From positions 1 through 64,000 of the forward strand of contig NZ_JAMBLT010000006.1 of assembly GCF_023336895.1 (NCBI RefSeq): a DNA stretch of 64,000 nt. The letters run 5' to 3'. Source of the DNA: Parasutterella secunda (GTDB taxonomy: Bacteria > Pseudomonadota > Gammaproteobacteria > Burkholderiales > Burkholderiaceae_F). Both the position numbers and the translations under genes were made by a program. Below the pieces are notes generated by a model. That model saw nothing but the letters and a program-made list of their open reading frames with translations. It made no database searches and was not told the DNA's origin. This document shows, piece after piece, positions 1 through 64,000 of the stretch (within the stretch, counting starts at the first letter, position 1; each line of letters opens with the position of its first letter).

Positions 1-1
1 G

Positions 2-292
2 GATTTCGTCCTGGAGCAATTGGATCGTTATTTGTTAGAGGCGCAAATGCTTGTGACCGGACACACGACTCACAAAAAGTTTGAGTGCGACACGGTGGAT
101 ATTGGGGACATTCAACCTGAAGATCTCAAACATTACGCAAGCGCTCTTAAATATCGGGCCACTGTTTTAAGTAATGCGATGGTGAAAAAAACCGATAAGG
201 CAAAACAACCGGGCAAAAAAGCGCTTCGCGTCTGTCACCCGATATTGATTGACGGAACTAACGAGTATTCTAAAAATGGGCTTTTTTACTAA
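2..292 (+). CDS. 3' part of a hypothetical gene, cut by the window edge
   Basis: The frame is open to the first base of the window, so the true start lies outside; about 96 residues are visible. A TTG at base 20 could be read as a start, but nothing favours it over an upstream start. The visible part is mostly helical in composition, with a basic stretch (KKTDKAKQPGKKALR) near the end and no motif I recognise. It ends convergently against the CoiA-like gene on the other strand, overlapping it by 4 bases. No function is proposed. Confidence 0.45.
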   Translation, partial: DFVLEQLDRYLLEAQMLVTGHTTHKKFECDTVDIGDIQPEDLKHYASALKYRATVLSNAMVKKTDKAKQPGKKALRVCHPILIDGTNEYSKNGLFY

Positions 293-1050
293 ATGCTAAA
301 GTTGTTTTGAGAGTTTTTCTCAAATTGAATGGACTTTTCTTGCATTTGCTCCAACGATAGTCCGATGCGATTCTGGAGTGTTTCCACAAGATCCTTTTTA
401 GAATAATGGTACAAAATTCTAAAATTTTGCACTGCAAACGGTGTTATGTACCAGATTTCATTGAGTTTTTCTGAAAACGGTTTTCCCTGGACATCTTTTG
501 CTGTTAAGTAATCTAAAAAGACCGGAAACCTGGCTGATAACCACTCTTTCCTGAAGACCTTCTCAATATGAAATTCGCTAATCATCAGGAAGGGATTTTT
601 GCTGTTTTGAATTTTCGGGGAGTGTATCCAACCTTTTTCAAAGGCTTTTAAAAAGTGCAAAACGTCTCGTTTATGTAATCCGGCATTGAAAATCCAAATG
701 GGTGTCTGGTAGAAGTCTTCTCGTTCGCTAATAATTTCGGGAGTTAGTCGAGATTGGTGCAATAGAATAATGGTTTTCTTTTCTGTTTGAATATCTGCAA
801 AGTGTTGCTCTCCAGCTCGCTCGATTAGAACTTCTTGCCAATTCTCCTCAAATTCATTGAGCCAACTGTCACGCCATTCGCTATCGTTATCCATCCAATC
901 ATCGCATTGCAACTTGTTCTTATGTGCCCAATGGAAAGCGCAAATTTTTCCGCACTTTGCAACTAATTCCGTGTTGCATTTGGGACAAAGAACCCCTTTT
1001 AAATGGGGTTCTGGCTTGACTCTTTTACCGTTTAACCGACCAAACTTCAT
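289..1050 (-). CDS. CoiA-like protein with N-terminal zinc finger
   Basis: This 253-residue protein resembles the competence-protein CoiA-like family, which couples an N-terminal zinc-binding motif to a nuclease-like fold. Residues 22-49 carry CPKC (22-25), HWAH (40-43) and C49, a plausible zinc site. Around residues 85-115 is a stretch ending HQSRL followed by an R-x-D-F-Y motif, as in CoiA. The residue before the conserved Q-S, usually Glu in this family, appears to be His, so nuclease activity is uncertain. The ATG lies just inside an intergenic inverted repeat that contains a DnaA-box-like half. A related CPxC...H...C signature opens the 502-residue protein of the helicase operon at 25-26.6 kb. 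The family call rests on motif reading only. Confidence 0.5.
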   Translation of the reverse strand: MKFGRLNGKRVKPEPHLKGVLCPKCNTELVAKCGKICAFHWAHKNKLQCDDWMDNDSEWRDSWLNEFEENWQEVLIERAGEQHFADIQTEKKTIILLHQSRLTPEIISEREDFYQTPIWIFNAGLHKRDVLHFLKAFEKGWIHSPKIQNSKNPFLMISEFHIEKVFRKEWLSARFPVFLDYLTAKDVQGKPFSEKLNEIWYITPFAVQNFRILYHYSKKDLVETLQNRIGLSLEQMQEKSIQFEKNSQNNFSI

Positions 1051-1061
1051 TGCCTTTAATA

Positions 1062-1080
1062 ATCCACAATTTATGTGGAT
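1062..1080. promoter_or_regulatory. Inverted repeat with DnaA-box-like halves
   Basis: ATCCACA (1062-1068) and TGTGGAT (1074-1080) form a 7-bp inverted repeat with a 5-base spacer. The right half lies in TTATGTGGATAA, which contains the complement of the DnaA box TTATCCACA. It sits 12 bases upstream of the CoiA-like gene start. It could be an operator for that gene or a DnaA-binding pair; I cannot decide between these. Confidence 0.35.
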
Positions 1081-1145
1081 AACCCTGTGGGTACTTGGTT
1101 TAATTTTAGTGTGTTTTAAACGGATCCTAATGATTCAATAGGCTT

Positions 1146-1333
1146 TTATTTAGTTTGGATTCCTTTTTCAGCCAACCAGCGATTGAGCGTCCCCACGCTC
1201 AAGCCTTCCTGACTACAAAAGCGTTTCTTAGATCCCGTCCAAATCATGAAACGATCTATCACCTCCAGCCTCTTTTCATCAGAATACCGTCTAGGTCCTT
1301 TACGGGAACTCAAAAAAAATCACTACTGTCCAT
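1146..1333 (-). pseudogene. Transposase-type helix-turn-helix fragment, frame broken at a T8 run
   Basis: Read on the minus strand, the region downstream of a run of eight T encodes about 50 residues. They include RRYSDEKRLEVIDRF and the HTH-like stretch FCSQEGLSVGTLNRWLAEKG, then a stop at 1146-1148. An ATG at 1331-1333 reads MDSSDFF and then meets TGA in the T run. One extra T, or transcriptional slippage on the run, would join the two parts into one protein of about 62 residues. It resembles the N-terminal HTH of IS-encoded OrfA proteins. It may be an IS remnant, or a small gene expressed by slippage; a remnant is likelier because no OrfB-like sequence is nearby. Confidence 0.4.
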
Positions 1334-1626
1334 CTATGGAACCGGTAAAGGGAAGCTGTCCATCTCTAAGCAACGAGAGGATATTACGCTTATTTTTATT
1401 ACTTCGATAGGAGTATTTATCTAAGGTAAATAGCTTATTTTTCATATTTTGGCTAATCTAGTGGTAAACGATAATAGGGTAATATCGAATTGATATGATT
1501 AATTAAAATAAAAGTGTTATGTTCACAAATAAGTTGTAACAATTGAAGCGACAAAATAAAAAAATAAGGGAGTATGCTCATCTAAGCAATTCATACTACG
1601 ATGAATTACCTAGAAAGGAGACAGAC

Positions 1627-2493
1627 ATGACAGTATCTCGTCGCGATATGCTCTCAGCCACTATTTTGGGAGCTGCTGCTTTGGTGAGTGGAGTTGCACA
1701 AGCCAAGCAAAAAACACCCCTCAAACCAATGAAGGTTAGCCCGAAGCGCCGTGTTTTGATTCAATCGAGCTCGCGCTATCACAATTCCGGCTACCTTGAT
1801 TTCGCCGGTGACCAATACGAACGTCTCTTCGGTAAAGAAAAGTATGAAATCCTTTTCATCCCGTATGCCAAAGTTGCCGGTACGTACGACGACTATGAAA
1901 AGCAAGTGCAAGATGCCTTCAAGCCCTATGGTCACAAGATCGTCGGTATCCATCGCTTTAAGGATCCGAAGAAGGCTGTCCGTGAAGCCAAGGCTATTGC
2001 TGTCGGTGGCGGCAACACGTGGGCTCTCGTAACACGCATGTATGAAGCCGGCATCATTGAATTGATCCGCGAACGCGTCAACGCCGGCGTGCCGTACTGC
2101 GGCTGGTCTGCCGGTGGTAACGTGGCTTGCCCGACGTTGCGTACGACAAACGATATGCCGATCGCCGAACCGCCGTCCTTTAATACATTCGGCTTTATCC
2201 CGTTCCAAACCAATCCGCACTTTATCTCCGGTGGTACGCAAGGTTTGAATAACGAAACCCGTGAAGACCGTCTCGAAGAATTCTTGTGGTACAACAAGGA
2301 CGAAGAAGTGATCGGCTTGCCTGAAGGTACGGCCTTGTTTGTGACGGGTGAGTACGACTGCGAAGTGATCGGTCCGAAGGACAGCGAAGCCCTCTACTGG
2401 TTCCGTCAAGCACCGAAGGGCATGAAGCTGGAACGTATCCCGTTAGGTACGAAGTTCGACGTTCGTAAGATTGTTCCGGGTGGAAAGATTTAA
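1627..2493 (+). CDS. pepE: Tat-exported peptidase E (S51 family)
   Basis: The 288-residue product resembles dipeptidase E, a serine peptidase that cleaves after N-terminal aspartate. The start at 1627 is preferred over an upstream in-frame TTG because AGAAAGGAG lies 7 bases before it and because it gives a clean Tat signal: SRRDML at residues 4-9, a hydrophobic stretch, then AQA. Family motifs are GGGNTW (about 119-124), the nucleophile elbow GWSAGG with Ser near 161, and NPH with His near 198. The usual family protein is cytoplasmic and about 230 residues, so the signal peptide suggests a periplasmic version. The gene is richer in G+C and in CCG/CGT/GTC codons than its neighbours, which suggests recent acquisition. 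A strong terminator follows. Confidence 0.85.
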   Translation: MTVSRRDMLSATILGAAALVSGVAQAKQKTPLKPMKVSPKRRVLIQSSSRYHNSGYLDFAGDQYERLFGKEKYEILFIPYAKVAGTYDDYEKQVQDAFKPYGHKIVGIHRFKDPKKAVREAKAIAVGGGNTWALVTRMYEAGIIELIRERVNAGVPYCGWSAGGNVACPTLRTTNDMPIAEPPSFNTFGFIPFQTNPHFISGGTQGLNNETREDRLEEFLWYNKDEEVIGLPEGTALFVTGEYDCEVIGPKDSEALYWFRQAPKGMKLERIPLGTKFDVRKIVPGGKI

Positions 2494-2536
2494 TCTATTG
2501 AAGACGATCCAACTTTCCTGATAGGAAGTTTTGCCA

Positions 2537-2570
2537 GGGCCTCGGAGTACTCCGGGGCTCTAGCTTTTTC
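2537..2570 (+). terminator. Rho-independent terminator after pepE
   Basis: The sequence CTCGGAGTACTCCGGGG forms a GC-rich stem extended by GGC/GCT pairs, followed by TAGCTTTTTC. It lies 44 bases after the pepE stop and before the first autotransporter. Confidence 0.65.
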
Positions 2571-2716
2571 TGAGTCTCAATTTTGTTTTTTAACAACAGG
2601 AAAATAGCAGATAAATTATTAAAAACAAGTTTTTATCGCGATATTGATAGCCGTCAAGTTGCAAAATTAGGGAGGGGGCATAATCAGCTTGACTTTTGAT
2701 TATTAGGAGAGCCTAA

Positions 2717-5218
2717 ATGTCTCAATTTAAATTATTTACTCCCTCTCTCTGTGCAGCTGCTGTTTTAGCCTGTTGGATTGCTCCTTCATTTGCTCAAGCA
2801 CCAACTTTGGATTGGAACTCTGGAGAGGTTCCGGATTTTAAGGAAACAACCGTTGTCATTAATCAAGATGAAGCCTCAGCCTCAACCTCAGCCCCTGGTG
2901 TATACACATATCTGACTGTACAAGGTGCTGCAAGTGGTCAATTGAATAATTTCACTGCGGATCTTACCCTTAATAGCACTTCGAATTCTCCCGAGCCTCA
3001 ATTGTCTGTGATCGATATATTGGGAACTTCAAATGTAGAGTTTGGTGGTTCTAGTCTCAACTTATCGATTACCACAGATATTGCGGGTGGCGGAAATAAT
3101 ATGGTTGATGCCATTTATCTTGGTAGTAGTAACGCCTCTACCGTGATTTCCGCTGATACAACAAATATTACAGTCAAGACCACCAACACTAATGGTAAGA
3201 GTGCTTATGGTATTGCTGCGTCTGCCGGTAAGCTTTCTTTGACAGGTTCTCAGGTGAATATCAATGTCGAAACGGCAACGGATAGAGACGAAACTAACTA
3301 TAGTGAATCCATTGGACTTGATGTGTCAGGAGCTGAAGTCGAAGGTTCTGCAAACACGGTCATGAATGTGAACATGGTATCAAGTGGAAGCCATGAAACT
3401 GGTAAGTTTAAAGATCACTCAAATTCTGATTACAACGGAAATTGGTGGGGTGCTTCACCTGTAACAGCCGTGAAACTAGAGGGTGGTTCGTTGGTTTTTA
3501 AAGGAACTATCAATGCGACGGTTTCCGCTAACGCAGGAAATGCTACGGGTTTGGCAGTTACCAACTATTTTGCTACTACAGTGAACGGTCAAAATTGGAA
3601 TGATGCCGCCGGCATAATCAATAACTTTAATGCCACTGTAAGCAGTCAATCCGGACGAGCGGCCGGTATTTCAGTTGAATATGTGCCCGATGAAACTCCA
3701 GAAGACAAAACCAATGTCATTTTAAAAATGGATGGCGTATCAAACATCTCTGTCAGTACAGAAAAAGGTGAAGCCTACGGTATCTATATGGATGGTGAAA
3801 CAACGGTAGACGTTAACAACAATATGAATGTTGTAGCAACAGCGGGTGAAAATGGAACGGCTTATTCATTGTCTGTGAACGGAGGAAGTTTAGGTCTTAA
3901 TGGCGCTAGCAATTCTTTAACCGGTGATGTCAAGTTAACGGGTGGCTCAGAAGTTAGATTTGCTAATGGTACAACCACTATTGATGGCAATGTCACCTCT
4001 GAAGGCAGCTCAAGTATTGATGTCAAAAACGCAACGATTGATTTAGCCGAAGGCAATACTTTACAAGCTGAGAAATTTAACAGCATGAAAGGTACGGTTC
4101 GTTTAAGTTCGACTGCAGAAGATACCATCGATATTGATGTGCTGACAGGGAATGAACTTAATGTTGTTGCCTCTTCGAGATTAGGTAACCAATTTGCTTC
4201 TGTTCAGGACGCTGCTAAAGCCTTGGGCGACAGTATCACAATCGGCAATGAAGCTGGAACTTTAACTGACGTGATTTTGGCGGGCGAAGAAAGTGACATA
4301 TTAGGTTCTTGGCAAGTGGGTGCCAATGGCGAAGTTATCGCACGCGAAAATACAAAGCTTGCATCCATGAGAGGACTGAATGCTGTTGCATTTGCCGCAT
4401 GGCGCGATGAAGTGGCTTACACGAATCAGCGCATGGAGTACCTGCGTGATCACTCCCACGCTTATGGTGCCTGGGCTCAGGTATATGGTGGCGAAAGTTC
4501 ATATGAAGATAAAACCGATTTGAAGACGACGACAATCCAAGTGGGTGCGGATACCGCCGTTGGAAATTGGGTTATTGGTGCTGCCTTCTCATACATGAAT
4601 GGTGATGCTGATTTAGTTCGTGGTTCAGCCGACACGGATGCCTATACATTGTCTCTTTATGGTGAACGTCGTTTTGATTCAGGTCTCTTTGTTAACGGCT
4701 TGGCTCGTTATGGTCGTCTCTCGACCGATGCAAAGAGCGGCAATATGGATTCCTCCTACGACAACAACGCCTTCAGTGTGGGCGGTAATGTTGGTTTTAG
4801 ATTTAACTTTGCTCAACAAGCTTTTGTCGAACCGACATTCGGGTTGCAATACGCTTATGTGATGGGGGACGACTATAAGGCAAGCAACGGCGTTAAAGTT
4901 GAGCAAGACAATTTTGATGCTTTGATTGCAAGTCTTGGCTCAAGAGTTGGTTTTAACTTCCCGAAGGACGCCGGCAAGATTTTTGCCAGAGTTTCTGTTA
5001 ATCACGACTTCTTAGGTGAAATTGACGGCAAGGCAAGTAACGGTATCGCTGTCGATGACATGTACGTCGATTTAGGCGGTACATGGGTGAGCTACGGTGT
5101 TGGTATGCAATTTAATGTCACAGACAGCTTGTCTGTTTGGGGTAATGCTGACCGCACAACGGGAGGAGACGTTTCTACTAACTACATGCTCAATGCCGGT
5201 ATTCGTTACGTCTTTTAA
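2717..5218 (+). CDS. Autotransporter adhesin-like protein 1
   Basis: This is an 833-residue type V secreted protein. A signal peptide ends near residue 28 (PSFAQA). A Ser/Asn/Thr-rich passenger of beta-helix type runs to about residue 560, with many short G-x-L-x-I-x turns. A helical linker carrying RGLNAVAFAAWRDEV precedes a C-terminal autotransporter beta-barrel (about 580-833), which starts at YGAWAQVYGGE and ends in the expected aromatic signature IRYVF. The barrel is closely similar to that of the second autotransporter and more distantly to the third, while the passengers differ. An AGGAG-type ribosome site precedes the ATG. The likely role is surface adhesion or colonisation; the ligand cannot be read from the sequence. 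Confidence 0.9.
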   Translation: MSQFKLFTPSLCAAAVLACWIAPSFAQAPTLDWNSGEVPDFKETTVVINQDEASASTSAPGVYTYLTVQGAASGQLNNFTADLTLNSTSNSPEPQLSVIDILGTSNVEFGGSSLNLSITTDIAGGGNNMVDAIYLGSSNASTVISADTTNITVKTTNTNGKSAYGIAASAGKLSLTGSQVNINVETATDRDETNYSESIGLDVSGAEVEGSANTVMNVNMVSSGSHETGKFKDHSNSDYNGNWWGASPVTAVKLEGGSLVFKGTINATVSANAGNATGLAVTNYFATTVNGQNWNDAAGIINNFNATVSSQSGRAAGISVEYVPDETPEDKTNVILKMDGVSNISVSTEKGEAYGIYMDGETTVDVNNNMNVVATAGENGTAYSLSVNGGSLGLNGASNSLTGDVKLTGGSEVRFANGTTTIDGNVTSEGSSSIDVKNATIDLAEGNTLQAEKFNSMKGTVRLSSTAEDTIDIDVLTGNELNVVASSRLGNQFASVQDAAKALGDSITIGNEAGTLTDVILAGEESDILGSWQVGANGEVIARENTKLASMRGLNAVAFAAWRDEVAYTNQRMEYLRDHSHAYGAWAQVYGGESSYEDKTDLKTTTIQVGADTAVGNWVIGAAFSYMNGDADLVRGSADTDAYTLSLYGERRFDSGLFVNGLARYGRLSTDAKSGNMDSSYDNNAFSVGGNVGFRFNFAQQAFVEPTFGLQYAYVMGDDYKASNGVKVEQDNFDALIASLGSRVGFNFPKDAGKIFARVSVNHDFLGEIDGKASNGIAVDDMYVDLGGTWVSYGVGMQFNVTDSLSVWGNADRTTGGDVSTNYMLNAGIRYVF

Positions 5219-5241
5219 AGCATAAATACTTATTAACCAGG

Positions 5242-5276
5242 AAAAGTGTCGAGGATGCTCTGTTCTCGGCACTTTT
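5242..5276 (+). terminator. Terminator after autotransporter 1
   Basis: AAAAGTGTCGAG (5242-5253) pairs with CTCGGCACTTTT (5265-5276), with one bulge, and the stem runs into a T tract. It starts 24 bases after the stop codon. Confidence 0.75.
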
Positions 5277-5314
5277 TAGTTTCTCATTCAGATTTGAAAA
5301 ACAATATTTTTTTG

Positions 5315-5380
5315 TGAAATAAGGTCGTAGTTTCGGAATTTTGATTCTCACTTTCTTTTAAATAATTGGTAGAAATTTCG
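5315..5380 (+). mobile_element. Solo IS3-family end (remnant)
   Basis: Bases 5315-5354 match, exactly or nearly so, the outer 40 bases of the orfA-side end of the IS element at 13313-14601 (here beginning TGAAATAAGGTCGTAG). Similarity then decays through about 5380. No transposase gene or second end is found beside it. The rest of the gap between the terminator and 5693 holds only a short TTTGATC/GATCAAA inverted repeat (5403-5424) and the IHF-like gene's leader. Confidence 0.75.
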
Positions 5381-5693
5381 TTAGAGCCTGAATGAAGTTG
5401 CTTTTGATCAATTGCTCGATCAAATCTGCTCAACCCACATAATGAATACTCCTATTTTTCATATGAATTAACAGGAAAAGCTTCTGTTTGGGATGTACGT
5501 AATCGCTTTTATTATTGAAATGGAAATAATCGTCATCTAACAAGCAACTGGAAATTCTTATAAAACGGATTGTCCCATCATCTGAGAATTCTCAGCCCCA
5601 ACGGCGCATTAGCTCTTCAGGTAACAAAATCCCTTTCACTTTCCCTTATAAACTTCGTTAGAATTTTCTACCTATTTCATTTAGGTAATAGAA

Positions 5694-5984
5694 ATGACTG
5701 AAACCGTAATTAAATCCGAATTAATAGATAAGCTGGCAGCCAGATTTCCTAAAAAGCGCTATATTGAAGTCAGTGATGCAACTAATGAGTTATTGGAAGC
5801 TATGTTAGCCTTTTTAGGTTCAGGCCATCGTATTGAGATTCGAGGTTTCGGAACATTTAATATCAGAGAGGTTCAAGGTAAAGTCGGGCGGAATCCCAGA
5901 ACTGGGGCTTCTGTTGAAGTGTCGCCATCTAATAAAGTACTCTTTAAGTGTTCAAAACACATTATGTACAAATTAAATAAATAA
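5694..5984 (+). CDS. IHF/HU-family DNA-bending protein
   Basis: The 96-residue protein has the full length and signature of the HU/IHF family. Residues about 52-62 read IEIRGFGTFNI, and the DNA-inserting arm reads GRNPRTG (about 69-75). The N-terminus (TETVIKSELIDKLAARFP) is closer to IHF beta subunits than to HU. Such proteins bend DNA in the minor groove as dimers and assist origin opening, site-specific recombination and relaxosome assembly. A partner alpha subunit is not encoded nearby, so it may pair with a chromosomal subunit. AGGTAAT upstream serves as a ribosome site. Confidence 0.85.
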   Translation: MTETVIKSELIDKLAARFPKKRYIEVSDATNELLEAMLAFLGSGHRIEIRGFGTFNIREVQGKVGRNPRTGASVEVSPSNKVLFKCSKHIMYKLNK

Positions 5985-6015
5985 CCATTACCGACTATTC
6001 GATCTATTCGACTCT

Positions 6016-6489
6016 ATGGAAAAACATTACGATACACTTCGCTTTGAGATCTTCGATCCCTATGAAGCAAAAGAAACTTGGGCTGTAGAGTTTGATAAAC
6101 GCAACTGGCATTCAGTCAAAATCTTTGTTAACGATAATGAACTTAATGCTCTTTTAGTCGAACTAGAAGATAAAGAAAAAGGAGTCCTCACTCCTACAAA
6201 TCCAGCAAACGAGTACGGTCACAATGGAGTTTACATAGTCGACCAACTGGAATCAGATTATGCTGATTCATATGGCGCTTCGGTCTGTTGCTGTGCCGGT
6301 TGCGGCGAAGAAGGATGCTGGGGCATAAGAGTAAAAGTACGTAAGAGCGAACATGAAGTAGTCTGGCACGACTTTGAGCATGAGCATATGTCATACACTT
6401 ACGGTGGTCTTGAATTTCACTTCGAACGCAACGCTTACGACGCCGAAATCAGAAAACTTCAACAGTGGGCAAAACAATATAAACATTAA
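6016..6489 (+). CDS. Hypothetical protein with CCCxGCGxxGC cluster
   Basis: This 157-residue acidic protein follows the IHF-like gene by 31 bases, in the same direction. Its one strong feature is a cysteine cluster at about residues 93-103 (CCCAGCGEEGC), followed by a beta-rich part with VVWHDFEHEH. The Cys and His residues suggest metal binding. It has no signal peptide or membrane segment. I do not recognise a named family. Confidence 0.7.
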   Translation: MEKHYDTLRFEIFDPYEAKETWAVEFDKRNWHSVKIFVNDNELNALLVELEDKEKGVLTPTNPANEYGHNGVYIVDQLESDYADSYGASVCCCAGCGEEGCWGIRVKVRKSEHEVVWHDFEHEHMSYTYGGLEFHFERNAYDAEIRKLQQWAKQYKH

Positions 6490-6668
6490 GTCGCCTAGTT
6501 CTAATTAGGATTTTGACATTACCCAATTATTCACTAGTCATATCTAAGTAGACCTCTTAAATTCAATTGTCGACTAAATAACAAAGCCGACCTAAAATAA
6601 AAATGAAGGCTTGATTCTCAGATAAATCAAGCAAGTTAATTCGCTTGTGTTGAATAATCGAGACGTGA

Positions 6669-7166
6669 ATGGGAACTAAAAGTATTTACACCAAGCAAGA
6701 AAAGCAAATTGTCTTAGCCTGTTTTCGAGCAGGGTTAAGCGCCACCGCAGTCTCAACAAAATTAGGCTTCCCAATTCAAACAGTGAAAAATTGGCGTGCC
6801 CTTTATTTTAAGCATGACAACTCCTGGGCTTCATTTGACGATGATGAATTCAAGCTTCGGCAAGAAGCATTGATGATGTTTAGGGAAGGACTGGGATATA
6901 AAAAAGTCGCTGCTAAATTAAAGATGCCACCATCCAAGATTAAATATTGGTATTTGCAGTACCGTCATGAACAGCTAGCTTTCTTTGATGGCACTAAAAA
7001 AGCCTCAAAACACATCCCAGTCGAAGAAAGAATAAAAATATTGAATGATTACGCCAAAACGACGCTTTCCAAGAAAGCCTTTTGCATATCAAATGGTATT
7101 TCAGTTGCCACCCTAAATAATTGGCTTAAAAAGGATATATCGTTTAACAATCTCAAAGGATTGTGA
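6669..7166 (+). CDS. Protein with three tandem helix-turn-helix units
   Basis: The 165-residue protein contains three similar HTH units. Unit one is near residues 10-45 (LSATAVSTKLGFPIQTVKNW), unit two near 60-97 (YKKVAAKLKMPPSKIKYW), and unit three near 118-155 (LSKKAFCISNGISVATLNNW). Each has the pattern of a transposase or Hin-type HTH ending in a Trp. No catalytic domain follows. It could be a sequence-specific DNA-binding regulator made by repeat duplication, or the DNA-binding half of a lost transposase. Unit three resembles the HTH fragment at 1146-1333. The gene ends convergently against the next gene with a 14-base overlap. Confidence 0.7.
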   Translation: MGTKSIYTKQEKQIVLACFRAGLSATAVSTKLGFPIQTVKNWRALYFKHDNSWASFDDDEFKLRQEALMMFREGLGYKKVAAKLKMPPSKIKYWYLQYRHEQLAFFDGTKKASKHIPVEERIKILNDYAKTTLSKKAFCISNGISVATLNNWLKKDISFNNLKGL

Positions 7167-7455
7167 CTTCTTCTGCTCTTTCAACCAGAGCAATGTCATA
7201 GTTGTCATTAAGATAGTAGATCGTCTTTAAATTTGTTCGCCCCTGGTAAATGGCAAATTCTAAAATGGCGTCATAAGGGGGATTTCTCTTAGCTTCTTGC
7301 CAACACTCTTCTTTGGTTCCGCGATAAAAGTCTTCGTAATGGTTTTGTTCAAGTACCAAACAATGCAACCGTACCTCTTTACCTTCCCTTTGTAAGTTTT
7401 CAATGTATTGTTGATCGTTAGCAGTCGAATGATCCAAGAAGACAATTTCAGGCAT
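7153..7455 (-). CDS. Hypothetical 100-residue protein
   Basis: A small acidic protein starting MPEIVFLDHS, with mixed helices and strands and no membrane segment. It lies downstream of the 342-residue gene on the same strand, 37 bases away, so the two may be cotranscribed. AGAGGGGAAAT just upstream gives a good ribosome site. No motif is recognised. Confidence 0.6.
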   Translation of the reverse strand: MPEIVFLDHSTANDQQYIENLQREGKEVRLHCLVLEQNHYEDFYRGTKEECWQEAKRNPPYDAILEFAIYQGRTNLKTIYYLNDNYDIALVERAEEVTIL

Positions 7456-7492
7456 ATTTCCCCTCTTTTTAGAGTTAGTAAAACTAAAAATA

Positions 7493-8521
7493 TTATTTTT
7501 GATTTTTTAAAGGATGCAAAAATTCCATATCCGATAAAGGTTGGAATGCATCTGCTTTAAACGAGTCCCATTGCCGAATAATGAGTTCTCGAGGAATATT
7601 CCAGTGCCTGGCGTGCTTGAGTGCTTGTGTCCCCACTAACTTCTCTGCTCTATGAGCCAGCATAATAACGGTTGCCCCCAAATGGTAGTCCGGCCAATGT
7701 TTAGATTGTCCCAATAATGGTCCGGGTGTGTAGCCATACAGTGCTCCACAAGGTGTTGTCAGTTCATGACGCACCCATCCTCGTCTTTGAATAATTGCCT
7801 GACCGCTCGTAGTCGCTGCACAGTCGTTCCTCATCGCCACTTCTTTTGGAGAAAGAAAACGTGGAAGAAGCTTTTCAGGTAAAAAAGTCTCTAATCCCGG
7901 CAAGGTCACGCGCGTCACCGAAGATTTCTGCTGCTTTTGCTTCAGATCTTCCAAGTCATTTTCCCACTCAAGCACTTCAACCAATACGTTAGGCGCTATG
8001 TGTTTAGCTACACTTTCCCAATGATTTGTAATGGGCACAATTCTCTTTTTACTGTTCTTCTCCCCTAACCAGTAATGCTTCTCTTCAATAAAGTCATGTC
8101 TAAACGCCTCAATATCATTGACGAAAAGGGAAACAGGAACCAAAACCGAGTGCAACGTACTTTTTAGATTATCTCGAAAATAAGTTACCAAGTCCCTGGC
8201 GCTATAAAGTTTCGAAGCTCGCTTCCCATAGACACTCAATGAGTCAAGTTCTTTTGAAAAAAAATCTCTTGCTGTGCGATTAACAAAAATAAATGGCAAA
8301 ACCCCATGAGCCGTTCTGATAAAAGAGTTCTTGCTCCAGGGAAAAACTTCCAAAACATCTTGGCCACACATACGATATTCAGAAAGATATGTTTGAAAAT
8401 CTTGCAATCCTCTCACCACGATGCAGTTAGGATATTTGGAGCGAATCTCATCCGCTTTTTTTTCATACTCAATCATGAATTCGGCCGCACCGGATAAGAG
8501 CATTTTTTCGTCACTGGGCAT
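7493..8521 (-). CDS. Hypothetical 342-residue protein
   Basis: This soluble protein of 342 residues lacks a signal peptide. The N-terminal half is charged and helical. The C-terminal third (RGWVRHELTTPCGALYGYTPGPLLGQ, about 245-270) is rich in Gly and Tyr and looks like a folded catalytic or ligand-binding region, but I cannot assign it to a family. It is transcribed divergently from the gene at 8757; the 235-base gap between them is AT-rich and presumably holds both promoters. Confidence 0.65.
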   Translation of the reverse strand: MPSDEKMLLSGAAEFMIEYEKKADEIRSKYPNCIVVRGLQDFQTYLSEYRMCGQDVLEVFPWSKNSFIRTAHGVLPFIFVNRTARDFFSKELDSLSVYGKRASKLYSARDLVTYFRDNLKSTLHSVLVPVSLFVNDIEAFRHDFIEEKHYWLGEKNSKKRIVPITNHWESVAKHIAPNVLVEVLEWENDLEDLKQKQQKSSVTRVTLPGLETFLPEKLLPRFLSPKEVAMRNDCAATTSGQAIIQRRGWVRHELTTPCGALYGYTPGPLLGQSKHWPDYHLGATVIMLAHRAEKLVGTQALKHARHWNIPRELIIRQWDSFKADAFQPLSDMEFLHPLKNQK

Positions 8522-8756
8522 CTTATAAAACCTTAATGAGTGAACTGAGAGAGAATTAATTTAGTATTATCTCATACATAATGACGTTTCATGGAACGTA
8601 TCGATCATATCAAATATTGAGACTAGTTAATAAGAAATTTTCAGAATTTTTTGATGATTCCACCCTAATTAAAAAGAAGCATTAGCTACATCTTAAAAAG
8701 AAGTTCGGTTTGTTAGATATATTGATAAGAAAAACAGTTTACAGGAGTTTTCTACC

Positions 8757-9776
8757 ATGACTCTCAAAATGCCTGTTATTGTCCTGCACGATTTCTATAT
8801 TCAAAAAAAGAAGAGTCGTCTCAGTAAGCGACAACAAAAAATTAAAGCCAATAAGCTCAAACCTATCCCATATCAATATTTGATTCCTCAAATTTTCCCA
8901 AAAATCACGGAGTCTTCAGAGACTTTCGGTAGCGCCTGTGAACCCTCTCGATTTGTTATTTTGGATGGGAATACGCCTGGAAATAAAATAGCCTTAAGAA
9001 CTTTAGTATGTGGCAAATTTAAAACTTTCAAAGAAGGCCCGCAGCTCCTACTTGAATATCTCGGTTATACGGGCAAAGAGGGTGACTTTATCGATGAACA
9101 TCTAAATATTTGGCCCTGGCTTCCTGGTACGTATTTGCAGTTTATACCTCGAGGCTACCGTCATTGTGAAAACTATCCCAATTGTTGTGAACTACGCTTT
9201 AAAGCCTCTCGCTCACAAATTAAAAAACGGTTCTATTCATGCACATTACCATTTTTCTATTTCCATCAAAATGAAGACGGAATGTTCCCCAGCAGCGATG
9301 TGCTTGAGGTATTTGGGTTGTCAATATTCATTCAAAAGACTGAACTCAAAGATATGATTATTCGAGAAGGCAATCTTTACGAAGAAGAGAAGGCCCGTTT
9401 CCTCGCAGAACACCCCGATTTTGATCCTAATGAGTTCTACGTTACTGTTCGAAAAGCCAACTTCTGTAAAGTCACACCGAGTTCTAAAAACTCAAGTGTC
9501 GATGAAATTATCGCTGAAGTGATTGCTGCTGAAAAAATCAAAGCTTATGGGCAAAACATTTGGAAGCTGACCGTCCCTTGGATAGTCCTGGACAAAGACC
9601 ACGACCAAATGATTCCACTCAACATTTACACACCTGAATTAGACTGCTCCGGAAAGAAGCAGGCATTTGCGCCAGGCGATGTAATCTACAGCGAAACCTT
9701 TCTGATGGGACGGGTTTTATCAAAAGAAGAATGGGAGCATTGCTCTTTGAATTACTATGGGATAAAAGATGACTAA
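8757..9776 (+). CDS. Hypothetical 339-residue protein
   Basis: The product has a basic N-terminus (KKKSRLSKRQQKIKANK near 17-33) and then mixed alpha/beta sequence. It contains a Cys/His-containing stretch (YRHCENYPNCCELRF, about 136-150). CAGGAG lies 9 bases upstream of the ATG. Its stop overlaps the start of a 66-residue gene by 8 bases, so the two are translationally coupled. The pair may be a two-component cassette, but nothing in the sequence names its function. Confidence 0.65.
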   Translation: MTLKMPVIVLHDFYIQKKKSRLSKRQQKIKANKLKPIPYQYLIPQIFPKITESSETFGSACEPSRFVILDGNTPGNKIALRTLVCGKFKTFKEGPQLLLEYLGYTGKEGDFIDEHLNIWPWLPGTYLQFIPRGYRHCENYPNCCELRFKASRSQIKKRFYSCTLPFFYFHQNEDGMFPSSDVLEVFGLSIFIQKTELKDMIIREGNLYEEEKARFLAEHPDFDPNEFYVTVRKANFCKVTPSSKNSSVDEIIAEVIAAEKIKAYGQNIWKLTVPWIVLDKDHDQMIPLNIYTPELDCSGKKQAFAPGDVIYSETFLMGRVLSKEEWEHCSLNYYGIKDD

Positions 9777-9969
9777 TAGGAAACAAAGCGCAAAAGAAAG
9801 ACCTTTTATTAACCTACCTAATGGTAAAAGAACTTCTTTTGCTTATTTATCTCGGGTTGCAAACGGTGACAAACCAATTAGTCTTGAACAGTTGAAGGAG
9901 TCACACATATGGTCTACCTTAGAGCAAAATGAAAAATTAAGACTTTTAAGCTATTTCAAGACGAAGTGA
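9769..9969 (+). CDS. Small hypothetical protein coupled to the preceding gene
   Basis: A basic 66-residue protein whose ATG overlaps the end of the 339-residue gene. The sequence (ISLEQLKESHIWSTLEQNEKLRLL) is helical. The tight coupling argues that it is a real gene. No family is recognised. Confidence 0.5.
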   Translation: MTNRKQSAKERPFINLPNGKRTSFAYLSRVANGDKPISLEQLKESHIWSTLEQNEKLRLLSYFKTK

Positions 9970-10055
9970 AAAACTCTTTCAATCGAGAAAATTCACTACC
10001 GCTGAGAAACCGTAAATAAAGAAAAATATCCCTTTTCTGAAAAGTTTTGAATGTT

Positions 10056-10090
10056 AAAAAGCCGACCTCCTAAAGACAGGAAGTCGGCTG
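10056..10090 (-). terminator. Terminator after autotransporter 2
   Basis: On the minus strand AGCCGACTTCCT pairs with AGGAGGTCGGCT around a six-base loop, then TTTTT. The stem occupies 10060-10089, just downstream of the autotransporter stop codon at 10113. Confidence 0.9.
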
Positions 10091-10112
10091 CGGTTAATTA
10101 ACGTAAGCTAGG

Positions 10113-13103
10113 TTAGAAATTCCAACGCAAGCCGACGTTAAAGAGGTACGGGTTTTCAACATCGCCACCGGAAGTGCGTTCCAGTTCACCGTAAACGTAG
10201 GCTTGTTTCCCTAATTGGAATTGGGTGCCAACGCCATAGGTAACCCAACCGCCTCCGAGATCTTCGCTGAGATCGCTCGTGAGGTTGTTCTTAATGGCTT
10301 TGCCTTCGGCTTCGCCCAAGAAATCATACGAATAGGAAACTGTGGCATAGACGGTTCCCGCCTTTTCAGGGAAATTCATCCCGGCGCGAACGCCGAGTCT
10401 GGTGATCAAGCTTTGATAGTCATCTTGCTCGATTTTGACTTGATTGGACGCTTTAGCGTTATCGCCGGAAATAAAGCCGTAGGTTAATTCGACTTGAGGT
10501 TCAATGTAGGCACGTTCTTGCAAGAAACGGAATGTGTGCCCGCCTTCCATGGACAGACTGAAGGCATTGGAGTCCGTGTCAAGCTTCATGTTGCCGGCAT
10601 GAATATCATTCTTCAAATAACCATACCGACCAATGACGTCCAAATAAGAGCCGGTGTTCGTGAGGTATGTGGCATAAGCGGCAAGACTGTAAGACTTGCC
10701 GTCTGCGCTGCCATTGACCAGATCCGCGTCAGAGTCTGTATAGGAGAAGGCGCCGCCGACAATCAAATTGGGATTGATGCGATAGTCGCTGCCGACCTGA
10801 ATGGTGGTGTGATCCATGCTGATTTCGTCGCCGGAGCCCCATTCGGATTCACCGCCATAAACACGAGCCCAGGCGCCAATCGCAGACTCAGAAGCGCGAA
10901 CTTCGCCCAAACGTTTGGTGAGGTGATTGATTTCATTTCTCCACTGGACCAAGCTCATGGCGTTGACAGAACTGTAGTCGGCAAGCTTGGTGTTGGCCGC
11001 TTGTGTCGTATTCGTTTGGCCATCAGCCGTTGTCGTTCTTGTCCATTTACCGTTAATGTCGCCTTCTTCGACCACTTCAGTCATGGCAATACCATCGGCT
11101 GTTTCAGCCAATTGAACCGCTTGCAGGTCGGAGACATTTTCTTCAGTGATTTGGTCGGAATTGATGCCGGAATAGTTAACATTGAGAGCGCCGCCTTGGC
11201 CTTCTTCAACAGAGCCGACAGAAAGCGTGGCGGTGGAGATAGAGCCATCTTGATTGGCAACGCTTGAAGCGTTAAATGTGCCGCCATTTTGACTGAGCTT
11301 TAATGTTTGCACTTCCACTTTTTGTTCGGCAGAAGAGGTTTGAATCACGCCGCCGTCCATGGAAAGATTGTCGGCTGAGAAAGTGCCCGTTTCCTTGAGA
11401 AGCGACACGGAACCTGCGTCTTGCAGATTGAGGTGGTTAACAAAACTGTCTCCGGTTACTTTCCACGTGCCGCCTTGGGTCATTGTCATAGAGAAGTTTT
11501 TAACGTCAGACTTCTCTTGCGGGGGATTGCCTGTAATTTTGCTTTGGCCTTCAAGGTAGGAATTTTCACCGGATAATGTTATGTCAACAGTAGCGTCAAC
11601 GCCTGTGCCCGAAGTGGCCTCATCGTAACTGAAAGAAATATCACCATTAATTTGCGTGGTGGATTGAGTTTCTTTATTGATAACAACAGAGGCGTCTCCA
11701 CGAGCAACAATGGCGTTATCTGCGTTAATGATGGTATTACCCTCGATTGATACATCTCCTGCGCTCATGGCAGAAATACCGCTCGAGTTGCGTTCAGCAT
11801 TTGTGGACTTTGCTTCAATGACGATATTGTCGGCCTTGATGGAAAGCTTAGAACGTTTAGCTGGATCAAGGTCATTACTGGCGACGTGAATCGCTCTCGT
11901 ATCGGTTCCACCTTCAGCGTAAATTGAAACATTTTGTCCGGTGATGTTTGCTTGACCACCGTTCTTTTTCCATTCAGCAGTATTATCAACCCATATACCG
12001 AAGGCTCTGGAGGAAGGATTTGATTGAGTGTTGATTGCCTTAATTAAAACCTGATCCGTTTCCTTCGTTCCAATGTTTAATGTTCCATTTGTACCAATAT
12101 AGGCACCGACCGCCTCGATATTTCCTGTTGCATTGGACGTAATATTTGTACCAATCATTGTCAAGCTGGAGTGATTGTCGAGACTGCTATAGACTTGAAT
12201 GCCATTCGCACTAGAGAGTGCATCTTCAGTTTGTGTACCAGTACTAATTGTTGTCAGAGAAATGAGACTGTCTTCAGCTCCAATTGAAATGTCACCGCCA
12301 TGTAATGCAGAGATTCCACTAGCTTGATGCCCAGCTTCTGTCGTAATGAAAATATATTTTGCAGCAGCTTCTATTGATGAGTCTGGAGCAGACTCCTTAC
12401 CTTCGGCCCAAATGCCCGTCGCATTATTTGAAAAGATAGTTTTTATATCAATATCATTTACTTCGGAATTGCCAAGCGTGATGTTTGCACCATCTAGTGC
12501 TTTAATGCCTGATATTACATGTGGGTTATACGTTGATGTGGATGCCGTTTGAGTTTGTATTTTTATGGTTTGCGCATTTTGACCTATGGTAATCTGGCCA
12601 TTATTTTGGCCAAAAACAGAAATGAGGTCTTTATTTAAATCTGTTATCGTGGTTCCTATATTAATCTCTTTTGCATTAACGACTAGGGATGAATCCGTTC
12701 CGTTTCTAACGCCATAGACTTTCCCATCTAATCTCACATAATCAGTAGAGGAAGAACCGATAAGTACCTCTGAGCCTTTATTTGCATATACAGCTGCGGC
12801 TGCCCCCTCAACGTCAATCTTAGAGCCCTCAACAGTTAATTTAGCTCCATACGCATATAATGAGTCGCCGCTCTTTCCTTTTTCTACTCTAATGTCATCA
12901 GTGATTTGACCAATTGATGCAGAAACGCTGACATCGTCTTTAATTACTCCCCCCTCGCCAAATTCTTGAGTTTGGTCATTAACAAATAAAGTTCCATTTA
13001 ACTTTACTGTTGCAGCATTAGTAGTAGAAAAAACACTCGTCATCAGCACTGCCGTAGCGATAGCAGAAAGCCGTGCCAATTGATATTTTTGTTTTGATTT
13101 CAT
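10113..13103 (-). CDS. Autotransporter adhesin-like protein 2
   Basis: This is a 996-residue type V secreted protein. The start at 13103 is chosen because AAAGGAG lies 8 bases upstream and because it gives a normal signal peptide (MKSKQKYQLARL to STTNAA); an upstream in-frame start adds 21 residues without a ribosome site. The passenger (about 30-730) is a Thr/Ser/Asn/Gly-rich beta-helix-like repeat region. A linker with NAMSLVQWRNEINHL leads into the C-terminal barrel, from about 740 (IGAWARVYGGESEW) to the terminal VGLRWNF. The barrel is clearly paralogous to that of the 2717-5218 gene. The IS3 element ends 210 bases upstream of the start and could influence transcription. Confidence 0.9.
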   Translation of the reverse strand: MKSKQKYQLARLSAIATAVLMTSVFSTTNAATVKLNGTLFVNDQTQEFGEGGVIKDDVSVSASIGQITDDIRVEKGKSGDSLYAYGAKLTVEGSKIDVEGAAAAVYANKGSEVLIGSSSTDYVRLDGKVYGVRNGTDSSLVVNAKEINIGTTITDLNKDLISVFGQNNGQITIGQNAQTIKIQTQTASTSTYNPHVISGIKALDGANITLGNSEVNDIDIKTIFSNNATGIWAEGKESAPDSSIEAAAKYIFITTEAGHQASGISALHGGDISIGAEDSLISLTTISTGTQTEDALSSANGIQVYSSLDNHSSLTMIGTNITSNATGNIEAVGAYIGTNGTLNIGTKETDQVLIKAINTQSNPSSRAFGIWVDNTAEWKKNGGQANITGQNVSIYAEGGTDTRAIHVASNDLDPAKRSKLSIKADNIVIEAKSTNAERNSSGISAMSAGDVSIEGNTIINADNAIVARGDASVVINKETQSTTQINGDISFSYDEATSGTGVDATVDITLSGENSYLEGQSKITGNPPQEKSDVKNFSMTMTQGGTWKVTGDSFVNHLNLQDAGSVSLLKETGTFSADNLSMDGGVIQTSSAEQKVEVQTLKLSQNGGTFNASSVANQDGSISTATLSVGSVEEGQGGALNVNYSGINSDQITEENVSDLQAVQLAETADGIAMTEVVEEGDINGKWTRTTTADGQTNTTQAANTKLADYSSVNAMSLVQWRNEINHLTKRLGEVRASESAIGAWARVYGGESEWGSGDEISMDHTTIQVGSDYRINPNLIVGGAFSYTDSDADLVNGSADGKSYSLAAYATYLTNTGSYLDVIGRYGYLKNDIHAGNMKLDTDSNAFSLSMEGGHTFRFLQERAYIEPQVELTYGFISGDNAKASNQVKIEQDDYQSLITRLGVRAGMNFPEKAGTVYATVSYSYDFLGEAEGKAIKNNLTSDLSEDLGGGWVTYGVGTQFQLGKQAYVYGELERTSGGDVENPYLFNVGLRWNF

Positions 13104-13360
13104 GGAGAAGACTCCTTTTGAGTTAAGTACAAAGCTATTATAGGATTGAGTATTTTTGTAACTCAACTATTTTTTGAATTTAAAGAGTGAGGAGTTTTGA
13201 AAACAGAATTATTCTTTTCTTTTAAAAGGTTCGAAACGAGCTATCTTTATGAAATTCCATAGAAAATTAGACTGACAAACTATTGATCAAGTTTGTATAA
13301 AAACAACATATTTGGAATAGGGTTGCAGAACAGGAATTTTGAATCTCTATAGAAACCTCA

Positions 13361-14116
13361 TTAAATCGAGTTCAGAAGCTGAACGTAGTACTCATTGGGC
13401 GATTTCATCCCCAATTTTGAATGAGGCCGACGTCCATTATAGTAGTAAAGCCAGTCCTGCACATGGCTCTTGGCCTCCTCTCGTGAATTAAAGCTTCCGT
13501 TTAAAGGCAATGTTTCTCGTTTTACAGTGGCCCAAAAAGCTTCTGCAGGAGCGTTATCCCAACATTGAGCACGTCGACTCATTGAGCTTCGTAATTGGTA
13601 TTCTTGCAGTGTTTCTTGAAAAGCTTGGCTACAGTATTGAGAGCCTTGATCGCTATGAAAAATACAACCTGCATCGGGTTGTTCATTCTCATAAGCCTTT
13701 TTTAAAGCATTGATAACCAGTTGTTTGGTCATGCGCTTATCAAAGCAATAGCCAACCAATCTGCGCGTCCCCAGATCAATCACACTGGCTAAATACAGCC
13801 AACCTTCAGCCGTTGGAATATAAGTAATATCACCGCACCAAGCTTGATTAATTCCAAACTCATCAAAGCGCCTATCTGGCAAATTGGGCGCTTTGAGCAA
13901 ATCGTGTTCACTGTCAGTGGTACAAACATACTTTCGATGAAAACGATGGAATAATCCCTCCGCTTTCATCAATCGACGTAGGCGTTTTATATCAATACTG
14001 ATGCCCTTTTGCCTAAGCAATCGATAGCAAACAAGTACGCCGGGGACATAGCTTTTTGTCACGGTTTTAATTTCTGCTTTGAGCGTTTCAAGAATAAAAG
14101 CGTCGGTATGAACCAC
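13361..14116 (-). pseudogene. IS3-family transposase OrfB, catalytic part after a nonsense codon
   Basis: This stretch encodes the DDE integrase core of an IS3-family OrfB. The first Asp is in WCGDITYIPT, the second in HSDQGSQY, and the Glu in AEAFWATVKRE; the family C-terminus HSKLGMKSPNEY follows. All three catalytic residues are present. Upstream in the same frame, separated only by a TAG at 14147-14149, lies the rest of OrfB (SGFYA before the stop, RNSDKEHRFGV after it). The position is normally Trp, so the stop looks like a TGG to TAG mutation. Activity would need readthrough or reinitiation, so the element is probably inactive unless complemented. Confidence 0.8.
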
Positions 14117-14146
14117 TCCAAACCGATGCTCTTTATCACTATTTCT

Positions 14147-14530
14147 CTAGGCATAAAAACCGCTGACGCTGACGCCCAACAAATGACAAGCACGGGTGAC
14201 TGGCAAAGCAGCATGCCGACCAACTTCTGCACAACGAATGCAGTGTTCAAGGAAGGCGTACCTCGTTACGACATCTTTGCGAAGTACGCCGCTGCTTTTT
14301 TTTAGAAAAGCAATTTCTGCTTCTCGTTCTTTCAGAGCCTTGCGTAACCGAGCATTTTCTTCAGATAAGGAAACATTCTCTGAAGGCATTTGCCCTTTGG
14401 CTTGAATGATCCAACGATTGAGTGTTTTGTAACTGATCCCAAGACTATTGGCAACGCTCAGTTGAGATTCTCCGTTTTGGACACGGATGATGGCTGATTT
14501 TTTAAATTCTTCAGAAAAGCGTTTGTGCAT
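14147..14530 (-). pseudogene. IS3-family OrfA joined to the N-terminus of OrfB
   Basis: The start at 14530 has GAGGATC upstream. Residues 1-80 form OrfA, with an HTH (QLSVANSLGISYKTLNRW) and a leucine-zipper-like coiled coil (EENARLRKALKEREAEIAFLKK). A run of eight A follows, the usual frameshift site. In this copy the OrfA frame runs straight on into OrfB-type sequence (KDVVTRYAFLEHC to GVSVSGFYA) and stops at TAG. In another frame the run reads KKAAAYFAK, the common end of OrfA in this family. A base gain or loss in the run may therefore have fused the frames. Confidence 0.75.
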
Positions 14531-14612
14531 TTTGATCCTCATTTCTGTCAAGTATTTTAAAAAAGTGAGAATCAAAATTCCGAAACTACGACCTTATTTC
14601 ACCCTTTTCAAA

Positions 14613-14636
14613 TCCTCCGGCTTACCGCCGGAGGGA
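14613..14636 (-). terminator. GC-rich hairpin, possible primase terminator next to IS end
   Basis: TCCTCCGGC and GCCGGAGGGA form an 8-9 bp stem with a short loop, 26 bases downstream of the primase stop. The U tract is weak (ATTTGAAAAG). The IS end is only 12 bases further on, so the insertion may have removed the original tail. Confidence 0.4.
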
Positions 14637-14661
14637 TCTGAATAGAATAAAGATTGAATAG

Positions 14662-15993
14662 CTACCCGATGAGTCTTTTGACTAAAACATCATTAAAGTC
14701 AACGCCTTTGACGCCTTCAGGGATATCCATTTCTGGCACATGTACCAAAACCTTAATTCCCTCTTGCATCAAACGAGTCTTGAGGTCCTCGGCTGCACGC
14801 TCCCCCTCCCCGCTTGTGTCTTTGTCCGCATAAATGTGAACTTTTTTGACACCAGCTGGAACTTGAAAGGTTCTCATCCCGTTTGCACTGATCACAGACC
14901 AACACGCCATACCGGTTAACCGCATGACCGATAATGCAGTCTCCAGCCCCTCGGCAATGCCGAGCTCCGGTTTTACCGAAGTTAACCGGATTGCCGCCCC
15001 GTTAATACTCATGCCGTCAGGCACGCTCATTAACTTTTTGGGTGATGGCACTTTGGCCTTAAAACCGTTAAAGCTTAAGTAGGTTCTGTGTAGTGTCACC
15101 AAATTGCCTTCACAATCGGTGACGCGGCAAATAAGTGCCGGGTAGGTGCCCAACACTTTCTCACCATCAGCATAAAAAAGTCCAGGATGCACAGCAAAGC
15201 TCTCCAATCCCTTGCCGTTTGCCGGCAGAATAAATCGCCGCATGAGATAACGTCTGGCCGCAAGAATAGCCGCATGATTGGTAGACAACGGCAACGAGTC
15301 TTTCCATATCTTTAATATGGCTCCCCTCTTTTGCTCAGCTGCCCTATCATGCTGCGCTTTTTCTGCTTGAGCTTTAGCCTCGCGTTGCTCAGGTGAATCG
15401 GCTTTGTGGGCCGACCAAATCGTTTTATTAAAACTCTTGTCATCAAACTTAATGGCACGTTTGCCAATCCGTTTGACATTCACCCAATCACCCGCCTGAG
15501 CTCTGATGCCTTCTAGCGCCGTCTTCAAATCCATTCCCCAGAGCGTTACGGTCTTTTGATTCTCCAATTGGAGAGTCACCGTAAAACTTTGAGCATTTTT
15601 AGGATTATTCAAATAAGGAGCATCGTGCAGGACTTTGATGCAGCCCGTGTACTCCTCTTCCTTATCAGGACGTTCTATTCTGGCACCACCCAAATTTCTC
15701 ACTCCCAGTACTCGACCGACTTCGCGTACTGTTTGTGGAAAATTCCAGTTGTTAACCCACATCAGCAACGCAAAACCATCCGGGAAATGCCCACAGGTAT
15801 TGCAAATGCCGTCACCACGTGCTTCGTAGTGAGGGAAAAGACGAAATCCATCCACACCTCCATGTACAGGACAAGGAACGTGGCGTCCGGCTTTTTCAAT
15901 CGCCGGCTGCAATTGAGGGGCCAGAGCCAGGAAGATTTCTTTCCAGCGATAAGACGCTTGGCGTTTGACCTCTTCAATCACATTTGGATTCAT
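14662..15993 (-). CDS. Plasmid primase with zinc finger and Toprim domains
   Basis: The product (about 443 residues) looks like a plasmid or phage primase of the zinc-binding plus Toprim type. An N-terminal CPVHGG (about 42-47), with CNTCGHFPDG about 30 residues later, forms the zinc ribbon. A C-terminal Toprim-like region has IAEGLETALS, the acidic motif IYADKD and a closing DFNDVL motif. A middle coiled region (about 200-230) is charged. The ATG at 15993 is favoured because GAGG sits 9 bases upstream; ATGs at 15999 and 16008 are also in frame. It probably primes DNA synthesis for plasmid replication or for the transferred strand. It stands alone, away from rep and tra. Confidence 0.8.
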   Translation of the reverse strand: MNPNVIEEVKRQASYRWKEIFLALAPQLQPAIEKAGRHVPCPVHGGVDGFRLFPHYEARGDGICNTCGHFPDGFALLMWVNNWNFPQTVREVGRVLGVRNLGGARIERPDKEEEYTGCIKVLHDAPYLNNPKNAQSFTVTLQLENQKTVTLWGMDLKTALEGIRAQAGDWVNVKRIGKRAIKFDDKSFNKTIWSAHKADSPEQREAKAQAEKAQHDRAAEQKRGAILKIWKDSLPLSTNHAAILAARRYLMRRFILPANGKGLESFAVHPGLFYADGEKVLGTYPALICRVTDCEGNLVTLHRTYLSFNGFKAKVPSPKKLMSVPDGMSINGAAIRLTSVKPELGIAEGLETALSVMRLTGMACWSVISANGMRTFQVPAGVKKVHIYADKDTSGEGERAAEDLKTRLMQEGIKVLVHVPEMDIPEGVKGVDFNDVLVKRLIG

Positions 15994-16008
15994 AGTCATT
16001 AACCTCAT

Positions 16009-16445
16009 TTTGTTTTAAAAGTGTTCATTGATGCAATGCGAACGACATTGACTCATTTTTAATCACTCAGAAGAACCATTAAAGCGTGAGTACGCACCTG
16101 AAAGTTTTCATCATTTACAGGCATAAAGATGCGCAATCAAGGGACTGCAAGAATTTTTAATTGGCTTAAAAAGATATCTGGGCGGATTGTATCAAGAGCG
16201 TATTGAGCCAAAATCCCATTTAGGCACAAAGAAGACTCCTTAATTCCATGAGCACTATATTCAAAAATTGAATGGACATTGAAGCTATAAGTTTCTTGAA
16301 ATTATCCGAATACCTTTCACAAAAATAAACGTCTTCAAAGTTTTGCCGGCAAAACTCTTTTTTCAGTGTATCGTATATTCAATAAAGGCATTGACAACCC
16401 CACCCAATCTGACAGATAACTATCTGGAAGACGAATTACAAAAAG
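16009..16445. other. Intergenic region with palindrome copy
   Basis: I see no gene here. The region holds one exact copy of the dispersed palindrome at 16339-16356. It also contains ATTATCCGAATACCTTTC (16301-16318), which recurs with a one-base indel at 16702-16720. Confidence 0.5.
16339..16356. repeat. Dispersed 18-bp palindrome, exact copy 1
   Basis: AGTTTTGCCGGCAAAACT, a perfect palindrome. It is the leftmost copy found, in the gap between the primase gene and the helicase operon. No start codon lies within 90 bases. Confidence 0.9.
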
Positions 16446-16628
16446 ATGATGATCAAAGATACTGAATTATCGCAAGATACAAAAATTCAACGAAAAAAAG
16501 AACTAGGTAAGGCTCTCGCCACCGCGACAAAATTTGGCTTACGCCTCGAATGGATCTTTCGGACGAGATGTTGGAGCGAATTTTCAAAGATGAGTAGCCA
16601 ATCACTGACAAAATACTTCTCAAACTAA
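16446..16628 (+). CDS. Possible small hypothetical gene, maybe frameshifted
   Basis: The 60-residue frame starts MMIKDTELSQDTK and ends with the unusual stretch EWIFRTRCWSEF. In a neighbouring frame the last third reads MDLSDEMLERIFKDE and then stops, which looks more protein-like. One indel near 16535 would join the good N-terminal half to this tail. It may be a decayed small regulator or antitoxin-sized gene; this is a weak call. Confidence 0.25.
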   Translation: MMIKDTELSQDTKIQRKKELGKALATATKFGLRLEWIFRTRCWSEFSKMSSQSLTKYFSN

Positions 16629-16665
16629 TGGAGTTATACGGAATAAAAAAGAACCAGTGAATATC

Positions 16666-16705
16666 GGACGTTTATATGAGATTAATGGACGGTTATTTGA
16701 GATTA
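16666..16705 (+). repeat. Two-copy tandem repeat, 21-bp period
   Basis: GGACGTTTATATGAGATTA (16666-16684) is followed at a 21-base period by GGACGGTTATTTGAGATTA (16687-16705). It lies between the small frame and the helicase operon's terminator. The function is unknown. Confidence 0.6.
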
Positions 16706-16735
16706 TCCGAAATGCCTTTCTTATTTTTAATTACG

Positions 16736-16775
16736 AAAAGTCGCTCAGGGTTTTAAAACTTTTTCCCTGACCGAC
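16736..16775 (-). terminator. Terminator of the helicase operon
   Basis: On the minus strand GTCGGTCAGGG pairs with CCCTGAGCGAC, with one G-G mismatch, followed by TTTT. It begins 28 bases after the stop of the 1738-residue helicase gene and would close the four-gene operon. Confidence 0.65.
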
Positions 16776-16802
16776 CTTTCGCACACAAAATTATCAAAAA
16801 GA

Positions 16803-19800
16803 TTAAATTTGCTCTTCTATTTCTTTGGCAGCAAAGGGTAACGCAAATCTCAAATATCCTTCATTCAAAAATATAAAATCCCCTTCATTAACTGGGCGTT
16901 TCTGCATCGCCGGCATTACCTCAAGTATCTTTTCATTTTTAAGATCATCAATCATTATTATGTGGTTGTCTCTTCTTATTAAATGGTAGTTTTTCCCTTC
17001 AAGATAGTTGATCAACGGTTTTAGTAATTCAAATTGTTCATCGACACTCTTTCTTTCAGGCAATGAAGAGTTTTTTGCCCAATTTAATAAATCTAAGGCT
17101 GATTTTCTGTCTAACAAATGATGAACTCTTTGGTTTTGATAATGTTTTAAACAATCAAAACAGGCGCTCTCGCAGGAACATTTGCTTAATAATTCTGTTG
17201 TCTCTTTTAATAAAATTTGAGCTTGATCTGTCAGTGAGGTTGCATAACCGGCACCACTCGACAGACTGTCATAAATAAAGATATCAATAAAGTCCCCACT
17301 TGAATTATGTCTAAAACGATAACCGGCGTTGATTTCTGAAAATTCAATATCCAATATTTTGCAAGCCGCCATCCTTAAAGCTTCGGCCAATGTACAAGCC
17401 GCCCTATCTTTCCACGGATTATTTTCGAGGGATAAATTCATGCACTCGTGATCGAGGATAAATTCCATCACCATCATATCTGTTGTGAAATTAAATCCAA
17501 GATTTACATGAACCGGAGTATGTTTGCATACCGCACTACTTCCTCGATAGGGACGTAAAACATCAGCGCTAAACTCTTCACTATCTGCGGGAGCAGCTGC
17601 TCCACATTTGGTACATACTAGGAACCCTTTGTTTTTAGGACCAGGATTTAGTAGAAGAATCTGTTGTTTCTTTCTTGAAGCGACTTTTATTCCTTTGTAT
17701 CCGATGACTTCGTCCATGACTTCATTATCGTCTGGCAAAGTACTATACATGGGGATGCCTGTATAAGAATATTCCTCTACTGCCCTTACTTTGGGAATCG
17801 ATCTTCCATTTTTAGGTGCAAATCCCCAAGGTTTCAAAGTATCCGGCATTCTCTCAATTGACTTATTCCCACAGAAGGGACAACTTTCTTCCGCATTGTG
17901 GTCTGTGCCAAACCACCCACAAGAGGTACAGCGATACGTTGGTTTTAAGTAGTTCTCATCATTAAAGTAACTTTGAGCCTCATTCACTTTCTTATGATTG
18001 GTGTGGTTATAAATACCTCCAATTAAATAGGTTTGTTTATCCACAACAATTGAACGACCTGGTGCGTATTCGTTAATAGCTATATCCAAGCTTCTTTCGA
18101 TTTTATGAGTTAATTTCCCATTCCAATCTTCAATATTCATGGAAACAACGTTTTTGGGAAATGAGTAGGTTGCCACCAATCCGTCTTGGTATAAAACATC
18201 AAGCAAAGAAACGTCATTCTCAAACAAATCCGGATGTTTTTTAAAACGTGCCCGGATATTATTTAGGCCTTCCAACATAAAATCACAGGCCTGGGGAATA
18301 AATTTCCGGTTCTTTAGATTGCTGTGATCCTCTTTTCTCCATTTATTAATAAATTGCTTAAAATCATCAAAGTCTTCAATTAAGAAGTCTTTAGCTCCAT
18401 ACTGATCAATATCTATCGATTGCGGCAGAAAATAATCATGGAAAGCTATCAAAGATAAATGGCGCATAATCAACGTAGGGTTGTTGACATCAATCCAAGG
18501 CTTTCTGGCGTCTCCTCTAACCATGGGAGAGGGATCTCTGAAATAAATAGAGTCATGGGCACTATCACTACAGTAAGTGAGAATTGTTGAAAGACTTGTT
18601 CCCCGTCTACCCGCGCGACCGGCTCGCTGCTGATAATTTTCACGTTTAGGCGGCATGTTTCTCAATCCGACCGCTACTAACGAACCAATATCTATGCCGA
18701 CCTCCATCGTCGTTGTACAACTTAATACATCTACCGGCTTCTCATGCTCTGTAATAATGTCTTGAAAACGTAATTCGTACTGTTCAGTTTTTGACCACAA
18801 ATCCAAATTTTGTTCTTTATGGGACAGCTGAGCAGTATGCTCCTCAACATCTATCTGATTTATATGATATTTATCGTCTAAGCAATCAAGTAACGGTTTG
18901 CGCCAGTAATCAATCTTATGAAGAGAATCCTCATCCATACGATGAATATTTGCTGATCCGCAGTGCGGACACGCCTTATTCCACGTGAAAGCTGATATTT
19001 CCGAACAATCATCGCAGCGATACCACGGATGGTCTTTTGCAAAACATGCTCGAATTTTTCTAAGAGAAATAAAATAATTCTGATTCTTAGTATCAATATC
19101 TAACAGTAAATCTTTGAAAATTTCCACAAGTTTTTTCAAATCTTTTTCTGGAATTTTGGTTCGATTTGTGTCTAAACCTTCAAATATCTTATTTGATTGG
19201 ATACCCCAAGATTGATAACCAATTCGAACCTCATCTCTAGCTTGAGTACTTATGTCTTGTCCTAATGCCAAAGAATCTTGACAGACATTAATAAACCACA
19301 GATTAAACAGTTCAATAATTTTTTCTTTTTCAAGCCCCGAAATATGCTGATATTCCAACTCATCCATAATCATATCGAGTACTTCAGGAGTTGGCTCTAA
19401 CCAACAAATTGCAGAATCGTAAAGCGTATTAAAGGTGCCGCAAAATAGTTTTAGGAACTCAACTCCGTATGCAAATGGAAATTGACTTTTCGGCTCAGGA
19501 CGGTATTGTTTCTCTCTTCCATTACGGCTATACCTGTCATAACTGTTATATTCTTTTTTAGCATGGACTGCGAAATTTTCTCGGCTCTCCCCTTCAAAAA
19601 GATCAAGCTGACTGAGATAAGCCTCTAATGCTGTATAGCCATACAAATCCTCAAGAGTATAGTCGTCACCAGCCATTTTCATTTTATTGATTGCCCGGAG
19701 AGTTAATTGTCGAAATGCTGTATTGTCTGCATATTCAGACATATCTCGTGCCAGTTTTGCAGCCTGCTGACGACTATCTGAAAAGACTAGGACTTTTTTA

Positions 19801-22019
19801 CCTTTGTTAAGTAAATTTTCCTTACCCGGTACTTCTGGCTGTAGAAAGAACTGAGATCGAATTAAGTTATAAAACGGTAAATTACCCCGGGTAGCGAAAC
19901 TTGTAATTTCTCTTCTTTGGAGTTTATGTTGACAATGGGGACAGCTGTAAAAAGTCATTACTTCAGGTTTACCGCTATCTTGATAATCGCTGAAATACAA
20001 CTCTCTAACATCTTTCTTCCCCAACCAACTATCATCATTGGCTTTTACAAAACCACTGGTTGTATCTAAATAACACTTATTCAAAGGATGCTTTGATGAG
20101 TTCTGAGGAGCTTTATAACCTGTTGGAGGTATGTAGAAATAGACTTCCTTTAAGTCTTCTTTTAAATGAGCCCCAGGCTGATCCCACATGAAGGATCCTT
20201 CTTCACTTAAAAGTGCACTTTTATACGTATAAGCTTTAAAGAATAAAGCCCCACAGCGTCGGTCGTTGTACAGTTCTAATACTTTATGGTGACACACTGG
20301 GCAATATTGATATGTGTCACTTAAAAATAATTTGCCCAATTTTATCCCACCGATGTCATGAGCTTCCTCGCAATTGGGATTGGAACAAGCATATAAGCCC
20401 TTAATCCCTCGGAAAAACATGTGTAATCGTGCTGAAAATAACCGATTACCCTCTTTATCGATCGCTTGCGGTGCAATGTCTAACAGCACATTGATTGCTT
20501 TCAATCTTTCCGGTAAAGATAATTGAGGATAGAGTTTTTGACCTAATTCCAAAAGTGATAGAGCATTCCCTTGGCATAACTGTAAAAGTTTCTGAAAATC
20601 AACATACTCTAAGAGATGGTCAAATAGCCAACTTTGGGCCTCTTCAAGAGAGTTCCATTTTGGAATCGATCGATCCACGCTCTGCCAGAAATTAATTAAA
20701 AACAGCAACTGGCCTTCGGCATCTTTTTTGTAGTCTAAATCGATTTTTAATAAGGTTTTTACAGGTATTTCTTTTTTTAAATCCAGAAGATAAGTTTGTT
20801 TTTCTCCAAGAATAATTGGAAATTTATCGACACTATTCGTTAAATCAGAAGCAAATTTTTGTACGCTGCTTAGTTCGCCGCTGGGTAAACTGGCAGTGGT
20901 TAATATAAATTGGACTTGATGTCGTTTAACCCCTAAATAATGAAGCATACGCTCGAACAACAGAGCGACTTCGCCGCCTGCAGCTCCTCGATATACGTGG
21001 GCTTCATCAATCACAAATAAAATCTTGTTTTTGGGCGAAGCGGCTAACCATTTTTTTGTTTGATTCCAAATTGTTTGTTCAATTGGTCTCAAAAGCATGT
21101 ATTCCAACATTGAATAGTTAGTAACTAAAATGTCCGGTGCTGAGCGCTGCATTTCAAACCGAGTCAACATCTCAGCATCTGAATTAAATGTCCGATGCCG
21201 ATCAGACATTTTTTCAGACGATAAGTTATCAACAAATGCTTTCAAATCCCTTTTAGCCGGATATCTTCCTTCTTTTTTCAATCTTCTTTGGAAGTCTTTA
21301 TCTTCCATATCCGTCAAGTGAGATAAGGTTTGGGCTAATTTCTTATCTTTTTCACTATCAGGCTTTTTACCGGGATACGGGGTTCTTCCCGTATACATCC
21401 CAAACTGAGGACACCGAACTATATTTGAAGAAAACTCTCTAAAAATTCTTTGATATTTACCCTCTTCATCACCCAAAATTTTTCTCAATCTGCTTATCTG
21501 ATCACTGACTAAAGCATTCATCGGATAGAGTGCAACCACCCGTACTGCTCTTTGATCCCAAGTTCTTGGGCTATTTCTTGCTTCATTTATTAATTTGGAC
21601 AAAACCGGCCATAGAAAACATTCTGTTTTACCAGAACCTGTTCCAGTAGCAACCACGAAATCTTTTTCATGGAACCCCAGTTCTAGCGCCTCTATTTGAT
21701 GCCGATACGGCGTAGTAAAAACACCCAATTTTTGTGAAGCTAATTGTGAGAAATAGTCTTTTAGCCACTGAGGTAATTCTTTAGAGTGTTGTATCCCATC
21801 AGGTACTCGAACATAAGACGGCGTTGATTCGATATAGGGCAAACGATAAAGACCGCCCTTCTCATCTAATAATTCCGGAACTGTTTGGGCTAAAAACTCT
21901 GATTTGCTGAAATATTGAGCTATCAGATATTTTTTCATTTCTGAAAAAATTTGTTCATGAATATTCCAGGCGGTGTACTGAGCGGACACAATAATCCCCT
22001 TTTTAAGAATAGGTTCCAA
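16803..22019 (-). CDS. Large DEAH helicase with DUF1998/MZB domain, DruE-like
   Basis: This 1738-residue SF2 helicase probably acts on nucleic acid in anti-phage defence. A Q-motif-like YRHQ lies at 105-108, Walker A ATGTGSGKTE at 124-133, DEAH at 338-341, and motif III TTASLPSG near 375. The second RecA lobe is near 1110-1150, with TTTMEVGIDIG and the motif VI QQRAGRAGRRG. Between and after the lobes are several CxxC pairs, near 545-575, 695, 1000-1020 and 1365-1382. A C-terminal DUF1998 part has the four-Cys cluster CSCESACFDCL near 1612, then NQRVHHLLDR. DruE, the hallmark of Druantia, is a helicase of this size and architecture. Its start overlaps the preceding gene by 17 bases. Other DUF1998 helicases (DrmA/B, DpdJ, MrfA) are alternatives, but length and neighbours favour Druantia. 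Confidence 0.75.
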   Translation of the reverse strand: MEPILKKGIIVSAQYTAWNIHEQIFSEMKKYLIAQYFSKSEFLAQTVPELLDEKGGLYRLPYIESTPSYVRVPDGIQHSKELPQWLKDYFSQLASQKLGVFTTPYRHQIEALELGFHEKDFVVATGTGSGKTECFLWPVLSKLINEARNSPRTWDQRAVRVVALYPMNALVSDQISRLRKILGDEEGKYQRIFREFSSNIVRCPQFGMYTGRTPYPGKKPDSEKDKKLAQTLSHLTDMEDKDFQRRLKKEGRYPAKRDLKAFVDNLSSEKMSDRHRTFNSDAEMLTRFEMQRSAPDILVTNYSMLEYMLLRPIEQTIWNQTKKWLAASPKNKILFVIDEAHVYRGAAGGEVALLFERMLHYLGVKRHQVQFILTTASLPSGELSSVQKFASDLTNSVDKFPIILGEKQTYLLDLKKEIPVKTLLKIDLDYKKDAEGQLLFLINFWQSVDRSIPKWNSLEEAQSWLFDHLLEYVDFQKLLQLCQGNALSLLELGQKLYPQLSLPERLKAINVLLDIAPQAIDKEGNRLFSARLHMFFRGIKGLYACSNPNCEEAHDIGGIKLGKLFLSDTYQYCPVCHHKVLELYNDRRCGALFFKAYTYKSALLSEEGSFMWDQPGAHLKEDLKEVYFYIPPTGYKAPQNSSKHPLNKCYLDTTSGFVKANDDSWLGKKDVRELYFSDYQDSGKPEVMTFYSCPHCQHKLQRREITSFATRGNLPFYNLIRSQFFLQPEVPGKENLLNKGKKVLVFSDSRQQAAKLARDMSEYADNTAFRQLTLRAINKMKMAGDDYTLEDLYGYTALEAYLSQLDLFEGESRENFAVHAKKEYNSYDRYSRNGREKQYRPEPKSQFPFAYGVEFLKLFCGTFNTLYDSAICWLEPTPEVLDMIMDELEYQHISGLEKEKIIELFNLWFINVCQDSLALGQDISTQARDEVRIGYQSWGIQSNKIFEGLDTNRTKIPEKDLKKLVEIFKDLLLDIDTKNQNYFISLRKIRACFAKDHPWYRCDDCSEISAFTWNKACPHCGSANIHRMDEDSLHKIDYWRKPLLDCLDDKYHINQIDVEEHTAQLSHKEQNLDLWSKTEQYELRFQDIITEHEKPVDVLSCTTTMEVGIDIGSLVAVGLRNMPPKRENYQQRAGRAGRRGTSLSTILTYCSDSAHDSIYFRDPSPMVRGDARKPWIDVNNPTLIMRHLSLIAFHDYFLPQSIDIDQYGAKDFLIEDFDDFKQFINKWRKEDHSNLKNRKFIPQACDFMLEGLNNIRARFKKHPDLFENDVSLLDVLYQDGLVATYSFPKNVVSMNIEDWNGKLTHKIERSLDIAINEYAPGRSIVVDKQTYLIGGIYNHTNHKKVNEAQSYFNDENYLKPTYRCTSCGWFGTDHNAEESCPFCGNKSIERMPDTLKPWGFAPKNGRSIPKVRAVEEYSYTGIPMYSTLPDDNEVMDEVIGYKGIKVASRKKQQILLLNPGPKNKGFLVCTKCGAAAPADSEEFSADVLRPYRGSSAVCKHTPVHVNLGFNFTTDMMVMEFILDHECMNLSLENNPWKDRAACTLAEALRMAACKILDIEFSEINAGYRFRHNSSGDFIDIFIYDSLSSGAGYATSLTDQAQILLKETTELLSKCSCESACFDCLKHYQNQRVHHLLDRKSALDLLNWAKNSSLPERKSVDEQFELLKPLINYLEGKNYHLIRRDNHIIMIDDLKNEKILEVMPAMQKRPVNEGDFIFLNEGYLRFALPFAAKEIEEQI

Positions 22020-23004
22020 AAGTTATGCAATTTTTAGCTAACAACGGTATAAGAGAATCAATAATTTCTTTTTTTATCAAATAATTTGATTGGTTATCCT
22101 GATAAAGGTATTTCAAAGGCCACGAATAAATGTTTAAAAATGAACGAAGTTCACGAGGTAAGGGAAGTTCGTTCATTTTATAAAGATAATAGTCTCCACT
22201 TCGATATATCTTGCACTTTAGCCGACCATGGTAATTTTGGATGAATGCAGATGCTAGGTCTATCCATATTTGCTCAGTTTTGAAAAAGTCCGGCAGATAG
22301 GAAACAAATAAGTAACTCATCGCACCAATATTTTTAGTTTTACTTAAAAAATATCGGTAAGGCTCAACAGTTGTTCGAGCTAGTGAGACTTGGTCAACAT
22401 CGCTACTCCACCTAAAACCATTTAAAGAAGCTTTGATATCCAGTATTGAAACGTAGGCCCCATTCCCTTGATATTGCTCCCAATGTGCTGTATGAAGATA
22501 ATGTTCAAGCAATGGCCTTAAGGTATCTAACTTTAAATCCCAAAAATTGGATAAATCATCTGATTGTTTTGCTGAGTTAACTTTATATGGCCCTAAGCCC
22601 GACATATAAACCAATTCACTTGCTCTCATACCCCTAAGTAAAAGAACTTGATTGAGCGAACATTCTTTATAGACCGAATTCGAGAGTGTTTTACCTTGTT
22701 GATAATAAAAGCCTCCATTTCTGTACTGATCATAGATATAGTCAGCCATTTTATTCAGATCGATATCGTCTGATCCTGACGGATTAATAGCACGGAATAC
22801 ATTAATAAATGCTTTTTTGAAGTGATGTACAGAAACAAATCCCGCTATTCCTTCTGAATTAGTATCACTTAACGAAGCCAATGCCCAGCGACCGGCGAGA
22901 CTGTAAGCAACCCGGGCAAGATGTTCCTGCTCAGATTCCTGCGGTCTTTTAGGAATATTCAAACCGTTTTTTATTTCAATTAACAGTTCAGAAACTTCTC
23001 TCAT
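22003..23004 (-). CDS. Unrecognised third gene of the DruE-like operon
   Basis: The 333-residue protein is soluble and mostly helical, with no signal peptide and no motif I can name. It overlaps the gene before it by 4 bases (ATGA) and the helicase gene by 17 bases, so it is translationally coupled to both. In Druantia type I the gene just before druE is druD, an uncharacterised protein of roughly this size. I infer a positional equivalent from order and size only; no sequence comparison was possible. Confidence 0.65.
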   Translation of the reverse strand: MREVSELLIEIKNGLNIPKRPQESEQEHLARVAYSLAGRWALASLSDTNSEGIAGFVSVHHFKKAFINVFRAINPSGSDDIDLNKMADYIYDQYRNGGFYYQQGKTLSNSVYKECSLNQVLLLRGMRASELVYMSGLGPYKVNSAKQSDDLSNFWDLKLDTLRPLLEHYLHTAHWEQYQGNGAYVSILDIKASLNGFRWSSDVDQVSLARTTVEPYRYFLSKTKNIGAMSYLFVSYLPDFFKTEQIWIDLASAFIQNYHGRLKCKIYRSGDYYLYKMNELPLPRELRSFLNIYSWPLKYLYQDNQSNYLIKKEIIDSLIPLLAKNCITFGTYS

Positions 23005-25061
23005 AGCATCTTATTTTCAATGAGATTAATCATTTCTTGTTTATTCAAAACAAAATCTACGTCTTGAACTACACTAGAAAGCTCTTCAACATCGTCTTCT
23101 AACGTATACCATGGCAAAACTGTGCTATGGAATAGATAAGTATTTACTTGTTTCGGTTCAAACTTAAAAGTCTCTGCTAAACCTAATTCCTTTTTGACAT
23201 CTATTTGAATAGCCTTTGGCAACGCCAACCTTTTGAACCATGCCGGAGTTTCTCCGTCCACTTTCTTTGTAAATAGATTTGTTATATCAATCCTGGCCCC
23301 AAATAACTCTGTTGATTCACAGTTCTCGATATAAAAGTCTGTCAAAAGCGGTTTTACATATTTGAAAGCACTCTTTGGAAGAAGTTTTAACTCCTCGGGC
23401 AAATTTGCTGAGTAGATTACCTTGTTATTCTTTATTTTTTGTGTTTCAACTAATTGCCAAAAATATGGTTTTAAAAGAACATTGTCCACTAAAACCATTC
23501 CGTCGCCTTTAAATTTAGTTAACGCATTGATTGCATCCTGATATGTTGCGTCATTTTCTAAATAGAGATAATTCGCTCTTCGATTAAATAATGAAGCACT
23601 CAAACAATCTGCTACAGTTCTTGCTCCGGCACCAAAAATGAGAAGAGGTTTAGATGAAGGGATTAGACTTGATATAAGCAATGTTGCCATTGACGCTGTT
23701 AAATTTTTTGCAGCGCCGATTGATTCCAGATTATCTTTCAAAATTTCGGACAAGTCGTCCAAATTACTTAAAACTTCACACCTATCCCCGCTTTCTACTA
23801 AAGCACCCTCTTCAACGATATATTTTGATGCTTCTTGAACTGTATTTTTTACTTCATTTTTTTCTTCATTTACTTCTATTTTGGGTTCTATCATTTTTTG
23901 AACAAAAGGAATCGAACTCAAAAAACTTGAAATATCTGTTTGTATAGCAGTAAATTTTTCTTCTGACTTTTTAATTAAATTCTCATAAGTATCGGCTTCT
24001 GACCGAAGTTCTTCTACTTTTATCTCATTGTTGGATATTTCTTCCTGAAGTGCGTTAACTTCGTTTTGCAACGTAACCTTTTTATCTTCTAAACTCAAGA
24101 TATCTTGTCGAACATTCGGATGCTCAGCGATTAGTTGTTGACGCAAGCGATCTAGTAAGACGTTTTTGATTGTCTCATCCCCCATAACATAACTGTCAAT
24201 ATCTTTGGCGAATTGATTTTCCGAACTGAGTAAAGCAAAAAATTGAGACTTAATTAATTCTTCATATTTTTTTATTTCATCCTCTGGCATACCAAGTTGC
24301 ATTGATAAGTTCTCATAAAACCCACCATGTGCAATAGCCTGTAATATGTTTCTAAATTCAGTGTGGTAACTGTGCGTCGTTAGATTTCTTACCTTTGCCC
24401 ATGTCGCGCAGCGCTTAAGTTCATTTGCAATTACTTCGATTGGATTTTTGATAAAAATAGTCTCACACGTTGGGGGCAATTCCATTTGGTTATATAAAGT
24501 GAATTCTCCGTGCCTAAATAAATCCCTAGCAGACAATTCAACTCTATTTGTAACAAACACATTAGAGTTTAAAGTTTGAGTTTGATTATCTAGTTCTGAA
24601 AATTTCAGTAATAGACCGGAAAATCTGGAAGAATTTACTGTCGGTGCCGCGAAGATGTAATTAGCAAGATAGATGGGTTTATTACTTATTTTCTTATAGT
24701 GTTCTAAGCAAGTTCCCACATCCCCTTTTTGAATCATCGGAGCATAGTCACTGTTGATTTCAATTATTGTAGGTGCGGTACTAATAGAACAACTTATTAA
24801 TTCTTGATAGCCTTTTGGACGCTCTTCGATAGGCTTTACGGTCCACTCTACTTTATAAAATAAGCCATCTTTTAACTGAACATTTGCTTTATATACTAAA
24901 AATAAACGTGAACATCGCAGTCCATACATATCTCTCATTTGGCTTATATCAAATAATTTATCTGATTCAATGTCGGAAATCGGATCGAAAAATTTCTGCA
25001 TGGACCCATCTTCTATTAATTCTTCTCTGTATACACACAGTGATGTGTAATGCTCAATCAT
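23001..25061 (-). CDS. Coiled-coil protein with degenerate P-loop-like domain, second gene of the operon
   Basis: The product has 686 residues. The N-terminal 300 are mixed alpha/beta. Residues about 315-380 form a heptad-rich coiled coil (SLEDKKVTLQNEVNALQEE). The C-terminal part has an ATPase-like layout: LLIFGAGARTVADCL near 485 where a Walker A would be, but without the GK[ST], and GDGMVLVDNVLL near 530 as a Walker B-like strand. It may be an inactive AAA-like scaffold or a sensor. The stop overlaps the next start by 4 bases. Size and place fit druC in Druantia type I, but homology is unverified. Confidence 0.65.
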   Translation of the reverse strand: MIEHYTSLCVYREELIEDGSMQKFFDPISDIESDKLFDISQMRDMYGLRCSRLFLVYKANVQLKDGLFYKVEWTVKPIEERPKGYQELISCSISTAPTIIEINSDYAPMIQKGDVGTCLEHYKKISNKPIYLANYIFAAPTVNSSRFSGLLLKFSELDNQTQTLNSNVFVTNRVELSARDLFRHGEFTLYNQMELPPTCETIFIKNPIEVIANELKRCATWAKVRNLTTHSYHTEFRNILQAIAHGGFYENLSMQLGMPEDEIKKYEELIKSQFFALLSSENQFAKDIDSYVMGDETIKNVLLDRLRQQLIAEHPNVRQDILSLEDKKVTLQNEVNALQEEISNNEIKVEELRSEADTYENLIKKSEEKFTAIQTDISSFLSSIPFVQKMIEPKIEVNEEKNEVKNTVQEASKYIVEEGALVESGDRCEVLSNLDDLSEILKDNLESIGAAKNLTASMATLLISSLIPSSKPLLIFGAGARTVADCLSASLFNRRANYLYLENDATYQDAINALTKFKGDGMVLVDNVLLKPYFWQLVETQKIKNNKVIYSANLPEELKLLPKSAFKYVKPLLTDFYIENCESTELFGARIDITNLFTKKVDGETPAWFKRLALPKAIQIDVKKELGLAETFKFEPKQVNTYLFHSTVLPWYTLEDDVEELSSVVQDVDFVLNKQEMINLIENKML

Positions 25062-25077
25062 TTTAAGTCTCCAAATA

Positions 25078-26586
25078 TTACTTTATAAGTTTGTAAACTT
25101 GAACCGTTGATATACCTTTTAATTTCCAAAATTCTTTGATTTCATTTGGAAATTTTTTTCTATAGGCCATCGCTGTTAATGGCGAAACCTGGTTTAAGGG
25201 CGCCATTGAATAGATTCTCTGGTCGGTAAAGTCATTGTCAGAATTTGTTTTTGCTTTTGCCCTTTTCAAACCCTTTATGCAAAGTTCTTTCTGAAGATCT
25301 TTTCCATTGAAAACTTTAATAGTTTGCCCTCTGAGAAGATCAATCTTATTTTCTACATTAGATTGAATATCTCCGATTGCAATAAGTGCTCGATCTTTAT
25401 AAATCTCATACTTCAGATTGATATTTGTTGTACAAATCAAAATATCTTTCCTTAAACTTTCATGCAATACATCTTCAGTTATCTCATTGCCATCAATATC
25501 ACGAAAATTTAAATCTGCAATAAAAAGCCTTGGAGTTTCTTCTTGTGGCTTATAAACAACCTGCACAAATTTAATTAAGTTACTTCTACCCAGCGAAATT
25601 ACAGGCCTAAATACTGTTTTTATCTCAAAAACACTATGTAACGGGTTGTTTATGTTCTTGTTGCTATCCAACTCTAAGAAGCAGCCATCGGGTTGGATTT
25701 TTGATCGTACATCACCTGTAAAAGCGATATAAATTACTTTTGATCCAGAACTTATTTCGTATGAAGATCTTGTTGTTAGCGGCCAAACAGGAGTAATTGA
25801 TACCGGTCTATCTGTTAAGTTAGCCGAATATTCAAAGAAGAAATTTGCTGCGCTTATAGTTGGTTTGTCTGCTTTGCACACAATCAGATCCCAACCATTT
25901 AAATCAATTTCTTTCTTATCTATGCTTACAGCAAAACGATAGCGATTTTTTCTCAACTCCCCTGATTTGAGCAGTAAAAAATATTCTTTCCCTACCTCTA
26001 CATCCGCGTCATTGGGTAATAATTTCCCTGAATGAGCATCAAATAAGGAACCTGTCTGCTTCACTCCTTTTCTACTTTCCGGCCATTCAGTTTCTTCCGG
26101 TGAATTCACAATGACACTGACTGGAGGACGCCGTCCAATTCCCAAATATGTCGTTGTTGAATAAAAAAGACGATCTGAGCTAAATTTTTTTGTCTCCCAG
26201 TCTTGATTTTCTGTTTCTACTTCAAGACTAAATTTAAAACCGATCTTTAAAAGCTCGTCGCTTACCTTGAAAAATCCCATTAAAAATTGAACTTTTTTAT
26301 TCTCAATTTCAATTTTTAATGGAAATTCACGTTCTCCTGCATAAAAACCATACAACGAATAGGACTGCGCTCTTAATGCACAACTCTTATCTTCTTCTGC
26401 TGAAGGATGTCTAAAATAAGGAACCTTGTTATAAGCGCAAACAAGGCTTAGGAGCTGATGGCAACAAGGACAACGCAATAACTCCGAGTCCATTCGGATA
26501 CCTGAGGGATAATTTTTTGATAACGAATACGCCGTCCGCGTTTCCCAACGTGTCTCGTTACGAAATTTTGCTTCATTGCTCATCAC
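25078..26586 (-). CDS. Zinc-finger protein, first gene of the DruE-like operon
   Basis: The 502-residue protein opens with a CoiA-type zinc signature: CPCC (C39 and C42), PYFRH (H60) and C69. The remainder is beta-rich with many Phe/Tyr strands and a basic C-terminal helix (KKFPNEIKEFWKLKGI). It leads the operon, 16 bases before the coiled-coil gene. A second ATG one codon later is equally possible. The 418 bases upstream contain no other minus-strand gene, so the operon promoter probably lies just above 26586. Size and position match druB of Druantia type I; druA (DUF4338) is not found in the window. Confidence 0.65.
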   Translation of the reverse strand: MMSNEAKFRNETRWETRTAYSLSKNYPSGIRMDSELLRCPCCHQLLSLVCAYNKVPYFRHPSAEEDKSCALRAQSYSLYGFYAGEREFPLKIEIENKKVQFLMGFFKVSDELLKIGFKFSLEVETENQDWETKKFSSDRLFYSTTTYLGIGRRPPVSVIVNSPEETEWPESRKGVKQTGSLFDAHSGKLLPNDADVEVGKEYFLLLKSGELRKNRYRFAVSIDKKEIDLNGWDLIVCKADKPTISAANFFFEYSANLTDRPVSITPVWPLTTRSSYEISSGSKVIYIAFTGDVRSKIQPDGCFLELDSNKNINNPLHSVFEIKTVFRPVISLGRSNLIKFVQVVYKPQEETPRLFIADLNFRDIDGNEITEDVLHESLRKDILICTTNINLKYEIYKDRALIAIGDIQSNVENKIDLLRGQTIKVFNGKDLQKELCIKGLKRAKAKTNSDNDFTDQRIYSMAPLNQVSPLTAMAYRKKFPNEIKEFWKLKGISTVQVYKLIK

Positions 26587-27004
26587 TACCCTATTACGTT
26601 ATGGTGATTTAGATGACAGAATAACATTTAATTTTCATGTTGAATAGGCAAATTTCTTCAATGTGGCTTAGCCTGCTAAACAGTTCGTTTCATATTTTTT
26701 GACTTTTTTTTCTAAAATACGAAATCTTCCTTCAATTTGTGAAGTCTTAAAATATTTTTTTGTCAAGTGTCTACTGCACCTTTTCTGTTATAACATTCGT
26801 TGCATCCAATTCAGCTTTCACAGGTTACGTAATGTTTGATAAAGACAAATTTTTAGAACTTTTAACTTCTTACAAAGGTTCTTTTCGTCAATATTGGTCC
26901 AGTGATTCTTTCAGTTTGTGAAGCACAAAAAACAAACTACCTGCTTCTTATTCTGAAGTAGGTTTTGATCTAATGATTAAAAGAGTTAATGGAGGAAATT
27001 TACC
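26587..27004. other. Intergenic region with short leader-like ORF and hairpin
   Basis: This AT-rich gap separates two divergent units. It holds a 29-codon frame at 26832-26921 (+), starting MFDKDKFLELL, and a hairpin at 26939-26963 (ACCTGCTTC with GAAGTAGGT) followed by TTTT. Both lie ahead of the 192-residue gene. They could be a leader peptide with an attenuator, or the stump of a broken gene. Confidence 0.35.
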
Positions 27005-27583
27005 ATGTGCGATAGTTACAACATTCCTCAAAGAGAAGAACCTCCCTATGTCCCATTAATGCCTGCTTCGCTAGAAATTAAGACTCAAAAGATCAATGTT
27101 GGCTGGTGGAAATGGAACATTTCTATTAATGAGGAACTATACGAGGATCACGAGATTGTTACATGGAAAGAAACGGGGCGATCAAGACGTCAATATCAAA
27201 TTCATTTGCAGTGCAGTGAGACCTTTGATCCTGTGCCAGAACTCCACTACTTCAACCGAGCACTGTTAATAAATGGTGACGATGATGATGTCAAAATCTG
27301 GAAAGTTAATGAAGAAGGACGAATAACCATCTTCAAGGTTTGGACACTTTCCTGTAAACTTTTACAACTTCAAATTGAAGCCAGAAGTGCTCAAGTGGAT
27401 TATCACTACGATCTTGTTGTCGACCGGGATGCTTTTATTTCGCATTTAATGAAAACATATTGTGACTTTGGCAAACAAGGCGGCTGGGGGTGGTACGGTG
27501 ATCGAGTATATGAAGAAGATTGGAATATGGAGCCTGAAAGAATAATTCTTGATTGTGGAAAATTTAAACAATATTTTCCATAA
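27005..27583 (+). CDS. Hypothetical 192-residue protein
   Basis: GGAGG lies 9 bases upstream of the ATG. The protein is acidic, rich in Trp and Tyr (VGWWKWN near 32-38; GGWGWYGDRVYEEDW near 155-170) and soluble. It is the only plus-strand gene between the helicase operon and rep. A short ORF and a hairpin precede it and a good terminator follows, so it is a monocistronic unit. Its place between the defence operon and the mobilisation block does not reveal a role, and I do not recognise a family. Confidence 0.7.
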   Translation: MCDSYNIPQREEPPYVPLMPASLEIKTQKINVGWWKWNISINEELYEDHEIVTWKETGRSRRQYQIHLQCSETFDPVPELHYFNRALLINGDDDDVKIWKVNEEGRITIFKVWTLSCKLLQLQIEARSAQVDYHYDLVVDRDAFISHLMKTYCDFGKQGGWGWYGDRVYEEDWNMEPERIILDCGKFKQYFP

Positions 27584-27595
27584 CCAGCACAATCT

Positions 27596-27611
27596 GTTTT
27601 GCCGGCAAAAT
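27596..27611. repeat. Dispersed palindrome, imperfect copy
   Basis: GTTTTGCCGGCAAAAT differs from the 16-bp core of the exact copies at its last base. It starts 13 bases after the stop of the 192-residue gene. Confidence 0.75.
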
Positions 27612-27755
27612 TTATTGTTAGCCCAAGCGAAAGATTTTTTACCGCTCCCCTCCCCTTTTTCGTAACTGTTCAGCCCAACAAAGCAATCATTGCATTAGTT
27701 CTGTATTCGAATTAAAAAATAATTTACGTTATCAAAGTCAGCGTAACTGGTTTTA

Positions 27756-27788
27756 GACCCAACATGAAATGCTGGGTCAGACCTTTTT
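27756..27788 (+). terminator. Terminator after the 192-residue gene
   Basis: GACCCAACAT pairs with ATGCTGGGTC, with one mismatch, around a 3-base loop. CAGACCTTTTT follows. Confidence 0.75.
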
Positions 27789-27853
27789 ATCAGACTGAAA
27801 TTTGATCAAATAAACATATCGCGGCACTACGCTGGTAAAACCTAATCGGCAAC

Positions 27854-27871
27854 AGTTTTGCCGGCAAAACT
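27854..27871. repeat. Dispersed 18-bp palindrome, exact copy 2
   Basis: AGTTTTGCCGGCAAAACT, immediately after the stop codon of the DUF4400 gene on the minus strand. Confidence 0.9.
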
Positions 27872-27876
27872 TTTCA

Positions 27877-28506
27877 TCAAATTTTCTTGGCCAAATGACT
27901 CAAACTGATACCCATTGCCAACATCACAAAACTCACTATGAAAGGTATCAGTATTGGTGGAATTGCAAATGGCATTAAAAATAAAACAAAGAAACCAATA
28001 GTCAATAAACCGCACGCTCTCCATGAATAACGAAGTACAGTTGGCGATGTATATGAAAAATTCGTTCGCTTTATTTGTCTCTCAAGCAAGCCATAAGCTG
28101 CTGCTGCCAATAAGGCGGGTATAGAAATTGGCAACCACATTGCAAACAGTGCCATTCGTCTAAAAAACCAATAAATCAAGTCCAAAAGAGCTTCGACTCG
28201 TTCATAAACTGGGTTATCCAATATTCGTCCCACTTCTAACATGCCCAGAGAATTTGTACGCTCATAAGCGGTAGGCAACAGATAATTTACGAGATTTTCC
28301 TCAACATTATTTTTGACAACAAATTCTTCGTACCAGTGATTAGCTTTTTGAATGACGTAGTATGAACTTTCAGTACCAAATGCATTCTTCACCAATCGAG
28401 ATTCTGTTTTAGCCGCGGACTGGATGTATGAAGGAGAGAGTAGCAAGACGGCAATAAAAAACTCAACCACCATCACTGAAATGCCGATCACGATTCCCTT
28501 ATTCAT
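27877..28506 (-). CDS. DUF4400-type integral membrane protein
   Basis: The 209-residue protein has an N-terminal membrane segment (residues about 5-27), a periplasmic-type loop, and three further hydrophobic stretches near 115-140, 165-185 and 185-203. This layout, and its place just downstream of traD in a MOBH element, fits the DUF4400 family found beside the coupling protein in SXT/R391-type ICEs and related plasmids. Its role in transfer is undefined; it may support the coupling protein in the inner membrane. Palindrome copies lie on both sides of the gene. Confidence 0.7.
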   Translation of the reverse strand: MNKGIVIGISVMVVEFFIAVLLLSPSYIQSAAKTESRLVKNAFGTESSYYVIQKANHWYEEFVVKNNVEENLVNYLLPTAYERTNSLGMLEVGRILDNPVYERVEALLDLIYWFFRRMALFAMWLPISIPALLAAAAYGLLERQIKRTNFSYTSPTVLRYSWRACGLLTIGFFVLFLMPFAIPPILIPFIVSFVMLAMGISLSHLAKKI

Positions 28507-28632
28507 TACTTTCCCTTTCGTTGTTCTGAAACGAGTAGGCGAGGAATAACTTTATTTCCTACCAAGAAGGGGAATCGTATCTTATGCGGTTCTCTACTTA
28601 ATTCAATTAAAGCAGTTTTAGACAACCTATTG

Positions 28633-28650
28633 AGTTTTGCCGGCAAAACT
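28633..28650. repeat. Dispersed 18-bp palindrome, exact copy 3
   Basis: AGTTTTGCCGGCAAAACT, in the gap between the DUF4400 gene and the 186-residue gene, about 130 bases upstream of the DUF4400 start. Confidence 0.9.
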
Positions 28651-28682
28651 CTTTACATGAATGTTTACCTTCTGATTAATTT

Positions 28683-29243
28683 CTAAAACTCTGGCAAGCG
28701 ACAACCCAACTTTTCCTCAACATCAAGGACATAGGCGCCAAGATTCAAAATATCTATTCCAGAGGTCACCCCTTTTCTTGGACAGCCAAGAGCTGCCATA
28801 ACCAAATGAAGTTGTTCTTCCAAACTTTTTGAATTCCAATCAGCCCAAAAGGCATCTAAAACAATTGGAACAGTACCTCTTGGAACTGTCTGCATTCCTT
28901 CTGCATACTCTGAAATTGTGATTTCACCATCGTCATGTTTCCTTCGCCAGGCTCTAGCTTCAGCGGAGGGTCTTTCCATAGTTGAATTAGAGGAATGTAC
29001 CCCAACACGCTCTCGAGCAAATTCTTCAAACGCAATTTCATTGGATTCTATGTTCGGCGTAATTAAACTCCTATCCTCTGTATCGCGAAGATTTTTTAAT
29101 TTAAGTCGTAAGTTCATTAAATCTTCCGAAGATGGAATATTTTCCATAAGACAAAGCGCGACTTTGCTCATCGCTTTTTTCTTCTCACACCATTGCTTGT
29201 TATCCCAGTCAACCCAGAATTCATCAAGGATATTTTTATTCAT
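28683..29243 (-). CDS. Hypothetical protein with a duplicated LDxFWxDW motif
   Basis: The 186-residue protein contains two related segments. The first is near residues 5-34 (ILDEFWVDWDNKQW, then a helix ending ALCL). The second is near 127-155 (VLDAFWADWNSKSL, then a helix ending AALGC). A charged linker with many Glu and Arg residues separates them. No catalytic motif or membrane segment is present. It lies between traD and the DUF4400 gene with a palindrome copy on each side, so it belongs to the mobilisation block by position. No family is recognised. Confidence 0.65.
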   Translation of the reverse strand: MNKNILDEFWVDWDNKQWCEKKKAMSKVALCLMENIPSSEDLMNLRLKLKNLRDTEDRSLITPNIESNEIAFEEFARERVGVHSSNSTMERPSAEARAWRRKHDDGEITISEYAEGMQTVPRGTVPIVLDAFWADWNSKSLEEQLHLVMAALGCPRKGVTSGIDILNLGAYVLDVEEKLGCRLPEF

Positions 29244-29257
29244 TATCCAACCTCAAA

Positions 29258-29275
29258 AGTTTTGCCGGCAAAACT
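29258..29275. repeat. Dispersed 18-bp palindrome, exact copy 4
   Basis: AGTTTTGCCGGCAAAACT, 14 bases upstream of the start codon of the 186-residue gene and downstream of traD. It overlaps the region where a ribosome site or leader would lie. Confidence 0.9.
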
Positions 29276-29291
29276 TTCTAAATTCTTAGCC

Positions 29292-31190
29292 TTAAGATTT
29301 AATTCTATCTTTTTCTTCTTCGCTATAAAGAATTGGGACGCGCCCCTTGACAACATAGCCTCCGGAGATCACGCCAAAATATTCTAAATTGGGAAGAAGA
29401 CCTAAAACTTCAGGCGGCACCAGCTCCGATTCTTCTTCCACTAAGCGTTCTCCTGTCGAGCCTCCCATCAAAATCGGTTCATGGGCTAAGGTACTTTGTC
29501 CCTGGTCTTGAGCAACATAACGAATCTTTGTTTTAGGCATACGAGCGCAGAAAAACTTCTGCGTTTCCGGATCCTGACTTCGTAACGTAAAAATATTGTT
29601 TAAGTTGCCGAAAACTTGAGTGGCCTTGCTGCTTGAGCCAGTTCTCACGGAAAAGTCAGCGAACGTTTGCGTCGCAACAAACAAGCGGAAATTGGCGCCA
29701 CGGCCTTTATTGAGAAGCTGAATAAATCCATCGTTTGCAATTTCATTAGCTTCGTCTACAAACACATCAATACGCCGGCCACTTTTACCTTGGAAGTTAT
29801 AGATGGAACCGGCCACGGCCGTGAGGTCGGCTATAAACATTGCTCCCAAGGCGCCTCCCACTTCTGCATTGGAAAGCATATCGAGCCCCACATAAACCAC
29901 GCAGCCTTTTCCGATCATTTCACCAAAATCTCGATACTCATGCAAAGCCGCCTCCTCTTCGTTAGGAGGGGAGAGGGCATCACCCAACTGACCGGATGTC
30001 AATTTATTAAGAATCGGCAAAAGGGAGGTAATCATCTTGGAGTAGTGCTCTGCATCGTGCTCAAGCAAATCGATAATACCGTCCAAAACTGTCGAATGAT
30101 GTTTAAGACGCATGGCTGTTTTGTAGTGACTCACCAAACGTTCGGTGTACTTTTTCGAATTAGGTCTAAAGTCTTTGACCACCTCATCAATGACCTTCTG
30201 TGCATTTTCCTTATAAACCGTTTTCATCCACATTATGATGGAGCGAGCTGTGAGTGTTTCAACTCCTCCTTCAATGTAGGCTCTAAGACGTTTGAGAGTC
30301 GGTTTATCTCCGCAGAGCACCATGGCATGCACGATGGAATTCATGGCTGACCAGGCAAAGTTGGTGAAGGGGGCGGAGCTTCCGGTTGTCGGCATGATGG
30401 AAGAAACACGAGACGGCACTTCCGTTGCATTAGACCAGTTCGCAAGAGGATTGATACGGCTGGACTCATCAAGATGCGCCAAGTGAAACTTAACAAAAGC
30501 ATCAGCTCTACCTAAAGCTTCACAAGACCGTTTGGCATTATTCATCAAATCTATATCACCCTTAGGATCCAAAATAATGATGGAATCACCTTGGCAAATT
30601 GCTTGAGTAATTAAAAGATCGAAAAATCGGGTTTTCCCGGAACCAGTAGTTCCAAAAATCATGGTGTGACCATCCATATGACTGAGCTTTTGCAAAATCT
30701 TGCTTTCCTTAGGCTCCAACCCATGAATCCATGTTTGCCCAACGTGCTCAGAAATAACCTCAGCATCTTTAAAGGCTAACGTTTGAAGAATCCCCTTAGG
30801 CGTTCTTCCAAACTCTGCCCAATTACGTTTTAGAGCCTCACAGAGCTCTTGTGTATGGCGAGGCATCCATTTAAATCCATAGCCTAACCAACACACATCA
30901 GGGTGCTTTTTAGATAAAACAAACTGACGAACTTTTTCAATGGAGACGAAATTAAGGTCGTGACCCGCTAAAAGACTTTGCCGTTGCCAAACCTTATAAG
31001 CCGCAGGTATTTTTATCATTGCAAATAGAACAAAAATACTCGCAATAATCATGACCGGTGTTTGAACCCCAGGATTGAAAAATCCATAGAGAAGATAAAA
31101 GAGAGCGCCTGAGAGCATCACCAACACCTGATAGAGTTCATAGTTAGGACGCCAAGTGAGGGAATATTTCAAATTATCAAATTTAGCCAT
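29292..31190 (-). CDS. traD: TraD-type conjugative coupling protein
   Basis: This 632-residue VirD4/TraD-family ATPase would link the relaxosome to the type IV channel in the inner membrane. Two N-terminal membrane segments lie in the first 80 residues. Walker A is FGTTGSGKTR near residue 180, Walker B is VFVDEANEI near 475, and the TraD-type motif LFVATQTFADF follows. The ATG at 31190 lies 8 bases after the relaxase stop and gives the family-like start MAKFDNLKYSLTWRPNYE; a TTG at 31220 is in frame but would overlap the relaxase gene. The relaxase-traD order matches MOBH elements such as SXT/R391. Confidence 0.92.
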   Translation of the reverse strand: MAKFDNLKYSLTWRPNYELYQVLVMLSGALFYLLYGFFNPGVQTPVMIIASIFVLFAMIKIPAAYKVWQRQSLLAGHDLNFVSIEKVRQFVLSKKHPDVCWLGYGFKWMPRHTQELCEALKRNWAEFGRTPKGILQTLAFKDAEVISEHVGQTWIHGLEPKESKILQKLSHMDGHTMIFGTTGSGKTRFFDLLITQAICQGDSIIILDPKGDIDLMNNAKRSCEALGRADAFVKFHLAHLDESSRINPLANWSNATEVPSRVSSIMPTTGSSAPFTNFAWSAMNSIVHAMVLCGDKPTLKRLRAYIEGGVETLTARSIIMWMKTVYKENAQKVIDEVVKDFRPNSKKYTERLVSHYKTAMRLKHHSTVLDGIIDLLEHDAEHYSKMITSLLPILNKLTSGQLGDALSPPNEEEAALHEYRDFGEMIGKGCVVYVGLDMLSNAEVGGALGAMFIADLTAVAGSIYNFQGKSGRRIDVFVDEANEIANDGFIQLLNKGRGANFRLFVATQTFADFSVRTGSSSKATQVFGNLNNIFTLRSQDPETQKFFCARMPKTKIRYVAQDQGQSTLAHEPILMGGSTGERLVEEESELVPPEVLGLLPNLEYFGVISGGYVVKGRVPILYSEEEKDRIKS

Positions 31191-31198
31191 TATCTTTT

Positions 31199-33691
31199 TC
31201 AGTCTTTTATACGTAAACAAAATTGATGAGCTGCACGATCCGCGCGGAGTAGGGGATCAGGAGATCGCTCAAGATAGGTTACAAAACCATCCAAACTCAA
31301 ATCTTTTGCAGCAAGCACCTGAGCAATCACGTCATCGTTTGTTTTTCTTTCACCATCTTCCAATACGACATTGGAAAGCATGGGTCCCTTCCCGGCTTTT
31401 AGTTGCTTAACTAGCCCTAAAGCAAGGACCTCAAAAATCTGTTCTCCTTTGGATGGTTTTAAAGATTCAGAGGACTGTGCCTTTTTGCGCTCAACACGTT
31501 GTCCGGCAACCGTGTCTTTAAAGTCTTTTTGGTTTTCAGATGACCTTTTATTAGTCTGCGTGCTCTTATTCGTAGCCTCCTCCTGAGAAGCTTTCTTTTC
31601 AATGTCGTGACTTCTTGTTTTAATCGGCTGATTCTCCTTAGACCTTTTCTTATGATTGGAAGATTTCAGAGGTTTTTCTTCCTTACCTGAAATTTGCTTT
31701 TCGGTTGACGAGTTTTGCCGGCAAAACTTTTCATCAACTTCTGGCACTTTTATACACATCCCCTTAACTGACTTTTTCTTCGTCTCAGACTTCGTATTTT
31801 TTTGCAAAGAATGAGTACATGATTTCTTCTTTTTATTGTCTTTCGGCTCTTTCTGCTCCGTAAAAAGTTTTTCTTGTGGCTTTGATTCGCTTGTTTTATC
31901 GGCGCACTCTGTGCTCTTAGGAAGTTCACTTTTTGACAAAGCATCCTCAACGTTTTTAACGTGTTTAGCCACCAATTCAGGCTTTTCAATACCTTCTTTT
32001 TCTTTCTGTGTAACTATGGCGACAGGCTTAATGACCTGTGAGACAATAAAATTCACCTTATTTTCTTCAGCCGCATTCGAATTGCAGCCCTCCGGTAGCG
32101 CGCATTTCGTGAGTTCGATCCATCGAAGAGCTTCATCAGCATCAACCGGGACACCTTTAACGACAGCCAACGTGCAGCTTGGTCGCTTAACATGCGCAAA
32201 GACATTGGAGTCATCTGCTAAACGTAAACACAAAAGGAAATTAAATTCAATAGATCGAAGTTTGCCCGGACTGTCATTGATTCCATTTTCTAATTCTTCT
32301 GACTCTTCTGCCTGAAACTCTGAAATCTCGTCTACGTTTCCAATATAGGAACTCATCTCCTGATTGAGTTCAGCATTAAGTTCTGCTTTTTCTTCGTCCG
32401 TCAAGAAAGTCTCTTTTTGCTCCCCATTTTCAAAGCCAGACTCATTGAAACTTTCGCCTTGCGGTTGCAATATTCTTGCATCTAAAGGATCTACTCCTGA
32501 AATTGAAGCAGCCGGCACAACTTTCCAAATAAAACGGTTGACTTCCTCTGTTTTATTGAATTCACACAGGCCACCCTCACAGAGCTTTTCAGCCAAAATA
32601 TCGGCATTTCTGGGAACAGATCCAATGCCTCGCTTATCCAGTTCTTTCACAATATCCAAGTAGGCTATTTTCCAAACGAGGAATACACCGAGAGACGTAA
32701 CAAGAAGCGGGGAGAGGAGCTTACCTTCTGAACTAAACTGGTTTGCCTCCCAATGATTTTCTTCAATAATTGTTGTGATAATGCCTTCGATGATTGAGCA
32801 AATAGGCGTGTCAACGCCTGGATTGACTTTCGATTTATTCTGATACTCGATATCCAATTGCGTGCTGCGGGCATCAGCCTTTTTCACAAGATTAGGAATG
32901 AGCATTTGAGAGTCTGTCTCTCCAGAGAGAGCCTTAACGAGTTCTGACATCAGCATTAGCGAATTAGCTTCTTCGAGATACTTTCTGGTTGGCAAGCCTA
33001 CGAGATTCCAGAAGAATAGGGGAGTGGCCTTCATATGAAGCTCATACATATCAGCTTTGGTGTTCCAAGCAATGTTGTAACTGGCAATCCCTTCACGTTC
33101 AGCCCATTGAACAATAGATTCTGATAATGGGTGCCAGACTGTCTGGCCTTCTTTCCCGGTGACTGTCACACTGGTGAGTACCTTACCCACATCATGCAAG
33201 AGTCCTGCCAGACAACAAGCCAAATACCATCGACCTGTGTTTTTAAAGTTTTCCTCAGCTGATTGTCCATTACCGAAGATATGAGTTTTTGCGATATTAA
33301 TGCTGTAAAGCCCTACTTCGAGCGAATGCCTGAATAGACCGCCCCGTCCTTTATGGTGGTAAAAACTTGAGGCTGGAATTAAGTGAACGAGTTCTCCCAA
33401 GTTGTAGATCACTGGAAACAGCAACTCGTCACACTCGTCACTACTAAGTGGAATCGATCTTTTAATCGACTGAATCAGGCGCCCTTGACTTTTGATAACA
33501 TCATCAACGCTGACCACTGGTACAGGAGCTTCCCTTGTTGGGTAGGTATTGTCATCTAATTTAATTTCTTCCGTGTGCGCAACGTCAGCAAAACTAAAAA
33601 CTTGTCGAGCTACGTCGTTTTGTGCTGTCGGTTGTTCAACCGGAACCGACTTAAACGAAAGATGACGCAATAACTGTGCAAAGAATCCCAT
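31199..33691 (-). CDS. traI: MOBH-family relaxase (TraI_2 type)
   Basis: This is the nickase that starts conjugative transfer. The N-terminal TraI_2 domain carries the MOBH signature HHKGRGGLFRHSLEV (about 112-126) and the HD pair in LLHDVGKVL (about 166-167), with further His in WHPLSE. A second conserved region near 330-390 (LLVTSLGVFLVWKIAYLD) fits the TraI_2 C-terminal domain. The tail (about 560-760) is Lys/Glu/Ser-rich and probably disordered. The ATG at 33691 is preferred; an upstream TTG adds four residues. One exact palindrome copy lies inside the tail-coding region (FCRQNSS). The gene leads an operon with traD. Confidence 0.92.
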   Translation of the reverse strand: MGFFAQLLRHLSFKSVPVEQPTAQNDVARQVFSFADVAHTEEIKLDDNTYPTREAPVPVVSVDDVIKSQGRLIQSIKRSIPLSSDECDELLFPVIYNLGELVHLIPASSFYHHKGRGGLFRHSLEVGLYSINIAKTHIFGNGQSAEENFKNTGRWYLACCLAGLLHDVGKVLTSVTVTGKEGQTVWHPLSESIVQWAEREGIASYNIAWNTKADMYELHMKATPLFFWNLVGLPTRKYLEEANSLMLMSELVKALSGETDSQMLIPNLVKKADARSTQLDIEYQNKSKVNPGVDTPICSIIEGIITTIIEENHWEANQFSSEGKLLSPLLVTSLGVFLVWKIAYLDIVKELDKRGIGSVPRNADILAEKLCEGGLCEFNKTEEVNRFIWKVVPAASISGVDPLDARILQPQGESFNESGFENGEQKETFLTDEEKAELNAELNQEMSSYIGNVDEISEFQAEESEELENGINDSPGKLRSIEFNFLLCLRLADDSNVFAHVKRPSCTLAVVKGVPVDADEALRWIELTKCALPEGCNSNAAEENKVNFIVSQVIKPVAIVTQKEKEGIEKPELVAKHVKNVEDALSKSELPKSTECADKTSESKPQEKLFTEQKEPKDNKKKKSCTHSLQKNTKSETKKKSVKGMCIKVPEVDEKFCRQNSSTEKQISGKEEKPLKSSNHKKRSKENQPIKTRSHDIEKKASQEEATNKSTQTNKRSSENQKDFKDTVAGQRVERKKAQSSESLKPSKGEQIFEVLALGLVKQLKAGKGPMLSNVVLEDGERKTNDDVIAQVLAAKDLSLDGFVTYLERSPDPLLRADRAAHQFCLRIKD
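31711..31728. repeat. Dispersed 18-bp palindrome, exact copy 5, inside the relaxase gene
   Basis: AGTTTTGCCGGCAAAACT lies within codons for the low-complexity tail of the relaxase. It is the only exact copy inside a coding region. Confidence 0.9.
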
Positions 33692-33823
33692 TTTCAACTT
33701 CAAAAAATGAAAACGGGCAATATTGTCTCAATTGAAATACTTGATATTTGGGTTAATAAGTCAAGAATTTCTGACGTAAAACTAATTTTTTGAATTGGTA
33801 GCTTTAGACTACATTTTTAGAAA

Positions 33824-33841
33824 AGTTTTGCCGGCAAAACT
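33824..33841. repeat. Dispersed 18-bp palindrome, exact copy 6
   Basis: AGTTTTGCCGGCAAAACT, about 130 bases upstream of the relaxase start and directly next to the terminator of the parAB operon. It is the copy nearest parB. Confidence 0.9.
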
Positions 33842-33846
33842 CAAAT

Positions 33847-33882
33847 AAAATGCTCCCCATATTTTTATAGAGAGCATTTTTT
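33847..33882 (-). terminator. Terminator of the parAB operon, probably bidirectional
   Basis: AAAATGCTC (33847-33855) pairs with GAGCATTTT (33872-33880). A/T tracts lie on both sides. It starts 22 bases after the stop of the small HTH gene on the minus strand. Confidence 0.75.
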
Positions 33883-33903
33883 AAATATTAAAAATTTAGG
33901 ACA

Positions 33904-34161
33904 CTATTCAAACCACTCAGGATTGAATGCACCGTAATCTTCCACAACGTAATAACCTGTTCGATTTTTACGCACGAAGTATATTTTCACGCCAAAGACT
34001 TCACGTAGTACTCGTAAGTAGCGATTTATTGTTGATTTTGAAATTCCTAATTGCTCCTGAAATACAGGCATGGAGGCTTTTTCGCCCTCTTTTACAATGA
34101 TCCTGACAAGAGCCACGAGTTGTGTGTAGTCCTTAGGAGGCCAAGGAATTTTGACTGACAT
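33904..34161 (-). CDS. Small helix-turn-helix protein downstream of parB
   Basis: The 85-residue protein has a winged-helix-like HTH: MPVFQEQLGISKSTINRYLRVLREVFG (about 31-57), followed by strands IYFVRKN and TGYYVVED that could form the wing. Its start is 10 bases beyond the parB stop, so it is the third gene of the parA-parB unit. Small regulators in this position often control the partition or replication operon. That role is inferred from position. Confidence 0.7.
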   Translation of the reverse strand: MSVKIPWPPKDYTQLVALVRIIVKEGEKASMPVFQEQLGISKSTINRYLRVLREVFGVKIYFVRKNRTGYYVVEDYGAFNPEWFE

Positions 34162-34171
34162 GACAAACTCC

Positions 34172-35128
34172 TCAGATAACAGTAGTGCCCAACATCACAA
34201 CATCTTCTACAGAAACCACGTGCACTTTTCCATTCACCACTACACAAACGTTGTTTTTATCCTTGCAAATTGCATGGGGATGAATGTATCCGCCAACAGG
34301 GGATTGTCCGTTTAAAACGACCGACACGCTGACAACTACCTGGCCTTTTTCGACATAGGTAGCGCCCACAGGAAGTTTTTCTCCCTTTTGGGCCTTCTCC
34401 TTGGACTCTTTTGTTGTTGGCTCGTGACTAGACTTTTTCTCTCCAGGTTTTTTACCTGTTTCTTTATTTTGTTTTGTTTCAATAGCCTGCGCTATTTCAC
34501 GGACATCAGCACGCGTGACTTGTTCCAATTTTTCGAGTTTGGTTAAAAATTCTTGACCGTATTTGCGTTCTGACTCACCCATAGCAATTAAAACATCCGC
34601 ACTATCGACGCCCTTAGCCTTTGCTATGTTCTTCAAATTGTCAGAAACTAATGAAAGCGACATCATTCGACTAACGTATGTCTTGCTTTTTCCTAATCGT
34701 TTAGCAATATCAACTGATGCAACACCGTTATCTTTTAAGAGATGCATCGCTGCAGAAACTTCAAACGGATCCATATCATCACGTTGAAGATTTTCGGTTA
34801 ACTGAGCAAGCACTCTTTGCTTTTCATCTTCTGGAGCCTTACGAATGATTGCGGGAATATGCTTTAACCCCAGTTGTTTGCAGGCGCGATAGCGACGTTC
34901 GCCTTGAACAATAATGAATTTGCCTTCCTTGTTGGCGGGTTCAACAATAATCGGCTGCTGCAAGCCAATTTCTTTAATACTGTTGGCAAGCTCTTCAATT
35001 TTTTTAAATTGCTTGCGGACTTGTTCACGGGTAACGACAGAATCGATTTCTAAGTTACGCAATTCTTCTTTGCTAACCGACTCGATTCGCTTTCTCATTT
35101 CCTTAAGGTTTTTAAAGTCAATCGGCAT
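34172..35128 (-). CDS. parB: ParB-family partition protein
   Basis: The 318-residue protein would bind centromere sites and work with ParA to segregate the plasmid. It has the ParB N-terminal domain with LQQPIIVEP and the CTPase motif GERRYRA (about 76-82), then ENLQRDDMDPFE. The HTH region reads SVDIAKRLGKSKTYVSRMMSLS (about 135-156). A charged linker precedes a beta-rich C-terminus (about 255-318) resembling the SH3-like dimerisation domain of KorB. This last point, and the many dispersed palindromes, suggest it could silence genes as well as segregate. Its ATG lies 2 bases after the parA stop. Confidence 0.92.
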   Translation of the reverse strand: MPIDFKNLKEMRKRIESVSKEELRNLEIDSVVTREQVRKQFKKIEELANSIKEIGLQQPIIVEPANKEGKFIIVQGERRYRACKQLGLKHIPAIIRKAPEDEKQRVLAQLTENLQRDDMDPFEVSAAMHLLKDNGVASVDIAKRLGKSKTYVSRMMSLSLVSDNLKNIAKAKGVDSADVLIAMGESERKYGQEFLTKLEKLEQVTRADVREIAQAIETKQNKETGKKPGEKKSSHEPTTKESKEKAQKGEKLPVGATYVEKGQVVVSVSVVLNGQSPVGGYIHPHAICKDKNNVCVVVNGKVHVVSVEDVVMLGTTVI

Positions 35129-35130
35129 TT

Positions 35131-35907
35131 TTAGTTCCCGCTTTCAATTTTTTTAATTCGTTTAATCATTTCTTTGACCACAGCCTGCATTTCTTCTGCA
35201 GCTCGTTTGCCATTTCTGACGCGCCAAATAGGTTCGCCTTCCATCGTCGCACTATCCAACGGAGGACGATGACGCAAGTAGTTGTCAAAGACCATATCAT
35301 CCATGGCTTCCTTAACTCCAGCCAGGGCCTTGTTGTGTGCCGCCGATTGGTCGTATTCATTAATCAGAATGCCCAAAACTTCCAGTTCATGGTTAATTTG
35401 TTCTTTGACATCAAAAATTGTCATGAACAGACCTTCCAAACCATCAACAGCAAATCCGGATAATTTCACTGGACAGAGAACGTACTTAGTTGCGTTCAAT
35501 GCTGAAAGAAGTTTACGACCCAAGGAAGGTGGACAGTCTATTAAAACGTAGTCATATTGATCCCAAATACGTTCCAAATTTGAACGGGGGACGAGGGCTG
35601 CACTAATTGGTAAGGATTCGGCATCGTAACCTTCACGGTCATTTTTGGGGGATCCAATTAAATCAATCCCGTATTCCGTTTCCGTCGCTTCAACTTTGTC
35701 TAAGTTTTCATCAAACAGCTGGACGGTTCTAGTGCCAGTAAGCTCTTGGCCTTTTAAAAGAACGGTAGTTGTATTGCCTTGGGCATCCATATCAACTACA
35801 AGAACTTTCTTTTTTTCTTTGATCGCAAGCTGAAAAGCAACTTGTGTGCAAATCGTAGATTTACCAACCCCACCTTTTTGGTTGGCAAACGCAATGCGTA
35901 TAGGCAT
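35131..35907 (-). CDS. parA: ParA partition ATPase
   Basis: This 258-residue ParA/Soj-type Walker ATPase begins MPIRIAFANQ. The deviant Walker A KGGVGKST is at 11-18, VVDMDAQGNTTT follows at about 42-53, and the Walker B-like VLIDCPPSLG is near 120. The ATG at 35907 has GGAG 7 bases upstream; an in-frame start at 35937 adds ten residues and overlaps the likely operator. There is no N-terminal HTH, so this is a short ParA. Repression of the operon may depend on ParB or on the small HTH protein. Confidence 0.93.
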   Translation of the reverse strand: MPIRIAFANQKGGVGKSTICTQVAFQLAIKEKKKVLVVDMDAQGNTTTVLLKGQELTGTRTVQLFDENLDKVEATETEYGIDLIGSPKNDREGYDAESLPISAALVPRSNLERIWDQYDYVLIDCPPSLGRKLLSALNATKYVLCPVKLSGFAVDGLEGLFMTIFDVKEQINHELEVLGILINEYDQSAAHNKALAGVKEAMDDMVFDNYLRHRPPLDSATMEGEPIWRVRNGKRAAEEMQAVVKEMIKRIKKIESGN

Positions 35908-35915
35908 AACTGACT

Positions 35916-35928
35916 CCGATAATATCGG
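35916..35928. promoter_or_regulatory. Candidate parAB operator palindrome
   Basis: CCGATAATATCGG is a 6-bp inverted repeat around one base. It is placed 9 bases upstream of the parA ATG, next to the ribosome site. It differs from the dispersed palindrome, so a second regulator may bind here. Confidence 0.45.
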
Positions 35929-36051
35929 TTCATACATTTATAAACAGCAGTCACTATATCATATTATGAGATTGAATATCGATTATTTAAAACAGATTTT
36001 TATAAAATTATTTGCTATTCTGTACAATCTTCGAAGTAGTCTTTTCAATGC

Positions 36052-36081
36052 GGCAAAGATATACGTGGTATCTTCTTTGCC
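36052..36081 (+). promoter_or_regulatory. Stem-loop between parA and rep
   Basis: GGCAAAGATA (36052-36061) can pair with TATCTTCTTTGCC (36069-36081), leaving a small internal bulge. A T-rich stretch follows. It lies 76 bases upstream of the rep start codon, in the leader. It may be a rep control element or a weak terminator protecting the divergent promoters. Confidence 0.4.
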
Positions 36082-36157
36082 ACGAAGTGAGACTTGTTTG
36101 TTTCTTTTATTGTGCGTGAAAAACCTTTATTAACGTTAGGCCCTTGGAGCAGCTGTT

Positions 36158-37273
36158 ATGCCTAAGAAAAAGCAAAATGAAGATTTTCATCTTGAAGAAC
36201 TGACCCAAGAAGAAGAGGCAGAAATCTTAAAGAAGCCCAAGCAGAGACGGACACGTTCATCGAAGAAAAATGCATTGGCAACTGCTGTTCAAGAGGCTGA
36301 ACAGCTACTTTTATTTGAGAAAATTCCTGGAAAGATTTCATCTGTGAAGGATGATATCGCATCAATGGAATTTTCTTTTTATTCTGTATCGACTAAGGTC
36401 GATAACCTGCCCTATGAATTTAATAACGGGCACCAAATCATTCGTATTGTTCCCAGTGTTATTGGCCGCCCCAATCAACAATTTGATAAGGATTTGATGC
36501 TTTACATCAATTCTTTATTAGCCCGGGCTCAATTTGAACATGAAGATGACCATTTGAAGTATCGTCGCATTGAAATCAATTTGGCCGACTTCTGCCGCTT
36601 TACACATCGCGAGTTTGACGGAACGATGAGCGAAGCCTTTATGAATTCGTTGTTGCGTCTTCGTGGTACGACTATTCAAACAACGGTGAGAAGTACCGCT
36701 GAAGATGAATTAATTAATGGTTTTTCTCTAATTGAGTCTTATAAAGTCTTAAAGCGTTCATCTGGCAAGCGTGAAGGGGTTTTAAGTGCAGAGGTGACTA
36801 TTTCAAAGTGGCAGGCCAGGCAAGTTCATGATAAGTATGTCCTGACTATTGATGATGATTATTTTTCCATCAAGCGCCCAACTGAAAGAAGGCTTTACGA
36901 AATTGCACGGAAGTTCTGTGGAAATCAGAAGATTCTTTTCAGAATCGCCTTGTCAAATTTGTTACTGAGAATGGGATTGTCAGCTTCGAAAACATTAAGA
37001 GCTTTCCGTTATCAAATTAAGCAAATGGTGTTGCGTAATGAGATACCAAAATACAATCTCGCCTATGACGCCCAAAATGATCATTTGATTATCTTCCCTA
37101 GAGATTTAAAGGTTCGAGAATTTTTGAGATCGGCGGCTGAGAATGTTCAATCTAATTCATTGATGACCAATAAGTCATTTGAGGAATTGGAAAATTGGTT
37201 TAAAGGTTTAGTTATTCATCCGGATGCTGATCCTTATGCGGTTCATAAATATCTAGCGGGCACTAAAAAATAA
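36158..37273 (+). CDS. repA: Replication initiator, RPA family
   Basis: The 371-residue protein matches the plasmid replication initiator RPA family (PF10134) pattern. That pattern includes DDIASMEFSFYSVSTK (about 67-82), SVIGRPNQQFDKDLMLYI (about 101-118), the LLRLRGTTI motif (about 168-176), and DDYFSIKRPTERRLYEIARK (about 226-245). The basic, low-complexity N-terminus (about 25-50) is probably disordered. GGAG lies upstream of the ATG. The protein should bind the iterons that begin about 200 bases after its stop codon and recruit the host DnaA and helicase. It is divergent from parA, a common arrangement. Confidence 0.9.
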   Translation: MPKKKQNEDFHLEELTQEEEAEILKKPKQRRTRSSKKNALATAVQEAEQLLLFEKIPGKISSVKDDIASMEFSFYSVSTKVDNLPYEFNNGHQIIRIVPSVIGRPNQQFDKDLMLYINSLLARAQFEHEDDHLKYRRIEINLADFCRFTHREFDGTMSEAFMNSLLRLRGTTIQTTVRSTAEDELINGFSLIESYKVLKRSSGKREGVLSAEVTISKWQARQVHDKYVLTIDDDYFSIKRPTERRLYEIARKFCGNQKILFRIALSNLLLRMGLSASKTLRAFRYQIKQMVLRNEIPKYNLAYDAQNDHLIIFPRDLKVREFLRSAAENVQSNSLMTNKSFEELENWFKGLVIHPDADPYAVHKYLAGTKK

Positions 37274-37471
37274 TGCCTGTGTTGCAATACTTTCAAAGAC
37301 GTTGCTTTGGGTTTTATTTGGGAATCGGTTTAAATAAGGCGCTTCGTTATTAAATATATTTATTTTTATTATTTATATTACGGAGCGGTTTCTATATTTT
37401 TTGATTTTTCTTAACTTTTTGTTTTTAATGTGAAATTTGTTCTTTTTTGGTCTTATTTTATTAGATTGAGT

Positions 37472-39091
37472 GTTCACGATTCACGGCAAAGTGTTCACGT
37501 ATCACGGTAATGTGTTCACGCATCACGGTAGAGTGTTTACAGTTCACGTTTGAGTGATTTTATTGATGTTTTTACCGTTTACGATTCACGGTTTGTCAAT
37601 TTTAAGTCTTTAAAAATCAAGCAGTTTTTTCAAGGTCCTTTTCTAAAGCGTTCACGAATCACGGTAAACGAGGTCTAAAAATGCAATAAAATCACCTGAT
37701 TTTTAATAAATATGTGGATAAGTCGGTGGATAAGTTTCTTAACCCTTTGTCTATATTAAGTATTTTGTTTGTGGATAAGTGGTTAATTTCGAGAGAGATC
37801 TTTTAATGTAGTGTTTTATGAAATTTCATTTAAATCAATAAGATAGCAAGGTTTTGTTTTAAAAGTGGGATTCTTTAGTGTTCTATGCCCCACTTTTGTT
37901 GTCATTTAGAGGCAACGTTTTTGTAGATTCTTTATTAAGATGTTCGCGATTCACGGTGTTTTGTGTTTGATAGTTGAGTGCTATTCTTGAAATAGTGTTA
38001 AATATTCAAAGGGTTACGTGCTAATTTCATTAAGAGTACTCTTGTTTACGATTCACGGTTTTTATTTCTTTCGACTGTGTTATGGTTTGATGTGTTCACA
38101 GATCACGGAATCTCTTTTTCTTTTTTGAGTAATGTTGCCGGAATGCTTTTTGATGTGAATTAACCTTCCGAGCAAAAAATTTTAGCTTAAGCGTTCACGA
38201 TTCACGGTATATATGACACTGATTCACTTTGCGACTCATGATTCTATATTTAACCTATTGATTTGTCTGCGATTTGTGTTCTTGTTTACAGATCACGGTT
38301 TTTAATGTATTGACATTTTTGTTCACGATTCACGGTTTAATCTTTCTTTTTCAGTATTTATTTTGCGGTTTTTTGTTCACGGATCACGGCATCTTATATA
38401 TCAACTGAGGTTATGAGCGTTCACGGTTCACGGTAATTTTGATTCCTTTTGGGTTGATAAATTTCTTGAGGTAATATCTAACATAGCGATAATTAAAGAA
38501 ATTTTTGGAAGCGTTCACAAAACACGGTTTTATTAAATTAAGGTTTTTGAGCATTTAAATGTTCACGATTCACGGTATTTGATCGTTTTTCCTTTCTTTT
38601 GGAAAAACAGATCGTGGCAAATGTGTTTACGGATCACGGTGTTTTATTTAATCATAAATATAGAAAATATCGGGAAATCAAATAGATAGTGAAAAGAAGT
38701 CTAAATTACAACTTTCTGGAGAGTGTTTACGATTCACGGTTTGTGTTAGGGGAATGTTCACGAATCACGGTTTTGGTTTTGGGTTTTTATTGTCCAGTGT
38801 TTCCAGCGTTCACAGATCACGTTAATTGGGTTTATTAGGCAAAATGTTCACGATTCACGGTTAAGAAATAACCGGTTCTGTTAGTTCTATTAGTTAGAAC
38901 CCTTATAAATCAAAGAGATAAGTATCTGTACTTTTATGAGTTAAATAGTTTTATATTTTTTTAAGTTCGAATAAGCGTTCACGATTCACGGTATAGAGCT
39001 GTTCATTTCGCCTAAATCTAGGTTATGTGTTTGCAATTCACGGTGTATGCTCGATCGATTTTTAAATTTTTTTGTTGTTTATGATTCATGG
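37472..39091 (+). repeat. Iteron array, 24 copies of GTTCACGATTCACGG
   Basis: All copies are in the same orientation; the consensus is GTTCACGATTCACGG, varying mainly at bases 3-4 and 7-9. Starts: 37472, 37493, 37513, 37534, 37577, 37650, 37942, 38044, 38093, 38193, 38284, 38321, 38375, 38419, 38513, 38561, 38625, 38725, 38756, 38808, 38846, 38977, 39029, 39077. The first four are 20-21 bases apart, about two helical turns, as in classical iteron origins. The rest are 31-292 bases apart. The last two are degenerate. The copies should be initiator-binding sites and copy-number control sites. Confidence 0.93.
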
Positions 39092-39355
39092 TAGTGGTTG
39101 AGTAAAGAGAGTTTTCATTGGAACAGAAAGCCTGATTTCGAGAACAAGTCAAAGTTGTTGCCTTTATACATCAGTTGGTTAGATAGGGGGTTGACAGAAA
39201 CTCGGGGGGGGGCACATATAGGCCATGTTGTCAAGTGATCTTCCTAACGGAGAGTTATCCACATTTTTCGAAGCGCTCATCCTCAATCATGGGCCGTAGC
39301 GAGAAAAATCGTGGGTAACTCGGTTCTGTCTTGCGTCCTTTTCTGTCAATTAATC

Positions 39356-39387
39356 ACTGTACTCCCGTGACTATTATGGGAGACAGT
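39356..39387. other. Imperfect hairpin in the oriV-distal region
   Basis: ACTGTACTCCC (39356-39366) and GGGAGACAGT (39378-39387) form a 10-bp stem with one bulged A and an 11-base loop. No T tract follows, so it is not a typical terminator. It could be a single-strand origin or an oriT arm, but there is no direct evidence for either. Confidence 0.4.
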
Positions 39388-39675
39388 TACCGAATTAAGG
39401 CCAATTTGAAATCAAAAATTTTGGATAAAAACTGACCCAACCAGGGGGGAAGAAAATGTCGTTTAGGGGTTAACTTGGGTGACGCTTGATAAAAGATGTT
39501 TAAAGTTCAATACTATCGGTTAACTTCGGCAAACAAAAGGTTTGATATCTACTCTAGGATATTATACGTCGGATATAATTAAAACCATTTAAGTTGTTCT
39601 ATCTCTCAAATTCCGATCCAAGTTGTTAAAGGAGTATTGAGTAATATGAACAGGCTTTACTTTATGGAGAATAAA

Positions 39676-42456
39676 ATGTTTCCTACCTTGAAACCAAGTG
39701 CATTAGCTTTGGCCGTATCGATGGTGTTGCCAGTTGCTCAAGCTGTAGAATTTGATGTTACGACGGGTGTTGATGGAGTAGAGTACGGTTATGCAGGGAT
39801 CTTTAATCCGGCTTCTGATTTTGTCGAAGATGTAGTCATCATCGCTAAAGACGTACCCAATGACATCACATGGGCTTATGGCTACCGCAATCAAACGGGT
39901 AAAGCGAATCAAATTAATGGTAATTTGTTTGTCAGTATCGAAAATCTTGAAAAAGACCCGGGCATTTTTGGCGTTCGTATCCAAAATGGTTCCTCGTTAA
40001 CAGTCGGAGGAGACACATTCGTTACTTCGAAAACCAGCTCTACACAATCTGTTGGTATTTTAGCTTTCACAACCGGAACTATCCTAGATTTAAGTCACGG
40101 AAACACGGTGCTCAATGTTGCCTCCCATACGGGGCGTGTTATGGGTATCGACATTGAGCAAAGTTCCAAAGCGATTTTGGGCAAGGCTGAAATCAATCTC
40201 AACGCCAGTGGTAAAGCAACTTCTGGCACTCGCTGGATTCAAGGACTTTATGGAGCTGGAGGTAACATTGAAGTCAAAGATGATATTGTTTTTAATGTTA
40301 CGACCTACAATAATAATCAGCAACTAGTTGATAGTGGGACTTCTGTTATCCGAGTAATTAACCTTGAAGGCAGCGCATATAGCACAAATGCTCAGTTTAA
40401 TAAAAACCTCAATATCGTAGTGAATGCTAATGCCCAAGAGGCTCTTGGCATTTATGTAAGTGGAGATAAAGAATCAACCTCCGATCTTCATGCTGGCGTC
40501 AATATTGATGGGCAATTAGGAATTGATATTCAAGGCGCTTTTGATTCAGCTGTGGGAATTTATGCTCAAGGGGAGTCTGGAGTTTCAACGAATCAGGCAA
40601 ATATTTCGATTCATTCGACAAAAAGTGAAGGTTCTGTCTACGGCATTTATTCAACAGCCAATCCCGATAGTTACCCAGGTCCTGGGTATGTCAATGTTGA
40701 GAACGGATTGACGGTTGACGTACATGGGAAAGGCCAAACAGTCGGTATTTTGTCAATAGGCTCCTCTGATGACAATCGAGCATCATTGGTTAATGTTGGA
40801 GGCGCAACTGATATTAATGTGATATCTGATGAAGGTTCTGCTATCGGGGTTGCTGTTCAAGAGGGGGCTACTTCAACATTACATAACGTCATCGCTAATG
40901 TACAAAGTCAAGCTGCAGACGGAAAAGCAATCGGTTTGGATTTAAGCAGCGCTGATGTAACCTTGCTAGGTAACCATACTATTAGTGTGGAAGGCTCTTC
41001 ATCTATTGGTATCAACGCCGCTGACACCGTGTTAGATATCAACGGATCCGCAGTAGTTACCTCCGATACAGCCATGGTTTCAGATGCAAAATCCGTTATC
41101 AGTGTAGCGGGTGACGATGAAGTGGCTCGTTTAGTTCTCAATGGCAATGTTTCTAACGAAGGAATCCTAAAGCTTGATAACGCTACGATGTCTGTTAATG
41201 ACACCACTGAAGAAGTCACGCTTGGCACAATCAATACGATAGGTAGTAAAGAAAGTACTGTTGAGCTTTCTGCGGGAACCTATGATATTAAATCCTTCAA
41301 TGGTGAAAATAAGACCTTACTTTTAAATGACTTAGCTAATACTCAAAGCGTCACTATTGCTAAAAAGACAGGCGACTTGCGTATGGTAGCAAGTGCTCAC
41401 TCCAACGACCAATATGCAAATGCTCAAGCAGCTGCCGAGGCTCTGAAAGATACTATCGTTATAACCGAAGATGAAGCTCAAGCGCAAAATAGCCTTGATG
41501 TACAAGCTGGTGATGTTAACGATGCTTTGACTGCTGAACTCAATCGAGATGGGTCATTATCCAATGTACGCATTGTTAAGAATGACAAATTAGATGCCTT
41601 TGGTTCAGTTGCTGCTCTATCTGCTATGTCTCTACGCCACGAGATGAACAGTCTTTCTAAGCGCATGGGAGACCTGCGTGACGCTCCGGAAGGTGTTGGC
41701 GTGTGGATGCGCGGCTATGGTTCTGAAATGGAATACGGTGCCCAAGACCTCAAGATGAGAAGCAAGTCCGTTCAGTTTGGTACGGATCAATCTGTCGGGG
41801 ATTGGAAGTTGGGAGTTGCTTTCACCTATACAGACGGAGACACTTCTTATGATTTAGGCTCTGCTGACACTAAGGGTTACGGCGTTGCTCTATACGGAAC
41901 GTGGTTTGTGCCTTGCGGCGCTTACATTGATTTGATGGCTAAGTACAACCGTTTGGAAAATGACTTCAAACTCAATGGTATGGACGGAGACTACAACAGT
42001 AACGCCTATGGCGTGAGCGTCGAAACCGGCTATCGTTTCGAATTCATGGATGGTGGCTTGTACCTTGAACCACAAGTTGGTTTGAACTACGGTCATATTG
42101 AAGGTGAAACGATCAAGACAAGCAATAATGTCCGTATTGATCAAGACAGTTACGACAGTCTGATCGGTCGCGCGGGGCTGCGAGCCGGCTTTAAGTTCCC
42201 GAAAGATAAGGGAACAATCTATGCTCGTTTGTCCGGTTTGTATGACTTCGATGGCGAAGTCAATGGAACGGCCACTAAAGGTGTGGCGCACAATACCATT
42301 GAAGAAGACTTAGGCGGCGCTTGGGTTGAAATGGGTGTTGGTGCCAACTTTAACTGGACGCCGAATACGTACACCTACATTGATTTTGAGCGCACCAATG
42401 GTGGAGATGTCAAAGAAAACTATCGTTGGAATGTCGGTATTCGTCATACTTTCTAA
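39676..42456 (+). CDS. Autotransporter adhesin-like protein 3
   Basis: The product is a 926-residue type V secreted protein. The ATG at 39676 is chosen because GGAG lies 6 bases upstream and because it opens a clean signal peptide (MFPTLKPSALALAVSMVLPVAQA). Earlier in-frame starts at 39637 and 39646 add a charged extension. The passenger (about 25-650) is Ser/Asn/Val-rich with beta-helix-like repeats. The linker VAALSAMSLRHEMNSLSKRMGDLRD leads to the barrel, from VGVWMRGYGSEMEY (about 671) to the terminal IRHTF. It shares the linker and barrel plan with the other two autotransporters but is the most divergent of the three. It sits between the origin and the end of the tra operon. Confidence 0.88.
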   Translation: MFPTLKPSALALAVSMVLPVAQAVEFDVTTGVDGVEYGYAGIFNPASDFVEDVVIIAKDVPNDITWAYGYRNQTGKANQINGNLFVSIENLEKDPGIFGVRIQNGSSLTVGGDTFVTSKTSSTQSVGILAFTTGTILDLSHGNTVLNVASHTGRVMGIDIEQSSKAILGKAEINLNASGKATSGTRWIQGLYGAGGNIEVKDDIVFNVTTYNNNQQLVDSGTSVIRVINLEGSAYSTNAQFNKNLNIVVNANAQEALGIYVSGDKESTSDLHAGVNIDGQLGIDIQGAFDSAVGIYAQGESGVSTNQANISIHSTKSEGSVYGIYSTANPDSYPGPGYVNVENGLTVDVHGKGQTVGILSIGSSDDNRASLVNVGGATDINVISDEGSAIGVAVQEGATSTLHNVIANVQSQAADGKAIGLDLSSADVTLLGNHTISVEGSSSIGINAADTVLDINGSAVVTSDTAMVSDAKSVISVAGDDEVARLVLNGNVSNEGILKLDNATMSVNDTTEEVTLGTINTIGSKESTVELSAGTYDIKSFNGENKTLLLNDLANTQSVTIAKKTGDLRMVASAHSNDQYANAQAAAEALKDTIVITEDEAQAQNSLDVQAGDVNDALTAELNRDGSLSNVRIVKNDKLDAFGSVAALSAMSLRHEMNSLSKRMGDLRDAPEGVGVWMRGYGSEMEYGAQDLKMRSKSVQFGTDQSVGDWKLGVAFTYTDGDTSYDLGSADTKGYGVALYGTWFVPCGAYIDLMAKYNRLENDFKLNGMDGDYNSNAYGVSVETGYRFEFMDGGLYLEPQVGLNYGHIEGETIKTSNNVRIDQDSYDSLIGRAGLRAGFKFPKDKGTIYARLSGLYDFDGEVNGTATKGVAHNTIEEDLGGAWVEMGVGANFNWTPNTYTYIDFERTNGGDVKENYRWNVGIRHTF

Positions 42457-42477
42457 TCAGTTCGGCTGATAACTCAG

Positions 42478-42522
42478 AAAGGCGTTGGGTTGCTATGAAT
42501 TTCAGGTGACTCAACGCCTTTT
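42478..42522 (+). terminator. Terminator after autotransporter 3
   Basis: AAAGGCGTTGGGT pairs with ACTCAACGCCTTTT around a loop of about 18 bases. It starts 22 bases after the stop and ends in a short T tract. Confidence 0.65.
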
Positions 42523-42544
42523 GAATTAGATTACTGTGATAAAA

Positions 42545-42562
42545 AATTTTGCCAGCAAAACT
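42545..42562. repeat. Dispersed palindrome, imperfect copy
   Basis: AATTTTGCCAGCAAAACT differs from the exact copies at two positions. It lies between the third autotransporter and the convergent MobI-like gene. Confidence 0.65.
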
Positions 42563-42582
42563 TTTCCTAATGAGGATACATA

Positions 42583-43278
42583 TTAAAAACACGTATCGTT
42601 TAAGTGATACGTTCTTTCCAACCATTCGTCCATTTTTTTCCCATTAATGACGATCTCAAGATTTTTGTTATCGGCTAAATCGTCAGGTTCAATACCGGCG
42701 AGCGCCAAAATATCCTCTGGAATATCGTTGTTTTCTAAAGAAAGTGTTCCTCTGCTCAGAGCGTAGTAAGAGGCGGTAAGGTCTGAGAGTCGATAAAGAA
42801 TTTTTCTCATAGAGTGCAGCAGATCATTTTGTTCCCTCAAAATGCTCAATCGTTTTTCCGCACGCTTTCCGTTTTCTTTCGCCCAAGAAGGTTCCTTATT
42901 AAACACTTTAGGGGAGTAGGCGTACTTGTAGTCTCGAGATAATGTTTCGTGACAAATTTCACCGTAACGATATTTTTCCCGATACCATTCGGCCATCAGA
43001 GTATGTTTTTTAGATAAACGCACACGAAATCTTAAATTTGATTTTTTACCGCGTTCGCTTTCGTGTAAAAGCTTTTCTCGTTCTTTGACGTCGGTATAGA
43101 TATTTTTGTATTCGTCCTGGATGCGTTTGGCATTAAAGCAAACAATGTGGTTAAGTAGAAAAGTGGCTTTGGCTAGTTGCTCAATTCGATCTTGAGTTTC
43201 CTCTTCGAGTTCTTCCAAATCAATAGCTGTTCGCTCTTGTGATGTAGCATTGATAAGTTCATACCATTTATCCGACAT
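42583..43278 (-). CDS. MobI-like transfer protein (candidate)
   Basis: The 231-residue charged protein has a central block resembling the MobI family of SXT/R391 and IncA/C elements. It reads FRVRLSKKHTLMAEWYREKY (about 84-103), a short basic turn with a conserved-looking Tyr/Pro, then W-x-K-E-N and a long helix of Glu/Arg/Leu (about 130-165). MobI is needed at oriT together with a MOBH relaxase, which this plasmid has. If the call is right, oriT may lie next to this gene. It is the last gene of the rightward block, 273 bases beyond the 481-residue gene. The call rests on remembered pattern only. Confidence 0.5.
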   Translation of the reverse strand: MSDKWYELINATSQERTAIDLEELEEETQDRIEQLAKATFLLNHIVCFNAKRIQDEYKNIYTDVKEREKLLHESERGKKSNLRFRVRLSKKHTLMAEWYREKYRYGEICHETLSRDYKYAYSPKVFNKEPSWAKENGKRAEKRLSILREQNDLLHSMRKILYRLSDLTASYYALSRGTLSLENNDIPEDILALAGIEPDDLADNKNLEIVINGKKMDEWLERTYHLNDTCF

Positions 43279-43551
43279 TCAAAAACTCCTTTTAAGGGCA
43301 AGACACCACTTACTTATCTATGTGGGATTTCAGGACTGCATACCCGTAGCAGCCTATGAGAAAGCTAATCCTAAAAAGAAGGGGTTTAAGTTATCTCTTT
43401 TTAAAGGCGCAATGTACGAACCTTAAGTTCATAACCCATTGAAACAGAAGCTATAAAACACAAAACCCGAGTTTAATTTTTCATTCAACACACCACTGTG
43501 GAGATCTTTGGAAATAAACTTCTTTTTAGAGAAGCCTTTTAACCAACCGTT
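43279..43551. other. Gap upstream of the MobI-like gene, possible oriT region
   Basis: No gene is visible. The region contains short A/T-rich imperfect repeats (AAAGAAGGGGTTTAAG and ACTTCTTTTTAGAGAAG, the latter a weak stem). By analogy with SXT and IncA/C, where oriT lies just upstream of mobI, this is a place to look for oriT. I see no clear nic motif. Confidence 0.25.
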
Positions 43552-44997
43552 TTAGTCATCTGCAGCGGCTCCCCGAATGTTTAATAAGGGATTCTGAACC
43601 TGAGAATTAAAGGGTAAAAAAGGAATATCCATGTTTTTTAAAACCGGCTTAGGAGCGTCAGAGAAGCCTTCATCAGGTTCATCAAATTGGTAAGGATCGT
43701 ATGGAGAACAAATCATATTTGAGATCTTTTTGTATTCTTTATTTTTGGGTTTAACCAAAAAATTAAAGCCCTGACAAAAGGGGCAGCTGCAATCATGATT
43801 TGCCCAGCGCATAGAAAAATTGTTGTTTTTAAATGAATTCTCTTCAATGACTGGATAAAAAGATCGGGTGCGGTAACAGTACTCGAAAGTTACTTTCCTT
43901 TGGCTAAGTCCTAATGCCAAATCAAATAATTTACTGCCGTGTGGGACATATCCTGATAAGCAAAGTGACTTCAGTTTGTGATGGTGGATGATGTCGTGAG
44001 TTAGGACACTAGCCATTAAAAAAGCACGAACATGAACGTCTTTGAAAATACTATTGCCGGCAAGACGATGATAGAGCTTAGAAAAAATAGCGGTTGGAAT
44101 CGCCTCCCAAAAGTGTTTGGGATGGATGTCATGAGTGAGACGTTTTGACAATGTTTCCGTGACGCCTTCAAACTCTTTCAAGAAGGAGATGCATGTACTT
44201 TTCCCAATTTTGAGGAAGTTCATAATATCGATGCGCTGAACGCCGGCCAGATGCAACAGCTGTGAAATATGTTTTTGCTCTTTTATGGTTAATGCGGCAA
44301 CCGGCACTTTTCTTTTTATAGATGTTGGCTCTACGAGGGTCGTTGGATTAAATAGTTGGTTTTCATCTTCTAAAGATAGAAGATGATGAATCTGTAGTAA
44401 CTTAAGAAAATCATCATTGTGTTCAATGAGAATCCCTAAAAGCGCTTCGGAATGAGCAAGAGAAAAATGGCGATTGATTGGCTCTTTTGCATACTCAACG
44501 ATTTGAGCGGCATCCATTTTGCCAATTTCCTCAACTTCTGTTTCACTTAAATGAAAACAGAGGCTTGCTCTAAACGGAGTGCTGGATGCTACGTTCCAAA
44601 CCGAAAGCCAGTAGGTTAAAGAGAAATCTTCAGATTGTAAGAAGGATTGGCTGACTGATCGTTGTGGTACAAAGTTGCAGAAATGGCTGCAACAAAGTTG
44701 AGACAACTTATAGGCTGAGCAAGAAGATAGCTTCATGAGCATCTCCCTTTTGAGTCCGCTTAACGTCATAGCCTCTAAGATGTTCTTTTGAGCTAGGAAC
44801 TGAAGTTTCTGAAAAAGTAAAAAGTTAGTTTGCTCAATAATCTTGAAATCAAAATTCTCCAGACTTAAAAGACGAGTTTCAATTAAGGTTTTATCAAGGT
44901 GATTTGCATCATGCCTGGCTGCATGAAGATCCGTTGTGAGGAGTTTTTCGCAGGCAAGCTTGATGCGTTGTGAGTGACTATGAGAGAGATAGGCCAT
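43552..44997 (-). CDS. Hypothetical protein at the end of the tra operon, possible regulator
   Basis: The 481-residue soluble protein starts 11 bases after the traG stop, so it is probably cotranscribed with the transfer genes. It contains an HTH-like segment near 253-275 (VQRIDIMNFLKIGKSTCISFL) and a C-terminal Cys cluster HDCSCPFCQG near 400-409 that may bind zinc. FlhC-type regulators of SXT carry a comparable zinc site, but this protein is over twice their length and the rest does not match anything I recognise. It may be a DNA-binding transfer regulator or an entry-exclusion partner; both are guesses. Confidence 0.55.
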   Translation of the reverse strand: MAYLSHSHSQRIKLACEKLLTTDLHAARHDANHLDKTLIETRLLSLENFDFKIIEQTNFLLFQKLQFLAQKNILEAMTLSGLKREMLMKLSSCSAYKLSQLCCSHFCNFVPQRSVSQSFLQSEDFSLTYWLSVWNVASSTPFRASLCFHLSETEVEEIGKMDAAQIVEYAKEPINRHFSLAHSEALLGILIEHNDDFLKLLQIHHLLSLEDENQLFNPTTLVEPTSIKRKVPVAALTIKEQKHISQLLHLAGVQRIDIMNFLKIGKSTCISFLKEFEGVTETLSKRLTHDIHPKHFWEAIPTAIFSKLYHRLAGNSIFKDVHVRAFLMASVLTHDIIHHHKLKSLCLSGYVPHGSKLFDLALGLSQRKVTFEYCYRTRSFYPVIEENSFKNNNFSMRWANHDCSCPFCQGFNFLVKPKNKEYKKISNMICSPYDPYQFDEPDEGFSDAPKPVLKNMDIPFLPFNSQVQNPLLNIRGAAADD

Positions 44998-45008
44998 TTA
45001 ATTAATCT

Positions 45009-48005
45009 TTATTTCTTTTGTGTTGAACGCTCAAAGTTTGTTAAGTCAACTTTGGTGTTTTGCCCAAGATCTTTCAATGAGTCCGAAAATTGTGCGGAGT
45101 CATTAGCTTTTCTAGTCAGTTGATCTTTGTATTCTTCGGGGCTCTTGTAGGAAACACCTCCGAAGAAAGCGTTCCCCAGCACAGTGGAGACACCGGACTC
45201 TTTTTCTTCATAAAGAGTCTTTGCAGAAGCGGTTGCGCCACGCTCTTTTAAAACCTCGCCCTGAAGTTCTTCTCTATCCGCAGTTAAAGAGGCTATTTCT
45301 CTATTAACCGTTTGTCGAACGCGGTTGGTATCCGGGGAGGCTGAGACATCACGATCGCCCATCGTAGTTTTTCGAGCTGATTCAGTATCAAGACGATTAG
45401 CCGAGACCGCTTCATCAAAATGAGAAGTGATTTCAGATTCAAAACTTTGACGATGCGGGCGGGCCATTGTGTCGATATCAGCTGTGGACAATGGTTGTTT
45501 TGTGCCGTCGTTCCATTTGGTTTTATTCATTTCTTTATGAAGCTCTTGAGCAAAATAGCTTCTGGCCGCTGGACTGTGGAAAAGAGCGTTTTGAGCAGCT
45601 TCAGCCGATCCGAACGTTTCAATGGCTTTTTGCATGGCCATCGGGGAGTTATCAATCATGGTGCGGAGATCTTGATTGGACACGTAACCCAGTTCAGAAG
45701 AAGCACTTTGATTAGCGCTTTGCTCAAAGTTCATTCGATTTCCATACTGATAAGCACGAGTGAGCTGCGCCTCAAAGTTTTGAGCGGCATTTCTAATGCC
45801 AGCGTCAGTTGTGCTTTCAGCAATTTGTCGTGTGGCGGCCAAGAGAGATTTGTAGGCCTCTTGTCTTTGAAGGCTATTACTCGAAGAGTCTTGTTGAGTA
45901 ACCGTATCCAGTAATTGTTGTGAGGTTTGTACCTGGCCGTTGACGCCGAGATTAAGATTGGGCTCAAATGATGTTTGTGCACCAGACGCCAAGACAGGAA
46001 GTTTGTTGTTAAACGTAGCCAAATTCCCAGAACTTAAAGAGGGGCTGGCAGATGATAATTGAGCGGAAGCCGGAGCGCTGACATTTCCTAAACTAGAGGT
46101 TTTGTTTTGGACACCTAAATTCAAAGAAGTCTGAACTGCAGCGCTTTGACCATTGTTTAATTGAGAACCAATGGTTTGACCGGAAGTTGCCCCAAAAGTT
46201 TGGGAGCTGAGGTCGGAACGACTGTCTGTGGATTGAAGGCCTGATTGCGTACTCAGTGTGGAATTGAGTAATCGTGTAAAACCCGCCATCGACTTATCTG
46301 CCGTTTGCGTCGTGTATGAGCGTAGGGCTTGGATAGAGTCCGAATAGCCAAAGCTATTGCTCATTGAGCTGGTTGCACTTTGAGAATTAGCCTCTCCCAA
46401 TGACATGGCGCTTGAGACACCCATCGAGACCGGTGTCATGGACATACCGGTTACTGTACCGGAGCCATTGCGCGTAACCGAGCCATAGGCCGAAGCGGTT
46501 TGAAGCATCGAGGAGTCGGTAAAGCTCATCGAGCGGTCGCTCTTATTGCCGGATTGGGTATTGGTTGAGACATTGCCCCAACTTGTGTTGCCTAAAGAAA
46601 TATTGCCGGAGGTGAGACTTGCGCCTTGAGACTGCGCGGCGCTTTGAGCCGGCGCCATGACGCTTGCGGCTAACTGCGCCGTTGCAAAGTCGCTTCCTTT
46701 GGCAATGGCAAAAGCGATGACCGGAGCCAGAATTGTTAAGAATCCGGCAATGGCTTGAGAGCTTGCGCCGGCTTCGCGGATGAGACTGGCGGCATAGATG
46801 GTGTTGGCCCCATATTCAGCGATGATCTGATTCATGGGGTGGCTGTCCGTGTGGATAATGAGGTAATTCATCACAGCCGAAATTGGTGCCCAAAGCTGTA
46901 TCCAAACCAATAGCGTCAAATAGCTTCTGAGGATGGTTCCGGCCATGTGGCCCGCCGCCAACATCATGATGAAAATCAGTGGGAAAGACGCCAGAATGAT
47001 AAATTCCAAGGAGTTTCTAACTTTTGGTAGAGCATCTTTAGCAATCTCAGCCATCGTTCGATAGTTGATTTCAGAGGAGAGATTGCCTTGGGCTTTGGCC
47101 AAGGCCGTGGCGGTGGCTAAGGGATGCCCGGCTAAAGCGGCCACATTGTCAATATCGCTTTGCAGGGTATTCATAAAGACCGAGTGCTTAATGGAACTCG
47201 CCAAACTTTGCGATACGCCCAAAAGGAGACTTTCAGCCTGGGGCAGGACTCTCAGAATTAAAGTGCTCGCATCCAGCTGATCGGGCAGCAGCTTCATAGC
47301 TAAATGCTTTTGAATGGCCGGCAGCTCTTTCGTTGCCATGTGATTGTCGATAAAGGCGATGGCTTCATCGCAGCCTAACCAGTTGCTTGCCGTGTCTTGT
47401 GTTTTTCGGGCGGGATTGACCCATCCGGTTTGAGCGATTGTCTGCCAGAGGTTGCCGCTGGTGCTCAAAGCTTCAATCTTTTGGGGATAGTCAATGAGTT
47501 CGGGCATGACACAGTTGCGGTTAAAGTCGGAAATGAGCGTTCTGCCTTGAGCGGTCACAGGACCGGCGGCAAGGATGGCATTGACTGCTCTTTCCGGAAA
47601 GACCATGCCAAAGCGTGAAAAGCGCTCGGCTTCAACGCCGGCAAACGTGTCTTCAAAGATTTCCGTGAGCCAGTGGCCGACGTGGGAGGTGGTGCTTGCC
47701 ATAAAGGCCAGTCCCAAAGGAACATTAGAAACCACATAAACGGAACCGGATCGCTCATCATTGATGGCCAGGTCTGTTTTGGGTACGAGCGTGACGCCAT
47801 AGAAAAGCGCCACGGCAAAGATGAAGCTGCCCGCGTCCAGTCCTCGGTATCTTAGGGCGCAAACGGTAATGACACACAGAAATCCGAACAGAATAATGGT
47901 TTTCAATAGCCCCGTGAAGTCAGCCGACCCGGTGATGGCCACCACCGCTTCAAAAAGATCTCGGATTTGAGAGCCGTTCCAATAGGCAAAAAATTCCATC
48001 GTCAT
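45009..48005 (-). CDS. traG: TraG mating-pair stabilisation protein
   Basis: The 998-residue protein has the TraG layout. An N-terminal half has several membrane segments (about 30-70, 330-380, 405-430) and an export-like GSVYVVSNVPLG region. A Ser/Gln/Asn-rich middle (about 465-700) and a helical C-terminus (about 740-990) follow. In F and SXT, TraG works in pilus assembly with its N-terminal part and in mating-pair stabilisation with its C-terminal part. It follows traH by 10 bases, as in F-type systems. The low-complexity middle is longer and richer in serine than I would expect. Confidence 0.88.
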   Translation of the reverse strand: MTMEFFAYWNGSQIRDLFEAVVAITGSADFTGLLKTIILFGFLCVITVCALRYRGLDAGSFIFAVALFYGVTLVPKTDLAINDERSGSVYVVSNVPLGLAFMASTTSHVGHWLTEIFEDTFAGVEAERFSRFGMVFPERAVNAILAAGPVTAQGRTLISDFNRNCVMPELIDYPQKIEALSTSGNLWQTIAQTGWVNPARKTQDTASNWLGCDEAIAFIDNHMATKELPAIQKHLAMKLLPDQLDASTLILRVLPQAESLLLGVSQSLASSIKHSVFMNTLQSDIDNVAALAGHPLATATALAKAQGNLSSEINYRTMAEIAKDALPKVRNSLEFIILASFPLIFIMMLAAGHMAGTILRSYLTLLVWIQLWAPISAVMNYLIIHTDSHPMNQIIAEYGANTIYAASLIREAGASSQAIAGFLTILAPVIAFAIAKGSDFATAQLAASVMAPAQSAAQSQGASLTSGNISLGNTSWGNVSTNTQSGNKSDRSMSFTDSSMLQTASAYGSVTRNGSGTVTGMSMTPVSMGVSSAMSLGEANSQSATSSMSNSFGYSDSIQALRSYTTQTADKSMAGFTRLLNSTLSTQSGLQSTDSRSDLSSQTFGATSGQTIGSQLNNGQSAAVQTSLNLGVQNKTSSLGNVSAPASAQLSSASPSLSSGNLATFNNKLPVLASGAQTSFEPNLNLGVNGQVQTSQQLLDTVTQQDSSSNSLQRQEAYKSLLAATRQIAESTTDAGIRNAAQNFEAQLTRAYQYGNRMNFEQSANQSASSELGYVSNQDLRTMIDNSPMAMQKAIETFGSAEAAQNALFHSPAARSYFAQELHKEMNKTKWNDGTKQPLSTADIDTMARPHRQSFESEITSHFDEAVSANRLDTESARKTTMGDRDVSASPDTNRVRQTVNREIASLTADREELQGEVLKERGATASAKTLYEEKESGVSTVLGNAFFGGVSYKSPEEYKDQLTRKANDSAQFSDSLKDLGQNTKVDLTNFERSTQKK

Positions 48006-48015
48006 CGGTTACTCC

Positions 48016-49437
48016 TTAGTTACGGGTTCCCCAGCGGGAAGCGATGTTTTGGGCGGCGTTGCCTAAAAGGCTGCGTTCAATGTGTTCGACTTGCTCCATG
48101 AAGCTTCTGGCCCGAGCCATTTGCTGATAGATGCGGTCGCTTCGGGCAGAGAGGTCTAAACGGACCGAAGCAATACGGGCGGAAATCCGCTTAACGTGAT
48201 CGGCGTTGATTTGATTGGCGGCAGCGCCGCTTGCACTGGTGATCACTTTTTCAATGTCAATGGTTAATTGATCGAGCGCCCTGACAATGGCTTCATAAGA
48301 GGCGGCTTCCACATAGACGCGGAGGATATCTTCTGAAAAACCAACGTAGCGGTTAATCGTTACCGTGTTAATTAATTTGATTAATGGAATGGAAGAAACC
48401 GACCCCAATAGGAGGATGTCTTCTTCAGAGACTCTGGACGGATCCCGAGCCAGAAGAGACTGACGGTAATGGGTGGCGGCTTCCCAGAGACGGTGGGTGA
48501 GGTTGATGTCATCCATGGCAACGCGCTCCGGGTACAGGCATTTGGTGTCCTTGGTAGGGCACATCAGTCGAGTGGCGTTATTGAGGCTGACGCTTTCCGA
48601 GGAACCGAAGAGTTGATTGGCGATATCCTCGCCCATGATGAAGCGGGAGCGGGCCACGGCGGAGGAATCATCGCCGGCTTGGGTGTAAATGGTTGTGCCC
48701 ACCAGCGTCATCATGAGTTCTTTGAGTTCCTTGGGATACTTGGACGTCAAAGTCCCGCCGCCCAGTAAAGCCCAGGTTAGGTTGATTTCCGAGGCTTCGA
48801 TGGTGTTGCCGCCCGAGTCCGTCCGAGTGGGGACATTTTTAAAAACGGTTGCCCCATCGGTACGGGTCATGGAGTCGGCTTCATAAGCATCCGACGCTGT
48901 ACCGGAGTCTCTTAAATGGTTAGTGGCTGAATAACGCAGTTTTTCCATGTAGCCCTGAGCGCCCGTCATATCCAGAAGGGTCTGAGCAGCGGTACAAGAA
49001 TCCTGAAACTTAGAGCTGTATTCCCGGATCAAATCGCGAAAGCTTGTGACTTGTTCGGATAAGTCAGGAGACAAAGTCTGAAGGGCTAACTGGAAAGCCA
49101 GGCCCGGTAATGAAGAGCCGATTGCTCTTAAATAATTTAAAAACTCTTCTTTAGAGGGGATGCTGAAAGCGCCCATGAAGAGATCGATGCCGCCGCAGCC
49201 CGCAGAGAGTTTGGGTGGCGTGAACTGAAACGGCGTGAAGTCGGTTCTGGGAGCGCGGTACACAAAGCCTCCGCCCGTGGCGATATTAAGGTGGGCGGAC
49301 TCGTAGATGCCGGCCGCCGTCACGTTGGCTTGACCGGCACCGGAAGAAGAATCGTAGAAGTCTTCGAGAAAACCGGCGTGAGCGGCTGGGATAGTCAAAG
49401 ACAATAAGAGAGCGACTACTGAATGGCGTACAGTCAT
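48016..49437 (-). CDS. traH: TraH pilus assembly protein
   Basis: This 473-residue periplasmic protein of the F-type apparatus has a signal peptide (LTIPAAHAG near 14-22). It also has the family segment GAGQANVTAAGIYESAHLNIATGGG (in part, near 33-57) and SAGCGGIDLFMGAFS (about 78-92). The rest is helical, with Cys at LMCPTKDTKC. TraH localises to the outer membrane complex with TraF, TraU and TraW. The order traF-traH-traG is the standard F-type order. Confidence 0.93.
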   Translation of the reverse strand: MTVRHSVVALLLSLTIPAAHAGFLEDFYDSSSGAGQANVTAAGIYESAHLNIATGGGFVYRAPRTDFTPFQFTPPKLSAGCGGIDLFMGAFSIPSKEEFLNYLRAIGSSLPGLAFQLALQTLSPDLSEQVTSFRDLIREYSSKFQDSCTAAQTLLDMTGAQGYMEKLRYSATNHLRDSGTASDAYEADSMTRTDGATVFKNVPTRTDSGGNTIEASEINLTWALLGGGTLTSKYPKELKELMMTLVGTTIYTQAGDDSSAVARSRFIMGEDIANQLFGSSESVSLNNATRLMCPTKDTKCLYPERVAMDDINLTHRLWEAATHYRQSLLARDPSRVSEEDILLLGSVSSIPLIKLINTVTINRYVGFSEDILRVYVEAASYEAIVRALDQLTIDIEKVITSASGAAANQINADHVKRISARIASVRLDLSARSDRIYQQMARARSFMEQVEHIERSLLGNAAQNIASRWGTRN

Positions 49438-49446
49438 TGATAATCC

Positions 49447-50241
49447 TTACAAGCGAGGGAGAGTTTGAATGGTTGAATTTGTGGAACGTGTAAGACCGGA
49501 GGCTTGAACGAGTCGATCCTTCAGATCTTCAAGCGACAAGGCACCTGAGGCAATCAGGTGAGCCTCCTTACCCTGGCGGTCCACCAGGAAGATGGCGGGT
49601 GTGACGGTCGGCACCGAGCCGCTTAGTGTCATTAAGCGCTTCACAATGCCGTTATTCGGTTTGGCGCCGGGCCATTCGGAGGAGACGTCACCCTTAATGG
49701 AAATAGCTAAAGCCTCAATACCGGTTTCTTGCTGAAGTCTTTGAATAACGGGCGCCATCAGAGAGCAGAAGGAGCAGCCCGCCTGCACAAGAATGACCAA
49801 CCCGGCCCGAGAGGAGAGTTGTTTAAGAATATCTTCCTTTTCTGACTTTGCTTCATCTTTCAAAGCCACTTGCGCAAAGTTAGCGTTTGGGTGGACCACC
49901 GTATGATCAAAACCGGGATTGGCCCAAAGGGTTTCTTTCCAGCGTTGAGCAAACTGTGTGGATTTCTCCAGCATTAACGTGTTGATTTCTAGGTACGCTT
50001 TGAGATTGCTCTCCGTCGGATTCATCACCGCGACGTTAAGTCTCTTTTGAGCTTCAAACTTTAGTTCTTCTACCGTTTCAAATTCTTTGGGGTCTTTGGA
50101 TTCATCGGGCTTCTTTTCTCCATAGAAAAGAAAGCCGCGATCGGGATTCTTCCAGACGTCTTCCGTCCAGAAGCTTTCTTCGGCTCCGAGCGATAGGGCA
50201 GGAGCCAGTAATAAAAGAAAAGGGAGAATGGTTTTATTCAT
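49447..50241 (-). CDS. traF: TraF thioredoxin-fold pilus assembly protein
   Basis: The 264-residue protein has a signal peptide (MNKTILPFLLLLAPALSLGAEE) and a thioredoxin-like domain with the redox pair in AGCSFC (about 158-163). The F protein often lacks this CxxC pair, so the copy here may be an active disulfide enzyme. The start at 50241 fits the signal peptide; 28 upstream in-frame residues are unlikely to be translated. It would help fold the cysteine-rich TraN, TraU and TraH in the periplasm. DsbC encoded upstream supports the same job. Confidence 0.88.
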   Translation of the reverse strand: MNKTILPFLLLLAPALSLGAEESFWTEDVWKNPDRGFLFYGEKKPDESKDPKEFETVEELKFEAQKRLNVAVMNPTESNLKAYLEINTLMLEKSTQFAQRWKETLWANPGFDHTVVHPNANFAQVALKDEAKSEKEDILKQLSSRAGLVILVQAGCSFCSLMAPVIQRLQQETGIEALAISIKGDVSSEWPGAKPNNGIVKRLMTLSGSVPTVTPAIFLVDRQGKEAHLIASGALSLEDLKDRLVQASGLTRSTNSTIQTLPRL

Positions 50242-50251
50242 TTTTATCTTT

Positions 50252-52462
50252 CTAACAATCTGTTCCGTAACAGGTTCCCTCTTTGCCGGGCATATCGGCA
50301 TAAGGATCTTTTTTGAGTTCTTCACGTCTGGCTTTGGCGCGTGTTTCCACTTTCTTTGCGTCAGGCAGCGTCACTTTGGAGGTGTCTATCAAAGCGCCCA
50401 GCTGCGTCGGATCGATCTTTCCCAAGTCCACTCGGCTCATTTCATAAGCGGTGAGCCCCTGGCAGACATGCTGGTCGGCCGTGTTCCAACCGAGTCCTAG
50501 TTGCTCATGGGCGGCTTCCTGCACCAAAAGCGCGAGCTTAGAGTTGTAGCAACAGTAAGACTCGGTCTTAATGAGGCACCGCCCCATGAAGTATTCGGTG
50601 CAGACGCTGCCCACGTAGCGGCAGGTGTCCGCTCCGCGCTTTAATTGCAAAGTCTGTTCTTCAGGTGTACAGGACAGATATTCGGAGGCGACTTCTAAGG
50701 CGACCATCGCAAAGAACGTCCAGGGATCAAACGAAAATTGGACCGATCCCCCCACATAACTGACTGACAGTCCGTAGTAGGAGAGGTTAGGGGAATAGGC
50801 CTGGCCGGCTGCCTCGCCATAGAGTTTTGTCATGACGTTGGCGATGTTCTCGTTACTCATCAGGATGTCATTGACGTAGGGAGAGCCCAGGGTATGAATC
50901 GTTTCTTTGGCGACTTTGCCGGCAAAGATGTAGGAGACGGGAAGGCCAGCGGAGTTGGCGTGAGAGCCCTTCACCTTTCCTTTGCAGCAAGAGACGCCTC
51001 CTAATTTATTGCGGCAGGTATTGAGTTCTCCGGTAAAGAAATGAAGGTTGTTGTAGTCGCCATAGACCGCGGCCTGACGCACAACTTCAAGCTTAGTGAT
51101 GACGTCGGCTAAATTCGTATTGGGGGCGTCATCGGTTGGTGTGCACAAACCGTTCTGACAGATAGACTCTGAACAAACCTCTTCTTCAATAACCTGATCA
51201 GGCGTTTCTTCACACTTATAGGTGGAAGTCCAAAAGGAACATTGGCTTTCATTGCCTGCCAGGCATTTCTTTTCAATGAGCTCGCACTTGGGGTTACTGC
51301 TCAATTCCTCACAGGTATTTACCGATGTACCGTCATCAGAGCAGGAATATTGGACTTCATAGCGCCAGCAATCCTTATAGACAGGTTGTCCATTCACAAT
51401 GCGGGTTTCGGGCCCTTCGGTACAGACTTTGTTAGAAATAGAGCAAGACGCACGTTCTTCGATCTTTTTGCTTAAATTGTCAGCATCAAATGGGCAGTTG
51501 GATTCTTCCGTCATCCCGGTGATGACTTCTTCGCTTCCGGTCCACTCAATGTGTGAGGGGAGAGGGGAAACCGGACTTTGGCATGAAAAAAGAGAAGAGT
51601 CAGGTTCTTCTTCTTTTACCGTACAACCTTTATCAGTTAAAGCTTCACAGGTTTTCTTTTCACCCGTCTCGCAGAGCTGGACCTTATTTTCTTTGAGACA
51701 AACCTCGGTAAAAATGGGATGGGTGACTTCGCAGGCACTTTCCTTTTCCTCACAACTGTCACTACAGGTGTTAGAGGTAATCATGACACCGTCAAGGATA
51801 TTGAGTTTTTCAACAAACTGGATGTCCTCATGGGGTTTGAAAGCAACTTCTTCCCGGCAATCATAGGAAAGCGTTTCCGCTTTCTTGTTATCAGTACTCG
51901 GTTTACAACCGGCCTCCTGCAGGTAGGAGCACGAAGGGTTTTCCGGTCGGATCACGCAGGAGAAGTTAAACTCCCGCTCCCAACAGGGCAGCGTTACCTC
52001 AACGCCATCGACCACGCGGGTTTCATCCGGCGCTGTGCAGATCATTTGGGTTTGAGAGCAAGCCGCATTGGTTGCCGCTTCACAATACTTATCTGTCTCA
52101 AAGCGGTCGGTGACCTCCGTTTTAATAGGTTGCTCGGTAATACCTTCCGACACTTCCTCTAGAGGCATCTCGCAGCTGTACGCATTCTCCCGAACTTCAC
52201 AAACGCCGGGTTTGGAAGATTCCAGACAGTTGGTTTCGGTTTGTTGGCAAGAGTCATTATTTTCTAATGGCTCGCAATAATTAACGGAGCCTCCCGACTC
52301 ACATTCAGAAACGGTTTCCCACTGCCAGCATTCCCGATAGATTTCTTCCCCACCAATAATTCGGGTCTCGGGCCCTTGCAGACAGGTCTGCTTGGTTATT
52401 TCACAGTTTGCCCAAGAAGACTGAGCAATAAAAAAGAGTAGGGGGAGAAGTATTAACGGCAT
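50252..52462 (-). CDS. traN: TraN mating-pair stabilisation protein, C-terminal module
   Basis: This is a 736-residue cysteine-rich outer membrane protein with its own signal peptide (LLPLLFFIAQSSWA). It holds two clear copies of a Cys module. One is near residues 18-95 (CLQGPETRIIGGEEIYRECW), the other near 333-415 (CTEGPETRIVNGQPVYKDCW), and a partial unit lies between. The last 250 residues match the F TraN C-terminus: CRNKLGGVSCCKGK, CRYVGSVCTEYFMGRCLIKTESYCC in parts, and LGLGWNTADQHVC. It recognises the recipient surface. It is preceded by a second TraN-like gene, so TraN is made in two parts. The two overlap by 10 bases. Confidence 0.85.
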   Translation of the reverse strand: MPLILLPLLFFIAQSSWANCEITKQTCLQGPETRIIGGEEIYRECWQWETVSECESGGSVNYCEPLENNDSCQQTETNCLESSKPGVCEVRENAYSCEMPLEEVSEGITEQPIKTEVTDRFETDKYCEAATNAACSQTQMICTAPDETRVVDGVEVTLPCWEREFNFSCVIRPENPSCSYLQEAGCKPSTDNKKAETLSYDCREEVAFKPHEDIQFVEKLNILDGVMITSNTCSDSCEEKESACEVTHPIFTEVCLKENKVQLCETGEKKTCEALTDKGCTVKEEEPDSSLFSCQSPVSPLPSHIEWTGSEEVITGMTEESNCPFDADNLSKKIEERASCSISNKVCTEGPETRIVNGQPVYKDCWRYEVQYSCSDDGTSVNTCEELSSNPKCELIEKKCLAGNESQCSFWTSTYKCEETPDQVIEEEVCSESICQNGLCTPTDDAPNTNLADVITKLEVVRQAAVYGDYNNLHFFTGELNTCRNKLGGVSCCKGKVKGSHANSAGLPVSYIFAGKVAKETIHTLGSPYVNDILMSNENIANVMTKLYGEAAGQAYSPNLSYYGLSVSYVGGSVQFSFDPWTFFAMVALEVASEYLSCTPEEQTLQLKRGADTCRYVGSVCTEYFMGRCLIKTESYCCYNSKLALLVQEAAHEQLGLGWNTADQHVCQGLTAYEMSRVDLGKIDPTQLGALIDTSKVTLPDAKKVETRAKARREELKKDPYADMPGKEGTCYGTDC

Positions 52463-53634
52463 ACACTCTCCCAGTGATCGGTGATCTGAGGATAGGGTTT
52501 ATAAATCGGTAAAGTCACGGAAACCGTCTTTGTTCCTTTGCCTTTATCCGTATTGGTAATGGTGACTTCGTAGTAGTCGTGGCCGTCCTTTTGAATGATT
52601 TCAATGGAGCATATGAACTCAATTCGATAAGTTTTCGTAAAAGAAGAGGGGGCTTCGGTAAAGGTGCCCATCGTTCGGGGACCGAACTTCACCGTCACTT
52701 TCATATCCTCTGAGCACGTATAGCCCACATTGGCCGTGAGGTAAGAACCGCTTGCGCTATAGCCCACTTCTTTAAAGTCTTTAAGGCTGACCGTGGCGTC
52801 TTGGTCATCGGAACAGGCACGAATGACGCTGACATTAAGTGTCTTAATGCAGGTTTCAGTCGTGGCCGGCTTTGTTTCAATCCGACAGGTGTAGGGATAG
52901 GTTTTCTTAACGTCGACTGTGACCGGCACGGTGCAGGACGATTGCGCGGTTTCGCCATCGTCTTTAACGCACGAGTAACGGTTTTCAATGTGAGAGCGCA
53001 CTTCCCGTTCAATCGAGCAAGTTTGTTCGGAAGAAACGAATCCTGTGTGGCAGCGGTAGAGTTCACGGGTGCCCATTTCCATTGTCCAGCCCTCTGAACA
53101 GGTGCCGGCGCTCACCCCGCCCGTTGCTTCATCACAGACTTCAATCTGGGAAACGCCGGGGATGACAGTTTCAACCGTTTCGCAATTGGTTTCGGAACTT
53201 ACGATAGAATCTGCATCGCCAATGATGGAGTCGGCGTTACCAATCGTGTCCTCATAGTCTCCCATGATTTCGTTTTTCTCAGACTCATCCAACTCCGGCT
53301 TATTAGCACCGCCTTGATAAACAAGTTGCACGGCCAAACACTCTGGATCGTTCTTGCTCAAACAACCATTGGCCTTGTTAGAGCCGGGGGTGAAAAGATC
53401 GCCCATGCCATGTTTATCACGAAGGTTGGAGAGATCAGACGTATCTCCAACGAAGTCTTTACTGATGACATCGTTTCGTTTGTCGTTGGTGACAATAGAA
53501 CCGTAATTGGGGCGGGGAACGGACTGAGCGGCCAAGGCGGCTTCGTTGACCGTCACATCTTTGGCCGGGCAAAATGGAGAAATCACCAACAGACAAGAAG
53601 CCAGTAGGGCTTTTGAGAACAAGGGTTTCATCAT
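52453..53634 (-). CDS. TraN-like protein, N-terminal module as a separate gene
   Basis: The 393-residue secreted protein has a signal peptide ending near CPAKD. It resembles the first third of F TraN: the ADSIIGDADSIVSS segment (about 133-146) followed by NCETV and several Cys pairs, a beta-rich part with FGPRTMGTF, and a C-terminal half of paired Cys. It ends in a natural stop (HWESVCR) rather than a frameshift, because the next gene has its own signal peptide. It overlaps trbC by 4 bases (ATGA) and the C-terminal traN gene by 10 bases. The two products probably act together at the outer membrane. Confidence 0.7.
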   Translation of the reverse strand: MMKPLFSKALLASCLLVISPFCPAKDVTVNEAALAAQSVPRPNYGSIVTNDKRNDVISKDFVGDTSDLSNLRDKHGMGDLFTPGSNKANGCLSKNDPECLAVQLVYQGGANKPELDESEKNEIMGDYEDTIGNADSIIGDADSIVSSETNCETVETVIPGVSQIEVCDEATGGVSAGTCSEGWTMEMGTRELYRCHTGFVSSEQTCSIEREVRSHIENRYSCVKDDGETAQSSCTVPVTVDVKKTYPYTCRIETKPATTETCIKTLNVSVIRACSDDQDATVSLKDFKEVGYSASGSYLTANVGYTCSEDMKVTVKFGPRTMGTFTEAPSSFTKTYRIEFICSIEIIQKDGHDYYEVTITNTDKGKGTKTVSVTLPIYKPYPQITDHWESVCR

Positions 53635-54251
53635 TCTCGATCTCCTAACTGCAGAAGCTTCTCCTCAAGAAGGCTCTTAGCTTTCAGAAGTTGTTTGTTT
53701 TCAGGCTCTGTTTTAAATCGGTTAGTGACGTCTTTAAAAAGAGCGTCCAACGCATAGCGAAGACTCACATCGCCTCTGGCAACCAGGATCGCTTGAGTGC
53801 GTTCGCAAGCCGAACGGCAAACAGGAACAACCATGACACGGGGTACATCGGTGATGTTGTGGCGAGTAAATAAAACCGGATCAATCTGAACGTTGGCGCC
53901 GGCATCCGTGAGGAATTTAAAGTCCTCCATGTGACGGGCAATGAGTCCCTTGCCGTAGCGTTGGGCAATGGTTCGTGGTTTTTCATCCGGTCTGTTTTGT
54001 ATTTCAGTGCCCACGCCTCTAAAAGTCAGAGCTAAACCGGCATCCCGGGCATCTTGTCCCAATTTCAGCAATGAGGCACGGGGCATAGAAAGCGAGACGG
54101 TTATCGCAATGGCGATATCTTCCTCTTGGGTTTGAGGCAGAGTCTGTACGGATTCCTGAGCTTGCTGAACAATGGCTTGCACCTCGCCCGGTGTCAGGGC
54201 ATATGTATTTAAAGGCAATAAGAAAGCAAGTGTCATAAGGAAGCGTTTCAT
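53631..54251 (-). CDS. trbC: TrbC pilus assembly protein (F type)
   Basis: The 206-residue periplasmic protein has a signal peptide (MKRFLMTLAFLLPLNTYA). The family core lies near 50-140 (ITVSLSMPRASLLKLG, LTFRGVG, VQIDPVLFTRHNITDVPRVMVV). This region has the thioredoxin-like layout of F-type TrbC. The ATG at 54251 overlaps the traU stop (TAATG); a longer in-frame extension would run inside traU and is rejected. It sits between traU and traN as in F. Confidence 0.88.
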   Translation of the reverse strand: MKRFLMTLAFLLPLNTYALTPGEVQAIVQQAQESVQTLPQTQEEDIAIAITVSLSMPRASLLKLGQDARDAGLALTFRGVGTEIQNRPDEKPRTIAQRYGKGLIARHMEDFKFLTDAGANVQIDPVLFTRHNITDVPRVMVVPVCRSACERTQAILVARGDVSLRYALDALFKDVTNRFKTEPENKQLLKAKSLLEEKLLQLGDRE

Positions 54252-55264
54252 TATGATCCTCCTAAACTCATGCCTTGGCAGCAGTCGCGACGGCGCCAAA
54301 TAAGTAGAGCGGCGTCCTCCCCACGCACAGGCGGCGTTGTTCCCCCTAAGGCATCCATGGCGGTGGCAGCCCCAAAGGGGCGGCAGCAGGTGCCCTGCGT
54401 TTGACGGGAAGGCCACACCATCTGTGTGCGGTAAACGTCTTTACTCATGAGAAGTTCAAGTTGCGGTCCGCATTGACCGTCTTTACCCCACTGACGCCAC
54501 AAGAGCCCTTCCCGGTGAAGCTTCAAAGTGAAGCGCTGGGTCAAGAGGCTGAAAGCCTGCTCATCGGTAATGTGGGCATTAACCCAACCGGTGAGGGGAA
54601 AGAGGCTTCCCGCACAGCCCGCGCACCAATAAAGCGAATTAATCGGCAGATCAATCGTGGCTGAGACACAGTCAAGACTGCAAGCGCCCACGGCGATCGG
54701 ATTAGAAAAAAGGGTGACATCAGGGTTTAACAGGAAAGAACTCATAGAGTCATCCCACAAGGGATCAAGTTCAGTCATGTAGGCCACGTCCCAGGGAGAG
54801 GCTTCCAGACACTTCGTATCAAAAAGCACCTCAAGCAGGTATAGCCAGGGCGTGTGATACCAATGAACCTGGTAAAAACTGGTTCGATGTCCGCGCTTTT
54901 TGGGGTTGGGTGTGCGGCCGTGCGCGGGCGCCGTGAACCGTCCGCCCATGGTGAGACCACCTAAAGAGGGAAAACAGAAGGGCTCGCGCACAATTTCAAT
55001 CGTGCGAATGGGCTCCCAAAAGCCTAGATTCATGCCCAGGGTTACGGAGCCGTTTGTCACACAACTGCACATTGAATCCGCATCGGTTGTGACATCGGTA
55101 AAGCCGGAGCTACTGATTAAGCTTGTATTTTGACCGACTGTGATGGGAAAGACGCATTCCCAGCAGACGTCGGTGACCGGATTGGTGATGCGGCCGTAGC
55201 AGGCTGCCAACGCATTTCCCTTAAACAATAAAAGGGATAGGAAAAGAGCAATGAGTTGTTTCAT
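54251..55264 (-). CDS. traU: TraU pilus assembly protein
   Basis: This 337-residue exported protein has a signal peptide (LIALFLSLLLFKGNALA) and the TraU opening CYGRITNPVTDVCWECVFP. It has many Cys (CSLDCVS, WCAGCAGS) and the family ending HCx... GTCCRPFGA (about 295-303). TraU is needed for DNA transfer and pilus assembly in F-type systems and depends on periplasmic disulfide formation. It overlaps traW by 4 bases and trbC by 1. Confidence 0.93.
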   Translation of the reverse strand: MKQLIALFLSLLLFKGNALAACYGRITNPVTDVCWECVFPITVGQNTSLISSSGFTDVTTDADSMCSCVTNGSVTLGMNLGFWEPIRTIEIVREPFCFPSLGGLTMGGRFTAPAHGRTPNPKKRGHRTSFYQVHWYHTPWLYLLEVLFDTKCLEASPWDVAYMTELDPLWDDSMSSFLLNPDVTLFSNPIAVGACSLDCVSATIDLPINSLYWCAGCAGSLFPLTGWVNAHITDEQAFSLLTQRFTLKLHREGLLWRQWGKDGQCGPQLELLMSKDVYRTQMVWPSRQTQGTCCRPFGAATAMDALGGTTPPVRGEDAALLIWRRRDCCQGMSLGGS

Positions 55265-55842
55265 TGAAAGTCCTTTCCTTTGAGGAAGTCATTGACCGGA
55301 GCCTGTGTGACAGTAATGCCAGTAGCATCCATGAGCACAAAAGCGGGGATTGCCTCAATGCGAAGTCGTTTAATCAAGGTGCCGGCTTGGTCAAACCAAA
55401 CCCTTTGCTGAAGTTTCTTCTGTGCCTTATCAACTGAACCTGACACTAAAACCACGCGTCGAACGCCTTTCTTGTCTTGATAAAAAGCCAGGGCTAGATC
55501 CAAATGCTGAGGGCGGTTCGCATCAATGAAAAGCCATTCGCGGCGGTAGTTCTCGCCCAGAAAAGACTTTGCCTCCGGAGAACTTTCAAAACGGTGGCGT
55601 TTGATTTCTGTGGCTTCAGGGATGGCCTGACCGATGGGTTCTTTTGCCCACTGTTTAAGGCGGTCTTTTTGTTGATTAAGACGCGATGCGCTATTGGCCG
55701 ATTCTTCAGTGGCGTGCTGCTTCATGAGTGCCAAAAGATCCGGTTCAATGACCGGGTACATGGGCCCCAGTGCCTCTGCACTGAAAGAAGGGGAAGTACA
55801 CAGACTCAGACACAAAGCGAGTAAGACAGAAGGGATTTTCAT
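55261..55842 (-). CDS. traW: TraW pilus assembly protein
   Basis: The 193-residue protein has a signal peptide (MKIPSVLLALCLSLCTSPSFSA), the TraW opening YPVIEPDLLALM, and a C-terminal thioredoxin-like part (FIDANRPQHLDLALAF, VVLVSGSVD, AIPAFVLMDATGI). The start at 55842 is fixed by the signal peptide; the longer in-frame version would overlap the peptidase gene by over 100 bases. It works with TrbC and TraU in the outer membrane complex. Confidence 0.9.
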   Translation of the reverse strand: MKIPSVLLALCLSLCTSPSFSAEALGPMYPVIEPDLLALMKQHATEESANSASRLNQQKDRLKQWAKEPIGQAIPEATEIKRHRFESSPEAKSFLGENYRREWLFIDANRPQHLDLALAFYQDKKGVRRVVLVSGSVDKAQKKLQQRVWFDQAGTLIKRLRIEAIPAFVLMDATGITVTQAPVNDFLKGKDFQ

Positions 55843-55855
55843 CGAACAGTCTTTC

Positions 55856-56362
55856 TTACCAAAGAAGAATCGCGTGGCCCCGAACGGCGCTTGTTGAGAT
55901 AAGGCCGGGTTTGGCGTAGCGGCTATCAAAACTGTCGGGATGGTCAGCTGAAGCGTAAAAATAGCCATAGGGTATGATGGAGTCCGATGTCGCCGTTAAA
56001 GGCTCGCCGCTACGGGAGTGAGTCTTGGCCACGCCCACCTTTTGACCGTTTATGAAAACCGTGCGGTTGATGACCGTTACACGGTCTTCTTCAATACCGG
56101 CCACTCGCTTAATGACGGTAACGCCATCCGGAACGGGTGCGGCGCCTTTCCAGCGGAAAGCCACATAACGACCGCGAGACACTGCCTTATCCTTCTTATC
56201 AATAAGAAAGACGGTTCCGGGGAGGCTCTCGGTCACGTTGATCGCCAACTGGTAGCGGCTTGTGAATAACATCAAAGCCACTCCCAACCCCAATAGGATG
56301 AAGCAATACCGTTTAGCCAACTCAAAAAAGCTGAGTGCCAGGCGCAAAGCGTTCTCTTTCAT
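55856..56362 (-). CDS. S26-family signal peptidase of the transfer system
   Basis: The 168-residue protein has an N-terminal membrane segment (about 18-35). The S26 catalytic residues are Ser in NVTESLPGTVF (about 43-53) and Lys in VIKRVAGIEEDRV (about 83-95), followed by the family Asp-Ser-Arg motif FDSRYAKPG. It matches TrhF/TraF-type conjugative peptidases that process the pilin or cyclise it. F itself lacks this gene, while SXT and IncH/IncA/C-like systems have it. It sits directly after trbI with no gap. Confidence 0.88.
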   Translation of the reverse strand: MKENALRLALSFFELAKRYCFILLGLGVALMLFTSRYQLAINVTESLPGTVFLIDKKDKAVSRGRYVAFRWKGAAPVPDGVTVIKRVAGIEEDRVTVINRTVFINGQKVGVAKTHSRSGEPLTATSDSIIPYGYFYASADHPDSFDSRYAKPGLISTSAVRGHAILLW

Positions 56363-56809
56363 TTAGGGGCGATCCTTTCTCATCGTGGGAAAGTCTGAAA
56401 AAAGTTCGTTTTCCAATGTTTGGCGCAACTTTTGAGTTTCAGAAATGGATAAGCCGAGACGTTCCATAATGATTGGCGTCATGTCTGTAACATCTGATCC
56501 GGCAATCAAGGCATTTTTGTCAAAAATGACTGTATTGGATTTCACAGTAATGTCGTTCAAAACCCCTTCTAATTTGTCCTGGAACTCTCTCGAACTAGCA
56601 ATAACTTGACTTTTTTCTCCCAGCCTCATTCTTTGAAGCCAAGCAAGCTTTTGCGCGTCCATAATGCTTTGCATATCTGCGACAGCTATCGTCTGTGTTT
56701 TGGTTGTAGAGGTCTGATAAACCGATATGCCAGCCAATAAAAAGGCAGACGCTGACATGGTGATAGCCAATGTTCTCGGATCTCTTAACAGGTTCATTAT
56801 TAATTTCAT
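56363..56809 (-). CDS. trbI: TrbI-type protein (F-type)
   Basis: The 148-residue protein has one N-terminal membrane segment (about 13-30, TISAFLL-like hydrophobic) and a periplasmic helical tail with VIFDKNALIAGSDVTDMT (about 88-105). Size, topology and position after traC match F-type TrbI, which modulates pilus retraction. It is not the VirB10-like P-type TrbI. Sequence similarity is only moderate by eye. Confidence 0.7.
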   Translation of the reverse strand: MKLIMNLLRDPRTLAITMSASAFLLAGISVYQTSTTKTQTIAVADMQSIMDAQKLAWLQRMRLGEKSQVIASSREFQDKLEGVLNDITVKSNTVIFDKNALIAGSDVTDMTPIIMERLGLSISETQKLRQTLENELFSDFPTMRKDRP

Positions 56810-56821
56810 AAGAGTCTTTCG

Positions 56822-59425
56822 TTAGTTTTCTGTTTGATTGGTGGTCAAAATATGCGTAATCGCTTCTGTCACGGACAACCCTCTCTGAGTAAGACTTTCG
56901 ATTCTCGCAACATCGCTTGCCCGGCTTGAGTACAAAAGGCGGGAGAAAGGATCAAAACGGATTTGCAAAATGGCTGGCACCGTGTCTGGAGTTGCGAATA
57001 AACATTCTGAATATTCGCCTTCACGCATCTTGATTTGCTTAATAGCGTTCATTTCCCAAGGGCTAAATGAAACCTTTTTCTGACTTTCCATGAAACGAAG
57101 AGACTCTTCTTTTTGTCGAAGTACAAACCGAATATCTGCGTTTTCCAACGCTGCGCGAGCCGTATCGTTTTGGTAGTAGTCAGCAAAAGATTGTGTAATC
57201 GTAATGAAGGAGGCGTTTTGTTTACGCGCCCGACGGTAACCGTTTTGAATAAAGCTACCCGCATGTTTGTGACTTAATAGGTCCCAGGCTTCATCAATGA
57301 CGACCATTTTGCGAATATGTTTATCCCCTGAAGTCAAATCTTGCGTAATTAGGAAGATAAGACAAAGAAGCACCACGCTTTGAAGAGTCTTACGCCCCTT
57401 GAGACCTTCAAGTTCAAGGACAATAAAATCGTTGTCAAAATTTACTGTGGAATGACCATCAAAGTGTCGTCCATAAGCACCATCTCGGGCAAATGGGGAA
57501 AGCTGGACGGCTAAATCCATTACTCGCCGATCAGGATTAGACGGTTTGTTAGGATGTACGAGACCACTAGAGAGGCTTTCTACCAGGTCAGTAACAGTTG
57601 CGCTTTTCCCATTTTCGTTTGCTTTTTGTAAACAATGAATGGCGTGCGCTTGTAAAACACTTTGGGCAAAGTCCGTCAGTCCCTCATTTGGCGAAGCCAT
57701 TTCTGTCAAAATTGGAAGCAAAAAGCCCATGTCCTCCTTGATGTCTCGAACCAGTTCAAAAGGATTGATGACAAGATCGGTATCGTGACCATATTCAATC
57801 CATTGACCGTCAAGCAATTGACAGAGTTTTTTGTATGAGGCGCCAACGTCAATCACGTAGGTTTTGCCTCCGGTACCGAGATTCCCAGTAATAAGATCGT
57901 TAGTTAATGCACTTTTACCGGCACCTGACGTTCCTACAATAATGGCGTTGTAATTGCCGGAACTAGCAAAAGGATCAACAGGGGTGATTTGCCCGCGCTG
58001 ACCGGTCAAAAGGAGAAGAGGTGTTAAAGACTCTTCGCCGTTTCTGGGGCCTGTTCCTTGGAACTCAGCTAAAAAGGGAGAAAAATTAGCCGCATTGGTT
58101 AAAGTTTTAGTGCTCTGACGTTGAGCAATATGCAAATCTTTTGACAAAATTGGTCCCATTGTCATGGGAAGTGTTGTCATCAGACTTTGCCAATGCATTC
58201 GTGTATCGCGAGTTAAATCTAAGTGAGCATCTTTAAAAACGGCGACTGTTGCCTCAATGCACTCTTCAGCACTTTGGATTGGTGCCAACAGGAGCACCTG
58301 GTGAGTCATTTTGCAAAGCCCGCCATTATCTGCGTACTCTTCTGTAACGATGTCATAATCCCGCTCGCGCTTTTTTAAGTAAGGTAAATAACGTGCCAAT
58401 TCGCTGTCAGCAATCTGCTTTGCGCGTGCAGCCATAAGGTTGGCTTTTGCCTTAGTAGCTTCAAAATCAGGCATGTTGACAGCACAAGTCACTAAAAAGG
58501 GACAAGGGATGTCAAGTGCTTTATGGCCGATGAAGCGATTCGTTAATGCAAGAGCGTAATCACTTGGGTAGCCGGTAACGGAAAGTCCGGTTAGTAGTAC
58601 CCTGTCCGTTTTGTAACCAGAGAGTTCAATACCATCTTCACGGATTTGAACACGAGTGTCAGGATCTACAAGACCAAGGGACAAACTTTGCAGTGGGTTG
58701 GGTTCAGCTTTTGACTTGAGCTGTTCCATACCTTTATGGGCATTCAAAATCGTGCGTATAGTCCGATAAAGATCCCTAGCGGACCATGTATGACTGTAGA
58801 GATACTGTGACTTTAATAGCGTGATGTGACGATCTCGTTCTTTTTTAGCTTTTTCAATTGCTACAAAAAGGTTTTTATCGCCAACAGGGAGGGCAACCGA
58901 AACCCATGCGCGATAATGTCTGACTCTAAAATGACTTCCTTTTGAAAGCGGCTGAGAAATTCCTTTTTTTAGATAACGTACTCGTTCATGCGCCAAGTGC
59001 GTTAAGGTTCCGGCGATCGTTTTCTTATGTTTCGGGGCGATAAACTCAGGCGTGCGGCTTGCCGTGTAGGCGTTTGCGGCCCAGTCGATCGAGGGTTCAG
59101 CAAAGAGCGTGACCTGTATGCCGGTGTCTGTTGGCAAGTCCGAAGAAAATAAGGACGATAGCTGAGAGGCCATTTCGGGTGATGCGCCGGTCTGTGGCGT
59201 CACTTCCAATGTGTAGCCAATCGATTCAACCGACATATTCTTTTCATCCATGATGGTGAAAAGCCCTGGTTCAATTTCATAGCCATAGGGTAAGAGAGTG
59301 CTCAAGCGATCGACAACAAAGCCTTTGCCACGATAGACGACGAGATCCTCATCCTCAGCGGAAAGGTTCGTTTTCAGTGTTTCTAAAGAGAAGCGCTTTT
59401 TAAGCGAACGTAAGAGTGTTCTCAT
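56822..59425 (-). CDS. traC: TraC ATPase of the F-type system
   Basis: This 867-residue VirB4/TraC-family ATPase powers pilus assembly at the inner membrane. The N-terminal half is the TraC-specific region (LLPYGYEIEPGLFTIMD near 43-60). Walker A GTSGAGKSAL is near residue 500, and Walker B MVVIDEAWDLL is near 705. FITITQSFADYY and a late LRQKEESLRF complete the VirB4-like core. Its ATG overlaps the traV stop by one base. Confidence 0.95.
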   Translation of the reverse strand: MRTLLRSLKKRFSLETLKTNLSAEDEDLVVYRGKGFVVDRLSTLLPYGYEIEPGLFTIMDEKNMSVESIGYTLEVTPQTGASPEMASQLSSLFSSDLPTDTGIQVTLFAEPSIDWAANAYTASRTPEFIAPKHKKTIAGTLTHLAHERVRYLKKGISQPLSKGSHFRVRHYRAWVSVALPVGDKNLFVAIEKAKKERDRHITLLKSQYLYSHTWSARDLYRTIRTILNAHKGMEQLKSKAEPNPLQSLSLGLVDPDTRVQIREDGIELSGYKTDRVLLTGLSVTGYPSDYALALTNRFIGHKALDIPCPFLVTCAVNMPDFEATKAKANLMAARAKQIADSELARYLPYLKKRERDYDIVTEEYADNGGLCKMTHQVLLLAPIQSAEECIEATVAVFKDAHLDLTRDTRMHWQSLMTTLPMTMGPILSKDLHIAQRQSTKTLTNAANFSPFLAEFQGTGPRNGEESLTPLLLLTGQRGQITPVDPFASSGNYNAIIVGTSGAGKSALTNDLITGNLGTGGKTYVIDVGASYKKLCQLLDGQWIEYGHDTDLVINPFELVRDIKEDMGFLLPILTEMASPNEGLTDFAQSVLQAHAIHCLQKANENGKSATVTDLVESLSSGLVHPNKPSNPDRRVMDLAVQLSPFARDGAYGRHFDGHSTVNFDNDFIVLELEGLKGRKTLQSVVLLCLIFLITQDLTSGDKHIRKMVVIDEAWDLLSHKHAGSFIQNGYRRARKQNASFITITQSFADYYQNDTARAALENADIRFVLRQKEESLRFMESQKKVSFSPWEMNAIKQIKMREGEYSECLFATPDTVPAILQIRFDPFSRLLYSSRASDVARIESLTQRGLSVTEAITHILTTNQTEN

Positions 59426-59904
59426 CAGGGTTTACTCACTAATGGCGTAATCATTTTGTCCGTAGCGGCTTTTATAGGCTTAATATCCAATGTTTCCGGT
59501 GCCCAACGAGCGCCACGCACAGTTGTGAAGATCACGTGTTCGGCGTGTAAATCGCCGTCAGTATCAATGTAGGGAGCAACCCATACCCGAAGGATTTCTT
59601 CCGGGGCGCGCTTTGGCGTCATCAGAGGAGTGTCGTAAGCCAAACGATCAATGTTTTGCCCTTCTGTTGTAATCGGTTGGATTTGTACCGAATCATTAGA
59701 AGATGACTCAAAAGAAAAATTATTTTTAATCTCTTCCTTGTCAAGCGATTCATGCACAGCGGAAAGCGAAGCGCAGCGTGGCGTCATGTCCACCGAACAG
59801 GCGAAATTCGACTCTGCGTCCTGCAGCCCCGTGATTGAACCGCAACCGGTGAGTGTTAAAGCACCAAAAAGAGCGGTCACTAAAAAGCGGTAATACTTCA
59901 TCAA
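59425..59904 (-). CDS. traV: TraV outer membrane lipoprotein
   Basis: The 159-residue protein starts with a lipoprotein signal ending in LTLTGCGS (lipobox Cys near residue 21), then has the TraV pair of Cys in FACSVDMTPRCASL. The C-terminal part (ILRVWVAPYIDTDGDLH) is typical. TraV anchors the TraK-TraB scaffold in the outer membrane. Its start overlaps dsbC by 4 bases. Confidence 0.9.
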   Translation of the reverse strand: MMKYYRFLVTALFGALTLTGCGSITGLQDAESNFACSVDMTPRCASLSAVHESLDKEEIKNNFSFESSSNDSVQIQPITTEGQNIDRLAYDTPLMTPKRAPEEILRVWVAPYIDTDGDLHAEHVIFTTVRGARWAPETLDIKPIKAATDKMITPLVSKP

Positions 59905-60758
59905 TTAGCCTCCTTGATCGCTTTTTTGATGGCGGCCATGGCTTCAAACTTCTTTTGGATGGCTTCTGCAGACAAAGCTCCTGTGGCTCGTTCGCCGTTT
60001 TCAAAGAAGATCGTGGGCGTACCTTTGATGCCCAATTCAGTCAACAGGCGTTCATTAGCCTCAAGTGTCGTTTGACACTGGGCGGGCTCACTGATTTCTT
60101 TACCCTTGAGCATGAAGTCTTCAAACGCTTTCGCCTTGTCCTTTGCGCACAAAATACGGGCGGAGACTTCCTTGGCGTCCGGATGCAGGCTTGTTAACGG
60201 TGTCAAGAAGGTGTGGATTCGCACGTTCTCAAGTTTCACAAGTTCCGCTTCGAGCTTTTTACAGAAAGGGCAGCGGGGATCGGTGAAGACAAAAAGCGTG
60301 TTTTCCGCTTTGCCCACTTCTCGTGTAATGGCGTTTTCTACCGGAAGCTTGCTTACGTCCACCATTTGCGCAAGTTTTTTCATGGGGGCTGTGAGATCAA
60401 TTTGATTTTTCATGTCGTAGAAAACACCGCCAAAGATCCAATGCTGAAAATACGCGTCACGGTTTTTCTCGTTGATTAAATCTAACTTTTCAAGAGTATC
60501 GGCAGCGATAAAAACGTAGCTCACACCTTCTCCCAGAATCACCTCATAAAATCCTGTTACCTGCGTTTCGCGAGCCAAGCGGATGCGGTTTTGGGGATAG
60601 GCTTTCTGAAGCGCCGCTAAAACTTTTTGATCTTTTTCACTTAAAGCGGTTTGAGCGAAATTCTGCGCATAGGGTTGGTTTTGGCTTGCAGCCAACACGT
60701 CGGTAATCGAAAAATTCATGGCAAGTCCTAACAAAAGGGCAAGTAGAGTCGGTTTCAT
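59901..60758 (-). CDS. dsbC: DsbC-type periplasmic disulfide isomerase
   Basis: The 285-residue exported protein has a signal peptide (LLALLLGLAMNFSITDVLA), a DsbC N-terminal dimerisation-like region, and a thioredoxin domain. The active site is DPRCPFC (about 160-166) and the cis-Pro loop is GIKGTPTIFF (about 243-252). It would help fold the Cys-rich TraN, TraU and TraH products. Carriage between traB and traV is typical of SXT and IncA/C-like F-type systems. Confidence 0.92.
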   Translation of the reverse strand: MKPTLLALLLGLAMNFSITDVLAASQNQPYAQNFAQTALSEKDQKVLAALQKAYPQNRIRLARETQVTGFYEVILGEGVSYVFIAADTLEKLDLINEKNRDAYFQHWIFGGVFYDMKNQIDLTAPMKKLAQMVDVSKLPVENAITREVGKAENTLFVFTDPRCPFCKKLEAELVKLENVRIHTFLTPLTSLHPDAKEVSARILCAKDKAKAFEDFMLKGKEISEPAQCQTTLEANERLLTELGIKGTPTIFFENGERATGALSAEAIQKKFEAMAAIKKAIKEAN

Positions 60759-60771
60759 AAAAGAGTTTGAA

Positions 60772-61920
60772 TTAGAAAATGGATTTCTCGGTCACAATGG
60801 ACGAGCTTTGAGTAATGACAATGTCCACATCACGGCCGGCGTCGACTTCCAAAACGGGGAAAATCTTGTCGGCGAGTTTGAGGTAATAGTCCGCGACGCG
60901 GTCCATGGCGTCTTTCATGCCGTCACCCAAACCGGCGCGCCAAGGATTGTTGACGGAATTGGTCACGGTGCCTGCGAAATTGGTGGTGGAATCCTGGGCG
61001 GCCAGACTCACGGCTTCGCCGAGTCCCGACAAGGTGCCCACAAGCAGGGCGTTCGCAATGGCTTGGCCCGAGCGTGTCACCACACGTGCTTTAAGACCGG
61101 TTTTGCCGTCTTCACCGGTAACGTAGCCCGTCACACGGACGTCAATGGCGCCTCGAGAGTTGGTGATGCAGCTCATGCGGTCCAAACGCACCAAGACCCG
61201 TTCGGAACTTAGGTCGCCCGTGGCGTTTGCCGTCACCATGCAGCGCTTAATATCCGAGCGGTAGCGGTTGGGTAAAAAGGCAGGATCCTTGATTTCAAGA
61301 AGCATCGGAACCGGATTGCCATTAGCTTGGCCGCCGGTAGGGGCTTCGACACCGTTAAGAAGACGAGCTCTTGCGAAGCTGCCGGTTATTAATAAGTCAT
61401 CGGCCTTTTTTTCACGAGTGCGGTTCTTGGCGATATCATCTTTTTTATGATTGTCCGTGGAATCGACAGTCGAGATGTCACTAACCTTTTTAATGACAAT
61501 TCTTGGTCCATCAATTGGTTGAGTTTTCTTGGAAACAGGGCGAAAACCGTTTGAGTTGTCGGAGGTGGCAGTAATGTCACCAACGGATTCATATTCCACA
61601 GAATCGAAAGCGTCATTAAAGCGTTCTTCCCGAGCCTTAACTTTGGCTTCGCGATTTTTACGTTCTTCTTCCCGCTTAATTTGAGCTTGAAGATTAGCAA
61701 CTTCTTTTTCCAATTCAGACATTTTTGCCCCATAGGTGGTAACAAAATGCTCTTCGTTAAAAGAATGATTGTCCAAATTAATTGTTGTTGCCGGGGTGGG
61801 CTTTTCTTGTTTTTCTCGACCTTGAGAAAAGATGGCCATAATAATGGCAAACGTAATGACAACAGTTGTCAAAATAGCCAAAGTCACCCATTGCTTAATG
61901 CGCACCTGTGAGTTGCTCAT
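60772..61920 (-). CDS. traB: TraB conjugative scaffold protein
   Basis: The 382-residue VirB10-like protein spans the periplasm. A membrane segment lies near 12-30, then a charged linker with a coiled coil (SELEKEVANLQAQIKREEE). The C-terminal beta-barrel domain starts near 175 with LLITGSFARARLLNGVEAP and continues with PVPMLLEIKD, RCMVTANATGDLSSERVLVRLD and GYVTGEDGKTGLKARVV in parts. It would link the inner-membrane ATPases to TraK and TraV. The stop is 13 bases before dsbC. Confidence 0.92.
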   Translation of the reverse strand: MSNSQVRIKQWVTLAILTTVVITFAIIMAIFSQGREKQEKPTPATTINLDNHSFNEEHFVTTYGAKMSELEKEVANLQAQIKREEERKNREAKVKAREERFNDAFDSVEYESVGDITATSDNSNGFRPVSKKTQPIDGPRIVIKKVSDISTVDSTDNHKKDDIAKNRTREKKADDLLITGSFARARLLNGVEAPTGGQANGNPVPMLLEIKDPAFLPNRYRSDIKRCMVTANATGDLSSERVLVRLDRMSCITNSRGAIDVRVTGYVTGEDGKTGLKARVVTRSGQAIANALLVGTLSGLGEAVSLAAQDSTTNFAGTVTNSVNNPWRAGLGDGMKDAMDRVADYYLKLADKIFPVLEVDAGRDVDIVITQSSSIVTEKSIF

Positions 61921-62702
61921 TCTTGACCTCCTGAAATGAGGGCATTTTCATTTTTCATGACAACGTAAACACGGGTTAGTTCGTTCGGAGCCAGAGAGGG
62001 TTTTTCGATCGCAACGGCTAATACGTTCTTTTGATAAAAAAACTTCTCTTCAAGCGTTATCGTTGAGGAAGAGGTATTGGTATGAATTAAAACTTTGCCC
62101 ATTAGAGTGTCTGATGAGAGTGTTTTCAGACAGGCTTTCCCACAACGATTTGAGGCATGAAATCCATCCGGTAACTCATTTCGAGCTAATGCACGAATAA
62201 GACGTGTTACTTTATTGTCAATATCCGGAGCTGTTTCAATGGCTTCTTGAAACACTCTTTGTGGGTAAGTAGAAGCTTTTATCCTTTTTGAACTTTCATC
62301 ATTCAATACAATTTCCTGACTTCGCACGTTCTGAGGCAAAAGTGTCAAAGCGTGTGTTTCCTTATCCTCCGTTGTAATAAAGAGAGCGGCAGAATCTTGT
62401 ATTTTCGGGAAAACAAATACTTGCCCGGTAAGAGAGTCCGTTTGTACTTCAAGTTGTGAAGCATCGTAGATGGCATTAATGATCTTTTTGCCCTTAACGG
62501 CAATACGATTAGGTCCGGAAAGGCTAACAGCATACGAAGGTGCGCTCTGTGCGCTACCTTTTGGTTGCACTACCGCGGTGGCAGCAATTTGAGCGTCAGA
62601 CTCAAAGCCGTAATCGTTTTCAGGAGCCATTCCGGCCATAGAGATCGGGCTTAATAAGGCACAAAAAGAGGCTGTCAGACTAAAAGTCCAATGGTGTTTC
62701 AT
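61917..62702 (-). CDS. traK: TraK secretin-like protein
   Basis: The 261-residue exported protein has a signal peptide (FCALLSPISMA). Beta-rich family motifs include SLSGPNRIAVKGKKI (about 60-74), DSLTGQVFVFPK (about 93-104) and a C-terminal VYVVMKN. TraK forms the outer ring with TraV and TraB. It overlaps traB by 4 bases. Confidence 0.88.
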   Translation of the reverse strand: MKHHWTFSLTASFCALLSPISMAGMAPENDYGFESDAQIAATAVVQPKGSAQSAPSYAVSLSGPNRIAVKGKKIINAIYDASQLEVQTDSLTGQVFVFPKIQDSAALFITTEDKETHALTLLPQNVRSQEIVLNDESSKRIKASTYPQRVFQEAIETAPDIDNKVTRLIRALARNELPDGFHASNRCGKACLKTLSSDTLMGKVLIHTNTSSSTITLEEKFFYQKNVLAVAIEKPSLAPNELTRVYVVMKNENALISGGQE

Positions 62703-62719
62703 ACGGAAAAAATGAGAGA

Positions 62720-63325
62720 TTAATGGGAATCTACGGCAGCTGAATTTTTATTTTTCAAGTGCTCTATCTCTTCAAGAGACAGCAACTGAAGCTTGCCGGC
62801 AATAAGGTTAAAGCGCATTAAAACATCGGTTTTTTGTCGAAGTGTTTCTGTTTTGCCAATGAAATGACTTTTGATTCCTTGAGCATGGACGACAAGATTT
62901 TTAGTATCGATATCCATGTTTTCTACAGCAAAATAGGAACTTGCTCTTAAGCGCTTAATTTGTGAAGCTTTTTCTTCCAGGGCTTCATCAAGTGTTCCAA
63001 AACTCGATGGCGAAGCGTGTTTGAGCAACATCTTTCGATTAAAGTCCACATTGACCGGACTGACATTCATAGCTAAAGACAAAAGGTCACGAGCAACGAG
63101 CATTAAATAGTCTTGGTCCACATGTGAATCCGATACGGTAAGCGGATGGGTGGACTCATTAAGCCCTATCGGAATGAGAACTGTAGTGACAGCTTCATCT
63201 TTCAAGGTGATCATTGCGCCCAAAAAACAATTCGTCAATAAAGACACACATAACATAGTTAGTGTTAAGCGCTTTAGACCAAGACGTGCTGCCATGTCAG
63301 CAGAGATAAGTTCGTAAGCTTTCAT
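62720..63325 (-). CDS. traE: TraE pilus assembly protein
   Basis: This 201-residue protein has one N-terminal membrane segment (about 20-42) and a periplasmic VirB8-like part with MLVARDLLSLAMNVSPVNVDFN (in part near 75-95) and LLKHASPSSFG. Size, topology and position between traL and traK fit the F-type TraE family. Confidence 0.9.
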   Translation of the reverse strand: MKAYELISADMAARLGLKRLTLTMLCVSLLTNCFLGAMITLKDEAVTTVLIPIGLNESTHPLTVSDSHVDQDYLMLVARDLLSLAMNVSPVNVDFNRKMLLKHASPSSFGTLDEALEEKASQIKRLRASSYFAVENMDIDTKNLVVHAQGIKSHFIGKTETLRQKTDVLMRFNLIAGKLQLLSLEEIEHLKNKNSAAVDSH

Positions 63326-63331
63326 GGTGTT

Positions 63332-63631
63332 TTATCCAATGAAATCGCGTCGAAATGATTCAGGCGAGCGGCGAAATGGTTTACCGGGCAGATACCAGTA
63401 AAGGGTATGGATGCCAAAGCCCTTGGCACGACCTTGTCGGATTTTGCTCCAGACTTTGGACAAAACGACACCCAGCATAACTCCCATAGCCAGGCTACCA
63501 ACCATAACTCCCATGGCTATCCCGAAAATAAACAAAGCCGCAACGTCAAAATCCCAGATAAAGATCTTGGCGTTAGCATCCAGTTCTCTCGGAACTGGGA
63601 CTAGGCCTGTTTCATTTCGATGCGAGGTCAT
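63332..63631 (-). CDS. traL: TraL pilus assembly protein
   Basis: The 99-residue protein has two close hydrophobic segments (AALFIFGIAMGVMVG and LAMGVMLGVVLSKVW) flanked by polar ends, with the family-like GFGIHTLYWYLPG near 73-85. TraL is a small inner membrane pilus assembly protein. It lies between traA and traE, as in F. Confidence 0.9.
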   Translation of the reverse strand: MTSHRNETGLVPVPRELDANAKIFIWDFDVAALFIFGIAMGVMVGSLAMGVMLGVVLSKVWSKIRQGRAKGFGIHTLYWYLPGKPFRRSPESFRRDFIG

Positions 63632-63646
63632 AGGATTCCTTCCGGA

Positions 63647-63925
63647 TTAGATGATGGCAGTTAAGATGCCTTCAACCACGCTCGGAGCGACCACTAAGCA
63701 GATGGCTGCGGCCACACATCCGACAGCGCCCATGATGGAACCACGGATAATGCCGATACCAAGACCAACCAACAAAAAGATCAAAGCGATGGCGCGACCA
63801 AGATAGCCGGTAGCCCACTTATAGACCATGTCGTAAAGTTGAGAGAATTCGGCACCGGTGTTAGCGGCAAAAACAGCCGAAGAGGCCAACCCCAATACGA
63901 GGAGTAACGGAAGAGATTTCTTCAT
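63647..63925 (-). CDS. traA: Pilin (TraA-like)
   Basis: The 92-residue prepilin has a signal peptide ending SSAVFA. The mature part has two hydrophobic segments (AIALIFLLVGLGIGII and VAAAICLVVAPSVVEGIL) separated by a short turn. This is the pilin layout of the TraA/VirB2 group. It is the first recognised gene of the transfer operon. The peptidase encoded later could process it. The region between 63926 and the window end contains no further gene. Confidence 0.85.
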   Translation of the reverse strand: MKKSLPLLLVLGLASSAVFAANTGAEFSQLYDMVYKWATGYLGRAIALIFLLVGLGIGIIRGSIMGAVGCVAAAICLVVAPSVVEGILTAII

Positions 63926-64000
63926 TTAGTTTTCCTTTACTTGTTTGAAAAAGTGCCTTATGCAACAAAGCGCATAAAAGCACGGGAGCGAATCCTGCAT

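Follow-up and report, generated by a model that had tools for sequence, protein, structure and literature searches.

Candidate parS sites of an IncC/KorB-type ParB dispersed along a conjugative plasmid of gut Parasutterella

Dispersed parS sites bound by a plasmid's own ParB are already known, as on IncC resistance plasmids. There, gel shifts (EMSA) of three representative sites showed that ParB binds scattered palindromic parS, with 14 such palindromes borne by the plasmid (four of them within open reading frames (ORFs)) and 2 by SGI1; stabilisation by ParAB works without 053 (PMC10954446). KorB of RK2-type (IncP) plasmids likewise combines ParB_N and KorB domains, has dispersed palindromic operators (O_B, TTTNGC..GCNAAA) close to transfer and partition genes, and as a CTP clamp represses over >1 kb together with KorA (PMC11790492).

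The window analysed here, a 64,000-nt stretch of Parasutterella secunda DNA, belongs to a contig of 87,695 bp, a MOBH conjugative plasmid of the F type that carries mobI and a parA-parB-HTH operon (Table 1). Six exact copies of the palindrome AGTTTTGCCGGCAAAACT occur in the window where a preliminary description had placed them; the two further copies it listed, each with two mismatches, are both real, with 42545 correct and the other starting at 27595 rather than 27596. With 0.04 matches expected by chance in the window at ≤3 mismatches, the repetition is not fortuitous, as that description had held. Its range of 16.3–42.6 kb for all copies was too narrow: a ninth copy, with one mismatch (AGTTTTGCCGGCTAAACT), lies outside the window at position 67232 of the same contig, bringing the total on the plasmid contig to nine. 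In a weight-matrix scan these nine sites scored 26–33 bits and the next-best match 12.9 bits, which is background, and top scores in five mononucleotide-shuffled sequences were 9–16 bits. Seven of the nine sites cluster around parB, at distances of up to 10 kb (P ~0.0007 against uniform placement, for a range picked post hoc). The flanks differ between copies, so the copies are not parts of longer repeats. Several stand 6–33 nt past stop codons, and several gene starts have a copy 15–127 nt upstream. The same scan placed no copy in the 220-bp gap between parA and repA, the nearest site being downstream of the par operon.

Table 1. Palindrome sites and neighbouring genes in the window.
Feature	Coordinates	Strand	Context or evidence
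parS-like palindrome, exact	16339..16356	.	intergenic; 331 nt upstream of primase-like gene 14662-16008, 447 nt 3' of DruE-like gene
parS-like palindrome, 2 mismatches, TGTTTTGCCGGCAAAATT	27595..27612	.	12 nt past stop of 27005-27583
parS-like palindrome, exact	27854..27871	.	6 nt past DUF4400 gene stop
parS-like palindrome, exact	28633..28650	.	127 nt upstream of DUF4400 gene; 33 nt past stop of 28683-29243
parS-like palindrome, exact, 22-bp symmetry AAAGTTTTGCCGGCAAAACTTT	29258..29275	.	traD stop on one side, start of ORF 28683-29243 on the other
parS-like palindrome, exact	31711..31728	.	within traI coding sequence, 3' part
parS-like palindrome, exact	33824..33841	.	gap between parA-parB-HTH operon and traI; copy nearest parB
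parS-like palindrome, 2 mismatches, AATTTTGCCAGCAAAACT	42545..42562	.	21 nt past mobI stop
DUF4400 protein, flanked by two sites	27877..28506	-	domain search
ORF, 186 aa, flanked by two sites	28683..29243	-	no Pfam match
traD, coupling protein	29292..31220	-	Pfam PF10412, PF12696
traI, MOBH-type relaxase	31199..33703	-	Pfam PF07514 1.7e-55; MobH plasmid matches
053-like winged-helix protein, third par operon gene	33904..34161	-	36% identity to IncC 053, E 7e-13 (local comparison)
parB, 318 aa, ParB_N + KorB/HTH domain	34172..35128	-	Pfam PF02195 1.6e-20, PF08535 2.3e-6
parA, Walker-type partition ATPase, 268 aa	35131..35937	-	Pfam PF13614 1.1e-35
repA, replication initiator, divergent from parA	36158..37273	+	Pfam PF10134 7.9e-51
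mobI, transfer protein	42583..43278	-	Pfam PF19456 5.3e-12

Exact AGTTTTGCCGGCAAAACT is absent from all other contigs of the 1.98-Mb genome, and a search of them allowing ≤2 mismatches returned a single match, on contig C1, with 2 mismatches. Contig C1 also carries, close to the chromosomal parB, the canonical parS GTTTCACGTGAAAC of the host chromosomal ParB, which has no match within 1 mismatch on C6. This parS resembles the plasmid repeat in being a ParB palindrome with TTTNNC half-sites; it differs in having no central spacer and in clustering near chromosomal parB, and forms a separate system. With its own canonical parS on C1, the chromosomal ParB is an unlikely binder of AGTTTTGCCGGCAAAACT.

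The plasmid ParB contains GERRYRA and ENLQRDD motifs in alignment and matches ParB/Spo0J (6e-21) and KorB (4e-14) in the PDB. Its KorB-like region (PF08535, residues 133–191), earlier described as C-terminal, is the central DNA-binding domain. ParB is 40% identical to IncC ParB over 165 aa (E 1e-37), the best of 15 ParBs compared, and ParB and the HTH protein are together closest, among those compared, to IncC ParB and 053. The gene order is identical to the parA-parB-053 order of IncC, with homologous proteins; the 053-like protein is also 33% identical to a Comamonas homologue, and parA shares 47–51% identity with parA of G042, G039 and G013. At the DNA level, PLSDB yielded no plasmid relatives for 26.9–37.3 kb (the 10.4-kb par/transfer stretch), and no ParB relatives were found in viral contigs.

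The likeness to IncC ParABS extends to the plasmid type (MOBH, F-type conjugative, with MobI), to near-perfect palindromes dispersed intergenically, some right after stops and some within ORFs, and to a core of 6+2+6 bp. On the IncC plasmid pMR0211, sites are partly intergenic and some stand 2–11 nt past stop codons, as on the present plasmid; as with SGI1, copies also occur on the chromosomal DNA of another strain. The core here is TTTTGCCGGCAAAA, that is, two 6-bp half-sites around a 2-bp centre (TTTTGC-CG-GCAAAA), and the IncC core TTTCACATGTGAAA was not found: the half-site is TTTTGC rather than TTTCAC, and the centre CG rather than AT. The plasmid has 9 copies against typically 10–14 in IncC, and has none upstream of parA, where IncC carries a parA-promoter site (autorepression). 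Because TTTTGCCGGCAAAA has the IncC architecture in other letters, the plasmid system is a relative of IncC and not IncC itself. The RK2-type core differs in its 1-bp centre, as in a Neisseria gonorrhoeae plasmid (AATTTTAGCNGCTAAAATT), and RK2 KorA is unlike the HTH protein found here.

Other ParB relatives have palindromes of their own. The nearest contig bearing both ParB and TraI (G042:C48), which has the closest full-length ParB, carries TTTATCCGGATAAA three times, in parB, in the parB-parA gap and upstream of parA. Repeated palindromes at parA/parB were also found in Comamonas (TTTCGCATGCGAAA, six copies), Azotobacter (TTTCGCCGGCGAAA), Turneriella and other relatives, with TTTCACATGTGAAA present seven times in IncC and GTGAACATGTTCAC in G039 and G013. 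A repeated, perfect, private palindrome occurs at 8 of 16 loci with ParB relatives versus 1 of 26 controls (Fisher P 0.0008) and in 0 of 320 shuffles; a repeated exact 14-bp palindrome is missing at the other eight. The palindromes of these loci mostly consist of two 6-bp half-sites with 2 bp between, and commonly lie upstream of parA.

We conclude that the palindromes are very probably parS sites, that is, ParB/KorB-type operators of the IncC/KorB type, belonging to the plasmid's own ParABS. An operon and proteins like those of IncC, private palindromes at related ParB loci and a separate canonical chromosomal parS together support ParB as the binder, and on these sequence comparisons the operator reading of the preliminary description stands. 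Counting against it are the exact copies in P. secunda An562 in a genome where plasmid-type ParB was not found, the empty parA-repA gap and the half of the ParB loci where no palindrome is repeated. A ParB dimer would read the TTTTGC-CG-GCAAAA half-sites through its central KorB-type HTH, with the outer AG..CT adding to these contacts. If it behaves like KorB and other ParBs, it would then bind CTP, shut as a clamp and slide away along the neighbouring DNA, and ParA would segregate the ParB-coated plasmid. The copies at 29258, 28633, 33824 and 67232 each stand a short way upstream of a gene, so that ParB could plausibly repress transfer genes locally; long-range silencing from these sites is possible.

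Such silencing might even be their main function. This account accepts ParB binding and differs over what the sites mainly do: loaded ParB would slide to conjugation and cargo promoters and repress them, possibly locked by the 053-like HTH protein acting as KorA. Dispersal as in RK2, the similarity of TTTTGC to the KorB half-site TTTAGC, the copies ahead of gene starts, the HTH gene after parB and the clamp-based repression known for KorB with KorA all favour it. We nevertheless hold it to be somewhat doubtful: several sites come right after stop codons and one lies within traI, promoter signal in 27.4–34.4 kb is not above that of shuffles, local comparison gave no alignment of note between the 053-like protein and the KorA/TrfB proteins compared, and 053 is dispensable for stabilisation in IncC (PMC10954446). 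That the 053-like protein rather than ParB binds the palindromes is very unlikely. A gap of 63 nt separates the end of its gene from site 33824, but in ORF comparisons the palindrome-bearing G042:C48, G039:C92 and G013:C41 have no 053-like gene beside parB, and ParB is the demonstrated binder in IncC (PMC10954446).

We seriously weighed a reading in which mobile gene cassettes, often anti-phage defence genes, have their borders or recombine at the palindromes, because sites bracket such genes: 16339 and 27595 enclose a Druantia-like operon, and 46538 and 53615 in P. secunda An562 enclose an Hhe/PDC-S37 gene. One site precedes a Mokosh-like helicase gene (67261–69714), the same unknown gene stands before a site here and in P. 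secunda An562, and a tyrosine recombinase is encoded at 69907–70581. We rejected this explanation as highly improbable, since homology between copies stops at the palindrome edges and the copy within traI fits poorly with a cassette border; the full symmetry of the site gives it no direction, and a ParB footprint better explains the repeat. Least probable of all are bidirectional transcription terminators, despite the copies just past stop codons. Intrinsic terminators, with a GC-rich stable hairpin and a T-run at each copy, do not fit these copies, whose hairpins are weak and AU-rich (−4.7 to −8.2 kcal/mol) and of which only some have T-tracts. The loop and both flanks are conserved in perfect symmetry, as DNA binding would predict, and the traI copy again argues against termination. 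Within 27.4–34.4 kb no terminator-like match coincides with the palindrome itself; one, at 27847–27863, overlaps half a copy.

Beyond this plasmid, a search of 84,980 species genomes (257 Gb) found the exact 18-mer repeated in P. secunda only, with single matches in 11 unrelated contigs, near chance level for 257 Gb, and IMG/VR contained no exact copy. The 14-bp core is too rare for a general genus repeat: it was counted 7 times in this genome and 3 times in P. secunda An562, two congeners have one copy each, and the other 64 genomes searched have none. Nor is the palindrome frequent on the host chromosome far from par systems, which the preliminary description would have counted against ParB: this genome has no exact chromosomal copy, but P. 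secunda An562 has three, plus one weaker, beside a defence gene on a chromosome-like contig that lacks this ParB. Among the genes scanned on that contig, none is recognisably SGI1-like, and in an empty-site comparison through the region's asparaginase gene the flanks are not syntenic in three congeners. The An562 copies may resemble the parS of SGI1-type islands or be plasmid-derived debris. A bolder and improbable proposal is that a chromosomal element with an Hhe-type defence gene acquired functional parS of a plasmid that it does not encode, exploiting or destabilising that plasmid's partition as SGI1 does with IncC, in an unrelated lineage and with no recognisable integrase or transfer genes.

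The palindromes would represent a new partition specificity, TTTTGC-CG-GCAAAA, for the IncC/KorB-type ParB family in gut Parasutterella, and the exact copies in P. secunda offer a testable case of plasmid parS outside a plasmid. The eight ParB loci with private palindromes suggest a rule of two 6-bp half-sites plus 2 bp, by which the parS of such plasmids may be readable from sequence.

The preliminary description reported six exact and two near copies of an 18-bp palindrome (half-sites TTTTGC around CG) in the window, and all are present at the positions it gave, apart from one near copy that starts at 27595. A further copy with one mismatch lies at 67232 of the 87,695-bp contig. Using a symmetrised weight matrix, these nine sites score 26–33 bits and the next on the contig 12.9, with top scores of 9–16 in five shuffled sequences. 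Seven of the nine lie within 10 kb of parB, and the exact 18-mer was not found off the plasmid contig in the rest of the 1.98-Mb genome. Sequence beside the palindrome varies from copy to copy, so the copies are not pieces of longer repeats. Judged by gene content, the contig is a conjugative plasmid, encoding RepA, ParA, ParB (ParB_N and KorB domains), the MOBH relaxase TraI, TraD, DUF4400, MobI, F-type TraC/E/F/G/H/L/N/U and a TrbI-family protein; no overlap was found between the contig ends, leaving circularity putative. Defence-like and other genes near palindromes are tabulated; in P. secunda, a 78% relative of the G001 gene is likewise followed by a weak site.

Features on the plasmid contig and near palindromes elsewhere (L005, L015 and L050 are pieces of this contig, a P. 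secunda An562 contig and a contig of the congener G001)
Feature	Location	Strand	Remarks
Large autotransporter	2717-5218		plasmid-borne
Druantia type I-like defence operon	16803-26586	-	between sites 16339 and 27595; DruE1-like protein (1738 aa, E 0), weak matches to DruD and DruC, further 502-aa protein
192-aa protein	27005-27583		upstream of site 27595; no match in Pfam, PADLOC or PLSDB
Large autotransporter	39637-42456		plasmid-borne
Mokosh-like helicase-nuclease	67261-69711 (L005 7261-9711)		site just upstream
Small tyrosine recombinase	69907-70578 (L005 9907-10578)		after Mokosh-like gene
Hhe/PDC-S37-type defence protein, 1811 aa	L015 (contig 40001-60000) 6594-12029		exact palindrome copy on each side
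ATPase_2-like lone gene, 358 aa	L050 15930-17123		related palindromes ACTTTTGCCAGCAAAAGT and ACTTTTGCCGGCTAAAGT on either side

We read the palindromes as IncC/KorB-type dispersed parS with a new sequence specificity, very probably bound by the plasmid ParB. ParB as binder, proposed in the preliminary description, stands on an IncC-type operon, palindromes at related ParB loci and a separate chromosomal parS. The parA-parB-HTH operon is the counterpart of IncC parAB053: ParB is 40% identical to IncC ParB over 165 aa (top among 15 ParBs compared), and the HTH protein is 36% identical to 053 (E 7e-13). IncC ParB binds three representative palindromic parS in EMSA, out of 14 dispersed on the plasmid and two on SGI1 (PMC10954446). 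The host chromosomal ParB has canonical parS near its own gene on contig C1, with none within one mismatch on the plasmid contig.

A recurrent perfect 14-bp palindrome, parsed as half-site, 2 bp and half-site, occurs at 8 of 16 ParB-bearing loci, always as one family per locus, and at 1 of 26 control loci and in 0 of 320 shuffles; the ParB loci were picked for similarity to the present ParB, with IncC included knowingly, so the count is not unbiased, and without these two it is 6 of 14. Half-sites start with TTT in five loci (TTTTGC here, TTTATC in G042, TTTCGC in Comamonas and Azotobacter, TTTCAC in IncC), two (G039 and G013) have GTGAAC and Turneriella has GTCGGA; a Neisseria gonorrhoeae plasmid has the KorB-like form TTTAGC-N-GCTAAA. 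Except on the present plasmid, a copy lies no more than about 300 bp upstream of parA (7 of 8 loci). Contig C48 of G042, which encodes a related TraI and, within the family, the full-length ParB closest to the present one, carries AGTTTTATCCGGATAAAACT three times: one copy is inside parB, a second in the parB–parA interval and a third immediately upstream of parA.

ParB contains GERRYRA and ENLQRDD motifs, which we take to be those expected for CTP binding. A ParB dimer on the palindrome would become a CTP-dependent sliding clamp, by analogy with KorB (PMC11790492), and the complex would be moved by ParA. Local repression is plausible, because four genes have a site close upstream; it need not be the main role, since about half of the sites lie directly 3' of stop codons and one within traI. 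Some IncC sites likewise lie behind stop codons or inside genes; on the plasmid, four are ORF-internal, and one site overlaps the parA promoter (PMC10954446). Promoter-like signals in 27.4–34.4 kb show no excess over shuffles, and the long-range silencing suggested earlier is possible.

What does not fit the ParB reading is P. secunda An562, where one weaker copy accompanies three exact ones on a 100-kb chromosome-like contig but no plasmid-type ParB was found, only the chromosomal one; its top ParA match is the chromosomal ParA (30% identity). Chromosomal copies of a plasmid-type parS have a precedent in IncC parS, reported both within and outside SGI1 elements (PMC10954446). As the neighbouring genes scanned include no integrase or transfer gene, the case for an SGI1-like element goes no further than a possibility. 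A 1,455-bp block (plasmid 5931–7385), 99% identical in the P. secunda contig and ending 20 bp from a site, is a sign of recent between-species transfer. Two relatives of the gene at 27005–27583 stand side by side in P. secunda; there and on the present plasmid alike, one such gene has a palindrome 12–15 nt past its stop codon. The shared block and these relatives argue that the P. secunda contig exchanged DNA with a plasmid of this kind, an exchange that would be recent for the 99% block.
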